Source of the DNA: an uncultured Lewinella sp.
GTDB lineage: Bacteria; Bacteroidota; Bacteroidia; Chitinophagales; Saprospiraceae
Reading direction: 5' to 3'
Length of the DNA stretch: 64,000 nt
NCBI GenBank assembly: GCA_913057785.1
Contig: CAJXPD010000015.1
Location: forward strand, 1-64,000
The notes beneath the pieces are model-generated. The model was not told the DNA's origin. It made no database searches and was given only the letters and a program-made list of their open reading frames with translations. This document shows, one piece after another, positions 1 to 64,000 of the stretch; within the stretch, counting starts at the first letter, position 1; the number at the start of each line of letters is the position of its first letter. The position numbers were made by a program, and so were the translations under genes.

Positions 1-1278
1 GGTGAAGGTACATTGATTGGCATCCGTGACCGTATAGCCGTAGGTGCCAGCGACAAGATTCTCTCGATCGGTGCCGGTAGTACCATCTGACCAAAGCACG
101 CTGTAGGGCGGTAAGCCACCGCTAATCGACAAACTTAGGCTGCCAGTGGCATCTCCATTGCAAAGCACATCCACTTGCGTTATTTCTACGGATAAAGCGG
201 AGGGCTCATTGACGGTAAAGCTTTCGATCTGTTCACAGTCGTTCGCATCCGTGACTGTGACCGTATAAGTACCACCACTTACACCAATTAGGTCTTTTGT
301 GTTAACTCCAGTAGACCAGGCATAGGTATAATCGGGTGTACCCCCAGTAACGCTTAGGATAATGGCACCATCTGGCGACGTAGCACACGAAGTAGCATCC
401 GTAACTTCTCCAGTAACAACAAGATCATCTGGTTGATCTACCTCCACCGGCTCACTAATCCAGGCACAACCATTCGCATCGGTAAGGGTTAAAACATATT
501 GTCCCGCTGGTAGATCCTCAATGGTACTAGCATCTTGCAAACCATTAGACCAGCTATAATTATACGGAGGGGTGCCCCCAGATGGCACCACAGATACACT
601 ACCATTGGATTCTCCAAAACAAATCACATTTGTAGCGTTGAGGGTACCTTCCAATACAGGGGGCTCAGACACACTAGCCTCACCGGAAATTGTGCAACCA
701 AAGGCATCCGTTACTACCACTGAAAAGGTGACTCCCGCAGGGATATTCTGTAAGACAGAATCGGCGCTCTGATCTGACCAAAGGAAACTATAAGGGCCTG
801 TCCCGCCGGTAAGAATGGGGGTTATACTACCAGTGCTAGCCCCATTGCAATCTGCATCAGTAGGAATTAGTTCTAGATTTAATTCTTGGATATCGGTTAG
901 CGTGAAACTGGCTGTAATGATACAGTCATTTTGATCCGTTATCGTGACGGAATAATTTCCAGCATTTAGGTCCGTTCGAGATCCTGTGGTTGCAAGGAGA
1001 TCGTCGGACCAAGCAAAATTGTAAGGCGGAGTTCCTCCACTTGGCACCACATCAATACTACCGTTGGGCACGGTCCCGCATATGGGATCTACCACTATAG
1101 TATCCAAGGAGAGTTCATCCGGCTGCATAATATCTACGCTATCGATTTGGGTGCATTGTCTGGCGTCTGTTATCGTCAGTATATAACGACCAGGCAGCAG
1201 CCCTGTTAAGTCCGGTGATTGTGACCCAGTATTCCAGACATAGGCATAAGGAGGCGTTCCTCCTGATACTTCCGTCGG
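1..1278 (-). pseudogene. Continuation of the giant adhesin in a shifted frame (SprB repeats, partial)
   Basis: Reading the minus strand with codons beginning at positions divisible by three gives one open frame from about 1275 to position 1, with no stop. It encodes six consecutive SprB-type repeats, each with the pattern GGTPPYxYxWS...GxYxVTVTDxxGC, separated by about 70-75 residues. It is clearly the same protein as the upstream ORF: the first repeat begins in the upstream frame (DVSCFGFSDGSI) and finishes here (EVSGGTPPYAYVW). The ORF track does not list it, presumably because it runs off the window. Either the gene is truly broken, or the base call or assembly is wrong at this spot. The cut is tagged pseudogene because of the frameshift; a sequence correction would merge both parts into one CDS. 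Confidence 0.8.
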
Positions 1279-4200
1279 AGAACCCGAAACAGCTGACGTC
1301 AGCTGGCGTCATGTTAATATTTATGGGGTCTGCAATATCAACCGTCACAGTATCTCTATCTCTACATCCATTGACATCCGTTCCTTCCACCCAGTAAATA
1401 CCACTGGACGAAACCGTAATGTTGTCCCCCGTTTCACCTGTACTCCAACTATAGGTATCTGCACCAGTTGCCGTCAGGATGGTAGTTTCCGAAGCACAGA
1501 GAATGGTATCTCCCAGGATTTCGACCACTGGCAAAGGATTAATGATCAAGGTGACGGCTGTTCTAGTTGTGCTTACACAGCCGCTCAGAATATCTTCATA
1601 TTCCACATAGTAGGTACCAGCCTGTGGCGGAATGAAGCTAAAGGTAGAAGCCAAGAATTGACCATCTACAGGAGCATCATACCAATTGGCATTGAAACCA
1701 TCTATGGCTTGAACAGTGAGGGCGGGGATAGCATCTCCGAGGCAAATTTCTTGATCTCCGTCACTAACTGGAGGTGGAATATCTGGACAAGGACATAGCG
1801 GGGAGATGACGGTTTCGATGTTGAAACAGTCTGTATTAGGGTCTACAACCGTGATAACCACATCTTGGCCTGTAGTGATGCCAGAGACAGCAAACAAGCC
1901 GCTGCCCAAATCTTGGACTTGCCCTTGATCAGCACTCACCAAGTTGCCAGGAGTTGTAAAGAACTCCACCCGGTAGGTCAGGAGGTCTGGTGAACATATG
2001 GTATCAATATTGTCTATCGGAGGTTTCGGGATTACCGTAATCTCGGTAGAATCTATAGTTTGACAGCCGTTGATATCCGTTACCGTGAGATAGAAAGTAG
2101 TAGTTTCGATAGGTTTAGCAAAGACGGAAGAGGTAGAGCCGAGGCCGTCACTCCAGGTGTAGGCATAGGGAGGTTTGCCTCCATTGATTTGTGATTGCAA
2201 TAGGGTGCTGTCACCTTCACAAATAATATTGACCGTGGTTCCTACCTGAACCACCAAGTTATTTTTCTCTCCGATCGTCACTTCACCAACGGTTTGGCAT
2301 CCGCTATCATTAGTAACTGTGACGGAATAGGTGCCAGGTGCCACACCATTGATGGACTGAGTTGTTGCACCATTACTCCATTCGTAAGTAGGTAGGATTC
2401 CTCTCGCAATTATATATCCGGGATCGATGTAAACCGTAGCACTACCATTATTAGCACCGCAATCCGCATCTGTCCATGCAAAGTAGATATCAAAACTACA
2501 ATCTGGATCCTCACAATCTACCAAACCATCTTGGTCATTATCCAAGCCATCATCACAGATCTCAGGGCTAGGTAATGGGCATTCAAAAATTAACTCACAA
2601 TTGGTCAATTGCTCTGCTAAATCATTGTTGATCCCACTGGTACCGCCGTAGGTGAATAGTAGTTCGCCGACGCAATTGTATACTCTACCTTCTCCAAAAG
2701 TACAGAGGTACGGATTGTCTCTTAGATTTATTACTGGTTGTCCTTGATAACGGCAAGCAAACACCTGCAGCCCACAGCTCGCATTATCACAATCGATTAG
2801 GGCTTGTAACCAAGGTAAGGTTAGTGGATCTGTAGTACCACAGTCTTCGGGTGGGCATGCCTCAAAAACAAGGCTACATTGGCGCCAGCATTCGCATGAT
2901 GCTTGATAATATTCGACCGTCACCACATAGGTTGGGCAGGAGCTTGAGGCGGGTAAAAGATCCGAGGTATAGCCCGTACCTAAGGGCGCCATGTTTGGCG
3001 CATCTATTCTCCAGCTCACATTGCTGTAATCATCTTCTTGCGGAATGTTGAATTGGAAACTGGATTCTGAGTCAAGGTACTGCCAATCAATAATTGTGCA
3101 ATCAAAGGGATCACATAAGTAAATCCTTCGGCAGCAACTGTACCAGCTGTAGGTGTAGTAGTCAAAATAGCGAATGCAGATTGTCCGAATCTCGCACGGT
3201 AAAGCGCTAGGATAAGATACTCCCAAGCCCTGTCCCTGGCCGAACTCTAGACCTGTTTCCAATTCGCTCCAAGTCACTGTCGATGGATCAGTCGTGTTCG
3301 GCAAATCGAAGTCGAACACGAAGGTATCCCCATCATACTTATAGTTGATATTGCCTGCACCACAATCCTCTGGTGGACATAGCCAAACTGTTCGGCTACA
3401 CAAGAACCAGGCATCAAATTGCGGGTCAAAATAACTAACACTAACCGTAGCAGATTCACAAGAAGTAGGAAAATCTAGAATATTTGAAAGTGGACCTGTT
3501 CCTAAGGGTGAGTCCGTATCTACCCAGGTCCAAGAAATGGTCTGATAATTGGATCCATTATTGAGTGTAAAACGATAGCCTTGGTTTGTTACCAGTTCAT
3601 AGTCAATCGTAGTCTCTCCACAGTTAAAGGGGGGCTGTACATAGATGGTTTTGCAACACTGAATTACGCAATCCGCTCCGGGAACTTTCAGATACATACA
3701 AATAGTATGCAGTCCCTCCTCCAGTGTGTAGAATAAAACATCTAAATTCTCAGTTCCTGGAACTTCTACACCGTCAATTTCCCATTTGCAAATTTCCATT
3801 CCCGATATGTTCTCAAAGCGGTAAGTCAGGGAACCATAGCCTGAGTAAATATCGTAATTGTCTTCGATCGTGTAGATTAAGTTATTGCAGTTGGTATCGC
3901 AACAATTCTCCGCACAGAGGTTATCGCAGGTATTTACCGGGGCGCAAGTTGGGTGCTGAATCTCGAGGGTAAAATTCCCAACGCTACCATCCCAGCCTTC
4001 AATCACCAAATAATAGGTCTGTCCAGCAGTTACATTTAGGTTTACTAGTTCATCTTGGCCAGCGGGATTTTTCCCGTAGCCCAGGCAGTTGGCGGCTTGA
4101 TCACAGGCATCCAGGATTAACAGATCTAAATCAACCTGTGTCTCTAGTCCGCTTAGACTTACGTTAACTATGCCATCAAAAGTTGCCTCATAGGTATAGA

Positions 4201-7200
4201 CTCGTTCAGGGCCCGTATATCCTCCTCTCCGATCGATTGGTTGACAGCTGTAAGCACTAACGTTATTAGGTTGTCCATCTGTCGAGGCAGAGCTGGGTTG
4301 TCCACAGACAATACTACTGCCATCACAGAAAAGATCTCCCTCCGTTGCGGTAAGCCGGAATGGTCCTTGCTGCCCTTGATTATACCCATCTACTATCAGA
4401 TAATAGGTTCCCGCCGGAAAATCAGGCAAGTGGATCGCGTCAAAATTGCGGTTGAAATAGGGCTGTCCGAAAGGATTGAGGCTTTGTCCTAAACAAGTAG
4501 CGGGCAATAAACAATCATCCAAAAGGAAAATATCCAGGTCTAGCGGTAGCCCACCAAGCCCCTCGTTGATCAAAGTAATCGTAAGGTCTCCCTCATTGCT
4601 TGTCTTTGTGATTTCATATATTTTATCTGGAGCCGAAAAGGTGGATTGGCCGTCATAGCAGTCGTAGTCTGGGGCTACAAACTGGCTGCTCCCGCCAGTA
4701 TTATCTCCAAGGGTTTGCAAGCCCATTGTGAGCACTTCGACCCCAGCGCAAACGTCCTGGATAGCGACTGTCCAACAATGGCAAATTCGCGTGCAGCCAT
4801 TGTAGTATGTGACACAGATTCGGTAGTGGCCAGCCGCAGCAAAATCGATCACTGGGCTTGGAGTGGTGGCATCGGTACCATTGGCGAAAGTGGCACCGGC
4901 GGGTAATTGCCATTGGTGATTATTCCAAAGTCCTCCCTCTGGCATTCCTATAAAGCTTACTTGTTGACCATTGATCTGCGGCCTTACTAAGGGCGCGGCC
5001 TCCGGGATCTCTGTACAGCCGTCAACGCTACAGAACTCCTGACAAATGGAGGAAAGTCCACACGCATTATTGACGATTAAGCAAATATCAGCGCATTGAT
5101 TATCAGGGAAGAAAGCCCAAACTGCTTGTCCCCCAGGGACATAAACCGTCTCGACATCGGCCGGTATATCCCAAGTAAAGTTGCTTGCTCCTTGACTGCT
5201 GGAAGCATCAAAATAATACCAGCCGGTCTCTTGATCAATGTTCCAGGTAAAATGCGCTATAGGTGGGGCGAAGCAAGGTGTTTCCGTCAAATTTATGGTT
5301 TGACAACAGCTAAATAGCTGCACAGGGATACTACCGACATCACTAAATATCTGTATACAAGCCTCATATTGACCAGGACCAGGGAAATCTACGACAGGAT
5401 TGGCGTCCGTTTCGCTGGTTCCATCTAGATAAATAACATTTGCAGGTTGTCCCGTAGCCACTTCGATGAAGAGCCATTGATAGGTTAAGGTAAGCGGGTT
5501 GCCGAATTCATCTGTTGCCTCACAATAGTTATCGTAAAAACTTACGGTATAATCATTAACTGTTCGGGTATCATAAAAGAAGCAATCTACGCAGTCATCA
5601 CATCCTGCTACCTCTTCGCATAATTCTACTGTTAGACAGCAAATCTTCCAACACCCACTGATATCATCGTAATATCGAACGCAGATATCTACCACCGGAC
5701 AGTTACTATCAAAGAGCACCAATTGAGAGATCGGTTCCGTACCAATTTCAGTCACTTCGCCACTTTCCGTACGCATCGTCCAAGTAATCTGCGAAACGGC
5801 AGTCTCCAGTAAGGTAAACTGAAAGCCTTCTCCAGGGAAAGAGTCCTTTTGAATATTGATCAGTCCACAGGCGTACGGGTCTTCAATGCAATATTGATTG
5901 CAACAGCCTACCTGACAACCCGTTGTGTTATCAATATAATCATAGCAAACTTCATAAGTTCCGGGGCCCGTAAATTCATAATTTAATCCGGTAGTAACTA
6001 TATCACTCGCATCCTGGCCATCTACTACCCAGATCCAACCATCGGTAAACTGCTCCCAATCGGGTAGATCGGCTGAGAAATTAAAATTCAGAGCAGAACC
6101 AGTGAACGCGTAACTAATATTGTCACAGTTTTCAAAAAGTTGATCGTTGCAGCAATTGACCGCCAAAGTAAAGTTTGACTCTTGGCTAGCATCGACGCCA
6201 TCCACCACAATGCGATACTTCCCGGCCGTTACATCCAGTTCTATCAACTCGTCTCCGTTACCTGTACTGGTACTTGCACCGACACAGGTCGTATTGCCAC
6301 CTGTACAATTGAAAACGAAGAGGTCTAGGTTTGCCGCTAATCCGGTCAGAGCAACCTCGATAAAATTCACATCTGTTGGTACTACCAATTCATAAACTCG
6401 ATCCCTGGCGTCATAGGGTTGTGTTGGCGCGCCGCAGGAGGTGAATACAGATGTATCAAAATTATCTTCACTACTAAAGTTGTTGCTATTGATCGTTTGA
6501 TTACAATCGATCAAATTAGCTGTAGTTTGGCAGGGGTCATCCTCATATTCGCAATCGGCGGAGAGGCGGAAGCTACTCGTTATATTGGCTGTTCGTGCAT
6601 CGACAATCAGGTAATAGGTGCCAAACGGATTATTTATCGTTATACTTTCATCCCCAGAACCACTCCTTGTACTCCTATCTATACAACCTCCGAGCCCGCT
6701 ACAATTGTATACAAAAAGGTCAAGATTGTTACTCATGTTCGTCAAGTTGAAGGTCACTGAGGTAACATCCTGAGGAGTGGAGTAGCGGAAGAGGCGGTCA
6801 TTGCCAGAATAAGGATTTGAGGTGGTAAAACAATCTTCATACAGATCTGCGAAGAAATTGCTTCCTCCTGAGTTGTTATTGAAAAGACCAGAGTTCTGGT
6901 TACAAAGCAAGTCCATAGCCGTGCTGGTACAAGGGTCTTCGCTGCTCTGACACTCTATGGATAAGGTATAGGTCGATTGTGAATTGGGATCTACCCCATC
7001 AACAACAAAATAGTAATCTGTCCCTGGAATGGGATTGTCAATGGTAATTTGCTCATCACTCGTACCACTTCCCCTACTTTGATCAATACAAGTGGTAGAA
7101 CTGGTACAATCAAATAGAAACATATCCAGGTTCGCATTCAGGTCTGTCATTCTGATGGTAATGGGTAATGGACTGGTAGCTGTGATGCGATAGAGCCGAT

Positions 7201-8407
7201 CATCCCCATCATAATCTGCCCCATTGGTTACGCTACAACCATCATAAGCATCCGCAAAGAAGAAGCTTTCCGTATTGATGTTGTCTTCCTGGTAGGTCTC
7301 GTTGCATTGCAACTGATCAAATTCACTATTACAAGGATCATCACTGACATTACCTCCATCGCAAACCACCTCTAAGGTGAAGCCGCCTACATGAGATAAC
7401 CCATCCGTATCTTCCCCGTCAATGATCACGTAATAGGTTCCGGAGGGATTATTGATCACCACATTTTCGAACGAGAAACCAGATTTGACATTGTGTCCTA
7501 CACATTCTCCGGAAGGACTACAATCGTAGATAAACATGTCCAAATCTGCTGTCAGGCCAGTGAGTAAGAATTCCAGTTGGGTAGCGCCCTGCGGGGTTTG
7601 GAACTCATACATGATATCCTGGTTGTCATAAGGCCAAGTACTCAAGAAGCAATCTCTATATAATTCAACTTGAAAATCGTCCCCTTGTCCGGATGTATTC
7701 CCGCTTATCGGTTGATTACAAACGATTGGGATAGAAGCTGTGTTATTCGCACAGGGGTCATCGCTTGTGCCACAGTAAGCCCAAACCGTGTAACTCGAGA
7801 CTATATTGTCAGTTCTCCCATCTACAATTACATAGTATTCCCCTGGAGGAGGTGCCGGGTCAAGCATAACTACCTCATTAGTGGTTCCGGTTCTAGTCCC
7901 ACTAGCAATACAGGATCCGGTGCTGCAACTGTACAGGAATATATCCAGATTCGCTGTCATACTAGTGAATTGAGTGGGCTTGCCGAAGGGATTCAGTCTG
8001 GGACCTGTGAGGCGAAGTTCAAGGAAGTCCAGACCTGTGGGAACAGTGAGTTCATAGATCTGATCTCTTCCACTATAATCGAAATTGCTGCTAATACAGC
8101 TAGTGTAGGTTGAAATATCAAAATTGTTGGACTGCTGAGAAAGGTTGGTACTCTCTCTTGGAATTCCGCAACGAAGGATAAGATTACTCCCCACCTCACA
8201 GGGGTTATCTGCTAGAAGAAAAGGCAAAGCAAATTCTGTACGCTCTTCCTCAAAGTCTTCTACCGGGGATTGCAATTCTTCATACAGAAAGTAGATCCAA
8301 TCAGCTCTTTGAAAAGCATAGTTATCTTTTGTTTCACTAGTGCTCCATCCCGAGATGGGATTTAATAGAAGGCAAAGGATGAGAATGGTGTATGACGGTT
8401 TTTTCAT
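1139..8407 (-). CDS. Giant secreted adhesin with PPC, PKD and SprB-type repeats (interrupted by a frameshift)
   Basis: Predicted cell-surface adhesin. The ORF track starts at 8518, but the ATG at 8407 is preferred because it begins a clean signal peptide (MKKPSYTILILCLLL). After it come five tandem PPC-like domains (about 8220-6150), each with an NLDxFxY core and an acidic, probably calcium-binding, ending 'TYYxIVDG'. Next is a Cys-rich PKD-like block (about 6150-4760), two more PPC-like domains (about 4760-3950), more PKD-like/Cys-rich modules, a MopE-like motif EICDDGLDNDQDGLVDC near 2550, and SprB/PKD-type repeats. The last ~45 residues after 'FSDGSI' do not fit the repeat: the reading frame is lost near 1270 and stops at 1139, while the neighbouring frame continues the SprB repeats to the window edge. 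So the true product is longer and its C-terminus, probably a T9SS sorting domain, is not visible. Seen: modules and frame change. Inferred: surface adhesin or gliding-type role. Confidence 0.85.
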   Translation of the reverse strand: MKKPSYTILILCLLLNPISGWSTSETKDNYAFQRADWIYFLYEELQSPVEDFEEERTEFALPFLLADNPCEVGSNLILRCGIPRESTNLSQQSNNFDISTYTSCISSNFDYSGRDQIYELTVPTGLDFLELRLTGPRLNPFGKPTQFTSMTANLDIFLYSCSTGSCIASGTRTGTTNEVVMLDPAPPPGEYYVIVDGRTDNIVSSYTVWAYCGTSDDPCANNTASIPIVCNQPISGNTSGQGDDFQVELYRDCFLSTWPYDNQDIMYEFQTPQGATQLEFLLTGLTADLDMFIYDCSPSGECVGHNVKSGFSFENVVINNPSGTYYVIIDGEDTDGLSHVGGFTLEVVCDGGNVSDDPCNSEFDQLQCNETYQEDNINTESFFFADAYDGCSVTNGADYDGDDRLYRITATSPLPITIRMTDLNANLDMFLFDCTSSTTCIDQSRGSGTSDEQITIDNPIPGTDYYFVVDGVDPNSQSTYTLSIECQSSEDPCTSTAMDLLCNQNSGLFNNNSGGSNFFADLYEDCFTTSNPYSGNDRLFRYSTPQDVTSVTFNLTNMSNNLDLFVYNCSGLGGCIDRSTRSGSGDESITINNPFGTYYLIVDARTANITSSFRLSADCEYEDDPCQTTANLIDCNQTINSNNFSSEDNFDTSVFTSCGAPTQPYDARDRVYELVVPTDVNFIEVALTGLAANLDLFVFNCTGGNTTCVGASTSTGNGDELIELDVTAGKYRIVVDGVDASQESNFTLAVNCCNDQLFENCDNISYAFTGSALNFNFSADLPDWEQFTDGWIWVVDGQDASDIVTTGLNYEFTGPGTYEVCYDYIDNTTGCQVGCCNQYCIEDPYACGLINIQKDSFPGEGFQFTLLETAVSQITWTMRTESGEVTEIGTEPISQLVLFDSNCPVVDICVRYYDDISGCWKICCLTVELCEEVAGCDDCVDCFFYDTRTVNDYTVSFYDNYCEATDEFGNPLTLTYQWLFIEVATGQPANVIYLDGTSETDANPVVDFPGPGQYEACIQIFSDVGSIPVQLFSCCQTINLTETPCFAPPIAHFTWNIDQETGWYYFDASSSQGASNFTWDIPADVETVYVPGGQAVWAFFPDNQCADICLIVNNACGLSSICQEFCSVDGCTEIPEAAPLVRPQINGQQVSFIGMPEGGLWNNHQWQLPAGATFANGTDATTPSPVIDFAAAGHYRICVTYYNGCTRICHCWTVAIQDVCAGVEVLTMGLQTLGDNTGGSSQFVAPDYDCYDGQSTFSAPDKIYEITKTSNEGDLTITLINEGLGGLPLDLDIFLLDDCLLPATCLGQSLNPFGQPYFNRNFDAIHLPDFPAGTYYLIVDGYNQGQQGPFRLTATEGDLFCDGSSIVCGQPSSASTDGQPNNVSAYSCQPIDRRGGYTGPERVYTYEATFDGIVNVSLSGLETQVDLDLLILDACDQAANCLGYGKNPAGQDELVNLNVTAGQTYYLVIEGWDGSVGNFTLEIQHPTCAPVNTCDNLCAENCCDTNCNNLIYTIEDNYDIYSGYGSLTYRFENISGMEICKWEIDGVEVPGTENLDVLFYTLEEGLHTICMYLKVPGADCVIQCCKTIYVQPPFNCGETTIDYELVTNQGYRFTLNNGSNYQTISWTWVDTDSPLGTGPLSNILDFPTSCESATVSVSYFDPQFDAWFLCSRTVWLCPPEDCGAGNINYKYDGDTFVFDFDLPNTTDPSTVTWSELETGLEFGQGQGLGVSYPSALPCEIRTICIRYFDYYTYSWYSCCRRIYLCDPFDCTIIDWQYLDSESSFQFNIPQEDDYSNVSWRIDAPNMAPLGTGYTSDLLPASSSCPTYVVTVEYYQASCECWRQCSLVFEACPPEDCGTTDPLTLPWLQALIDCDNASCGLQVFACRYQGQPVINLRDNPYLCTFGEGRVYNCVGELLFTYGGTSGINNDLAEQLTNCELIFECPLPSPEICDDGLDNDQDGLVDCEDPDCSFDIYFAWTDADCGANNGSATVYIDPGYIIARGILPTYEWSNGATTQSINGVAPGTYSVTVTNDSGCQTVGEVTIGEKNNLVVQVGTTVNIICEGDSTLLQSQINGGKPPYAYTWSDGLGSTSSVFAKPIETTTFYLTVTDINGCQTIDSTEITVIPKPPIDNIDTICSPDLLTYRVEFFTTPGNLVSADQGQVQDLGSGLFAVSGITTGQDVVITVVDPNTDCFNIETVISPLCPCPDIPPPVSDGDQEICLGDAIPALTVQAIDGFNANWYDAPVDGQFLASTFSFIPPQAGTYYVEYEDILSGCVSTTRTAVTLIINPLPVVEILGDTILCASETTILTATGADTYSWSTGETGDNITVSSSGIYWVEGTDVNGCRDRDTVTVDIADPININMTPADVSCFGFSDGSIRRNASLCLCLEYWVTITGLNRAAAWSLYTDDNRRQTMHPNR

Positions 8408-9064
8408 GATACGGGGTATATAGGTATAAGATCTATTGGCCGTGCCCCTACCGCTAAATAGTAGAAACAAGCGCTTAATTTGCAGAATCATCAATATCGG
8501 GGTCCTATCAGGTAGCACTTTAATACTTACATAAAGGCATCAAGGCCCAAGGCATTAATCATTTAATACTAGGAGACGTGGAATTGAGATAGGAACCGTT
8601 TTGCAGGTTCCACAGTCAAGGAGAAGTATAATTTTGGCGTTGAGTATTTGCCCTTGAGTACACGAAGATCAAGGGTGAATGTACAGCAAAAATTTGTAAA
8701 AAAATTATATTCTCAAAGAAATTCTGAAGGGATGTGACAAGTTCGAAATGCAACCACATGATCATGTTGGGCAAACGGCTAAATGCGGGAGAAGGCCTCT
8801 TCTTCCACTACATTAGCCAAGCTAAGATTATCACTCTATTCTTCATGTGGCATCCTGTAGACTTGACGATGCTTACCTTAGTTGAAGCCCGACAAAAACA
8901 GATGCAACTCTACCTTAATGAGATATTTGGTTTCTAATTAAAAGAAACTCCATTGACTTAAGCATCTTCTCAAAATTCAGTAATTTTAACAAGAGCAAGT
9001 ACAACTACTGAAGATGTCAATACCCGGCTGGTGGGAATTATTTTGCCACTGATAACACATCTAT
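8408..9064. other. Intergenic region, divergent promoter area without a convincing gene
   Basis: About 650 bases lie between the adhesin start (minus) and the exported enolase-family gene (plus). The 67-codon plus-strand ORF at 8734-8937 has no recognisable features and is not called. The region must hold both promoters; a box close to the Bacteroidota TAnnTTTG consensus (TTATTTTG, one mismatch) lies about 25 bases before the ATG at 9065, but no matching -33 TTG was found, so no promoter is asserted. Confidence 0.4.
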
Positions 9065-10342
9065 ATGCTTTCAAAACGAAGAACCTTCATTAAGAATTCA
9101 CTCCTCGGTGTAGCAGGAACGATACTTCCTACCTACGGTTGCCAGAACCTGGAGCAAGCAAAAGATCCTGCTTCCGGTAAACCCATCGACTATTCAAGCC
9201 TGGATAATGCCTTTGCTGAAAATGTTCTGAATATCTCCACGCTGAAGGATCCCGTTCTCATTGAATCCTTAGCATTACTTCGATACAAAAACAATTTCAT
9301 TTGCCGAGTTCGCTCGAAGGATGGAGCAGAAGGTTTTTCGGTAGCCAACAACGCACAAATGCGATCCCTCTATCCCATTTTTCTGAATCGTTTACAAAGC
9401 TTCTTTATTGGTCAGGATGCTAGAAAACTGGAATCCTTATTGGAGGAGGTATACGTCTATCGAAGTAATTACAAACTCCAAAACCTGGCGCTGTGGGTAC
9501 CGCTTGCCACCATCGAATTTGCTATTCTCGACCTATTGGGTCAAATAAGTGACCAATCTATTGGTACACTCCTAGGTGGGGTAAAGAATCCTGCTATTGC
9601 TGTATATCGTGCCAACAACTATCGGGGAGAAACGGCCACAGCTTCCATTGAAAAAATCAAAGCTACAGTGGCAGAAACGCAAGCGAAAGCCGTCAAATTC
9701 AAGATCGGGGGGCGAATGAGCAAAAACAAAGACTACCCTCCCGGTCGGACGGAAGCACTCATCCCATTAGTGCGAGAGGCCTTTGGCCCAGAGATGACCA
9801 TCTACGCTGACTCCAACGGTTCATATGATGTGAAAGAATCCATTCGGGTTGGAAGGATTCTAGAGGAATACCAGATCGACTTTTATGAAGAACCTACCCC
9901 TTTTGATTGGTATGAAGAAACCAAGGCTGTTGCCGACGCTCTGAGCGTACCCATCGCCGGGGGGGAACAGGAGCCTAGCATGCGCAACTTTCGTTGGTTG
10001 ATTGGCAATGATGCCTTAGATATTGTACAACCGGATATCTTCTACTTTGGCGGTATGATTCGTTCTATGCGCGTCGCTCGAATGGCTCACACCAAAAACA
10101 AGCTGTGCGTACCTCATATTTCCGGTTCGGGTCTAGGCTATCTGTATATGATGCATTTTGTTTCTGCTTTGCCAAACGCTGGCCCATATCATGAATTCAA
10201 AGGCTTCAATACTAGTATACCCATTGAATGTCCAACAGCGGATTTAGTGAGTAGAGCAGGTGTGATCGAGGTGCCAACAGGGCCAGGAGCAGGAATTCTG
10301 ATTGATCCCGATTTTATTGCCAAGCATGAGGTAGTTCAGTAA
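9065..10342 (+). CDS. Tat-exported enolase-superfamily (mandelate racemase/muconate lactonizing type) enzyme
   Basis: Enolase-superfamily enzyme, probably a sugar-acid dehydratase or racemase/epimerase working outside the cytoplasm. The N-terminus has a twin-arginine motif (KRRTFIKNS) followed by a hydrophobic stretch and a lipobox-like LPTYGC, which suggests a folded, Tat-exported lipoprotein. The C-terminal barrel holds the expected residues: a KxK pair at K211/K213 (AVKFK), metal ligands near D249 (YADSN), E275/E276 (YEEP) and E301 (GGEQ), and H351 (PHISGSG), the position of the mandelate-racemase base. Length (425 aa) equals the family plus its export signal. The gene is convergent with the 835-aa secreted protein (31-base gap). 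Substrate cannot be deduced; nearby genes hint at uronate or sugar-acid chemistry. The export of a normally cytosolic fold is the odd point. Confidence 0.88.
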   Translation: MLSKRRTFIKNSLLGVAGTILPTYGCQNLEQAKDPASGKPIDYSSLDNAFAENVLNISTLKDPVLIESLALLRYKNNFICRVRSKDGAEGFSVANNAQMRSLYPIFLNRLQSFFIGQDARKLESLLEEVYVYRSNYKLQNLALWVPLATIEFAILDLLGQISDQSIGTLLGGVKNPAIAVYRANNYRGETATASIEKIKATVAETQAKAVKFKIGGRMSKNKDYPPGRTEALIPLVREAFGPEMTIYADSNGSYDVKESIRVGRILEEYQIDFYEEPTPFDWYEETKAVADALSVPIAGGEQEPSMRNFRWLIGNDALDIVQPDIFYFGGMIRSMRVARMAHTKNKLCVPHISGSGLGYLYMMHFVSALPNAGPYHEFKGFNTSIPIECPTADLVSRAGVIEVPTGPGAGILIDPDFIAKHEVVQ

Positions 10343-10373
10343 ATCACCCTGAAATCAAATAGCTTTCCTACTC

Positions 10374-12881
10374 TTATTGATCCGTCATAATTTGAAATTC
10401 AACTAACTCTTGAGAAGGGCACGGTATGCTAATTAGCTTCCCGGCTTCCCGCTGATTAAAGCGCGCTTGATAACCTTCACTACTGATTATCCGGTACGTT
10501 CCTGGTGTTAGTTGCCACAAGCGCAACTCTGCCGCATGGGTCTCATGAGAATGATTAAAAATAGAGAACTTAAGCGAATGCCCAGATTGCTCCTCCAACA
10601 AAGCCGTAAATCCTGCAAAGGTTTTCTCCCAGGTGACTGCTAGATAAGGCGAAGTGCTAGATATAACCACATCTCCCGTGAGCATGGCCTTTATGGCCTC
10701 GCTATCAAGCCGAGCCCCATAGCGCTGGTTGGTAGCTAAAAGGCGATCGGTGAAAATGACTTCGCTAGTCAGCATCTCTTTATTGTAGGCCGTTGTTTCT
10801 AGAAATTGATCGAGTCCTTCAGACAGAAAATCCAGTTCCCCTGTAATCTGGTACCGTACGTAAAAGGGAGCATATTGCAAAAGTAGGTTATCAAAGCGCG
10901 TATCGGCAGTCAGTAAGCGCCACTGCCCCGCCACGCCCCAGAAGGAACGATTCTGCACCATTTTCATTGCCGCCCAAGCCGCGGAGCCCTCTGGCGCATC
11001 TTTACTTTCTGAAATATGATCCTGAACCAACTGAAGGGAAGCAACGATGGGCTCCAGTAAGGTCGAGTCCTGGGTGTGTTGCCAGATAAAAAGCAATTGA
11101 TCCAACATTTGGCCATCTCCCCGATAATCATAATAGTCCCAGAGCATATTGGCTTTATACCAAGTAGGTTCGTCGCCATTGATGGCACCGTCTTCTGATC
11201 GGATGGAAGGCGGCAGGATCCCTTTGGGTTTACCTTTTGCGGTACTTGCAGCAATAGTAGCCCAGGCCATGCTCCAGTCATATAGAGCATCTCGAACCTG
11301 CTTATCTTCTGGGTATCGCCACAGCCAATACCGGAGCGGTTGCATCGCACGGGCATTGTATTGAACATCTCTATTCTTTGGTGGCTTCTCTTCGATCTCA
11401 GTGGCGCTATACCAAGCCGATTTAAATAAGCGGTGTCCATCGGAAGATACACGCGTCCATCTTTCCAAAAAGTGTTTCAGCGTGAATAGGGTTCGGCGAT
11501 GATAGGCGGTGTCTTCAGAAGCCACCAACAATAAGGGCGCAGTATCTGAAACAAACTCCGAAGCATGTTCTACATCATCTACATAACGAGCGTAGCCCTG
11601 GTGCACCTGCTGACTATGCCAAACACCATCTGCCAACTTAATCCAGCCCCTTCGAGCAATCGTATCCCCCGTGTAAATCAAAGGGTGCCAAAATCGTAAG
11701 GCCTCCACATCGTCTCCTAGTTTTCCACCTAACTCTCCATTGCTGGCTTGCCGCTCCTCCACCCAATAATGTACCAAAGAACGGAGTCGCTGCATGGCTA
11801 GCAATTGCTTCCTTGACCAAGCCGGGGCACTAGGGGAAGGAACTAGATCTTCCTTGCTCCCCCACTCTGCCGGCAATTGCTCACCAGTATACATTCTAAG
11901 CAATCGATCAGTGGGATGCGTCTTCCTCAGTAATTGAAAATCAGCTTCAGCGCGCGCTGCCTCTCCTGGATACCGGTACTCCAGATCTAGATGGTGTAAA
12001 AATCTAGCCCTCAGCCAGCGGGCCCGTTCTTCTAGCGGATGGCCGGGTTCACGCAATAATGGATCCAATAGCATACCGCCCTGCTGATGACGGCGGATCA
12101 TACTCATTCTGGTCTTACGTTTGGCCCATTCCCAACCGCGCATATCTCGGATTTCCTCTGCTCTTGCCAACAGATCGAGATATTGCCATTGCTGATAGCA
12201 CCAGTTTCGGTCTGTATTCTTTTGACTCTCAAACCACAATTCTTCCAATAAGGGTTTAATGGATTTATCACGACCTTTCCAAGCACCCAGTTCATGAATC
12301 TGCTCTGCTAGCCATTGCTCTTTAGCTGTCTCGGGTTCACCCGTCGCCACCAGTTCTAGGCTGAGTAATCGAACAGAATCCCGCTCACTGCTAAGTTTAA
12401 AGTGCAGCTGCCCACTAGATGTATTGATATTCCCTAACCAAAGTCGAAAGTGTTCGATGGGGTTTGTCAATGGTTCGGCGGGGGGGCGGAAGCCATGCCA
12501 GCCTAGATTTTGAGCTTGCTGATTGATCTGTAAAGATAAGCTGGATATATATTCCGTTCCTGCATCTGCCGCCAAGCGAATCTGCCAGTTGCCTGGAGAG
12601 ACATCAATCGAAAACTCCAAAGACTTGCCCACCACCCCATCAAGCCATTCCGGTGCTCGAATGGCCTCAAATTTGGGCCTATAGAAATGATCTTGCGGCG
12701 GAACTGCCCAGGAAAAGTTGGAAGCGTGTTTTTCAGCAGTAACCTGAAGGTAGGAGGAGTGAGAACTTGGTCCACGCTGGCCAAAATCCAGTAAAAGACG
12801 ATTTTGGGCATTCCCGCTCGGCAAATGCACGATCAGGAGCATGCCCAGGCAAAGCCATAGGATTGTCCAGTGGTTTTTCAT
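10374..12881 (-). CDS. Secreted 835-aa protein of unknown function, probably helical-toroid carbohydrate-active
   Basis: I do not recognise the family with certainty. The protein has a clear Sec signal peptide (cut near SGNA|QN). Residues about 30-180 look like a beta-sandwich (LLLDFGQRG..., then SIDVSPGNWQIRLAAD) of the kind found in carbohydrate-binding domains. The middle and C-terminal parts (about 190-730) are rich in Trp/Tyr and amphipathic helices (ELGGKLGDDVEALRFW, ANMLWDYYDYRGDG), resembling the (alpha/alpha)n toroids of polysaccharide lyases and some glycosidases. The last ~90 residues look like a small beta-domain. No T9SS domain or lipobox is seen, so it is probably periplasmic. 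It is convergent with the enolase-family gene and divergent from the esterase gene, which fits a glycan-degradation role, but this is inference from architecture only. Confidence 0.6.
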   Translation of the reverse strand: MKNHWTILWLCLGMLLIVHLPSGNAQNRLLLDFGQRGPSSHSSYLQVTAEKHASNFSWAVPPQDHFYRPKFEAIRAPEWLDGVVGKSLEFSIDVSPGNWQIRLAADAGTEYISSLSLQINQQAQNLGWHGFRPPAEPLTNPIEHFRLWLGNINTSSGQLHFKLSSERDSVRLLSLELVATGEPETAKEQWLAEQIHELGAWKGRDKSIKPLLEELWFESQKNTDRNWCYQQWQYLDLLARAEEIRDMRGWEWAKRKTRMSMIRRHQQGGMLLDPLLREPGHPLEERARWLRARFLHHLDLEYRYPGEAARAEADFQLLRKTHPTDRLLRMYTGEQLPAEWGSKEDLVPSPSAPAWSRKQLLAMQRLRSLVHYWVEERQASNGELGGKLGDDVEALRFWHPLIYTGDTIARRGWIKLADGVWHSQQVHQGYARYVDDVEHASEFVSDTAPLLLVASEDTAYHRRTLFTLKHFLERWTRVSSDGHRLFKSAWYSATEIEEKPPKNRDVQYNARAMQPLRYWLWRYPEDKQVRDALYDWSMAWATIAASTAKGKPKGILPPSIRSEDGAINGDEPTWYKANMLWDYYDYRGDGQMLDQLLFIWQHTQDSTLLEPIVASLQLVQDHISESKDAPEGSAAWAAMKMVQNRSFWGVAGQWRLLTADTRFDNLLLQYAPFYVRYQITGELDFLSEGLDQFLETTAYNKEMLTSEVIFTDRLLATNQRYGARLDSEAIKAMLTGDVVISSTSPYLAVTWEKTFAGFTALLEEQSGHSLKFSIFNHSHETHAAELRLWQLTPGTYRIISSEGYQARFNQREAGKLISIPCPSQELVEFQIMTDQ

Positions 12882-12955
12882 TTTCGTTTTGTCTTGATTC
12901 AGGATTTCAATTTACATAAAAAAGAAAAGATTATAGCTTGGCAGCAATTGAATTC

Positions 12956-12986
12956 CCCGAGACACCTGCAGGTAATTTATCTCGGG
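12956..12986. other. Inverted repeat between divergent genes (possible operator)
   Basis: Perfect 7-base arms CCCGAGA and TCTCGGG flank a segment that itself contains the 10-base palindrome ACCTGCAGGT. It lies in the 218-base divergent spacer between the 835-aa protein gene and the esterase gene. It has no adjacent T-run in either direction, so an operator or an untranslated-leader hairpin is more likely than a terminator. Confidence 0.35.
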
Positions 12987-13025
12987 AAAACTATTTTTGG
13001 TCCTTCTCCCTTGGCAGATAATACC

Positions 13026-13033
13026 TACATTTG
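13026..13033 (+). promoter_or_regulatory. Candidate Bacteroidota -7 box (TACATTTG) for the esterase operon
   Basis: TACATTTG matches the TAnnTTTG -7 consensus exactly and would place the transcript start about 60 bases before the ATG at 13100. A TTG lies upstream at 12997-12999, but the 26-base gap is longer than the usual 17-23. A second exact match, TATTTTTG, is at 12992-12999. The call rests on sequence match alone. Confidence 0.3.
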
Positions 13034-13099
13034 GGCTTCTGCCGAAACCTTAGCAGAAAGAGTAATTAAAATCAAAACGATTACGAAAACTTAAGCAAG

Positions 13100-13993
13100 A
13101 TGAAAAAACTTCTAATTCCTTTTTGTCTCCTCATCAGCTTACCCCTGATCGCCCAGGAAATCCAAAAATCCACCCATCTTTATGCAGAAAAGGACGGACA
13201 AAGGTTGGAATTGGACGTCTATCAAACCGCCAATCCAAAGGGAGTAGCGCGTCCGGTGTTGATTTGGGTGCATGGCGGAGGATTTTCAGGAGGACAGCGG
13301 GACAATAAAATGGAAGTCCGTTTAATGGAAGCGGTAGCGAGTCAAGGATATGTGGGCGTATCGATCACTTATCGTCTGCTTCGAAAAGGTGAAGACACGG
13401 GTTTTAGTTGTGATTGCCCGAGGAGTGAAAAGGTCAAGGTGTTTCAAGAAAGTGCCTACGATACCTGGGATGCAATTCATTATATACACCAAGAAAAAGA
13501 GAAGTTTCAAATTGATCCAGAGAAGATCATTGTAGGAGGAAGCAGTGCTGGAGCGGAAGCCATCCTAAATGCGGTGTATTTGAAAGATTGGTTATTTGAA
13601 TCCGAAAGCAAATATGATGATATCCAGATAGCGGGCGTTTGGTCGCAAGCGGGAGCCATAGTGGACGAAAGATATATAGGATCCCATAATGCGGTACCCG
13701 GCGTCTTTTTCCATGGCACAAAGGATAACCTGGTCCCATATGCCACTGCTCCGCACCATTACTGCGCGCCCGAACGTGCTGGCTACATCTGGCTAGATGG
13801 ATCAGCCACCATCACCGCAAAGCTGAAAGAACACCAAGGTTCCTACCTGATGTACACTTACATTGGAGCAAAACATGAAATTGCCGGTGTACAATTCGAG
13901 GAACTGCCTGCCGTCTTTGATTTTTTTGCGCAAATCTTTGATGGTCAAAAACAGATACAGCAAGAAGTGATCATTGACAAGACGAAAAACTAA
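13100..13993 (+). CDS. Exported alpha/beta-hydrolase (carbohydrate-esterase-like)
   Basis: Serine esterase of the alpha/beta-hydrolase fold, probably removing acyl groups from a sugar or small ester in the periplasm. It carries a Sec signal peptide (MKKLLIPFCLLISLPLIAQE). Family marks are the oxyanion motif HGGGFSGG near residue 58, the nucleophile elbow GGSSAG with S149, an acid at D209 (GTKDN) and H259 (AKHE), giving a complete triad. A short insertion FSCDCP near 102 could form a disulfide. The length (297 aa) is normal. The AhpD-like gene follows after 35 bases, so both are likely co-transcribed. The exact substrate is not visible; acetyl- or feruloyl-esterase activity is possible. Confidence 0.85.
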   Translation: MKKLLIPFCLLISLPLIAQEIQKSTHLYAEKDGQRLELDVYQTANPKGVARPVLIWVHGGGFSGGQRDNKMEVRLMEAVASQGYVGVSITYRLLRKGEDTGFSCDCPRSEKVKVFQESAYDTWDAIHYIHQEKEKFQIDPEKIIVGGSSAGAEAILNAVYLKDWLFESESKYDDIQIAGVWSQAGAIVDERYIGSHNAVPGVFFHGTKDNLVPYATAPHHYCAPERAGYIWLDGSATITAKLKEHQGSYLMYTYIGAKHEIAGVQFEELPAVFDFFAQIFDGQKQIQQEVIIDKTKN

Positions 13994-14028
13994 GGCATAG
14001 AATGCTCTAACTAATATAAATACCAGAT

Positions 14029-14628
14029 ATGAAACAACCACTTGTATCTCCATTGGACAGAAATGCCAATAAAGAGGCTGAGGAAATGGCCCGTTTTTAT
14101 GAAGAGACCCTAGGTTTTACCCCCAATAGTCTTTTCACAATGATGCATCGTCCGCGCATCGCTACTGCTTTCCTAGAAATGAATCAAGCAGTGATGGAAA
14201 ATAAAGGACGCGTAACCAGTGCCCTGAAACGGCTGATAGCTTATCTATCCAGCATGACTACTGGCTGCCGCTATTGTGAAGCACATGCCATTAGAGCCGC
14301 CGTTCGCTATGGTTCGGAGGAAGATAAATTGCAAAATATCTGGGATTATAAAACCTACCCAGCATTCTCTGACGCAGAAAGAGCCGCCTTTGATCTAGCC
14401 ATAGCGGCCTCCTCCGTACCGAATGCTGTGGATGATGAAATCTCAGAGAATATGCGGGCCCATTGGGATCAGGGTGAGATTGTAGAAATCATGGGTGTGA
14501 TTGCCTTATTCGGATACCTCAATCGTTGGAATGACAGTATGGGAACCCAGTTGGAAGAGCCTGCTGCTGAAGATGGAAACAACTTGCTGTCCGGGCATGG
14601 ATGGTCTCGTGGGAAGCATCAGTATTAA
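14029..14628 (+). CDS. AhpD-like / carboxymuconolactone decarboxylase family protein
   Basis: Small all-helical protein of the CMD/AhpD family. The active motif is intact: C80-x-x-C83-x-x-H86 (CRYCEAH), the disulfide/proton-relay site of alkylhydroperoxidase D-like proteins. It has no signal peptide, so it is cytosolic. It follows the esterase gene by 35 bases and is likely in the same operon. Members act as peroxidases or, less often, as decarboxylases; the sequence alone cannot tell which. Length (199 aa) is typical of the longer peroxidase-related subgroup. Confidence 0.85.
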   Translation: MKQPLVSPLDRNANKEAEEMARFYEETLGFTPNSLFTMMHRPRIATAFLEMNQAVMENKGRVTSALKRLIAYLSSMTTGCRYCEAHAIRAAVRYGSEEDKLQNIWDYKTYPAFSDAERAAFDLAIAASSVPNAVDDEISENMRAHWDQGEIVEIMGVIALFGYLNRWNDSMGTQLEEPAAEDGNNLLSGHGWSRGKHQY

Positions 14629-15181
14629 TACGCTACAACTAGACGACCCGAAAATTAAATGCATGCAAAAAGACTCCCCTGCCATCCGCGTACACTAAGC
14701 AAAATCGCGAATGACAGAAGGAGCTAACATGTATTTAGTTGTTGGGCCTCCCAACCCGAATCTTTTGGTGCCAGCAGCATTTGAAGTAGAACGTGAAATC
14801 CCTCAAGACAACATCAAGTAGCAAAGTCCTGTTGATCGAGAGGAACTCAAAAAAGCATAGCTTCACGGCACCAGGTATCCGTTTACCCCTTCAAACGGAG
14901 CCAATCTTTGTGTCGTCCAAGATAAAGTTTAGCTCCAGGATACTGATTCGGGCTTGGGAACTCTTGTCGCAATAACGAATTTGATAGTAGGCGTTGGATC
15001 TAATCGTTTTGGGTCTATAAGGTGCTTTTATGAGAGTAACTGGCGGCTCCGTAGGAATACCGCCAGTGGGCACGGTGGGGTATGTTCAATTTCGGCTAAG
15101 TGTTACTGGAGATTACTGAATAACTTACTTTTCCTTAGCAGGAATACTTAAAAATTTAGATTCAAAGCTGTCCCCTCTTCT
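14629..15181. other. 553-base spacer without a convincing gene
   Basis: Between the AhpD-like gene (plus) and the 102-aa protein gene (minus). All ORFs here are short, overlapping and featureless. The one clear structure is the GC-rich inverted repeat listed separately at 15039-15067. No remnant of a known gene could be recognised. Confidence 0.45.
15039..15067. repeat. Perfect 8-base inverted repeat (stem-loop)
   Basis: Arms ACTGGCGG and CCGCCAGT enclose a 13-base loop that contains a small inner TCC/GGA pair. It sits between two genes that converge on it, so a bidirectional terminator is possible, but no T-run follows on either strand and it is about 115 bases from the nearer stop codon. 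Confidence 0.5.
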
Positions 15182-15490
15182 TTATGGACGGTATTTGGAT
15201 AGTAAAGAAGATTCTTTTTTCTGTTTTTCAACTGAAAAATAAGCCGTACAACTACGCTGACACTTTGCCAATCTCCGGTTGTAGGCCGCCAACTTGTCTG
15301 CATCTTGATCCGCCAAAAAAGTTACTTTTTCTTCAAGAAGGTTTAGACAACTGCTACAAGTAATAGGATCGTCGGACGTAACAACTGGCGTAGCTGATGT
15401 CTGATCCGAAGTCCAAGTCTCCAAACAAATTGACCTTGTTACAATCCAAAGCATTGTTAGGCCAAAGAAAACCAACCAGGTTCTTAGCAT
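15182..15490 (-). CDS. Small exported Cys-rich hypothetical protein
   Basis: Not recognised. The 102-aa product begins with a hydrophobic signal or anchor segment (LVFFGLTMLWIVT). It then has a CSSC pair (C45, C48) and a CQRSC pair (C77, C81) separated by a predicted helix, a pattern that could make a disulfide-linked helical hairpin. It lies 135 bases downstream of the sigma-factor/membrane-protein pair in the same direction and may belong to that transcription unit. Being exported and positioned after a regulatory pair suggests an envelope-related role, but this is inference only. Confidence 0.6.
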   Translation of the reverse strand: MLRTWLVFFGLTMLWIVTRSICLETWTSDQTSATPVVTSDDPITCSSCLNLLEEKVTFLADQDADKLAAYNRRLAKCQRSCTAYFSVEKQKKESSLLSKYRP

Positions 15491-15625
15491 AAGTAATAGG
15501 ATATTCTGGTTAACAGAAAAAAGTACAGGTAATATGGAGTCTGGCTTTTGCTATTCATGCCCGTGGAATTACAGGCAGTCCAACTGCTCTTTCTTTCTCT
15601 TTAAGCTTTGTGAACCAGTTCCTCC

Positions 15626-16942
15626 TTATTGGCTAAAGTCATACTGTAGGCCTAATCGTAAACTCCAGTAGTTCAGTTGGAAAAATTCGAGTTCCTGCGT
15701 TTCAAAAGCATGCTGGTACTGCAGTTCCGGGTTAAAACTCAACCTTCTATTGAGCTGTATCTGGCCTTCCAATCCCAATCTGAGATTTCTAAGCGAGAAG
15801 GGAGCTGTCGGCTCGTTGCTGAATAGTTTATATTCTCCCAGCCCATTCAAATATTCATATTCCAAGCGATGTCTCACTGGTTTAACAGCCACCATGCCCA
15901 CCTTTAGAGCTGTGTTCCAAGTTTTCCGTTCAAAGAGTTGCTGGCGCAGACTCACGGGAATCTGCAAATACGAAAAATAGCCTTTCAATTCATGTAAAAC
16001 ATCGGAGGGATCTTCAGGATCTAAAATTGGAAATGGTTCGAATTGCTCGGGGTTCTTTAGATCAAAATTCATAGATAGCCAATCCGCTCCGATTACCAAG
16101 CTGCGTTCTTGCGGCAGTTTAATGGCTAACTCTCCTCCGAAAGAGAAGGAAGAGCCGCCCAATTCATGTGAAGGCAAAACCAAGGGTGTAAAGCTTCCTT
16201 GTACCGCTGCCCCAACTGGCGTAAAGTAATACAATGGGCTAATGGTAGATTTTTTATAGGGTACAATTGGCAAGCCTGGACCCTCCACAGATGCTTTCAC
16301 CCAAGACGGTTGGGTACGTAGGTACTTTAATCTACCACTTCTGACCGAAGCTGCCGGTGTAGCCCAAAAGTCTTCTTCTCCCTGCGTTTCCAAAGCTAGG
16401 CTATCCGTAGCAAAAAAACCGGAGCTTGGACTACGCTCAAGCAAGGAATAACGATTTTCATCCAAACTCCAGCTGTACATTCCTTGATCAAAGACCGGTT
16501 GACCACTAAGAGACCTTGCTATTCCGGGCTGGCTAAGCAACCTAGGGGACGCAGGTCGATAAAGGCTTGGAAAACTGGCCAAAGCCTCCTCAACCGGTAA
16601 ATATTTCTCTCTATAAATAATTGTATAAATGGTATCGTACTGCTGAATAATTTGCTGGTGAATAATAGTATCGTTAGTAGTCTGAGCCGTGGTTAACTGA
16701 TTTTCTAGGTGATCTAACTTTGATTGCATATTGGATAATCGCTGCAACAAGAACCCTCCACCGGTCAAAAGCAGTAGCAATACGGAAGACAAGATCCAAG
16801 GGACCCAAGCGATACCTGAAGCTCCTCCCCCACGGCCGCGAAGCCGCTTCTGCATGTCTTGTAAAGCCAAGGTATCCGGTTCGTACTCAGGGGGAGATTC
16901 CAGGATATCTTTTAACTTTTCATCAAAGTAGTTATCACCCAT
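15626..16942 (-). CDS. Membrane protein coupled to an ECF sigma factor; TM segment plus barrel-like C-terminus
   Basis: Probable regulator or partner of the upstream ECF sigma factor. Residues 1-42 are acidic/basic and cytoplasmic-looking, 45-66 form one TM helix (WILSSVLLLLLTGGGFLLQ), 68-95 form a short coiled coil, and the last ~170 residues alternate like an outer-membrane or porin-like barrel (RLGLEGQIQL, ending LRLGLQYDFSQ). The start codon lies inside the sigma gene, with an 8-base overlap, so translation is coupled. That position is where Bacteroidota anti-sigma factors are found, but no recognised anti-sigma (FecR or zinc-binding) motif is visible. A single protein with an inner-membrane helix and barrel-type strands is unusual. 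Confidence 0.72.
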   Translation of the reverse strand: MGDNYFDEKLKDILESPPEYEPDTLALQDMQKRLRGRGGGASGIAWVPWILSSVLLLLLTGGGFLLQRLSNMQSKLDHLENQLTTAQTTNDTIIHQQIIQQYDTIYTIIYREKYLPVEEALASFPSLYRPASPRLLSQPGIARSLSGQPVFDQGMYSWSLDENRYSLLERSPSSGFFATDSLALETQGEEDFWATPAASVRSGRLKYLRTQPSWVKASVEGPGLPIVPYKKSTISPLYYFTPVGAAVQGSFTPLVLPSHELGGSSFSFGGELAIKLPQERSLVIGADWLSMNFDLKNPEQFEPFPILDPEDPSDVLHELKGYFSYLQIPVSLRQQLFERKTWNTALKVGMVAVKPVRHRLEYEYLNGLGEYKLFSNEPTAPFSLRNLRLGLEGQIQLNRRLSFNPELQYQHAFETQELEFFQLNYWSLRLGLQYDFSQ

Positions 16943-17501
16943 ATTTTTTGGTTTTAGAAGAAAAACCCTTGTTGGCGCTCAACTGCTCCTTAATCTTTAA
17001 TCGGGCTTTGGCTAAATTGGATTTCGAGGTTCCTATTGATATATTCAGCTGTTTAGCAATTTCTGCGTGAGTATGTCCCTCCACAACGTACAGATTGAAA
17101 ACCATCCGATAGGCTGGTGGCAGGACCTGCATTATTTCTAGCAAGTCTTCAAATGCCAAATTGTCTAAGGCTTCATTATAGGATGTTCCGGCTGGCCGGA
17201 CGGCAGGTGCTTCTTCTTCTTGATCTCGCTTGTACTTGCGGTAGTGGTCGATCGCTGCATTAACCAATATTCTTCGTAACCAGGGTCTAAAGGCATGCTT
17301 GGCGTCGTACTGCTCTATTTTGGTAAATACTTTTAGAAAGCCATCATTCAGCATTTCAACCGCTAATTCTCGCTTACGAGCATAACGGAGACAAATCCCC
17401 ATCCCATAGCTGTAGTATTGGCGATACAGTTCCATCTGACTGCGCTCTTCTCCTTTAATACAACCTTCGATTAAAAAAGCTAATTGCTTATTTTCAGTCA
17501 T
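16935..17501 (-). CDS. ECF-family RNA polymerase sigma factor
   Basis: Extracytoplasmic-function (sigma-70 family, group 4) sigma factor that redirects RNA polymerase to a small regulon. Region 2 is at about residues 25-92 (NDGFLKVFTKIEQYD, then WLRRILVNAAIDHYRK), and region 4 is at about 125-180 with its HTH (HAEIAKQLNISIGTSKSNL). Length 188 aa is normal. The stop overlaps the start of the downstream membrane protein by 8 bases, a typical sigma/anti-sigma arrangement. The linker between regions 2 and 4 is acidic (RDQEEEAP). Confidence 0.93.
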   Translation of the reverse strand: MTENKQLAFLIEGCIKGEERSQMELYRQYYSYGMGICLRYARKRELAVEMLNDGFLKVFTKIEQYDAKHAFRPWLRRILVNAAIDHYRKYKRDQEEEAPAVRPAGTSYNEALDNLAFEDLLEIMQVLPPAYRMVFNLYVVEGHTHAEIAKQLNISIGTSKSNLAKARLKIKEQLSANKGFSSKTKKYG

Positions 17502-17784
17502 GCTCCTTGCTTGCTTACATAGACCTTACGGGTGCGACTTGGGGGTGGGTTGCCTCATTTCAAAAATTTCCTACTTTTTTTTCGCTTTTTTATCTAGTTC
17601 CGTGCAAATCTGGTCGGAAGGCTGCATATTTTTTGGTGTTTGCACCTTGGGTGCTCAATAAAAGCAGGTGACAATCATCATCTTTTGATGCACTTGATTC
17701 CTCTATCTTGGAGATCTATTACCTAGTGGTGACCAGGCGTAGTTACTGAATTGCCTCTTTACCACTCAAAATCTTGATAATTGT

Positions 17785-18516
17785 ATGGTTCACAATGAAG
17801 AAGAATTGCATCATCAATCCCATAGCTTTTCCCGCTATCAAAACTACTTAGGAGAATTTGTCTACGGTGGAATAGATGGCAGTGTAACGACCTTTGCGGT
17901 GGTAGCGGGATCGGTAGGTGCTGGGTTAGATAGTGCCATTATTATAATTCTAGGATTTGCTAATCTATTTGCTGATGGCTTTGCCATGTCCATCGGTGCC
18001 TACCTTTCCACCCGATCGGAGCAGGACAATTATGAAAAACACAAAAGAGTAGAATATCATGAGGTGGAAGCTTTCCCAGAGGCCGAGCGGAAAGAAGTAG
18101 AGGACATCTATCGGGAGAAAGGATTTGAAGGTGAATTGCTTCAACAGGTAGTAGATGTCATAACAGCGGACAAGGACAGATGGGTGGATGTGATGATGAA
18201 AGAGGAATTGAAGATGATGAAGGAAAGCAAATCTGCTTTTATGGTGGGATTCGTGACTTATGTATCCTTTATTTTCATCGGTCTAATCCCACTCAGCCTG
18301 TATGTTTGGGATTATGTGTGGGGTTATCCGGGAAATCTCTTCCTAGGCACGAGTATTTTGACTTCTCTTGGCTTTATCATAGTTGGTTTTCTAAAGACTT
18401 ATGTAACGGAAACCAACCGGCTGAAGGGTATTGGGGAAACACTGCTCTTAGGGGTACTGGCTGCCTTGGTTTCCTATTATGTGGGGGATTTTCTAGAGCA
18501 ACTGATTCGCCAATAA
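17785..18516 (+). CDS. VIT1/CCC1-family Fe2+/Mn2+ transporter
   Basis: Inner-membrane transporter of the vacuolar iron transporter family, which moves ferrous iron or manganese out of the cytosol. The first helix carries the hallmark [19 protein letters not shown], followed by [19 protein letters not shown] soluble, Glu/Met-rich helical region (about residues 90-150, with [12 protein letters not shown]) matches the cytoplasmic metal-binding domain. Two to three further helices follow. Length (243 aa) is normal. It is divergent from the ECF operon. Confidence 0.92.
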
Positions 18517-18555
18517 GCAGGAGCAAGACAAGGTCAGACATTTCCATTCTGGTGT

Positions 18556-18592
18556 AAAAAAAAGGAGGCCGTTGCATTACTGCAGCGGCCTC
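18556..18592 (-). terminator. Rho-independent terminator of the cohesin-like giant gene
   Basis: On the minus strand an 11-bp stem with one G-U pair (GAGGCCGCTGC / GCAACGGCCTC, six-base loop) is followed directly by eight T residues. It lies 38 bases beyond the stop codon of the 3897-aa gene. The hairpin could also stop plus-strand transcripts from the VIT gene, but there is no T-run on that side. Confidence 0.85.
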
Positions 18593-18629
18593 TCCAATAT
18601 AATTCAGTAAGTTATAGCCGAAATTTCAA

Positions 18630-21600
18630 TCAGTTCCTGGCGACGACAAACTTGCGTGTCCGTTTGCCTTCAGGAGTGATTAGGTGCAACAGGTAAATGC
18701 CCGCTGGATAGCGTTCTACGGCAATTCTCTGTTCTAAGGTACCTCTGGCATTCAACAGGCGTTCCATGCCAATTCTTCTTCCTTGTAGATCCGTCACTAC
18801 TAAAGTGACATCCGTAAGTTCTGGCAAACTGAATCTTACCGTCAATTGATCCGCAACAGGGTTCGGGAATAACTGAAGATCAGTTGGTGCCGTTTCTTGA
18901 TCTCTCTCCACTTCTAATGCACCGAATGTACTCACCGCTTTTTTGGCTGTCTTGGTCTCCCTTTCAGGACCTGCAATCAAGCCATTAAGGTCGAAGCAAC
19001 CAGAGATGGCAACATTATCGATGTATACCCGATCGGTATTACCAGAAGCATCGCAACGGAAACGCAACAAGGTATTTTCTGTAAATGGACCTGCAATGGT
19101 GACAGCATCGAAATAGCGAATACCATTTTGGAATTCATCTCCTAGATTCCACTCTTCAACAGTAGTGAAGGAAGCACCTCCATCCAAGGATACTTGCAAC
19201 CAGAAGTCCTCCAGTTCATTATCCAAACTAATCGTCAGGTAAGTGAAATCAACCGTCAACTCAGTGTAAGCGGTCAAATCTAGAGGATCAGTCGTCATGA
19301 CGGAACTAATGGTATTGTCGCGCAAGCGAACAGGGCGCCCCGTGCCGCCGAAGGCAAATGCCGCATCATTCGCACTACGACGACAGTCAATACCACCGTC
19401 ATTCCAAATACCCCATGTGTTATCGAAGTTGTTGAAGTCGATCAGTTGCTGGCTACAGCCGTCACAAACGCCGTCTTCATCCACAAAGCCATCACAATCG
19501 TTGTCTATACCATCACAAATTTCGATTGCGCCATTGTTGACATCTTCATCGAAATCATTGCAATCAATGGTATTGTCAAATCCGTCACCATCCGCATCAT
19601 CGTCACACACATCTCCAATACCATCATTATCTAAGTCTGCTTGGTTTGGATTGGGTGTGTTTGGACAGTTATCTACATCATCGGCAACGCCATCGTCATC
19701 CGCATCATCATCCACGGCGGGGGATACTACAATGACAGTACTAGCTGTATTGCTCGTTGCTCCTTCATTATCCGTGACTACCAAAGTCACTACGTAGGTA
19801 CCTGGATCTGTGAAAGTGAATTGTGTCAATGGACTATTATCTGATCCACCAACCGGACCGAAGTCCCAGGTGTAGATTTCAACCGTACCATCAGGATCAG
19901 AAGAAGCACTAGCATTGAAGTTAACCGTCAGTGGTGCCGTACCAGAGGTTGGTGTAGCAAAGAAGGAGGCTACAGGAGGCTGATTGGTAGAAATGTCGCA
20001 ATCAGGAGCAGTACCACCTACACCATCAGGGAATTGCAACTCAGTGCTTACCATGATCTTATCTAGCAAGGTGCCATCCTCACGGTAGGCAAATTCGATT
20101 GTGTTCGATCCTGCCTGTAGACTAAATGGACTCTGAACTACTTCTCTCCAATCGAATTCGTTTCCAGTAAACAATCCTTGCCACCACTGAATCCAGCCAC
20201 CACCATTCACTCTGACCCAAAAAGAGTCATCGCTATTGCTTGGTGCTTGGATTCTAGCTACGATGTAGAAGTCTCCAGCCTGCTGAAGATCTACTGTGAA
20301 TTTCACAATGTTCGCAGGGTTGTCCGCTGGTGGTGCGAAAAGCGAGTTGAAGCCAGATTGAATAGATACATAGGTATCATTCGAGGCTCCACTGCTTGGA
20401 TCAACAGTAGTATCCCAATTGCTTCCTACTTCTGCACACTCGGCTTCTAACCAAATCGTTACTTCAGTGGTAGTAGCATCTTGGCCATCACAATCTTCAT
20501 CGATATCATTGTCTGGAATATCGAATGCGTCAGGATTGATAGCCGCATTGAAGTCATCACAATCTTCACCTGCGTCGAAGCCATCACCATCGGCATCATC
20601 ATCACAGACGTCACCAATGCCATCGTTATCCAGATCATCTTGATCCGGGTTCGGCGTGTTTATACAGTTGTCATCCGCATCAGGAATTCCATCTTCATCC
20701 GCATCAGGCACAACTACTTCGTCCACAACAATAGTTACCGTGGCTGTATTCAAACTAGCAGCACCATCATTGTCTACTACGGTCAGCGTCACCACATAGG
20801 TACCTGGCTGCGTATAGGTGAAGCTAGAAATTGGATCATCATCCGTATCCGTACTTGGACCAAAGTCCCAGTTATAAGTAACTACAGTACCATCCGCATC
20901 ACTGGAAGTACTCGCGTCGAAGCTGACAGTTAGCGGCGCAGTACCAGATAGTGGATCAGCCGTAAAGGCAGCTACCGGTGGGATATTTGGCGTACAATTT
21001 ACACCTTCGGGTCCGATCGAAGTAGGTATCTCAGGATCTCCACTTAGATAGATCTTATCGAGTAAGGTCCCATCTTCGCGATACGCAAACTCAATGGTGT
21101 TCGCACCTGCCACCAAAGCAAACGGACTGTTCAGTACTTCTCTCCAATCAAATCCACCAAAGGTATTTAGACCTTGCCACCATTGAATCCAGTCACCACC
21201 ATTAACACGTACCCAGAAAGAGTTGTCGTCATTCGATGGCGCTTCAATACGCGCAAATAAGTGGTAGTCACCTACTTGTCCTGCGGACAAATTGACAACA
21301 AACTCAACTTGATTTGCCGGCACATCAGCTGGTGGGACGGGTAGAGAATTGTTTCCGCTCGCTGGCGTTACATATTCTCCATTAGAAGCATCGCCATCCG
21401 TAATTGTAATCCAATTACTTCCTACGATAGCACATTCAGCTTCCAACCAGAAGGTACCCGATCCACTATTCGTAGCATCTTGACCGTCACAGTTTTCATC
21501 AATACTATTATCTGGAATGTCAATAGCATCTGGATTGATAGCGGCATCTAGATCATCGCAATCCTCACCTGCTTCAAATCCATCACCATCTGCATCTGTA

Positions 21601-24600
21601 TCACAAACATCACCAATACCATCGTTATCCAAGTCCGCTTGGTCAGGGTTGGCTGTATCTGGGCAGTTATCCGTATTATCCAACACGTAGCCTGCAAGTT
21701 GACCACAAGAGACTTGGCTAGCATTTGGATCACCAAAACCGTCCTCGTCGGCGTCCGCATAGTAGGTTTGCTCTATGGCAAGCGCGGCATCCAATGGCGC
21801 ACAATCTTCTTCATTGATCGTACCATCGCCATCAATATCAGGATCGCAAACATCACCAATGCCATCAAGATCTAGGTCTTCTTGACCTGGGTTGGCATCA
21901 TTAGGACAGTTGTCATCCGCATCTGGGATTCCATCCTCATCCGCATCTGGAGCATTTTCAGCAGTAATCGTAGCCGTGGCAGTATTAGTGCTAATTGCCC
22001 CATCATTATCTACCACTGTCAAGCTTACCGTGTAAATACCTGGCGTAGTGAAGTCAAAGCTACTTAGTGGGGTATCCTCATTGAAGGAAGCAGATACCGG
22101 TCCAGTAATCACCCACTGGTAAGATACGATAGTACCATCTGCATCGCTTGAAGCAGAAGCATCCAAGCTTACCGATAGCGGTACAATACCACTTAATGGA
22201 TCCGCAGTGAAAGCTGCGATCGGTGCTTCGTTTGGCAAACAGTTCACGCCTTCTGGTCCAGTAGTTGTAGGAGATCCTGCTTCGGCACTCAAGTAAATCT
22301 TATCTAGTAGTGTACCATCTTCGCGATAAGCGAATTCGATCGTATTCTCTCCTTCAGCTAGGCTAAACGGACTATTCAGCACCTCTCTCCATTCAAAACC
22401 TCCATCCGTATCCAATCCTTGCCACCACTGAATCCAACTCCCGCCATTTACGCGTACCCAGAAAGAGTTGTCGTCACCAGTTGGGGCGTTCACTAAACCA
22501 AATAGGTAATAATCTGCTCCCTCTCCAGTACCTAGTTCAAAACTGAACTTCACCTGGTTGGCGGGGACATCAGCTGGCGGACTAGGAAGTGAGTTATTGC
22601 CAGGTACTGGTGTTACGTATTCTCCATTAGAAGCTCCTGCATCCACAACCGTCACCCAGTTTTCACCTACTTCAGCACATTCAGCCTCTAGCCACAAGGT
22701 GACATCTGGTGGTTGAACTGAACAGGCTTCCGGCGCCGTTCCTGCATCTGCGTTGGCAAAAGTACAGGCTATATCTTCCGAGAAGGTAGCCGTTAAACTG
22801 ATGGTAGCTCCGTCTGCTGGCATTTGCACCCCTACAAAAGTGTAAGAAGTTCCAGTCAAATCATTTACATCGACAGAAGCCGTAGCACTACCTGACAGAT
22901 CAAGTGTGCCCGTTGCAGGTATATTTTCGAAAGTCACCGTTACATCTGCTGTGAAGATATCATCAGTTAGATCTGGTGTCTCTAGATCATTACAGGCAGA
23001 AATATTATCTACTGTCAGTGCGCTAATCGCACATACAGGTTCTACAATTTGTAGTCTTACAATATTTGAAACGTCACAGGCTCCTTGTCCGCAGTCATCT
23101 GCTTCAGGAATGATCGTTGCAACGATATAGTATATCTGTTGATCGGAAGTACCCGTAAGATCAATAGCTATCTGGCCTGTTCCTATTCCGTTCAAACTGG
23201 TTGTGAAAGCCGCGATAGATTGCGCCTTGTTCATTTCCAATGGATCAGTGGGTAGACCATTTACTCCAACATCTTCGATCGTTGTTCCGAACACCAATAC
23301 TTCCACATCAGCATTATCAAGACCTGAGATCGATGCTATCTGAGCAGTCTCCGTCACTTGACCATCTGCCGTGATTCCTCCAACTGACAATTCTGGTGCT
23401 GTACAGGTTGGAGTAGCTGGGCTAAAGAAGTTCTCAGCGTTCACCTGGCTATTTCCAACTTGCCACAATTGGCGGGTTGCCGTAGCACCATTCGAGTACG
23501 TTACTGTCACCGTAGCACCAATCAATTCCGATCCTGCAATCGCGCCTGCATTTCCGGCAGAGTTAAACCCTTCAATACTGCGAGGATCAACATCCACCGC
23601 CACATTCACTGTCTCCCCTGGCTCGAATTCCGTGAAGTCCAAGGTCATAGTATTGTATCCTCCCGGTCCATTTGGATCAGAGAATGGATCTACACAGTCT
23701 GGATCGGTTCCTGTACCGTTGTTACCAGGTATGGTCAATCCAACATTTCCATTACCGCCAGTCTGTGAAACCAAAGTCACACATTGTGCCGTGGCATCAC
23801 CCGCTGTCCCTACTGGATCAAACACCATGTTCGGGAATACTGCTGTGCTAAGATCAATGGAAACAGAGGTGATATTAACCGCTCCACTAGAATTATTGCT
23901 TATAAATAGTCCCCCACCAAAAGTACTAGAACCTGCCAATCCGCCGCCGGTATCAAAGGCTACCCGAGCACACGGATCCACAGAGCAACCTGCAGGTGCT
24001 GGACCCGCATCTTCATTGGTGAAAATACAAGCTGTATCGTCACTGAAAGCTGCCGTCAAGCTGATCGCCGATCCATCAGCAGCCATCACCACGCCTTCAA
24101 AAGTATAAGACAGTTGATCAACTAGTTCGCTAACATCAACTGATCCTGTACCATCACCAGACAAGTCTAGCGTTCCAATGGTAGGAATGTTCTCAAAGCT
24201 CACGGTAATATCAGCGGTAAAGAAGTCATCTTCAAACTCAGGTGAGCCAGCATCGTCACAAAGAGAAACATTAGAAACCGAAATATCCGTAACCGTACAA
24301 ACCAGTTCAATGATCTGTAGACGTACTACATTCGAAATATCACAGGCACTTTGACCGCAGTTGTCCGCCACTGGTAGGACGGTAGCTACGATGTAGTATA
24401 TCTGCTGATCCGATGTCCCAGTAAGATCAAGGTTTACATCAGCCGTACCATTGACATCCAATGTCGTAGTGATAGATTGGATAGATTGTGCTTTGTTCAT
24501 CTCCAAAGGATCAGAAGGCGCATTTCCAGCTACGTCTTCAAGCGTAGTACCATAAACTAGTATTTCAACTTCGGCATTTGCTGGGCCAGTAATGGTCGCA

Positions 24601-27600
24601 GTTTGAGCCGTTTCTGTTACTTGAGCGTCTCCTGTCACACCCCCAACTTCAAGCGTTGGAGCTGCACAAGCCTCAGCAGTTCCATTGAAGAAGTTCTCAG
24701 AATTCACCTGGCTATTCCCTACCTGCCACAGTTGGCGAGTAGAAGTGGCGCCATTGGAGTAATTTACGGTAACCGTTGCACCGATCAATTCGGCGCCTGC
24801 ATTCCCAGCTGAGTTAAAGCCTTCAATACTACGTGGATCTACATCCACCGCAATATTCACCGTCTCGCCTGGCTCGAACTCTGTGAAGTCTAAGGTCATC
24901 ACATTATAACCACCCGGGCCATTGGGATCAGAGAATGGGGCTACACAATCGGGATCCGTTCCCGTTCCATTATTACCAGGAATGGTCAACCCTACATTCG
25001 AGTTCCCTCCTGTTTGAGCAACAAGCGTCACACACTGTGCCGTAGCGTCACCTGCAGTACCTACAGGGTCAAAGACCATGTTAGGGAAGACTGCTGTGCT
25101 AAGGTCAATAGAGACTGAGGAGATATTGACTGCTCCAATTGAATTGTTAGTGATGAATAAGCCACCACCAAAAGTACTAGAGCCAGCTAATCCACCGCCT
25201 GTTTCAAAAGCAACACGAGAACAAGGATCTACTGAGCAATCCGCGGGAGCTGTTCCCGCATCCTCATTTGCAAATGTACAAGCTAGATCATCAGAGAAGG
25301 TTGCCGTTAGACTAATAGGACCACCATCAGCACTCATTTCTACACCAACAAAAGTATGCGTCGTACCTACTAAAGTAGATACATCCACTGATGCTGTACC
25401 ATCTCCGGTCAGATCTAGGGTACCAGCTGCTGGAGCACTGGCAAAAGTGACCGTCACATCGGCAGTGAAAGTATCATCACCTGCATCGGAGGTCGTCTGA
25501 TCGTTACAAGCAGAAATATTGTTCACCTCGATGGCACTAATGCTACATGGCGCCACAGAACAAGGTTCAGGAGCGTTACCCAAATCATCGTTTGTCACCG
25601 AACATCCAGGAATCCCTATGATGCTGGCAGTATAGGAAATAGGAGCACCATCCGCAGGAACCTCAATGTTAAATTGAATATTGGTCAGCGGGGCACTCAG
25701 AAGGCTTAAATCAAGCGTAAAGGATGCTGAGCCAGTAACCTCTAAAGTTCCAAAGGCAGGCGCATTATTCAAGGTAACGGTAAGCGATTGAAAGAAAGTA
25801 TCATCAGAGGGATCTTCAGGAGTACCTTTATCGTTACACGGACCAGTAGCCAGTACAACAATATCAATTAGTTGGCAGGGCACCACGGAACAAGCTTCCG
25901 GAGCTGTCCCTGCATTGATATTCGTCAATTCACAAGTAGGCTCGTCGGAGAATGCTGCAGATACGATAATAGTTGTACCATCTGCGGTCATCGTTACACC
26001 AGTAAAAGTATAGGAATTCCCTGTAATGTCACCCACTGGAATGCTACCCGTCGCTTCCTCTCCTAATACCAAGTTTCCAGTGGTAGGCGCACTCTCATTG
26101 AACGTCACTGTAATATCTGCAGTAAAGGTATCATCCTCAAGGTTAGCATCAGTTCCATTATCATTACAAGCTGAAATGTTATCGACCTGAATAGCGGTAA
26201 TAGCGCACGGTACTGGGGGTTCAACTACCACCTGAACCGTTTCGGTGGTTTCTATACCACAGGCGTCCGTTACAGAAGCCGTGATGGTATGCGTTCCTTC
26301 AACGGTAAGTATTGGATTAAGCGTAAGGCCGGTACCAAGCTCACCATTATTAGCTGTTTCTAGATCAGAAGACCAAATCACAACCAAACTGTTATCATCC
26401 TCTTCATCATCAGTAGCGGTCGTCGATAAGGATACGCCTCCACCGACCGTGATGACGGTAGGATTGGCTACGATTGGTGAAAGACTTGGCGGTGTGTTCT
26501 CCAGGACATTAACGGTGATGCTTTCCACTGTGGTAGCAGGAGTAGCATCTGTTACTTCTGCGGTGAAGGTCGCTGTTCCGGTAAAGCCGATCAAGTCTAA
26601 AGTTCCTCCGGTCCCCACCTGGGCATTACTTGCATCCTTCCAGACGATCAAAGTGGTGAAGTCCCCTTCTTGTTCTGCATCGGCCGCGCTTGCCGTCAAA
26701 GTGATGTCTTCTCCATCGCCTTCGCAATCAATCACATCCTCTTGCGCAAGAATATCTACAGTTGGAGCGGTGTTGGCCACAAAGTCCGCTGTAGGTGTGA
26801 TACAGAAGCCATTCAACTTACCGTTATCAACGGAAGCATCTATATCGATGTTCAAGATACCATCCGTTACGGTTACATTGAAGGTTTTGGTAGCAGCGAC
26901 TAATGGACCGTATTCAACAAATAGATCAATCCCATTTTCGGTAACTCCCTCGACATCAATATCAAAGAGTCGGTCTCCTGCTCCAAGTCCAGAGCCACCA
27001 CCTGGAGAGCCGATATATAATTCTGTTAGGTAAAGTTCTACCGTAAAATCTCCATTTCCGGTTGGTACAGCATACTGAAGGAGGGTCGCAAACTTTTCTG
27101 ACTGGTATACTTGTTCCTCTCCACTGCCAGGGAAGGTACCTGAAATCGCAGCAGCTAGGTTATTGAAGTTATTTGCTGAACCGACCAAGTACTGCTCAGG
27201 GCTAAAGGTACGCCCGAACGCGGTAATTGGGTTAGGCGCATTGCCACAGTTAACACAAAGTGGTAGATCAGCTGCCACTTCCACCGTCCAACTAAATGCT
27301 TCAGTATTAGATTCTGGTTCATCGTCCGTAGCCGTAATTACAACTGCATAAGGACTACCATTGGAAGCACCTACAGAGATAGTTCCACTGATGACCCCCG
27401 TATTCGGATCAATACTTAATCCAGGAGGTAGTGTACCATTATCGGAGTAGGTAACGGCACCGCCATCTGGATCAAATGCTGCAGCCGTTGGACCCGTTGG
27501 TGAATCTCCTTCCAAACTGAACTGATCTGGGATATTTGATGTAAAAACTGGAGGTAGTGTACTAGTAGTTTGCGTAAACTCAAACTCATTGATATTCATA

Positions 27601-30323
27601 CCTCCACCAAAATCAAATCGCAAGCGTTGTAGGCCAGTACTTGTAAAAATAACAGTGGTGGTATAGTCAGAGAAATTAGTCCATCCGTTATTTTGGATAC
27701 CTAAAGTTCCAATCGATGAAAATCCACCTCCTGATTCCTCTGAAACCGTTAAAGTTGCTGGATTGCCGCCAGCGTTATTACCTTTCGAGGCATTAACTCT
27801 TAGGTCATAGGCACCTGGAGCAGGTACATCAATAAGATATTCCGCAAACTCACCTGAGTCAATCCAACCAATATTACCTGCCGGTTCAATAGCAAATTGC
27901 CCGCCGGGTGGATTACCTCCGTAAAAAGGAGTAACCGGGGTGGAGAAAGTTCTAGCCAAGATTACATCAATAATATCTTGGGCAACGTTAATTTGGAACA
28001 CCTCCTGCGCTACGGGATTAATCCCATCATCAGCCGTTACACGAGCTTCGTAAGACTTACCATCAGTGTTAGCAGTTGGCCAATCCAGAATATAGTTACC
28101 AGAATTAGCAGGGCTCTCTGTAAAGGTATATGCAGAAGCAGGTACGGTGGCTGCTGGAGTAAACGGATTATTCGTTCCTCCAGGGGCACTCTTATCATAA
28201 ATAACGATTCCCACAGTATTGGGAGCATCGCCACCACTTACCGTTATAGGTATATTGAGCGTAGTTCCTTCATCTATCTCTTGATCATCAACGGCGGTAA
28301 TAAGAGGTGCCGTACTAACTGAAAATTCAAAGTAGTCGATATTGAATTGGAAAGCAGTAGCACCTACCCAATCAAAACGTAAAGTCTGAGGACCAGCGGG
28401 CAGCGCGACTGTCACGCTTTGGATCTGATAAGAGCCAAAACCTCCGGTAGAGGTCGGGGTGAATGTAGTCAAGAGATTTCCATTAGAGGAAATTTCCATG
28501 CCTTTGTTCGCTCCACCAGGGACCCCCACAAACAGATCTAATTTGTAGTTCCCGGCCGTTTCAACATCTATTTCATATTCTGCAAAATCACCCGCATTGG
28601 TGAATCCAATATTGGTAAAACCAGCATCGATTTCTACCCCTATACCGTTATTATCACTGGTATTTCCAGGTGAGGTGTTATCTGGGCCTTGCTCATCAAA
28701 AGATTCTGCCTCAATCCTAGTAGTTCCGATCTCAGTTACTACTTGATCCACATCGTTAACAGTTAAGTCTAAGGTTTCGGTGATGGTGTTACCATCTTCG
28801 TCTGATACCTCTACTGTAATTGTATAGACGGCATTCCCATCGCCATTGGATCCACCGTCACCGAAGGTGGGGGTGAAATCTAGGCTTGAGCTATAGGAAC
28901 CGGCAGCCGATGAAATAGAAGACTCAGTTAAAAATCCACCAGCCGTGGTTGGGAATGGATCTACTTGCTTACCACTATTGGCAGATTGTAGATCTTCAGG
29001 TTCATTTGAGATAGAAGTGATGGTAACTGTGAGATTGTCCCCATCAGCATCTGCTACACTAAGTGGTACGCTAACAATTCCACCTTCATTTACACTTGCG
29101 GTGGGGTCAATGGTAATCACTGGTGCCGTATTGCCTTGTGTCACCGTGAAGTTCACAATCGCTTTGGCTCCTACACAAGTAAATTCCGTATGGTTGGCGG
29201 CCGCAGCTACTACTACGATAGTATTAGCACCAAGCTGGATTCCATTGCCGTTCCCATCAAAGGCCAAGCTTCCACTATTCTCATCGAAGGTAAAGCTTGT
29301 TTGAGATCCATTACTGGCCGTAGAGATTCGTTTTGCCTGATCCAGGTTATTCACATCTGGAGGGTTGATGAAGAAGTGCATGTGCTCATTTGGCGCTTGT
29401 TCCGTACCAAATAGAAGATCCGTAACATTGACTTCCACATCGACCGTAGTTCCTTCTATGCTTCCCCCCTCTGTGGGAGCAACAAAGGTGATCGTAGGAC
29501 AGGATACATTAACAGTAATTTCGTCAGTCCCCGGTAAACCTCCAGCATCCGTCACCGAAGCCGTAATCGTCTGAGGGCCTGGCTCTAGCAACTGATCCGC
29601 AATAGAAGTACCTAGTTGACTTCCGGAAAAAGCCACATCACTAGAAGACCAAGCCAGATCATCTCCTAGATTGGGTTCTTGGCCATCTACTACGGTAGCC
29701 GTCAAATTGAAGTTTTGCCCACGGGTAATATCGGCCCCATCGGTAGGCGCCGTAATAGTAACTACCGGTGCCGTATTATCACTGCCTATCGTGACAGACA
29801 GTGGCGTGGTACCCGCCAAGATATTAGGGCCATCTAAGGATACTTTAGAAGGTAAAGTGCCATCAAAATCTACCGTAGTGGTAGTTCCTACCCCAATCAC
29901 CTCAAACTCAATGGTCAAGAAATCAAAGCCAGCAGGTACGTCTGTTGAAAACAAGACTGCTGCATAATCTATTGTACCCAAGGTGTTGTCAAAGGTTGGG
30001 GCCACGATGGGGGTTGGCAAGGACGAACCTGCCGTAAGGCCAGCAGCTTTAACCTGCAACACAGTTGGATCAAAGGTGAGATGAATTTCTGCTGCATCCA
30101 CCAAACCAGTTCCATTTACTTGAACCACGGTCGTAAACTCTGTACTAATAGTCGGGTCTACTGTAACATTTGCGGGATTAAACTCCAGCGTGGGCTGTGC
30201 CCAGGCTGACACCGCAAAAGCGAAAAATAAAGCCAGTACACTTAGGTACCGTTTCAGGTCACCTTCGCTTTGCGGAGGTGCGCCTGGGTGGCTTTTGATT
30301 TTTGATATAAATGCTAAGTGCAT
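18630..30323 (-). CDS. 3897-aa cohesin-domain surface protein with CBM6, malectin, PKD, TSP3 repeats and T9SS sorting domain
   Basis: Giant surface carbohydrate-binding scaffold. In order: signal peptide (about 1-43), cohesin-like domain (46-180; IHLTFDPTVLQV...IDYAAVLFSTDV...LTIEFEV), Ig/cadherin-like domains, CBM6-like domain (about 528-670, starting IEAESFDEQG), a second CBM6-like domain (about 784-916), an Ig domain and a malectin-like domain (about 1021-1175). Then follow five copies of an 'NISACND' module, two copies of an STFGG-type module, three WLEAEC carbohydrate-binding-like modules each followed by PKD and thrombospondin-type-3/MopE calcium repeats, a MAM-like domain (about 3620-3770), and a T9SS type A domain (LQLFPNPVADQLTVRF ... 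ending RKFVVARN). The T9SS tail implies surface anchoring. It follows the dockerin-bearing gene by 53 bases and is probably in the same operon. No catalytic domain is seen. Confidence 0.9.
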   Translation of the reverse strand: MHLAFISKIKSHPGAPPQSEGDLKRYLSVLALFFAFAVSAWAQPTLEFNPANVTVDPTISTEFTTVVQVNGTGLVDAAEIHLTFDPTVLQVKAAGLTAGSSLPTPIVAPTFDNTLGTIDYAAVLFSTDVPAGFDFLTIEFEVIGVGTTTTVDFDGTLPSKVSLDGPNILAGTTPLSVTIGSDNTAPVVTITAPTDGADITRGQNFNLTATVVDGQEPNLGDDLAWSSSDVAFSGSQLGTSIADQLLEPGPQTITASVTDAGGLPGTDEITVNVSCPTITFVAPTEGGSIEGTTVDVEVNVTDLLFGTEQAPNEHMHFFINPPDVNNLDQAKRISTASNGSQTSFTFDENSGSLAFDGNGNGIQLGANTIVVVAAAANHTEFTCVGAKAIVNFTVTQGNTAPVITIDPTASVNEGGIVSVPLSVADADGDNLTVTITSISNEPEDLQSANSGKQVDPFPTTAGGFLTESSISSAAGSYSSSLDFTPTFGDGGSNGDGNAVYTITVEVSDEDGNTITETLDLTVNDVDQVVTEIGTTRIEAESFDEQGPDNTSPGNTSDNNGIGVEIDAGFTNIGFTNAGDFAEYEIDVETAGNYKLDLFVGVPGGANKGMEISSNGNLLTTFTPTSTGGFGSYQIQSVTVALPAGPQTLRFDWVGATAFQFNIDYFEFSVSTAPLITAVDDQEIDEGTTLNIPITVSGGDAPNTVGIVIYDKSAPGGTNNPFTPAATVPASAYTFTESPANSGNYILDWPTANTDGKSYEARVTADDGINPVAQEVFQINVAQDIIDVILARTFSTPVTPFYGGNPPGGQFAIEPAGNIGWIDSGEFAEYLIDVPAPGAYDLRVNASKGNNAGGNPATLTVSEESGGGFSSIGTLGIQNNGWTNFSDYTTTVIFTSTGLQRLRFDFGGGMNINEFEFTQTTSTLPPVFTSNIPDQFSLEGDSPTGPTAAAFDPDGGAVTYSDNGTLPPGLSIDPNTGVISGTISVGASNGSPYAVVITATDDEPESNTEAFSWTVEVAADLPLCVNCGNAPNPITAFGRTFSPEQYLVGSANNFNNLAAAISGTFPGSGEEQVYQSEKFATLLQYAVPTGNGDFTVELYLTELYIGSPGGGSGLGAGDRLFDIDVEGVTENGIDLFVEYGPLVAATKTFNVTVTDGILNIDIDASVDNGKLNGFCITPTADFVANTAPTVDILAQEDVIDCEGDGEDITLTASAADAEQEGDFTTLIVWKDASNAQVGTGGTLDLIGFTGTATFTAEVTDATPATTVESITVNVLENTPPSLSPIVANPTVITVGGGVSLSTTATDDEEDDNSLVVIWSSDLETANNGELGTGLTLNPILTVEGTHTITASVTDACGIETTETVQVVVEPPVPCAITAIQVDNISACNDNGTDANLEDDTFTADITVTFNESAPTTGNLVLGEEATGSIPVGDITGNSYTFTGVTMTADGTTIIVSAAFSDEPTCELTNINAGTAPEACSVVPCQLIDIVVLATGPCNDKGTPEDPSDDTFFQSLTVTLNNAPAFGTLEVTGSASFTLDLSLLSAPLTNIQFNIEVPADGAPISYTASIIGIPGCSVTNDDLGNAPEPCSVAPCSISAIEVNNISACNDQTTSDAGDDTFTADVTVTFASAPAAGTLDLTGDGTASVDVSTLVGTTHTFVGVEMSADGGPISLTATFSDDLACTFANEDAGTAPADCSVDPCSRVAFETGGGLAGSSTFGGGLFITNNSIGAVNISSVSIDLSTAVFPNMVFDPVGTAGDATAQCVTLVAQTGGNSNVGLTIPGNNGTGTDPDCVAPFSDPNGPGGYNVMTLDFTEFEPGETVNIAVDVDPRSIEGFNSAGNAGAELIGATVTVNYSNGATSTRQLWQVGNSQVNSENFFNGTAEACAAPTLEVGGVTGDAQVTETAQTATITGPANAEVEILVYGTTLEDVAGNAPSDPLEMNKAQSIQSITTTLDVNGTADVNLDLTGTSDQQIYYIVATVLPVADNCGQSACDISNVVRLQIIELVCTVTDISVSNVSLCDDAGSPEFEDDFFTADITVSFENIPTIGTLDLSGDGTGSVDVSELVDQLSYTFEGVVMAADGSAISLTAAFSDDTACIFTNEDAGPAPAGCSVDPCARVAFDTGGGLAGSSTFGGGLFISNNSSGAVNITSVSIDLSTAVFPNMVFDPVGTAGDATAQCVTLVSQTGGNGNVGLTIPGNNGTGTDPDCVDPFSDPNGPGGYNTMTLDFTEFEPGETVNVAVDVDPRSIEGFNSAGNAGAIAGSELIGATVTVTYSNGATATRQLWQVGNSQVNAENFFSPATPTCTAPELSVGGITADGQVTETAQIASISGLDNADVEVLVFGTTIEDVGVNGLPTDPLEMNKAQSIAAFTTSLNGIGTGQIAIDLTGTSDQQIYYIVATIIPEADDCGQGACDVSNIVRLQIVEPVCAISALTVDNISACNDLETPDLTDDIFTADVTVTFENIPATGTLDLSGSATASVDVNDLTGTSYTFVGVQMPADGATISLTATFSEDIACTFANADAGTAPEACSVQPPDVTLWLEAECAEVGENWVTVVDAGASNGEYVTPVPGNNSLPSPPADVPANQVKFSFELGTGEGADYYLFGLVNAPTGDDNSFWVRVNGGSWIQWWQGLDTDGGFEWREVLNSPFSLAEGENTIEFAYREDGTLLDKIYLSAEAGSPTTTGPEGVNCLPNEAPIAAFTADPLSGIVPLSVSLDASASSDADGTIVSYQWVITGPVSASFNEDTPLSSFDFTTPGIYTVSLTVVDNDGAISTNTATATITAENAPDADEDGIPDADDNCPNDANPGQEDLDLDGIGDVCDPDIDGDGTINEEDCAPLDAALAIEQTYYADADEDGFGDPNASQVSCGQLAGYVLDNTDNCPDTANPDQADLDNDGIGDVCDTDADGDGFEAGEDCDDLDAAINPDAIDIPDNSIDENCDGQDATNSGSGTFWLEAECAIVGSNWITITDGDASNGEYVTPASGNNSLPVPPADVPANQVEFVVNLSAGQVGDYHLFARIEAPSNDDNSFWVRVNGGDWIQWWQGLNTFGGFDWREVLNSPFALVAGANTIEFAYREDGTLLDKIYLSGDPEIPTSIGPEGVNCTPNIPPVAAFTADPLSGTAPLTVSFDASTSSDADGTVVTYNWDFGPSTDTDDDPISSFTYTQPGTYVVTLTVVDNDGAASLNTATVTIVVDEVVVPDADEDGIPDADDNCINTPNPDQDDLDNDGIGDVCDDDADGDGFDAGEDCDDFNAAINPDAFDIPDNDIDEDCDGQDATTTEVTIWLEAECAEVGSNWDTTVDPSSGASNDTYVSIQSGFNSLFAPPADNPANIVKFTVDLQQAGDFYIVARIQAPSNSDDSFWVRVNGGGWIQWWQGLFTGNEFDWREVVQSPFSLQAGSNTIEFAYREDGTLLDKIMVSTELQFPDGVGGTAPDCDISTNQPPVASFFATPTSGTAPLTVNFNASASSDPDGTVEIYTWDFGPVGGSDNSPLTQFTFTDPGTYVVTLVVTDNEGATSNTASTVIVVSPAVDDDADDDGVADDVDNCPNTPNPNQADLDNDGIGDVCDDDADGDGFDNTIDCNDFDEDVNNGAIEICDGIDNDCDGFVDEDGVCDGCSQQLIDFNNFDNTWGIWNDGGIDCRRSANDAAFAFGGTGRPVRLRDNTISSVMTTDPLDLTAYTELTVDFTYLTISLDNELEDFWLQVSLDGGASFTTVEEWNLGDEFQNGIRYFDAVTIAGPFTENTLLRFRCDASGNTDRVYIDNVAISGCFDLNGLIAGPERETKTAKKAVSTFGALEVERDQETAPTDLQLFPNPVADQLTVRFSLPELTDVTLVVTDLQGRRIGMERLLNARGTLEQRIAVERYPAGIYLLHLITPEGKRTRKFVVARN
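20000..22700 (-). repeat. Three WLEAEC - PKD - TSP3/MopE repeat units
   Basis: Three copies of a ~150-residue module beginning WLEAECA.VG.NW and containing FWVRVNGG.WIQWWQG start near 22700, 21455 and 20460. Each is followed by a PKD domain and by calcium-type repeats (DNDGIGDVCDDDADGDGFD). The aromatic-rich WIQWWQG segment and the 'EFAYREDGTLLDKI' ending are typical of beta-sandwich sugar-binding domains. Boundaries are approximate. Confidence 0.75.
23034..25547 (-). repeat. Two tandem ~1.26-kb repeat units inside the giant cohesin gene
   Basis: Units 25547-24300 (1248 bases) and 24299-23034 (1266 bases) encode the same order of modules: an 'NISACND' module, the STFGG module and a companion beta-domain ending NVVRLQI/NIVRLQI. 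The STFGG parts are nearly identical in protein (for example DLSTAVFPNMVFDPVGTAGD in both) and visibly similar in DNA, so the duplication looks recent relative to the rest of the gene. Confidence 0.8.
29784..30188 (-). other. Cohesin-like domain at the N-terminus of the 3897-aa protein
   Basis: Residues 46-180 fit the cohesin pattern: an initial strand set (VTVDPTISTEFTTVVQVNG), a hallmark IHLTFDPTVLQV, then an IDYAAVLFSTDV strand, LTIEFEVIG and a final PLSVTIG strand. It is the first mature domain after the signal peptide. The match is by eye against the cohesin family pattern, so it could also be a related noncellulosomal cohesin. Confidence 0.7.
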
Positions 30324-30376
30324 AATTATATTTTTAAAAGAATAGGCTATTTAAAAAGAGTGTTCCAGCGTCAGCA

Positions 30377-33300
30377 CTACGGCTGTTCTGTCGGTTCTTC
30401 TCCGTTCACATTGAAGTTGCCTCCTGCTACGGAGAAGTCCTCTAATCCCACTTGGCCATCGCCATTGAAATCAGCATAGTTTGGAGCGCCACCGGGATTC
30501 ACGTTTGAAGTGTTGAAGACACCACCAAGGATGGAGAAATCCTCCAGAAGCACTTTATTGTCCCCATCCACATCACCTGCCAGTAGCTCAGCGATCGTCG
30601 CTGAATTAGCTCCTTCTGTCAAGGTGATTACCTGCACGCGCTGCAAGAACCCAGCACGCTTCACTGCCACTTGGTAAGTTCCAGGAGTGATATCAGGAAT
30701 GGTCATGCTACCAGCAGCATCTGCAGTCGGTGTATAGGAAGCCACAGGGGTCTGGGCATCTGTCAAGCTGAACAAATTCACCGTGTAATCTCCACTGTAG
30801 TCTGGATTACCTGTCCCTAGATCTCTACCTTGGTTGGTGACAGTAAGTGTCAAGTCTGCACCTGCGCCTGCACAAGTAGGATCTAACTTCAGGATTAGGA
30901 TATTGGAAGTTTGACTTACTTGTTGATCTACGGCATAAGGGCCATCAGACAATACTGCGACGATGTGGTTCAATCCACCGTTGGTAGTACCTCCAGGTCC
31001 TGGTGTTTCAAGCAGGGTAACTGGAATTTCTACCGTTCCATCATTTCCAATAACAGCGGTATATAAGGTCTTACCACTCATCGCCTCATTAGCATAGAAG
31101 GTCTCATCAGGAACATTGAAAGGTGGGTTGCCGGACTGGATAAACAAGCGAGAATCCATCAACAATAAGGATACATTGGCACCAGCGGGACCGCTAACTT
31201 CGATCGTCTGATTGGCAGACTCAACACAAGTAATATCATCTTGTCCTACCGCCGTAATACTTGGTGTAGCAGGTGCGTTCTCAGCCACAATAGCTTGGCC
31301 ACCACCTAAACTACCGTCTTCATAGATATTAGAAACCAAAGTACTGCCATCGCTAAACGTGATCGTTACTGTAGCACCGATCAACTCATATCCAGAAACG
31401 GATCCAGCCCCACCTGCCCCGGGCACACCTTGAATGCTATTAGGATCGACATCTACTGTGTGGAACAAGGCCTCATTTGGATCAAAATCCGTGAAGCTGA
31501 TACTCATCACATCAAAACCGCCATTGCGCGGGGCACTGAATGGACTCGAACAAGGATCAGCTGGAGCGATCAAGCCAGTGGCCGTGGCACCACTATTCGC
31601 CGTAAAACAACTCGCCGTAGCATCTCCTCCAGCACCGACGGGATCAAATACCATATCTGGCAAGATTCCAGTGCTCAGATCGAGCGTGAAGCTGGTGATT
31701 TGTAGATTGCCCGTAGAAGTGTTCGTCAACTGGATACTGCTTCCACCAAAGGTGCTTGCACCTAGCGCTCCGTCAGGAGTAATCTCAACCAAAGCCGATG
31801 GGCTTCCAGTTGGTGGGGTTTCAGAAACTACCCATGTGAAGTTGGCACTTGCAAAAGCGGGTGGATCACACGCATCTGCAACCGTTACCGTAACATTATA
31901 TGGACTGCCATCCGCAGCACCTGCTGTACCACCAACTGCCTGTTCAGATTCTGGTCCGTTCAAGGTATTGGTAGGAACGCCAGTCGCCACATCATCTATG
32001 TGGATTAGGGCAAAACGATCTACCTTGTGCCCAGCTGAGCGCTCAGACATATTGATCGTGTAATTACCAGCAGTGGGGAAGTATGCATAGATAGGAAAAC
32101 CGTTATTGTCAATTGTTTTAGAATCCCATTTATTTCCATCAGTCCCACTTCTAAATACTTTGAAATAACCTTTATTGCCAGGATTCTCATTTCCATGGTC
32201 AGGACGGTTTTCCGCATTTCCTGCTGGATAATAGTAGGTTTGACTAGTGCTATTAGGATCCGCGATTTCATTGAGAAAAGCCTGAGTACTACTCACTGTA
32301 CCACCTTGTGAACAGAAGAAATGTACGTCCGTGGTGTTATCAATCTTGAACCAACTGTCATTCTCTTCTGAACCAACGGTACCTGTGATATCACTCTTCA
32401 TGTGGAAGCGATAAACTCCTGGAGTATTGATCTCAATATCGTAGGTTAGTACCTCACCACCGGTGGCATTACCAAAATTATTACCGGTAGCTAGCAAGAA
32501 ATCCACACCTGAATCTGCGAAAGGTTCCCAACCACCTGAAGTATTCACAAAGTCCGTTTCTGCCTCAATAATTAGTACTCCTCCATCTTCAATAAAGGCT
32601 CCTGCCACACCAGATCCAGATCCTGCATCTAAAGTTCCGGTAATCAGTCCGGTATTTTCATCAATACTTAAACTAGGCGGAAGGCCTGTAGCCGAATAGG
32701 TCAAGCCATCGCAAGGATCCGTGTCTGTAGCAGCAATCTGTAAGGAAACAGCACTTCCTTCTACGCCAGATTGCGTTCCTGGATTAATGACCACCGGAGG
32801 ATCGTTATCAGAAGCGGCAACAGTAGAGACCTGAATCCCCTTAATCGCTGGATTTTCTACGCCGTGAATCAGCTCTATATCAATCGTACCATCTGAAGTA
32901 GTGGTAAAGGTTCGAACGAAGGCTCCTTTTGGTCCAGCTACCGCATATGGATCTATATCATCAAATACAGGAGGTATAACCCCGTCAATAGAAATATCAA
33001 AAACGCGTTGTCCAGCTCCCGTGATGTCTTGAAATAGTTCAGCGAACAAAATCGCAATTTCTACTTCTGTACCTTGTGGAACCGGGAATTGCCACAACAT
33101 CTCTGGGGCGCCAGGACCATCCCAACGTTCCGTATTGAATACTTCCGTAGGAATCTCTGGAAAGGCAGCTAAGGATGGATCGGTCGTGATGATCGGTCCT
33201 GGATGAGCGCTGGCACTATTTCCACTGAAGGTACCGCCCGTAGCTGTTGCTGCAATGAGATAAGGCGAATTTCCTGCAGCTCCGAAAGCTCCAGTATCCG

Positions 33301-36300
33301 CACTCCAAACCGGAGAAGATGCATCCGCTGCAGAAAGTTGCGCACCACCTGCATTAACGCGGAATAACGCCTGGGTTTGAGAAGGCGCAAGCACGGTCCA
33401 AGTAAAGCTTGTGCTGACTAAATCATTCGTTTCACCATCACTATCATCCACCGATACAGTGACATTGTATATACCGTCATTATTAGGACCTCCTGCGGAT
33501 GCTCCAACATCTATAGTACCAATGATGTCTCCGTTGGTTGGTTCTACACTTAAGCCTGTAGGTAAGCCACTTGCGGAATAAAGTAAATTGCCATCTCCAC
33601 CAGTCGCCACAATATCAAATGGAGACGGTACCCCCTCCACACTGATTTGATCACTAATCTGACTAAGGTTGATCGGAATATCTCCGGTTGACCCAAAGCC
33701 TAGTACTTCGATAGCTGAGATCTTACCATTGTTCGCGGATGCAGGGAATGAGATACTCAAGGAACCATCACTTACGGTGATATTACCAAACGTCTTGATC
33801 GTTGCAGCTGCGGCTCCGACCTCAGCAAAAATGTCAAAGTTCAAGAGCTTATTTTCGCCTTCAATCACGATATCAAAGACTCGGGAACCCACTCCGCCAC
33901 CACCTGACAAGCCGAAGAACAACTCTGCAAAGTGTAGATTCACTTGGTACGGGCCAGTTCCGGCTACCGGGATTTCGTATTGCAGATTCGCATTGTATCG
34001 CTCCGTTTGGTACAGATCGTCGTCATCCGTATTAGCTATCGCTGCTGTAGATGAAAAGGTCTGACCATTAACAAAGAAATTATCAGCAGCCCATTCTTTA
34101 CCGGCTCCGTCCGTGTAGGCTGGACCACCGGCGTTAACCCGAATTTCTTCAGCGGGTGCTGCGTCAGGGTCGTATTCTACAATGATAATATTTGATAAGT
34201 CACTGGTAGCTCCATCATCATCGACTATTACTGCGGCAAAAATGTTGTAACCCGCTTCATCATCTGAATCTGTTAAGGTCACATTGAAATCCGCGGTGAA
34301 AGAATTACTGATGGTACTAGTTAGCTTAGTGACACCAATCACGCTATTCACTTCCCAGGGATCAATATCATATCCATCTGGGGCATTCGGGCCATTTAAT
34401 CCATCAAGGAATAAGCCCGCCTCCAGTTGTAGTAGGAGTACCTCTCCACTTACGGGACCAGTAACCGTCACCGTATGGTTTGGTGTCACCACCACGGACT
34501 GGCTAGTCACATTATCAATAGAAATAGTAGGTGCATCTGGGAGTGCATTTCGTGCCACGTTCTTGGAATCTCCCTCGCTATCATTTTCGCCACTCATCAA
34601 TTCCACTTCCCATTCTTCACCGGTGTCAAAAGTAACAATGACTTTAGCACCACTAATTTCCAAACCGGACACACTACCGGATTCATTTGGTCCTGGAGAA
34701 CTACCACCTTTTATACTGACCGGATCAATATCCAATCCGAATTCGATGGTCTCTCCACTGGCAAAGTCATTGAAATTTACCTCTAAGGAGTAAAACCCTC
34801 CTTCGTAGGACTTGCCAAAATTGTGGCTTGTATAGCCAGTACCACCATCTGAACCACCATTAAGCGTTAGGTCCTTGGAGGTTGCATCTCCCGCCGTTCC
34901 ATTGGGATCAAAGACAACCTCTGGGATAATCGCAGTAGACAGGTCAATGATAACCTTTGTTATCTGCGAGCCCGTGGATAGGTTTTCTATGAAAAAAGAT
35001 GAATTGCCAAATGTACTTCCATTGATCCCACCGGTATTAACCTCGATCTTCGCTTGTGCATCCGATGGATTCTGGGTCACTTCGAAGTAATCCCAGCTAG
35101 CGGAGAATTCCGGAGCTGGCCCAGTAGAAGTAGCAATCGGGCCAGCAGCTAGTGCCGAGGCTTGCCCATTAATGGTATAAGTACCTTGGATGGCATCCAA
35201 TAAATCTCCGGTAACAGTTACTGGGGTTCCGATATCCGTTCGGGTACCTCCATCAGCAGCATAACTTGCCTGCACTTCACCAGTGGTGGGGTCTACGCTG
35301 ATATAAATAATGATCGTAGAGGCATTTAATATACCAGCCACGTTAACCAACTGTGAGGTGGTAGAGCCGTTATTCTCTAATAATACCTGAAAGGCGGAAG
35401 ATCCACCGTTATTTCTAACGGTCACCTTCAAATAATTCTGCTGATCCCCAGTACCGATAAAGATTCCGTGGGAGGCAAAATTTTGTGGTGATTGATTATC
35501 GAAGAAAGGGCCATTGATTTGCCCTAGCACGGTGAAGGGGCCAGTGCTTGTGCTCACATTTACCGGAAACTGAAAGGCATTCTTTTGGGAGTTTCCTCCT
35601 TCGAAAGCATCACCAGCAGCCACCGATGGATCGGTATATATACCCGCTGTTCCCCCGAATACCAATTCATCTCCACTATCATCGATCAGGCCGAAGTAAT
35701 CTTGAGAACCATTGGTCATGATGCCCGTGAAACCGAGGCTACCAAAGCCATATCCGGTGGAGTTGAAGAGGTCTAAGCGTACTGGAAGATCTCCTAGACC
35801 GCCTTTACCATTAGTTGCGTCAAAACAGAAGGCATCATCCACATCTGGGATACCGTCTTGATCGTCATCCGCATCATTTAAATCTGATCGCTTGAAACCG
35901 TTAAATTCAACTACATCGTCAAAGTCAGCGGGCTTACTCGCCCCTGAGCAAGGATTGGTTCCGTTATCGATTTCATCCGCATTGGTATATCCATCATTGT
36001 CCTCATCTATCGTATCGTCGTCATTGCCTAAGCACTGACCAGGATCATTACCGTCGTAATCAGAAGGTTCAAAAATGGTAATGTTATCTGCCCCGTAGGT
36101 TACTGCCCATACGGTACCTCCGAATGCATCATCATCTCCCTGAGCAATCACATCAAGCGGATTACTTCCAAAACCAGATGCGAAAGAATCACTACAGTTA
36201 TTGGCCGGATTGGAAGGACAATTCGTTGCTACCGTTCCATCCGCATTCAAAAATACCTGATAGATGTTTCCGTTGAAGGCTGCCAATAGAAGCGTCCCCT

Positions 36301-37723
36301 TTAAGGCGTTATTAAAGTTACTAGCCGTGTATTCTGCGATACCGTTGGTGGAAGGGCCGTAATTAGCCATGGCATTGTCATCCACACCGGATTGCTGAAA
36401 ATCACATTCTATAGGATTAGCTGCCGTTACGGGTGGCCAACTTGCTGGCAGATTGTTATTCCCAGGAGCATAAAATGTACCATTGTAATACAAACCAGCG
36501 CCGTCCGGATTACCTCGGATTGGCGTTGGGTGCCCGGCATAATAATCCTTGAAAAACAGGTGCAGGCCGTTTTTATTGTTGACCTGTGGATCCGGGTTTC
36601 CATTACTTGCCACGGTCCCGTTCTGTCCGTCCAATAAGGTAATATTGTTCGGGTAAGTGGAGGGGTCTGGCCCTTGGCCTGTGGAACCCGGTTCACCATT
36701 TATGTAGTTGTTAGTGGCATCATATGATTCTTCATATTCCGGGAAACCTCCCCAGCCTCCATTGGCACCATTATCCACACCGTACATTCTGCCAGATTCT
36801 GTAAGTACGAGGTCATATAGGTTTCGCCAACCGGGTGAAAAGATTTGCACGGGGCCATTCGGATCCAGCATGGCTTGGTTTAAACCATCATCTCCCCCCC
36901 AAGGATCCGGGTGATCATTACCATTGGCCAATAGATCAGCTTTACTCACATTCTGGAGCGTAGGCAAATTGTACTTAAAAGCTGCTCCATCTCCATCGGT
37001 TTGGGTCGGTAAGGCCTCAATCACATCCAAATCTGCCTCTAGTACCGCCGCAGATAAGGCGTATTCTGTTGTAAAAGCAAAGTTGTTGGAAGGTGCACCA
37101 GCATTAGTATGTCCACCTTGGGCAATGTAAAGGATGTTGTTTTGCTCATCCAACTGCATTCCGTTAGTGGCGTGGTTCTCTTCCGACCTTGGTAAACCTC
37201 TAATTAGGTCAACTTTGGTCCAGCCGGTGCATTGGCCAGAGCCATCAATACCACCAGTACAGGTAAGCTTAGAAACGACACCGGAATTGGTATCCAAACC
37301 TGTGTCATTTCCTCCTCCACCGGCTCCAATCCGAGGATCACTAGAACTTACGTAGAGGATCGGATTGGCACCCGTGCCAGTTATTAATATCCCAGTAACC
37401 TGCCGGTTACTATTTCCAGAATTCGATCCATCATCATTGTGATTTTGGATGTTCTTCACCAGGTTGATTGTTTCTGTACTGGTGACTTCATAATCATTCG
37501 GGCCATTTCTTTGGATCGTGTAAGCGTATATGGTTCCATTCTGTTGGGAAACATATAAACGACCGTCAGGCCCGAACTGTAGAGAGGTCGGGTTGTTTGA
37601 GGACTCCCCTACCAATCCACTCGATGTAAAGTTCACTTGTCCAATCACTGACAAGGAACTCAACAGCCACGCTATAAGCAGTATGGCTTTTTGAGGTTGA
37701 AAGTTTTGTAGGAAATAGGTCAT
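30377..37723 (-). CDS. 2448-aa beta-propeller / malectin protein with C-terminal dockerin-like domain
   Basis: Secreted multi-domain protein. In order: signal peptide (about 1-29), a propeller of the sorbosone/glucose-dehydrogenase type (30-555; LQFGPDGRLYVSQQNGTIYA, SPGWRNLYDLVLTESG), calcium-type repeats (about 588-625), LamG-like domain (about 620-870), STFGG module (about 891-1068), companion domain, malectin-like domain (about 1189-1342), Ig-like domain, second malectin-like domain (about 1449-1632), an Ig-like domain split by a sugar-binding insertion, a second STFGG module (about 1974-2153), a beta-domain resembling the X-module before dockerins, and two EF-hand-type loops (DVDGDNKVLLED, DFNGDGQVGLED; about 2379-2440). 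There is no T9SS tail. The propeller may bind or oxidise sugars, but PQQ residues could not be checked. The cohesin-bearing gene follows after 53 bases. Confidence 0.88.
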   Translation of the reverse strand: MTYFLQNFQPQKAILLIAWLLSSLSVIGQVNFTSSGLVGESSNNPTSLQFGPDGRLYVSQQNGTIYAYTIQRNGPNDYEVTSTETINLVKNIQNHNDDGSNSGNSNRQVTGILITGTGANPILYVSSSDPRIGAGGGGNDTGLDTNSGVVSKLTCTGGIDGSGQCTGWTKVDLIRGLPRSEENHATNGMQLDEQNNILYIAQGGHTNAGAPSNNFAFTTEYALSAAVLEADLDVIEALPTQTDGDGAAFKYNLPTLQNVSKADLLANGNDHPDPWGGDDGLNQAMLDPNGPVQIFSPGWRNLYDLVLTESGRMYGVDNGANGGWGGFPEYEESYDATNNYINGEPGSTGQGPDPSTYPNNITLLDGQNGTVASNGNPDPQVNNKNGLHLFFKDYYAGHPTPIRGNPDGAGLYYNGTFYAPGNNNLPASWPPVTAANPIECDFQQSGVDDNAMANYGPSTNGIAEYTASNFNNALKGTLLLAAFNGNIYQVFLNADGTVATNCPSNPANNCSDSFASGFGSNPLDVIAQGDDDAFGGTVWAVTYGADNITIFEPSDYDGNDPGQCLGNDDDTIDEDNDGYTNADEIDNGTNPCSGASKPADFDDVVEFNGFKRSDLNDADDDQDGIPDVDDAFCFDATNGKGGLGDLPVRLDLFNSTGYGFGSLGFTGIMTNGSQDYFGLIDDSGDELVFGGTAGIYTDPSVAAGDAFEGGNSQKNAFQFPVNVSTSTGPFTVLGQINGPFFDNQSPQNFASHGIFIGTGDQQNYLKVTVRNNGGSSAFQVLLENNGSTTSQLVNVAGILNASTIIIYISVDPTTGEVQASYAADGGTRTDIGTPVTVTGDLLDAIQGTYTINGQASALAAGPIATSTGPAPEFSASWDYFEVTQNPSDAQAKIEVNTGGINGSTFGNSSFFIENLSTGSQITKVIIDLSTAIIPEVVFDPNGTAGDATSKDLTLNGGSDGGTGYTSHNFGKSYEGGFYSLEVNFNDFASGETIEFGLDIDPVSIKGGSSPGPNESGSVSGLEISGAKVIVTFDTGEEWEVELMSGENDSEGDSKNVARNALPDAPTISIDNVTSQSVVVTPNHTVTVTGPVSGEVLLLQLEAGLFLDGLNGPNAPDGYDIDPWEVNSVIGVTKLTSTISNSFTADFNVTLTDSDDEAGYNIFAAVIVDDDGATSDLSNIIIVEYDPDAAPAEEIRVNAGGPAYTDGAGKEWAADNFFVNGQTFSSTAAIANTDDDDLYQTERYNANLQYEIPVAGTGPYQVNLHFAELFFGLSGGGGVGSRVFDIVIEGENKLLNFDIFAEVGAAAATIKTFGNITVSDGSLSISFPASANNGKISAIEVLGFGSTGDIPINLSQISDQISVEGVPSPFDIVATGGDGNLLYSASGLPTGLSVEPTNGDIIGTIDVGASAGGPNNDGIYNVTVSVDDSDGETNDLVSTSFTWTVLAPSQTQALFRVNAGGAQLSAADASSPVWSADTGAFGAAGNSPYLIAATATGGTFSGNSASAHPGPIITTDPSLAAFPEIPTEVFNTERWDGPGAPEMLWQFPVPQGTEVEIAILFAELFQDITGAGQRVFDISIDGVIPPVFDDIDPYAVAGPKGAFVRTFTTTSDGTIDIELIHGVENPAIKGIQVSTVAASDNDPPVVINPGTQSGVEGSAVSLQIAATDTDPCDGLTYSATGLPPSLSIDENTGLITGTLDAGSGSGVAGAFIEDGGVLIIEAETDFVNTSGGWEPFADSGVDFLLATGNNFGNATGGEVLTYDIEINTPGVYRFHMKSDITGTVGSEENDSWFKIDNTTDVHFFCSQGGTVSSTQAFLNEIADPNSTSQTYYYPAGNAENRPDHGNENPGNKGYFKVFRSGTDGNKWDSKTIDNNGFPIYAYFPTAGNYTINMSERSAGHKVDRFALIHIDDVATGVPTNTLNGPESEQAVGGTAGAADGSPYNVTVTVADACDPPAFASANFTWVVSETPPTGSPSALVEITPDGALGASTFGGSSIQLTNTSTGNLQITSFTLDLSTGILPDMVFDPVGAGGDATASCFTANSGATATGLIAPADPCSSPFSAPRNGGFDVMSISFTDFDPNEALFHTVDVDPNSIQGVPGAGGAGSVSGYELIGATVTITFSDGSTLVSNIYEDGSLGGGQAIVAENAPATPSITAVGQDDITCVESANQTIEVSGPAGANVSLLLMDSRLFIQSGNPPFNVPDETFYANEAMSGKTLYTAVIGNDGTVEIPVTLLETPGPGGTTNGGLNHIVAVLSDGPYAVDQQVSQTSNILILKLDPTCAGAGADLTLTVTNQGRDLGTGNPDYSGDYTVNLFSLTDAQTPVASYTPTADAAGSMTIPDITPGTYQVAVKRAGFLQRVQVITLTEGANSATIAELLAGDVDGDNKVLLEDFSILGGVFNTSNVNPGGAPNYADFNGDGQVGLEDFSVAGGNFNVNGEEPTEQP
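30400..30588 (-). other. Dockerin-like domain (two EF-hand-type calcium repeats)
   Basis: The C-terminus of the 2448-aa protein holds two ~22-residue repeats, DVDGDNKVLLEDFSILGGVF and DFNGDGQVGLEDFSVAGGNF, spaced by about 20 residues. The ligand positions 1, 3, 5 and 12 of each loop are D-D-D-D and D-N-D-D, as in type I dockerins. In both repeats the helix after the loop has the same pattern (LEDFS..GG.FN), giving the twofold symmetry expected of dockerins. Confidence 0.75.
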
Positions 37724-37785
37724 ATAGCTGAAGTTTATATTGATTGCTTAGGACTTTTAGATTCCATATTCATGCCCTACAGCAA

Positions 37786-37806
37786 ATGCAGTGCAATCGA
37801 CTGCAT
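37786..37806. promoter_or_regulatory. Perfect 7-base dyad upstream of the propeller/dockerin gene (possible operator)
   Basis: ATGCAGT - seven bases - ACTGCAT lies 63 bases before the ATG of the propeller/dockerin gene, in the expected promoter zone. TGCATTTG at the same place (minus strand) differs by one base from the TAnnTTTG -7 box, so the dyad would overlap the promoter. No protein that binds it is known. Confidence 0.35.
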
Positions 37807-38172
37807 AAGCAGACGGCATTTTTTCATTACTTAAATCGAAAGGAAAGTGAATGGAGAATTATCCCCATTTAGTAGTGGATTACTATAAGATGCGCCCCCT
37901 CCAGGGAGGTGGTTGTTGTGGTTGGAAAGGTTTAAGCCTTAGATAAGTAGTAGTCCATCCGTAAATCGGATTGGCTTTAGGAAGGAAATGGGGTCTTAGT
38001 GTTAGTCCCGTTTTGGCTATAGCGCAAGGCACTATTTGCTGGTAACCAAAAAACGTCATGTTTGAGCTACTTTTAAGGTCGATGTCTATGAAAATAGAAA
38101 TAGGTTAATATTAACATTAGCCTTCCACCCCTAGTGAGAACACTAAGATGGGAAAAGCGTCTAATGCTAACT

Positions 38173-38286
38173 AGTCTATACTTAGTTGTTTAGAACGCAT
38201 AAATACATCAGGACTAGCAAAGGCTGTTTAGACTTACTAGTCCACAAAAGGTGATTGGTAGACTATAGACACTACTTAGACAGTCT
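38173..38286. repeat. Cluster of TAGACT/AGTCTA half-sites and a GGACTAG inverted repeat
   Basis: Within 114 bases there are AGTCTA (38173), TAGACT (38229), TAGACT (38259), TAGAC (38266) and AGACAGTCT (38278 onwards). There is also a perfect 7-base inverted repeat, GGACTAG (38211) and CTAGTCC (38237). Such a cluster resembles a multi-site regulator target, but the elements are short and could be chance in AT-rich DNA. Confidence 0.35.
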
Positions 38287-38990
38287 CAACAGGAATGCAT
38301 ATAGCCTGTTAGGACAGCCATGGCAGTTTTGAGCTATAATTTACCCCAATAGGTGGTTGTTTAAACTGAAACAGTAATTGTACTGAATACTGCGGGTAAT
38401 ATTCACCAAATTTTGGCAATCTTGTTGCTATAACTATTACTATGTACTTACTGAATAAAAGAGTAGATCTTTGACTATCAACTAAATATCCGATGACAAT
38501 AGATCGACGCATCGGCTCGGCCTGAAACAGCTGTAAGATCTCAGAGAGAAAACAGCTATTCAGTGAGATAGCGTACGCTGACATCGGTTTTTTTGTCAGA
38601 CTTTGTGCTGTGCCTATTTTGGTTGCAGTAGTTGTAAGGGTGTTTACTTGTCTATTTGTTTGATCCTATATGTAGTATGGTGGTTGAGTTAAAGCGCGAT
38701 TCGTACCTATAATTACTTAATATTTTAAGCCGATAGGGGGACTATGGCTCGATTGCAAATGCAAAATATAACTTTTCTCTTACATTAGCCATATTTTTAA
38801 TAATAAAAATTCATATTCCCTTCCAACTTAACAAACAAGTTACATGGCTCCTAATATTAATTAGTAACATAAACGAATATAGGACATCAGTAGGCTGATG
38901 GATATGCGGTAAGCATTTGGATTTGACACGGTTGGTATGGAAAGCTACTAATCCCGTCTTTTACAATAGATTAGATATGGGATTGTCGTG

Positions 38991-39869
38991 TTATTTTCTA
39001 AAAGGTGCGGGATGCAGTTTACTTGGTTTAAGTGGAGCTGGCATCCATTCCCCATCAGAAAGTACTGAGATCTGCTCATAACCTGATTCTAATAGTAAGG
39101 AAGTCCCGAACTCAAAGCCTTTGGTGATATTTTCGGGATGATGAGCGTCAGAAGCTAGATGAACTGGAATCCCCATCTGCTTAGATTGGATCAGTATCCG
39201 CCGTCCAGGATAAGGTTCCGCCGTTTCGTTTTTGTAGTAACCTTTTGTATTTACCTCCATAATGGAACCGACTTCCGCAATGGAAACTAGCGTTTTATCT
39301 ATCGCTTCTAGATACCATGGAGATGATTCCGAGAAGAATCGCTCCCCTCTATTCCATTTCTTGATACGATCCAGATGTGCCACAATGGTAGGTCGAAAGT
39401 CTTCGACCATCTCCCTAATCAAAGCATAATATCGCTCCACTGCAGCCTGGATACTACCATTAAAGATTTCAGTCACTCCTCGTTCAAAACACTCTACTGA
39501 CTCCTCAAACCCCCAGGGAGTCCCATCTGCAAATGCATCGACGAAGTGCACCGCTCCGATCACATAATCTAGCTCTGATTCTAGGATATGTGGACTATCC
39601 ATTGCAATTACTCCTGGGATATAGTCTACCTCCAGACTTTTGTAGACTTGAATATCCTCTTCATACATCTGCTTCAGGGTATCTATTTCGGCCAAATATC
39701 GTTCGAGCTCCTCCAAGCTCATCAGCCCCACAGCGGATCCAGGGACTGGAGCATGATCAGAAAAACCATAGGTCTTTAATCCTTGGGCTATGGCCTCTTG
39801 TAAATATTCTCTAGGACTTAGTCTTCCATCGCTGAAGTGCGAGTGGGCATGGTGATTAGCTAATTGCAT
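38991..39869 (-). CDS. PHP-domain histidinol-phosphatase-like phosphoesterase
   Basis: Metal-dependent phosphatase of the PHP superfamily, HisJ/HisK-like, cytosolic. The N-terminal metal motif is HAHSHFSDG (H9, H11, D14) and later metal sites include GFSDHAP, TIVAHLDR and HLASDAHHPE. Length (292 aa) is normal. Family members hydrolyse histidinol phosphate, but others act on sugar phosphates or nucleotides. No other his gene is present, and this is the last gene in the sugar locus (144 bases after the GH26-like gene), so a sugar-phosphate role is also possible. Confidence 0.85.
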   Translation of the reverse strand: MQLANHHAHSHFSDGRLSPREYLQEAIAQGLKTYGFSDHAPVPGSAVGLMSLEELERYLAEIDTLKQMYEEDIQVYKSLEVDYIPGVIAMDSPHILESELDYVIGAVHFVDAFADGTPWGFEESVECFERGVTEIFNGSIQAAVERYYALIREMVEDFRPTIVAHLDRIKKWNRGERFFSESSPWYLEAIDKTLVSIAEVGSIMEVNTKGYYKNETAEPYPGRRILIQSKQMGIPVHLASDAHHPENITKGFEFGTSLLLESGYEQISVLSDGEWMPAPLKPSKLHPAPFRK

Positions 39870-40013
39870 GACACAATATAAGCCTACGATGTAAATTCTA
39901 GATTAATCCGAGGTTGTCCCAAAATAAAATTTCAGGGAGATTGCTGATCGTGAAAAGGTATAGTCGCAAACTTCCTGACGGGCACGATAAACTAAGTGCA
40001 ATCTTAATTCAAG

Positions 40014-41144
40014 CTATGGAGCAGTTCTCCACAAGCGAGAGTATAGCTCAGGGGAAGCGTGTATGTATCGCGGATCGGATACTTTACTTTTCCATTTGGC
40101 GCTGATCATTTCGCTCGTCTGTAGTCGAGCATCGACATTTTGGAAGGTGGGATTATCAAACCACATTCGATTGGCCTTCCAGTGACAATTAATATAACTA
40201 ACAGCCTTTACGACATCTTCATTTTCTTCAATCGTCTGGAAGAAGGGTTCAAACCACTGATCCCATGCTTCCGTGGCCTGGTTTGAATTGGAGAGAATCG
40301 TTTCCTTCGTCTTACCATTTGTCTTGACCGTCTCTGTCGATATGGTGGCGGTGGCTTCGGCAATAAATACGGGTTTTCCTCTCTTACGAGCAAACTCAAT
40401 CATTTCTACTTCATCAAAACGGGAAAAGAAGGAATAACCACACCAGTCCACATACTCATCCCCCGGATACCAGCTCTCTAAAACGTTTTGATCCATTCCC
40501 CACCCATGCGACTGCCACACATAGGCCACATTTTCAACTTCCAGGCTATCATACAGATGATGGATTCGTTTAAAGGCGTCTACATACTGTTTACGGTCAT
40601 AGTGATTCCAGGCCCCTCCAAATTCATAGCCAATTCGCAAAAAGACAGGTCTTTGCCCCAAACTCTTGATCCACTCCCCAAGTGCTATGACTAAACTATC
40701 ATGGGTTCCATCGGCAACTTTGGCTTCATGATTGACAAGCTCCAAGCCAATGGCTAAGGCCATATGTTCAAAATCTGGATCAGCGATCTGTCTAGACATA
40801 TTACTAGGCCCATCACCCCAGTCATCCGTTGTGAAGACTCCAGCTAGGCCATCATAGGTAAAGCCAAACTCCTCATCCCCAGGTCGGATCTTTGTATACA
40901 TAGTAAATCCACCCGGACGTTCAAAATGATCCAAGTATCCATCGTTAAATTCCTCCAAACCACCGATAGCTGCTAATTCTTGACCTACAAAAAGGATGCA
41001 TTTGCCATCTTCAGGTTCGAATTTGGCAAGTGTTGAAGTGGGTTCTTGTGCGTTAGCATCGTTTGGTGGGTTAGCTTCGTCAGAAGCATTAGGCGCACAG
41101 GCCTGGAGGGCAATAAGCCCTAAGCCATACAAAAGCGTTCTCAT
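40014..41144 (-). CDS. GH26-like glycoside hydrolase lipoprotein (copy 2)
   Basis: Predicted surface or periplasmic endo-glycanase. The ATG at 41144 is chosen over 41234 because it starts a lipoprotein signal (MRTLLYGLGLIALQAC). The TIM-barrel part has YEFGGAWNHYD, whose Glu fits the GH26 acid/base, and PVFIAEA, whose Glu fits the nucleophile, 90 residues later in the paralog; both lie at strand ends. It also has AYVWQSHGW and YPGDEYVDWCGYSFF. It is a close paralog of the gene at 45188-46348, with the same TLAKFEP start of the mature domain. GH26 includes mannanases and beta-1,3-xylanases; the xylose genes around it favour the latter (inference). It is 111 bases after the GH43 gene. Confidence 0.78.
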   Translation of the reverse strand: MRTLLYGLGLIALQACAPNASDEANPPNDANAQEPTSTLAKFEPEDGKCILFVGQELAAIGGLEEFNDGYLDHFERPGGFTMYTKIRPGDEEFGFTYDGLAGVFTTDDWGDGPSNMSRQIADPDFEHMALAIGLELVNHEAKVADGTHDSLVIALGEWIKSLGQRPVFLRIGYEFGGAWNHYDRKQYVDAFKRIHHLYDSLEVENVAYVWQSHGWGMDQNVLESWYPGDEYVDWCGYSFFSRFDEVEMIEFARKRGKPVFIAEATATISTETVKTNGKTKETILSNSNQATEAWDQWFEPFFQTIEENEDVVKAVSYINCHWKANRMWFDNPTFQNVDARLQTSEMISAKWKSKVSDPRYIHASPELYSRLWRTAP

Positions 41145-41255
41145 GTTTTTCTTATTTGGTTCTCCGATGCTTCTGGGCACTGCGCTCACCATTACCATTG
41201 ATATAGCACAGCTCGGACAAGCTGTCCTAGCCACAAAGTCTATCTGAGAGGTATT

Positions 41256-42851
41256 TTATTTTTCTACGTATTCGTACCATTTAAAATCAGCAGCTTTCCG
41301 GTGTCCACTCAAATCCTGACAGCACATCCCGACAAATGTTCCTGTAAAGGCAGGTCGATAACGATCTGTACCTCTGACATAGTCATCTGCTAGGATGGTA
41401 CCATCCAAGACAGGACCAACCGGCATCCATTGATTCTCCTCCAAGGCATAAGAGGCTTCTAGGGCTCCATAATCAAAGGTGAAACGTAGATACACTTCTC
41501 CAGACTTGGGAATCAGTACGGGTTCTGCCAATTTTTCCTGCATATCAAAATTATCACAGTAAATCAGCTGTAGATACCGGTGATTCGCATCCTCTCCTCC
41601 AGATAGATGAAGGTAGACCCAATGCGAGGTATTGTAATAGGCTACCAATCCAGCCATCTCCTGAAAATGAGTAGGTTGAAAATCTAGACAAGCTGAGACT
41701 TCTGCTTGAAAATGTTGAACTCTTCTAGCTACCAAGCTTTGTCGATGAAAGGAGCTTAATGATTCTCGACCGTAGAGACGCAAGTAACCGGGCCGATCCG
41801 TTAATGAAAGCCAACTACCCTCTACAGGAACGCGTAGGCTCTGGAAATGTCGATCTAAGCTTGAATCATTAAAGGTAGTCCGGGCTGGGAACGCAGCAGC
41901 AGGCTGCAGTTCTACTCCTGCTGGAGCGGGAACCTCCAGGCGTGGCACGGCTACACCTTGTTTCAGGTACAGCCAGTTATCTTCTCTCCACTCTACTTGT
42001 TCAATGGCGGTCTCCCGCCCTAAAACACATCTCCCACGCTGGGTAAGTGGTCGACCGACCAGAAAGACCGCATACCATTCCCCATTTGGGGTCTCCACCA
42101 AGTCAGCATGCCCACACTTCTGTAGCGGGGCACTTGGATCTTCACGAACACTAATCACAGGATTGCTCGGATGCAGCTCATAAGGGCCTTCAATTTTTTT
42201 GGAACGAGCCAAACTGACGGCATGACCATACTCTGTACCTCCTTCTGCCGTAATCAGATAATAATATCCATTCCGTTTATATATATGCGGTGCCTCCGTA
42301 ATGCCTAATTCCGAACCGGGAAAAATTTGCACCGCCTTGCCCACGACCTTTTGTTGCACTGGGTCGTACTCTTGCAATAAGGTTCCCCCAAAGAACTTGC
42401 CTTTGCGATGATCACACCACATACTAGTGAACCATTTCCGGCCATCGTCATCATGAAATAGAGAGCCATCAAATCCACTGGAACTCAAAAAGATTGGATC
42501 TGACCAATCTCCCAAAATATCTTGAGTCGTCACCAGAAAGTTGGGTGTATCCTTCCAGATACCATCAAAGGAACGGACATTAGAATACACCAAGTAGAAG
42601 GTACCCTCATAATAGGATAAACAAGGTGCCCAAACGCCACAGGAATCAGGGTTGCCTAGCATGTCCAGCTGTGTGGTCCGGCGTAAAGGATGGGCCACCA
42701 ACTCCCAGTTGACAAGGTCTCTGGAGTGATGGATTTGCACCCCGGGAAACCATTCAAATGTTGAGGTAGCTATATAGTAATCCTCCCCCACCCTAATGAT
42801 AGATGGGTCCGGATTAAAGCCCCTTAGGATGGGGTTTTTAATCAAATTCAT
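41256..42851 (-). CDS. GH43 beta-xylosidase
   Basis: Cytosolic exo-glycosidase that releases xylose from xylo-oligosaccharides by inversion. There is no signal peptide. The five-bladed propeller carries the GH43 triad: D15 (FNPDPSI) as base, D128 (GFDGSLF) as pKa modulator, and E186 (GITEAPH) as acid. The C-terminal ~200 residues form the beta-sandwich typical of GH43 beta-xylosidases (subfamilies 11/12). Length 531 aa is normal. The ATG overlaps the MFS gene stop in ATGA, so translation is coupled to the transporter. This links sugar uptake directly to cytosolic cleavage. Confidence 0.92.
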   Translation of the reverse strand: MNLIKNPILRGFNPDPSIIRVGEDYYIATSTFEWFPGVQIHHSRDLVNWELVAHPLRRTTQLDMLGNPDSCGVWAPCLSYYEGTFYLVYSNVRSFDGIWKDTPNFLVTTQDILGDWSDPIFLSSSGFDGSLFHDDDGRKWFTSMWCDHRKGKFFGGTLLQEYDPVQQKVVGKAVQIFPGSELGITEAPHIYKRNGYYYLITAEGGTEYGHAVSLARSKKIEGPYELHPSNPVISVREDPSAPLQKCGHADLVETPNGEWYAVFLVGRPLTQRGRCVLGRETAIEQVEWREDNWLYLKQGVAVPRLEVPAPAGVELQPAAAFPARTTFNDSSLDRHFQSLRVPVEGSWLSLTDRPGYLRLYGRESLSSFHRQSLVARRVQHFQAEVSACLDFQPTHFQEMAGLVAYYNTSHWVYLHLSGGEDANHRYLQLIYCDNFDMQEKLAEPVLIPKSGEVYLRFTFDYGALEASYALEENQWMPVGPVLDGTILADDYVRGTDRYRPAFTGTFVGMCCQDLSGHRKAADFKWYEYVEK

Positions 42852-44386
42852 CTAACCAATTCTTTTTCTATCTGTTCTAAAGACTTCCCTTTGGTTTCTG
42901 GCAATATCCTATACAGGATCACAAAGCCTACAATAGCAAATAGCCCATAAATCAAGTAGGTAAAGGCATTGCCCAGGTTTGCCAATTCCCAGGGGAAAAT
43001 AAATTGTACCAGCCAACTAGTGGCAGAATTGATGAAACCGATCACAGAAATGGCCAGGCCTCGAATCCAGTTGGGAAAGAGCTCTGACAGCATCACCCAC
43101 ATAACTGGTCCTAAGGAGATGGCAAAAGACGCTACAAAACCCAGAATTCCTATTAGTATTAGAATGGGATTCATTTGAATCGCTTCTTTCACGATATTTC
43201 CTTCTAATTTGGAAAACTCCACCTCTCCGAGGGCTCCCTTCATGGCGTTTTTAAAGCTGACATCATCTGAATACAGTTGACCGACAACTCCGCCCAGCTG
43301 TTCTTCTTCCAAACCTTCAATCTTGAATACATCATCACTAGTCAATTGGTAGGTGGCTTGCTTGAAACCGTAACTAGTCAAGAACATACTGGCGGCAATG
43401 CCAAAGATTCCAATGAGAAGGAGTGGCTTTCTCCCCATCCGGTCAATCAAACTCATCGCTACTAAAGTGAATACGACGTTAATAATACCGACCCAGACCG
43501 CTTGCGCAAAAGCAGCATTCTGCCCAACGCCTGACTGTTCAAAGATGGTGGTTGCGTAAAAATATATCGCATTCACTCCAGTGATCTGCTGTAAGATACC
43601 AACCGTCAAACCTATAAGTATCACAAACCTTAAGGAAGGATGCAGTAGACTACTAAGTGAGGCCTTACGTGTGGTGCTGGTCTCCTCTATGCTTTCCTTG
43701 ATCTGTTGGTACTCTAGCTCCATCTGCTCTTTACCATGCAGATTGGCCAAAACTTCTCGTCCTTCTTCTTCCCGGTTCTGTACCAAGAGCCACCTTGGAC
43801 TTCGCGGCACGAAAAATAAGGCTATGAAATAAACGATCGCTGGCGCAAATTCAATTCCTAACATCCATCGCCAAACGGTCTGTTCTGTAATATCTCCACC
43901 AGTACCCACTAGTCCTTGTAGATAATAGTTACTGAAATAAGCTGCAGAAAACCCAACAACAATGTTCAACTGTTGAATGGAGACCATTTTCCCTCGGTTG
44001 TCTGCCAAGGAGATCTCAGCGATATAGATGGGAGCCAAAACCAAAGCTGCTCCGAATGCTAAGCCACCGATCATGCGCGCCATCACCAATGATGCAAAAC
44101 CACCAGCCATGGCAGACCATATGGCGGAAATGGCATAAAGAAAGGCAACCACAATTAGCACCTTCTTCCGACCAACGCGGTCACTGATCGTACCTGCCAC
44201 TAACATGGCAAACATGGCGGAGAAAGTCGGAGAACTAACTACCCAGCCTAACTCGAAGTCACTTAAAGCGAATTCTGGTTTGATATACTTGGTTACACCT
44301 GAAATTACGGAAGCATCAAAGCCGAAGAGAAATCCTCCAAGAGATACAAGTGCTGCAATCCAAATCTGGTTTCGTCTGTCTTTCAT
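42848..44386 (-). CDS. MFS sugar:proton symporter (XylE/GLUT family)
   Basis: Twelve-helix inner-membrane symporter for a monosaccharide or short oligosaccharide. It has the RVGRKK loop 2-3 motif, QQITGVNAIYFY of helix 7, RMGRKPLL of loop 8-9 and the sugar-porter tail PETKGKSLEQIEKEL. Length 512 aa is slightly long because of an extended loop between helices 9 and 10 (about residues 345-395). With GH43 coupled downstream and xylA in the locus, xylose or xylo-oligosaccharides are the likely cargo (inference). Confidence 0.92.
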   Translation of the reverse strand: MKDRRNQIWIAALVSLGGFLFGFDASVISGVTKYIKPEFALSDFELGWVVSSPTFSAMFAMLVAGTISDRVGRKKVLIVVAFLYAISAIWSAMAGGFASLVMARMIGGLAFGAALVLAPIYIAEISLADNRGKMVSIQQLNIVVGFSAAYFSNYYLQGLVGTGGDITEQTVWRWMLGIEFAPAIVYFIALFFVPRSPRWLLVQNREEEGREVLANLHGKEQMELEYQQIKESIEETSTTRKASLSSLLHPSLRFVILIGLTVGILQQITGVNAIYFYATTIFEQSGVGQNAAFAQAVWVGIINVVFTLVAMSLIDRMGRKPLLLIGIFGIAASMFLTSYGFKQATYQLTSDDVFKIEGLEEEQLGGVVGQLYSDDVSFKNAMKGALGEVEFSKLEGNIVKEAIQMNPILILIGILGFVASFAISLGPVMWVMLSELFPNWIRGLAISVIGFINSATSWLVQFIFPWELANLGNAFTYLIYGLFAIVGFVILYRILPETKGKSLEQIEKELVR

Positions 44387-44475
44387 CTTGTGTTTACTGT
44401 TTCATACATATTATTGAAAAACTCCCCTACTCCTCTCGGCAGGGAATCTCTCAAATATAGGTAATCTAGAGCGCT

Positions 44476-51914: not shown

Positions 51915-54900
51915 TTAGAAGCCTAATTGGAATCCGAAGATTAAGCTTCGTGGCTGAGGATAGTACCCTCGGTCAATTCCCAAGTCTAGGTTGCTATTCA
52001 GAGCGTTTTCTCCAATCTCAGGATCAGCACCAGTATACTTCGTCCAAATGAAAAGGTTTTGTCCAGCCACGTATACGCGGATGTTTCGCGCACCGATTTT
52101 TTCTAAAACACCAGCTCCGAAATTGTAGCCCAAAGACAAGTTCTTCAGTTTCACAAAAGAACCGTCCTTAACGTGGAAATCAGACACCAACTGTTCCCCA
52201 CTTGAACCAGCCGCGAAAAGATTAGGCGGTGCTCCTGCTTCAGAATAGGCACTAGGACGATTCGAGCCAATGGCATCATAGCGAATCGTAGCGTCGAAGA
52301 TGTCGTTTCCTTGCGAACCATAGAAGTAGGCATTCAAGTCAAAGCCTTTGTATTGCATTCCTAGGTTCAACCCGAAGGTATAGTCTGGTAAAGGTTGGCC
52401 AATGAAAGTTTTATCTTCTTCGTTTGGCGTTGTTTTATCATTACCACTCCCGTCTAGATCGGCAAAGACCATATTTCCTTGCGCATCAATTCCCTCCACT
52501 ACATAGCCATAGAAACTAGAAATCGGTTGGCCAAGGGCAGTCAAGGTAATCGGATCGGCATACAACTGTCCGGTGAAGCCTCCTTGGAGGGCTTGACCAT
52601 TGTCACCTAAACTGGTGATTTCATTTTTGTTGTATCCAACACCAAACAAAGCGTTCCAGCTAAAGTCCTTGTTCACAAATTGTCGATAGGAAAGTAACAA
52701 TTCCACACCTTCGTTCTTAACGGTTCCTACATTGACAAAGGAAGGATTTAGGCCCGTACTCAAAGGCGTATTGGCGCGAAGTAGGATATCGGAGGTCTCT
52801 TTGTTGTAGTAATCGATCGTTACCCCCAGCGCTCCTTTAAACATATTGATATCCAGACCGATATTGGTTTGCTGTAGTTCTTCCCACTTAAGATCGGGAT
52901 TAGCCAACCCAGTCTGGGTAATCCCAGTACTACCGGAGTACTGTGCTGTGGTGGATACCGTCGCCAAGAAGCTGTAGGGCGTGGCTCCATCACTACCATT
53001 AATGCCCCAGCTAGCGCGTAGCTTCAGGAGATCAACTGCGTCACTATTAAAGAAACCTTCTTCTGAGATTAACCAACCCGCAGATACAGATGGGAATAGG
53101 CCCGAGCGATTGTTTTGCCCAAAGTTGGAAGACTGATCATTTCGCAAGGAAGCTCCGATTAGATATCTATCCTTATAGTTATAGTTTACACGTCCAAAGA
53201 AGGAGAGTAATCCGATTTCAGATTCAAGCCCAGGAGTAACAATAGCAGTAGAATTATCACTTGCCAGGGCAAAGTTTACGGACTCAAAGTCATTCACCAG
53301 ATAACTGCTAGCATTGGAGATATTTCCACCAAGGTTAGCGTAAGTTTCAATGACCTCGGTTCCGCCCAGAATAGTCAAGGTCTGCCCATCACCGATGTTA
53401 TCGAAGGTGTATTCGGCAGTCAGGTTGTATTGCGTATTCTCAACATCTGTCGGTGCTTCCGTATAGGAGACATTACCAGAAGTCGTAAATGTCTGTTCTG
53501 GATAGTTGATAAATGGCGTAAAAGAACGGTTCAAGGCGCTCAGATCATAGAAAGAATAAGAAGCCCTTAGATTCAGATTTCTCACCGGTTGATAAGAAAG
53601 AACGCCGGATAGTAAGGTTACATTCTGAACCGCTTCATTATTCGTGATGTCGATACTCCACAAAGGATTAGTAACAGCTCCTAATACATTTAAGGGTACT
53701 CCATTAATTTCCGGATTAGGGCTTTGTCTTCCCATGTTGAACAGCTCACCATTTTCTGCCCGGGCGGGATAAATGGAGGGAATCGCTGTGATGTAGTTCA
53801 TCAAAGCTGTACCTGTACCACCGCTGTTTTCAACCAGGAAGTTGCGGGTAATCTGCGTGTAATCAGCAGAAACGCTAAGCTGCAACTTTTCAGTTAAATC
53901 TGTATTGATGGTTCCGCGTACATTGCGGCGCTCATAATTAGACTTGTCCAGCTCGCCACCCACAAGTCCGTCCTGGTTGAATACACCAGCTCCGATGCTG
54001 TAGTCTGTTCTTGGACCACCATCAGATATAGATAGATGCAAATTACTCATCGGCACATTGTCATCAAAAATGACATCATACCAGTCCGTGTTGGGCAGTG
54101 CAGATCGCTCCTGCTCGGAGAAAGCACCCCTGAAGCCAGTTGGTACATCGAAATTTTGTACAGAGTTGTTGTAATAATCAATGTACTCATTCTTGTCCAT
54201 TAATGCTGGCTTGAATGCCAGGTTCTGCATTCCATAGTAACCACTAAGATTCACTCGGGCTCTATCCTGGATTCGGTCTCCCTTCTTAGTCTGTACTAAT
54301 ACCACACCATTTCCTCCCCTAGAACCATAGATCGCAGCTGAGGCTGCATCTTTCAGCAGGGTAATATTCTCTATGTCATCGGAATTTAGGTATTCCAGAT
54401 TCGGCACTTGTACACCATTTACCAAATACAAAGGTGTGGCCGAGTTTGGAGATCCAACACCACGCATTCGTACTGTTAGGGGAGCTCCGGGAGAGCCGGA
54501 GGTTTGAGTCACTACTACCCCTGGCGCACTCCCTTGCAGTGCAGTCTCAGGACGAGCAGTCCTCAGTTCTGTGATTTGCTTGGAAGAAATATTGGCTACC
54601 GCAGTTGTGGTAGATCTTTTGTTTTGTGTCTGTCCATACCCCAAAACCACGACCTCTCCTAGTAGTTTCACGTCGGTGGTAAGCCTAACATTTAGGCTGG
54701 CACCACTTACCGTAAGTTCTTGAGCCGCATAACCTGTGTAGGAAAACACGAGTACAGCTCCATATTCAGTGTCTACGGAGTAGTTTCCATCCAAATCAGT
54801 AGCGGTGCCCGTGCTGGTACCTTTTACCAGAATATTCACACCGGGAAGTCCAAGGCCACCATCATCAGCAACGGTACCCGAAACCGTAAGGGATTGGGCA

Positions 54901-54998
54901 GATACCGCAGCCGTGAACAGAAGCATGCAAAGCAAGCTCAAGCCCGTCGGCATTAACCGATGAAACCTTTCCATAATTTTGTTGTACAAAAGCTTCAT
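51915..54998 (-). CDS. SusC-like TonB-dependent outer-membrane transporter
   Basis: Imports oligosaccharides across the outer membrane with SusD. The ATG at 54998 is preferred (MKLLYNKIMERF...), giving a signal peptide ending VSAQ; ATG at 54974 is also possible. In order: carboxypeptidase-regulatory-like domain (VSGTVADDGGLGLPGVNILV), plug domain (VVVLGYGQTQNKRS ... RMRGVGSPNS), the LLKDAASAAIYGSRGGNGVV motif, and a long beta-barrel ending FGFQLGF. Length, 1028 aa, is normal. It lies between xylA (358 bases upstream) and susD. Confidence 0.95.
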   Translation of the reverse strand: MKLLYNKIMERFHRLMPTGLSLLCMLLFTAAVSAQSLTVSGTVADDGGLGLPGVNILVKGTSTGTATDLDGNYSVDTEYGAVLVFSYTGYAAQELTVSGASLNVRLTTDVKLLGEVVVLGYGQTQNKRSTTTAVANISSKQITELRTARPETALQGSAPGVVVTQTSGSPGAPLTVRMRGVGSPNSATPLYLVNGVQVPNLEYLNSDDIENITLLKDAASAAIYGSRGGNGVVLVQTKKGDRIQDRARVNLSGYYGMQNLAFKPALMDKNEYIDYYNNSVQNFDVPTGFRGAFSEQERSALPNTDWYDVIFDDNVPMSNLHLSISDGGPRTDYSIGAGVFNQDGLVGGELDKSNYERRNVRGTINTDLTEKLQLSVSADYTQITRNFLVENSGGTGTALMNYITAIPSIYPARAENGELFNMGRQSPNPEINGVPLNVLGAVTNPLWSIDITNNEAVQNVTLLSGVLSYQPVRNLNLRASYSFYDLSALNRSFTPFINYPEQTFTTSGNVSYTEAPTDVENTQYNLTAEYTFDNIGDGQTLTILGGTEVIETYANLGGNISNASSYLVNDFESVNFALASDNSTAIVTPGLESEIGLLSFFGRVNYNYKDRYLIGASLRNDQSSNFGQNNRSGLFPSVSAGWLISEEGFFNSDAVDLLKLRASWGINGSDGATPYSFLATVSTTAQYSGSTGITQTGLANPDLKWEELQQTNIGLDINMFKGALGVTIDYYNKETSDILLRANTPLSTGLNPSFVNVGTVKNEGVELLLSYRQFVNKDFSWNALFGVGYNKNEITSLGDNGQALQGGFTGQLYADPITLTALGQPISSFYGYVVEGIDAQGNMVFADLDGSGNDKTTPNEEDKTFIGQPLPDYTFGLNLGMQYKGFDLNAYFYGSQGNDIFDATIRYDAIGSNRPSAYSEAGAPPNLFAAGSSGEQLVSDFHVKDGSFVKLKNLSLGYNFGAGVLEKIGARNIRVYVAGQNLFIWTKYTGADPEIGENALNSNLDLGIDRGYYPQPRSLIFGFQLGF

Positions 54999-55324
54999 TG
55001 TTGAAAAGAATTTGATTGTTGTAAATCCTCTGCAGCGGGCATAGATATCCAACCCAAAGCGAGGGATTGCTTTAGTAGTGAGCATAAGGATCAATCGAAA
55101 TTATCCTTAAGTAGGGAGACAATAACTGCCAGCCTACTTGCTAGAAATCCTTGTGAAAAGTGGGTTTGTGTTTATTCCTGGCTAAGACCGAAAGCAATGA
55201 GCATTTGACATTTCCTTCTGATCCACGCCCTGGTTTAATGATTTAATTTAGTAGGTCCAAGAAAGACCCAATCTCGGCGTTTCATGGTCTGATCAGATCC
55301 GTATTATGTTACAATTCTAGTTTG
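54999..55324. other. Spacer upstream of susC, probable promoter region
   Basis: About 330 bases between the susC start and the hairpin after xylA. No gene is seen. TTACTTTG on the minus strand (55323-55330) differs by one base from the -7 box, but no -33 element was found. A promoter here would let susC be transcribed separately from xylA. Confidence 0.4.
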
Positions 55325-55352
55325 ACAAAGTAAGGCAAAGCCTACTCTTTGT
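55325..55352 (-). terminator. Weak hairpin directly after xylA
   Basis: ACAAAG and CTTTGT, and TAAGGC with GCCTA (one bulge), form an imperfect stem-loop four bases after the xylA stop. No T-run follows on the minus strand, so it may be only a weak or Rho-aided terminator or an mRNA 3' stabiliser. Confidence 0.35.
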
Positions 55353-55355
55353 ACA

Positions 55356-56714
55356 TTAGATATATTGATTGATGATATTTTCAAACAGTTCCTGCTTACC
55401 ACTTTTAGGCTGTGGTTCTCCGTTTTGCCAAGCCAATTCGGCAAGCTCTGGCAAGCCAAGCTGTCCCGCTTCAAATGCTCTTCCTTCGGCAGAATCAAAT
55501 GATTCATATCTTTCCTTTCTCAAAGCCAGATAATCTGATTCATTTAGAATATCGTTGGCAATTAAAAGCGCTCGGGCAAAGGCATCCATGCCACCAATAT
55601 GAGCATAAAAGATATCTTCAAGGTCCGTGGAATTACGTCTAGTTTTTGCATCGAAGTTGATCCCGCCACCGGACAAGCCTCCTGCTTGGAGGATCACTAG
55701 CATAGCTTCTGCCAATTCATTGAGATCATTCGGAAATTGGTCCGTGTCCCAACCATTCTGATAATCTCCACGATTGGCATCGATACTTCCCAGTAGATTG
55801 GCATCTGCTGCTACCTGAAGTTCGTGTTGGAAAGTATGTTGTGCTAAGGTGGCATGATTCACTTCAAGGTTTAGTTTGAAGTCGTCCAGTAGATCATACT
55901 TCTGTAAGAACCCGAAAACAGTAGCCGCGTCAAAATCGTATTGATGCTTTGTCGGTTCAGCGGGTTTGGGTTCAATAAAGAAGGTACCCGTAAAACCTTG
56001 GGCTCTGGCATAATCCCTAGCCATCGTCAGAAACTGAGCCAGATGATCAATTTCTTTTTGCATATCTGTGTTCAAAAGAGATAAATATCCTTCGCGCCCT
56101 CCCCAGAACACATAATTCAATCCATCTAGCTTAATCGTGGCATCTATTGCATTCTTCACCTGATTGGCAGCATAGGCTACAACGGCTAGGTCAGGATTAG
56201 TGGCAGCGCCATTCATGTATCGAGGATGTGAGAATAGGTTCGCGGTCCCCCAAAGCAATTGCACTCCACTCTCTCTTTGCTTGACCAAAGCATAGTCTGT
56301 GATCGCTTCCAGTCTCATTCTCGAGGCTTCTAAAGAATCCCCTTCATCTATTAAATCAAAATCATGAAAACAGTAGAACGGAACACCCAGCTTAGTCATG
56401 AATTCGAAAGCGGCGTCCATTTTATCTTTGGCTTGTTGTAAAGCATCTCCTGCATTCATCCAGGGGAATTGCTTAGTAGCAAGACCAAATGGATCTCCCC
56501 CTGTTCCACAGAAAGTGTGCCAATAGGCTGCAGCGAAGCGTAAGTGTTCCTTCATGCTTTTCCCCGCCACTTGGCGTTCCGCATCATACCATTTAAAGGC
56601 AAATGGATTCCGCGATTTTGGCCCTTCATAAGCGATTCGCCCTATACCTTTAAAATATTCTTCCTGTCCAATAGTAATATTTTGCTGCGTATCAAAAATT
56701 GTCGTCTCTTCCAT
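55356..56714 (-). CDS. xylA: Xylose isomerase
   Basis: Converts D-xylose to D-xylulose in the cytosol. The first ORF-track codon is TTG; the ATG at 56714 ([11 protein letters not shown]) gives 452 aa, the usual class II length. Characteristic sites are FYCFHDFD (catalytic His), [24 protein letters not shown] and [11 protein letters not shown] (metal ligands), and GSIDANRGD. It is the first gene of the minus-strand sugar locus and is divergent from the regulator with a 188-base shared spacer. No xylulokinase gene lies in the window. Confidence 0.97.
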
Positions 56715-56902
56715 TATTATCAATAATTTGACTTAGATAACAAATAAAATACTATTTCAACCCTCCAAACAATACAAAAGTATGGCACAGGCTAATAACT
56801 TTGAAATTATATATTACACCACCCTTACTCGCATACTACGCTTTTAGTACGCAAACTGCTATTTTTTACTATCTTAGAGGGACTTAAGGGCAAGACTCAA
56901 TC
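56715..56902. promoter_or_regulatory. Divergent promoter/operator region between xylA and its likely regulator
   Basis: Contains TACTTTTG on the minus strand (56782-56775) facing xylA and TAACTTTG on the plus strand (56796-56803) facing the regulator. Both match the TAnnTTTG -7 box exactly, though -33 TTG elements are not at standard spacing. Just before the regulator start, three ACTCGC/ACTACGC/AGTACGC copies lie within 30 bases (about 56825-56860), a possible binding array for the regulator. Confidence 0.4.
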
Positions 56903-59776
56903 ATGATTTGGACCTTCCGTACTTCAGCCTTGAAAGCTAGCATAACCGGCATTTGCCTTATCTTTTTCCAGCTTTTACTTGGGCAAAACGCCCCTGCAAC
57001 ACCTTTAGGCAGCCCCTTTATCACTAACTACGCTAGTGAGTTTTACTCCATTGCTGGAAAGAACTGGGATATTGGCCAAGGGGAAGACGGTAAGATGTAT
57101 TTTGCTAATAATTATGGTCTGGTGGAATTCAATGGCTATGATTGGCAACGTATTGGGCAGCCCTTAAACCAAAGTGAGCTACGTTCCTTTGCATTGGCGG
57201 GTGAAAGAATTTACATCGGCGGAACCTCCGAGATTGGATATTTCGATAGAAATAGTAGAGGGCAACTACGGTATCATCTTCTCAATGATCTGATTCAAGA
57301 CTCTCTTTTCAACTTCAATGATGTCCGTGCCATCTGTAGTTATCAGGAACGGGTATTCTTCCTAACCGATCAAGGTATCATGATCTATGACGAAGCTGCC
57401 CCATCTATATCCGTTCTAGGAAGAGGCATTCCTTTCAGAGCTTGGACCTCAGGTAGAGATGAGATCGTATTTGCAGCAAATGGGGCCGGTATCTTTGGAT
57501 ACGAGGATGATAAGCTTACCCAGATTTCGGATTATCAGGATTATTCCAATCTACATGTGGAATTTATTCAATCCATCCGTCCTGGCACTTATTTGCTCGG
57601 AACAGATAAATCTGGTGTATTGATTTTTGAAGAAGGGAGCATAAGGCCATGGAACTCTGGTAACCAAGACTACTTCAAGAAGATTTACCTAAATCGGGCT
57701 ACGATCCTTAACAAGGATCAACTCATTTTTGGGTCCTTGCATGAGGGCTTACTCGTCACCGATTACCAAGGGAACATTCACTACAAGATCAACGAAAAAG
57801 ATGGCCTTCCGGATCATAGTATCTTGTCTTTATACAAGGATCACCAAGGAAACATCTGGACTGCAATGGATGAAGGTGTTTCCTACTTGGAACTTAATAG
57901 CCCATTTACCCTTGTTAATAAGAAAAATGGTCTGAGGGGAGAGGTATATTCGATCTTACCAACCGAACAACATCTTTATGTAGGCACTAGCAGGGGGCTA
58001 TTCATTAGCCCCTGGTCAAATAGGGTTTCCAGGCAGCTACAATTTAAGCTCATTCCGAAGACAACCGGAACATGCTGGCAGATCATCGAACATCAAGGCA
58101 ATGTTCTGCTCGCTCACCATAATGGTATATTTCAAGTCGAGGGAGACAAAGCTACCTTTATAGGAGGAGAGGGGCACTGGAACTTTGCTATTCATCCGGA
58201 GCAAACTAACCTACTTTTATCGGGTCATTATAGGGGCGTCCGTGTGGTGGAATACCGAGAGGGACAATACCAGATTCGTAATGATATCGAAGGCTTTAGT
58301 GAAACAAGTAGGGAATTGCTGTTTGATAGAGAAAGGGTCTGGATTTCTCATGGTTATAAGGGTATCTATCAATTGGAATTATCGCAGGACCTTAGTCGAT
58401 TCTCAAAGGTTGAATTATACGACTCTTTGTCTGGTTTGCCTTCCAATTTGTACAACAATCTGATCCCTTCTGCTGATGGCGTACTTTTTGGGACGCAAAA
58501 TGGGGTATTCCAGTACAATGCTGAAACTAACCAGATGGAGCCAGAGCCGGTATTCAGTAAGATTCTTGGCACCGAGACTTTAATCAGAAAGGTCTATTCT
58601 ATGGGTAATGGTAGTTTTCTGGCCATTAAAAACTATTATCGTTCGGATGAGATAGCGATGATAGATCTTTTGGAAGATGGTAGCTTCACACAAACTGAAG
58701 ATCCCTTTCAAAAACTACGAGGGCAATTGATTCCTGCCTTTGAAAGCATAAGTTTCCCGGATCCATCTTTAATACTAATCGGCAGTCGTCGGGGCTTGCT
58801 TATCCTCAACACCGCATTTCGGTCCACTGCCTCAAGACAGCATGATTGCTTCATTAATGAAGTCAATTTACCTTTACGGTCGAAAACGGTCTTCGAGAGT
58901 GGAGCTGGCATCACCAGTAGCCAAAGAATAAGTATCCCTTCGCGTGAAAACGAGTTGTTAGAGTTTACTGTCTCAAGCTCCTTTTTTGAGGCCATCCCAT
59001 ACATTCAATACAGCACTTATCTGGAAGGCTATGATCAGGAATGGCAACCCTGGAGTAGTTCCAATCAACGCCAGTTCGTCGGGCTTCCCTCCGGAGATTA
59101 TACTTTTTGGGCTAAGTCCAGAAATATATATGATGTAGAGGCTGAATCCCCTCCCATCAATTTTACCATTGAGATGCAGGACTATAGCATTTCCGGCTAT
59201 GTTATTTGGGGAATCGCACTAATCATCGTTCTAATGGGTTTATTGCTCTATTTCTTTGCCAATAGCACCTATCAGCGACCATTGATTCGTCAATTAAGTT
59301 CAGAAAAGCACTCTTTGAGCAGCACCATACAGCACTTGGAAGCCCAACAGGAAGAATGGCAGACGGAAAGAGAACACACGAACCTGAACTTATCTGAAGC
59401 CCTATTGAAGGGTGAGATGCAGCAGGTCTTCATTAAGAAGATTGAGCAATTGGCTCACCAGAAAGCGGATATCAAGGAAGTACAAAAGGCACTGCAGCAA
59501 TACGAAAACTCTAGCAAGGGAATTCAGATACAGCTGGATACCCAACAATTAGTGGAAAAGGATGACTTTCTGGTAAAAATCAAAGAGAATTACCCGGATC
59601 TCTCAGCTCGAGAATTGCGCTTATGCAGTTATTTGAAGCTCAATGTCAGCAGCAAAGAAATTGCAGAGTATATGGGCATCTCCATTCGAGGTGTCGAATC
59701 CTTACGATATAGGGTCCGCAAGAAACTCGGCTTAACGACTAGCCAAGATCTCACTGCCTTCATTCTCCAATTATGA
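56903..59776 (+). CDS. Membrane-spanning one-component regulator: propeller, Y_Y_Y domain, TM helix, LuxR-type HTH
   Basis: Likely sensor and transcription factor of the sugar locus. In order: signal peptide (about 1-28), Reg_prop-type propeller repeats (about 30-680; for example LPDHSILSLYKDHQGNIWTA), Y_Y_Y domain (about 710-775; YLEGYDQEWQPWSSSNQRQF), a TM helix near 780-800 (VIWGIALIIVLMGLLLYFF), a coiled coil (about 805-890) and a LuxR-type HTH (about 900-955; LSARELRLCSYLKLNVSSKE, RGVESLRYRVRKKLGL). The periplasmic part is like hybrid two-component sensors, but no histidine-kinase or receiver domain follows, so signal and DNA binding are in one polypeptide. It is divergent from xylA. The ligand is unknown; an oligosaccharide is likely. 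Confidence 0.88.
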   Translation: MIWTFRTSALKASITGICLIFFQLLLGQNAPATPLGSPFITNYASEFYSIAGKNWDIGQGEDGKMYFANNYGLVEFNGYDWQRIGQPLNQSELRSFALAGERIYIGGTSEIGYFDRNSRGQLRYHLLNDLIQDSLFNFNDVRAICSYQERVFFLTDQGIMIYDEAAPSISVLGRGIPFRAWTSGRDEIVFAANGAGIFGYEDDKLTQISDYQDYSNLHVEFIQSIRPGTYLLGTDKSGVLIFEEGSIRPWNSGNQDYFKKIYLNRATILNKDQLIFGSLHEGLLVTDYQGNIHYKINEKDGLPDHSILSLYKDHQGNIWTAMDEGVSYLELNSPFTLVNKKNGLRGEVYSILPTEQHLYVGTSRGLFISPWSNRVSRQLQFKLIPKTTGTCWQIIEHQGNVLLAHHNGIFQVEGDKATFIGGEGHWNFAIHPEQTNLLLSGHYRGVRVVEYREGQYQIRNDIEGFSETSRELLFDRERVWISHGYKGIYQLELSQDLSRFSKVELYDSLSGLPSNLYNNLIPSADGVLFGTQNGVFQYNAETNQMEPEPVFSKILGTETLIRKVYSMGNGSFLAIKNYYRSDEIAMIDLLEDGSFTQTEDPFQKLRGQLIPAFESISFPDPSLILIGSRRGLLILNTAFRSTASRQHDCFINEVNLPLRSKTVFESGAGITSSQRISIPSRENELLEFTVSSSFFEAIPYIQYSTYLEGYDQEWQPWSSSNQRQFVGLPSGDYTFWAKSRNIYDVEAESPPINFTIEMQDYSISGYVIWGIALIIVLMGLLLYFFANSTYQRPLIRQLSSEKHSLSSTIQHLEAQQEEWQTEREHTNLNLSEALLKGEMQQVFIKKIEQLAHQKADIKEVQKALQQYENSSKGIQIQLDTQQLVEKDDFLVKIKENYPDLSARELRLCSYLKLNVSSKEIAEYMGISIRGVESLRYRVRKKLGLTTSQDLTAFILQL

Positions 59777-59787
59777 TCTACCCTCCC

Positions 59788-60330
59788 TTAGGAAACATCC
59801 TTGTATACCTTACGGTACATCTTTTGTAGACGCTTACGCGCAAAGAAAATTCGGCTTTTGATAGTTCCCACTGGTGTCTTAAGCTCCTTCGCAATTTCTT
59901 CATATTTATACCCCTCATGGGCTAACATAAATGGAATGCGAAAATCGTCCGGCAACCTATCCGTAAGTGAGGTAAGGTCTTGTAACTCCAAATCTCTATC
60001 TCCTTGGTTATTGGTAACCTTATTGTCGATAGCTAGCGATTGGCTGGAGCGGACCTGCTCAAGTAATTGAGACCGACGATGGTGCTTACGGTAATCATTA
60101 ATGAAGATATTCTTCATAATGGTGGCGGCCCAGGCCTTAAAGTTAGTACCAGGCTGAAAGCGTTCTGCTTGTGAAAGAATGCGTAGTAAGGTATTTTGCA
60201 CTAGATCATCTGCCTTGACCTTGTCTCCGGTAAGTTTCAGGGAAAAACGTTCAAGGTCCAGATGAATCACCTTTAGCTGCTGTTCGACGAGGGATCGTCG
60301 GTTTTCTTTAGGATCTTTGTTTTGTTGCAT
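59788..60330 (-). CDS. ECF-family RNA polymerase sigma factor
   Basis: Group 4 sigma factor. Region 2 is at about residues 20-90 (DDLVQNTLLRILSQAERFQP, then WAATIMKNIFINDYRKHHR) and region 4 at about 120-172 (LPDDFRIPFMLAHEGYKYEE, then GTIKSRIFFARKRL). Length 180 aa is normal. No anti-sigma gene is next to it. It lies 49 bases downstream of the RND pump gene in the same direction and converges with the regulator (11-base gap). Confidence 0.92.
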   Translation of the reverse strand: MQQNKDPKENRRSLVEQQLKVIHLDLERFSLKLTGDKVKADDLVQNTLLRILSQAERFQPGTNFKAWAATIMKNIFINDYRKHHRRSQLLEQVRSSQSLAIDNKVTNNQGDRDLELQDLTSLTDRLPDDFRIPFMLAHEGYKYEEIAKELKTPVGTIKSRIFFARKRLQKMYRKVYKDVS

Positions 60331-60379
60331 GTAAATCTTATTTGAAGGCCCCGAAGGAGGCGAGTTTATGTAATTTAGA

Positions 60380-63300
60380 TTAGGCAGCGATTGTCGGTTT
60401 GGCTCTAAAAAGTAACTTATATAACACTGGGACGAAGAGTAAGGTAATTACCGTAGCGAAGAGCAATCCAATCATAATAGCAATAGCCATGGGTTCCCAC
60501 ATTTCTCCCCCACCCAGATATAGCGGAATTAGCCCCAAAGTTGTCGTAAATGTGGTGAGCAAGATCGGTCGGAATCGCTGCTGAGCAGCCTCCACTATCG
60601 CTTCGTAGGGCGTTCTATTAAAATCATCTATTTCAATCTGTATTCGATCTAACAATACAATAGCGTTGTTGATCACAATCCCTGCTAAGGAAATCACGCC
60701 CAAGAAAGCCATGAAACCGAAGAAGGACTGGAACATCAATAGACCAAAGATCACCCCGATGATCCCGAGCGGAATCGTTAAAAGGACTATCCCTGTTTTG
60801 CGGAAAGAGTTGAATTGTAAAATCAAAAGTAGTAGAATGATAAAACCAGACAGCGGCAACTTTGCTATTACGGCACCCATAGCCTCGGCGCTTTGCTCAG
60901 ATTCTCCACCCAAACTGTAGGTGTAGCCACTTTTCCAGTTATCTGCTTTTTCACGCAGTAGAGGCGTGATGCTGCTGGTTAATTCAGAAGCCGTAAACCC
61001 AGGCATCGCATCACAACTAATGGTGATGGTTCGGAATAGATTTCTTCTTAGAATCTTGGCATTTTGCCATTGCGGATTGATACTGGCCACCTGCTGCAAG
61101 GGCACATTAGATCCCGAATTTTGAGCGAATAGATTGATGCCATTCAGGTCACGGATATCTAGGTTTTCACTGTCGATAGTTCGCATCATGATCGGGATGT
61201 TTTCATCCCCTTCTCGGTATGATCCGGCGTTAAAGCCATCCAAGGTAGTTTGTAGGGAAATAGCAATGTCTTGGTTACTTAAGCCCGCCCGATTGGCATT
61301 ATCTTGATCAATGTCGATTACAAATTTCTTAATCTGAGGGCCCCAGTTATCCGAAATGCTTCTTGTTCCAGGTACGCCAAGTAGCAGCTGTTTGATCTCT
61401 TCAGAAATCAAGAAAAGTTCCCTTGGAGAATCCCCAGACACCCGAATTTCAACATCCTTTCCACCACCTCCACCACCAGAAAGTGGAGCTACTTGAACTT
61501 CCGCATCTGGCAATTGCTCAAAGCAGTAATCTTGCAGTTGCTCAATCACATGATTATTGTCCGTAAAGGAAGAGGTATTCAATAGGAGGTGCCCGTAGCC
61601 AGAATTCGCCTCACCAGGTTGATATCCCAAATCGTAGGAGGAAGGCCCTTCACCAATGAAGGCAGACCAATCCGTGATTCCCTTATCTCTCCCTTCACCT
61701 ACTAATAGTTCAGCGCGGATAAAATCTTCTATTTGATTCACCGTGCGCTCAGTTTCTTCGATCTTGGTGCCTAGTGGAAGGTTCATATCGAGGGTCACCA
61801 AATTCCGATCACTATCGGGAAAGAAAATGAAAGGTATGCTTCCGAACAGACTAAGGCTACCGAAAAACAAGATCACAATACCCGCCGTAAAAATCCAGGG
61901 ACGCCTCAATACACCGGATAAGATCCCTTTGTACCATGACGTAAGCCGATCAAACATGCCCGGTTTGTTGTTGTCCGCCTCCTTCTTTTCTACCCGTATA
62001 AATCTTGCTCCAAGAAATGGGATCATGGTCATGGCCAAGATCCAAGAGGAAAGCAAGGTGATGGTAATCACTGAAAAGAGTGGGCCCATCATTTCACCCA
62101 TGGTATTTTCCGCAAGAAAGAAAGCCAAGAATGCCGCTGAAGTGGTGAGGGATGATACCAAGAGGGGCGTGAACAGTTCTCCGGATGCATTAATGGCGGC
62201 ATTGAAGGCGGTCTGGCCTTCTTCCATTTTCACCATAATGGACTCGGAAACCACGATAGCATTATCTACTAAGAGCCCCAAGGCCATGATTAAGGCAGCC
62301 AAGGATACCTGATTTAAACCAATATCAAACATGCCCATGATCCAGAGCGTCATAATCATGGCCATCGGAATCAGACTGGCCACCACAATACCCGTACGGA
62401 ACCCAAGGAAAAGTAGCATGACAACCAAAACAATCCCCACCGACTGAAATACATTGCTCAAAAAGTCATTCACTTTTTGATCTACGTATAGATCCTGGCC
62501 AGCCATCCTAGCCACGGAAAGGCCCACGGGTAATTCACGATTGTAGCCAGCTATCTTTTCGTCCACCAACTGTCCCAATTCAATGAGGTTGGCTCCCTCC
62601 TTCAAGGCGATGGCGATGGCAATACCTGGTTCTCCATTGATACGAACGATCTTCTCCGTGGGAGATTTATAGCCTCGAGTTACGTCAGCAATATCCCCCA
62701 ACGGAATAGCATTGCCAGAGGGCATGGTGATCAAGGTTCTTTCCAAGTCCTCTACAGACTCAAAATTTCCACTTGGCTCCAGGGCTATTCGCTTATTTTC
62801 CAGGCCAACCTGCCCACCGGAATACACAATATTCGTCACGGAAAGGATGCTTTGCAGTCGAGAGGCCGTTAGTCCCATTTCAGCCAAACGCGCATTATCA
62901 AACTCTACGTAGATCTGCTCTGGTAATTCTCCTTTAATTTCAACCTCAGCCGCGGCGTCCATTTTCACGAGATCGTCTCGGATATCTTCTGCGTACTCAC
63001 GCATTTCCGCATTGCTAAAACCATCTCCTTCCAATCCTAACATTATTCCATACACAGTGCCAAAACCATCATCGTTGATCCTCGGTGGCCGACTGCCATC
63101 GGGTAGCTCCTTCTGAATCCCTTCAATCTTGCGTCTTAAGCGATCCCATACCACCTGCAAATCTTCCTTTGCAATATCCGGTGTCAAAGAAACGGTAACT
63201 ACGGACAAGCCGGTCCGGCTCTCGCTGGTTACATCATCCAACTCCGGAAGCTCTTGAACCGTCTCCTCTATTTTTTTAGTAATAAGCTGCTCTACCCGAT

Positions 63301-63469
63301 CCGGGGAGGCTCCAGGAAACTGCGTTACCACAGTTGCGATCCGGATGGTGTAGGGCGGCATACTATTCCTCGACAGGGAACCGTAGGTCACCAGGCCCAT
63401 AATGGCGATAACGGCAAGCACCATGATCGTCACCCTGGAATTATCTATAGAAAATTTGGTAATATTCAT
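60380..63469 (-). CDS. RND-family efflux transporter (AcrB/MexF-like inner-membrane pump)
   Basis: Proton-driven inner-membrane pump that expels compounds through an adaptor and outer-membrane channel. The ATG at 63469 (MNITKFSIDNSRVTIMV) is the conventional RND start; the ORF-track start at 63517 adds 16 residues. The expected 12 helices and two large periplasmic loops are present. The TM4 proton-relay motif reads GLLVDNAIVVSES, with N in place of the second D of AcrB. Length 1029 aa is normal. It follows the adaptor gene by about 115 bases. Substrate unknown. Confidence 0.93.
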   Translation of the reverse strand: MNITKFSIDNSRVTIMVLAVIAIMGLVTYGSLSRNSMPPYTIRIATVVTQFPGASPDRVEQLITKKIEETVQELPELDDVTSESRTGLSVVTVSLTPDIAKEDLQVVWDRLRRKIEGIQKELPDGSRPPRINDDGFGTVYGIMLGLEGDGFSNAEMREYAEDIRDDLVKMDAAAEVEIKGELPEQIYVEFDNARLAEMGLTASRLQSILSVTNIVYSGGQVGLENKRIALEPSGNFESVEDLERTLITMPSGNAIPLGDIADVTRGYKSPTEKIVRINGEPGIAIAIALKEGANLIELGQLVDEKIAGYNRELPVGLSVARMAGQDLYVDQKVNDFLSNVFQSVGIVLVVMLLFLGFRTGIVVASLIPMAMIMTLWIMGMFDIGLNQVSLAALIMALGLLVDNAIVVSESIMVKMEEGQTAFNAAINASGELFTPLLVSSLTTSAAFLAFFLAENTMGEMMGPLFSVITITLLSSWILAMTMIPFLGARFIRVEKKEADNNKPGMFDRLTSWYKGILSGVLRRPWIFTAGIVILFFGSLSLFGSIPFIFFPDSDRNLVTLDMNLPLGTKIEETERTVNQIEDFIRAELLVGEGRDKGITDWSAFIGEGPSSYDLGYQPGEANSGYGHLLLNTSSFTDNNHVIEQLQDYCFEQLPDAEVQVAPLSGGGGGGKDVEIRVSGDSPRELFLISEEIKQLLLGVPGTRSISDNWGPQIKKFVIDIDQDNANRAGLSNQDIAISLQTTLDGFNAGSYREGDENIPIMMRTIDSENLDIRDLNGINLFAQNSGSNVPLQQVASINPQWQNAKILRRNLFRTITISCDAMPGFTASELTSSITPLLREKADNWKSGYTYSLGGESEQSAEAMGAVIAKLPLSGFIILLLLILQFNSFRKTGIVLLTIPLGIIGVIFGLLMFQSFFGFMAFLGVISLAGIVINNAIVLLDRIQIEIDDFNRTPYEAIVEAAQQRFRPILLTTFTTTLGLIPLYLGGGEMWEPMAIAIMIGLLFATVITLLFVPVLYKLLFRAKPTIAA

Positions 63470-63585
63470 ATTGTTGTTTTTATGGGTCGGCAGGCTCTCT
63501 TCCTCTACTTCATGCATCGGTCTCCGCCCGAGTGCTCCAATACCTGCCAGGTACTCATCAAATACTTCGCAATTATTGAATCAGC

Positions 63586-64000
63586 TTAGTTTTCTAGCAA
63601 CCTTACTTTCATACCTACGATCAAAGATTTCAATCCGGATGTCGCTACCAGTTCGGATTCCTTTAATCCATCCTTAACCTCAAAGCCATCTGTACCTAAA
63701 TCTCCAACTTGAATACTCCGACGTTCCACTTGATAGGCTTCACCTGCTGGTTGCAAAGTATAGACAAATCGTCCCTCCTGATCCTGACCAACCGCTGCAA
63801 TGGGAACAAATAGCTGCTCCGCTCCTCCTTGCCCTTCTTCTTGAAATCCGAATTGCACCCGCGCTGCCATACCAGGGCGAATTGCTTCAGAGGGTTTCTC
63901 AATCCGTATCGTGACCGGGTAAGTCGAGCGCCCAGCGTTACTAAAGCCTACCTCTGTTATTCGGCCGGTAAAAGGCTGGCTGTTCAAAGCTGAAAATCCA
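63586..64000 (-). CDS. RND membrane-fusion (periplasmic adaptor) protein, C-terminal part
   Basis: The 3' end of the adaptor that links the RND pump to the outer-membrane channel. The frame continues through the window edge: residues before the ORF-track start read GFSALNSQPF, and the ORF-track 'M' at 63987 is only a TTG codon. The visible part holds the beta-barrel/membrane-proximal region (TYPVTIRIEKPSEAIRPGMA, VQVGDLGTDGFEVKDGLKES), ending VGMKVRLLEN. It is upstream of the pump in the same direction, as expected for an efflux operon. Confidence 0.88.
   Translation of the reverse strand, partial: GFSALNSQPFTGRITEVGFSNAGRSTYPVTIRIEKPSEAIRPGMAARVQFGFQEEGQGGAEQLFVPIAAVGQDQEGRFVYTLQPAGEAYQVERRSIQVGDLGTDGFEVKDGLKESELVATSGLKSLIVGMKVRLLEN

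Follow-up and report, generated by a model that had tools for sequence, protein, structure and literature searches.

Outside the cellulosomes of anaerobic Gram-positive bacteria, hardly any cohesin-dockerin joints are known, apart from scattered cases that lack a known partner. The closest described systems are the type II cellulosomal pairs, in which the X-dockerin of CipA is matched with SdbA and that of ScaA with ScaB (PDB 2b59, 3kcp, 4u3s and 4wi0). Positions 10, 11, 17, 18 and 22 have been described as dockerin recognition positions, and similar repeats have been read as dual-mode binding (PMC6780208); type II dockerins have recognition residues at positions 10 and 17, Phe at position 20 and Asn or Gly at position 21 (PMC5590126). 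Non-cellulosomal cohesins include that of Archaeoglobus fulgidus (2xdh) and the modules borne by GH33 and GH84 glycosidases of Clostridium perfringens (2vo8, 2jh2 and 2w1n). A genomic survey of cellulosome bacteria makes no mention of Bacteroidota (PMC11557425). In a Posidonia banquette metagenome, cohesin genes in MAG.096 were taken as a sign of a cellulosome and of cellulose degradation (PMC8547425). MAG.096 (L048 in genome G002 of our set) belongs to the genus studied here, and that report describes neither the gene pair nor the partner logic presented below. No description of such a pair was found in the literature searched.

We describe two adjacent genes of a Saprospiraceae genome whose giant products, P0002 and P0001, very likely form a two-protein surface assembly through a cohesin-dockerin joint. 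The proposal rests on domain identity, folds, exclusive pairing, adjacency, homologous fusions and covariation; binding, calcium, surface location and glycan function are inferred, without binding data or a model of the complex. Like the type II cellulosomal pairs, this pair has a C-terminal X-dockerin dyad, a cohesin on the anchoring protein and recognition positions 10/11/17/18, and an adaptor-and-anchor chain is found in Lewinella relatives (Doc, Coh..Doc, Coh..T9SS). Unlike them, it occurs in a Gram-negative host with T9SS rather than S-layer anchoring, its cargo has no recognised glycosidase, sequence identity is only about 12-24%, and the genome has one dedicated cohesin and one dockerin. 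With the non-cellulosomal cohesins it shares a cohesin fold outside cellulosomes that joins large carbohydrate-active or carbohydrate-binding proteins; those have no link to T9SS, whereas here the dockerin stands where homologues have their sorting tail. P0001, like most P0002 homologues, is one of the T9SS type A surface proteins known from Bacteroidota (TIGR04183, PF18962), whereas P0002 and 21 others are tail-less and have an X-dockerin and a neighbouring cohesin gene instead. A cellulosome reading was rejected, as there is no glycosidase on the dockerin protein, only one matching cohesin and no multi-enzyme scaffold.

The window is a 64,000-nucleotide stretch (positions 1 to 64,000 of contig CAJXPD010000015.1) from a metagenome-assembled genome (MAG) of an uncultured Lewinella sp., which comprises 11.36 Mb in 548 contigs and is 7.9% contaminated. 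The pair was found again in G001, an independent MAG of the same genus; the same-genus relatives used here are Saprospiraceae MAGs. Both genes lie on the minus strand and are read in the order P0002 (30377..37723, 2448 aa) to P0001 (18630..30323, 3897 aa), across a 53-base gap (30324..30376) without a called terminator. Promoter-like and terminator-like sites in the window were not in excess over shuffled sequence and are thus uninformative as to an operon, and Rfam gave zero matches in the window. P0002 consists of a signal peptide, a propeller-like domain, two malectin domains, He_PIG, an X-module and a dockerin, with no T9SS tail. P0001 consists of a signal peptide, an N-terminal cohesin, CBM6, malectin, PKD, TSP3 and MopE modules and a T9SS type A tail.

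Upstream of P0002 on the same strand lies a polysaccharide utilisation locus (38991..55094, minus strand) with SusC, SusD, GH16, GH26-like, GH43, sugar transporter and PHP genes, and its last genes adjoin the P0002 orthologue in two same-genus genomes. The 1.27 kb between the locus and P0002 (37724-38990) has no long ORF and no Rfam match, and is of similar size in the relative G001. A link to one polysaccharide locus as a general rule was rejected, as the pairs of Arenibacter and Robiginitalea sit among housekeeping-looking genes. These neighbourhoods were judged from ORF sequence and not by family searches; no obvious polysaccharide locus was evident beside the pair, and the substrate may therefore differ. 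In G001 the P0002 orthologue (L038:7656-9701) is broken across several frames, through either an assembly error or gene decay, while the frames of its X-dockerin end and of the cohesin gene are both open. Another giant protein, encoded at 1139-8518 of the window (minus strand), is 2459 aa long and contains PPC and CHU_C-type Ig domains.

The N-terminal domain of P0001 (residues 43-180; 29784..30197, minus strand) is a true cohesin with the jelly-roll cohesin fold; that it binds a dockerin is inferred, in the absence of binding data. The full-length hmmscan of P0001 missed the domain, and the match came from the segment scan, where residues 43-180 scored 26.6 bits against PF00963 (cut-off 24.1, E 7.6e-6); the six-frame genome search gave 26.3 bits. 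A sequence search of the PDB returned cohesins only weakly (E 0.016-0.03), and a comparison of folds was run because these values are insufficient alone. The AF2 model, built from an alignment of homologous loci, has a mean pLDDT of 92.9. Its best match by VIA was 4uyq_A (Z 16.2, 131 residues, 2.3 A), and the first 48 rows were all cohesins or cohesin-like modules.

The C-terminus of P0002 is a type II X-module/dockerin dyad in which the X-module is packed on the dockerin, the fold being known from a model. The X-module, a transthyretin-like beta domain (30581..30865, minus strand), was assigned by sequence and fold matches. It precedes the dockerin as aligned by Pfam (30434..30580, minus strand), whose two F-hand repeats begin with DVDGDNKVLLEDFS and DFNGDGQVGLEDFS; the second repeat extends beyond the Pfam alignment to the end of the X-dockerin segment. 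Against PF00404 (cut-off 22.9) the last 162 aa scored 24.9 bits in the segment scan and the dockerin 27.4 bits in the genome search, with the full-length scan falling slightly below the cut-off at 21.7 bits. Sequence search with the tail returned cellulosomal X-dockerins first (4wi0_B, E 3.8e-12). The AF2 model of the X-dockerin (mean pLDDT 89.2, again from homologous loci) matched the eight entries for cellulosomal type II X-dockerins, and nothing else, at Z 14.4-15.5 with 142-146 residues aligned, the next row being at Z 8.0, and it is on this match that the beta domain is called an X-module. Calcium-ligand positions 1, 3, 5 and 12 of the two repeats are D, D/N, D and D, with L and G at position 9 against the usual Asn/Asp. 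The repeats are symmetric at the recognition positions, with L-E at 10 and 11 and G-G at 17 and 18 in both, and F20 and N21 are present in each.

P0001 ends in a type A sorting domain (18642..18872, minus strand; TIGR04183, 45-46 bits, with 46.3 bits in the scan of P0001), which makes it a T9SS type A substrate. The NCBIfam matches of P0002 include no sorting domain of type A, B or C; having no match to TIGR04183 or PF18962, P0002 is not a type A substrate. The translocon is represented in the genome by sprA (2386 bits), and type A sorting tails number at least 150. Domain scans found no glycosidase domain in P0001 or P0002. The N-terminal propeller-like domain of P0002 (36059..37639, minus strand) belongs to a family widespread in Bacteroidota. 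It has no solved relative by sequence and gave only a weak hint of PF07995 GSDH (16.1 bits, cut-off 25); its function is unknown, and enzyme activity is therefore not excluded. A propeller paralogue of 3557 aa in the same genome (G000:C3, L043:4285-14955, minus strand) is T9SS-tailed and has no X-dockerin.

An earlier note, made from the sequence alone, had given the sizes of the two reading frames, the stretch that they span and the 53 bases between them, and these held. So did its two EF-hand-type dockerin repeats at the end of P0002 (by the PF00404 segment score and the fold), the X-module-like beta domain before them (by the 4wi0_B match and a Z of about 15), the cohesin-like domain at the start of mature P0001 (by PF00963 above its cut-off and the AF2 fold), and a T9SS tail on the cohesin protein with none on the dockerin protein (by TIGR04183 and the NCBIfam scan). 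Its view that there is no obvious glycosidase, and so a binding complex rather than a cellulosome, held as far as domains tell, with the reservation that the propeller could be catalytic.

An X-dockerin profile (A4) and a cohesin profile (A5) were built from this family, and counts for the whole window genome were obtained by profile searches of its contigs. This genome contains exactly one A5-type cohesin and one A4-type X-dockerin, as neighbours; its 19 cohesin and 15 dockerin matches by Pfam are nearly all of other subfamilies. Among 398 Saprospiraceae genomes, A4 was found in 13 and A5 in the identical 13 (Fisher p = 1.2e-24), and the matches share contigs in all 13. A phylum sample of 395 genomes yielded A4 matches in 8, strong in just three, which indicates that the system is rare and patchy. 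Several genomes in the comparison are MAGs.

Adjacency was scored in all clusters read from Saprospiraceae and five Flavobacteriia genomes. Every X-dockerin-terminated protein without a T9SS tail (22/22, in 17 genomes) adjoins a cohesin gene; Maribacter stanieri and Maribacter HyVt-319 could not be judged, both genes being at contig ends. No cohesin was found in the flanks, some of them short, of complete T9SS-tailed propeller homologues without an X-dockerin (0/33). Three of the 20 control genomes with T9SS-tailed propellers had a strong A5 cohesin, and in all three it adjoins a second, X-dockerin-tailed propeller protein, so that the prediction held. A cohesin-T9SS gene also adjoins an X-dockerin gene in Flavobacteriia (Robiginitalea, Maribacter and Arenibacter). 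The cohesin gene comes first in most Flavobacteriia pairs and second in the window genus and Lewinella; in R. myxolifaciens the pair is reversed, both of its genes being minus-strand, and here too the cohesin gene comes first. Each cluster that was read to its end has a single T9SS-tailed gene, the exceptions being those of G632 and Portibacter with two or more.

The two repeats of a dockerin agree with each other at positions 10, 11, 17 and 18 more often than expected (0.69 vs 0.28, p 5e-5, n=26), and the positions at which repeats most agree within proteins yet differ between them are 10, 17, 11, 21 and 18. A first set of 15 dockerins had 10, 17, 11 and 18 as its top four covarying positions. 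Positions 10 and 11 had been spotted by eye before testing; 17 and 18 emerged from the test. The other variable positions also showed a small excess of agreement (p 0.004), and the shuffles leave sequence relatedness in place, which inflates permutation tests. Cohesin and X-dockerin distances were correlated (r 0.67, Mantel p 0.0004; subsets 0.50-0.78, p at most 0.034), with r 0.74 for the dockerin alone and 0.48 for the X-module alone. No significant correlation was found between the cohesin and the propeller, which lies on the dockerin's own chain (r 0.10, p 0.31; range 0.10-0.33). This mirror-tree comparison rested on 10 sequences that are related to one another, and for two of these the pairing was made only across contig ends; when the cross-contig pairs and Lewinella are left out, r drops to 0.53 (p 0.03).

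Relatives provide versions of the assembly in one, two and three chains. Three genes are found in each of G009 and Lewinella sp. IMCC34191: protein 1 runs from propeller/malectin to X-dockerin, protein 2 from cohesin through malectin or CBM6-like modules to X-dockerin, and protein 3 is again cohesin-bearing. In G009 protein 3 has two cohesins and a T9SS tail, whereas in IMCC34191 the stretch read stops inside this third gene. By BLASTP, residues 24-2430 of P0001 correspond to protein 2 of G009 up to its X-dockerin, and residues 2532-3893 to the part of G009 protein 3 that follows its cohesins and includes the T9SS tail. The intervening fusion region (residues about 2430-2532; 22728..23036, minus strand) is where the relative has an X-dockerin and a cohesin. 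Proteins 2 and 3 of the Lewinella type are fused in the window species exactly at the cohesin/dockerin joint, with a peptide bond in its place. Neolewinella maritima has one T9SS-tailed chain of 2687 aa that corresponds to proteins 1, 2 and 3 in order, with 75% identity to protein 1 over 1904 aa, and no A5 cohesin was found in its genome. From these natural fusions we infer that an X-dockerin with a cohesin may do the same joining work as a peptide bond, the two being interchangeable within a single assembly. Other genera have this joint on different cargo, with DUF4082 and DMFA2_C domains in G025 and SprB repeats in genus g8.

In the mechanism that we propose, P0001 would be exported via T9SS by means of its C-terminal tail, and would then be held at the cell surface with its N-terminal cohesin outward. 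P0002 would bind this cohesin through its X-module/dockerin dyad in the manner of type II cellulosomal X-dockerins. Docking is inferred to be most likely calcium-dependent and, since the recognition residues are identical in the two repeats, may be possible in two orientations. The non-covalent joint would take the place of a peptide bond or, on surface proteins, of the covalent T9SS tail. Together with the propeller, the malectin and CBM6-like modules would form a glycan-binding surface complex; this function is inferred as the most likely one because both proteins have malectin and P0001 also has CBM6, PKD, TSP3 and MopE-like repeats. The earlier note had read the T9SS-tailed cohesin protein as recruiting the tail-less dockerin protein. 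This is supported by the perfect co-occurrence and co-divergence of the pair, by homologues in which the modules are fused or split, and by the covariation of the repeats at recognition positions, while binding, calcium dependence and the export route remain inferred. Its suggested check for co-occurrence in related genomes was run, and the pair co-occurs far beyond chance; of the outcomes that it said would refute the idea, the one that could be tested, a lack of significant profile matches, did not occur, and the models bear out both folds.

How the tail-less protein crosses the outer membrane was a question that the same note had raised; export in trans is our answer, proposed with confidence that is evenly balanced, and not shown. 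In the preferred route, unproven and as likely as not, P0002 would dock to P0001 in the periplasm and both would leave through the SprA translocon. A bolder reading, held as a single joint claim that could equally prove right or wrong, is that the complex would pass SprA already folded, its tail-less member exported in trans under a single sorting tail, and that the cohesin-dockerin joint would thereby give unrelated proteins (propeller/malectin, SprB-repeat and DUF4082 proteins) an exchangeable, 'outsourced' substitute for a T9SS tail. It is also possible that P0002 is exported independently by an unknown signal, or released by lysis or in vesicles.

Among rival explanations, the one that survives best, although unlikely, is that P0002 is not surface-bound at all, the assembly being periplasmic or released in vesicles and the joint serving retention there. 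P0002 does have a signal peptide and no recognised outer-membrane export signal, but its glycan-binding modules and T9SS-tailed partner point outside, and the one-chain homologue has the same modules plus a T9SS tail. Very unlikely is the view that the X-dockerin tail acts on its own as a T9SS sorting signal of a non-canonical kind, a further CTD type, with the neighbouring cohesin a carrier, a processing factor or unrelated. In its favour, the X-dockerin occupies the exact place of the T9SS tails in homologues, and several CTD types (A, B and C) exist (PMC10202324). Against it, T9SS tails number 150 or more per genome whereas an X-dockerin of the P0002 type occurs once; the X-dockerin is restricted to genomes with a matching cohesin; its repeats covary at cohesin-recognition positions; and its fold is that of cellulosomal X-dockerins. 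Moreover, Portibacter and one other relative have X-dockerin, cohesin and T9SS tail on one chain, so in these chains the X-dockerin is no substitute for the tail. Within a type, dockerins of cellulosomes can bind promiscuously, and Pfam finds 19 cohesin and 15 dockerin matches in the window genome, which leaves about 18 further cohesins, but that P0002 docks on these or on partners of other cells while the adjacent cohesin binds something else is very unlikely, given that the sole cohesin of the matching subfamily sits next door and that co-occurrence, adjacency and co-divergence of the pair are perfect or concordant.

The preferred reading, a dedicated cohesin-dockerin joint between P0002 and P0001, describes an inherited pair in T9SS-bearing Bacteroidota (Saprospiraceae and Flavobacteriia) with natural one-, two- and three-chain versions. 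It gives partners to 'orphan' cohesins and dockerins of these bacteria, and such modules need not mean a cellulosome. It also makes testable the T9SS export of a partner protein without a sorting tail ('hitch-hiking').

Related modules were observed in other arrangements. Three further proteins of the window genome (L009:6124-10164, L013:8190-11150 and L016:12122-15955) each have a dockerin, a cohesin and a T9SS tail on one chain and could self-associate. Single chains with X-dockerin, cohesin and T9SS tail in the same order are found in Portibacter lacus (L141) and in G632 (L157 and L158). On contig C219 of the window genome (G000), an 1893-aa protein (L009:12808-18486, minus strand) has a C-terminal tail of the gliding type and five cohesins that belong to another subfamily; it adjoins a 271-aa protein (L009:18482-19294, minus strand) with a single cohesin and a T9SS tail, and the two may constitute a separate multi-cohesin scaffold. 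In bacterium RI_153 (L146-L149) cohesin and X-dockerin share single chains, one of them a propeller protein with the order Coh-XDoc-Coh; at the C-terminus several of these proteins have IYLPMVER-like tails and not T9SS tails, which suggests transfer between lineages. Finally, in G006 (L040 and L045) at least four large proteins without a T9SS tail have an EF-hand-like pair and, after it, a conserved terminal GVSSRVPK, possibly a second dockerin-like docking or sorting tail.
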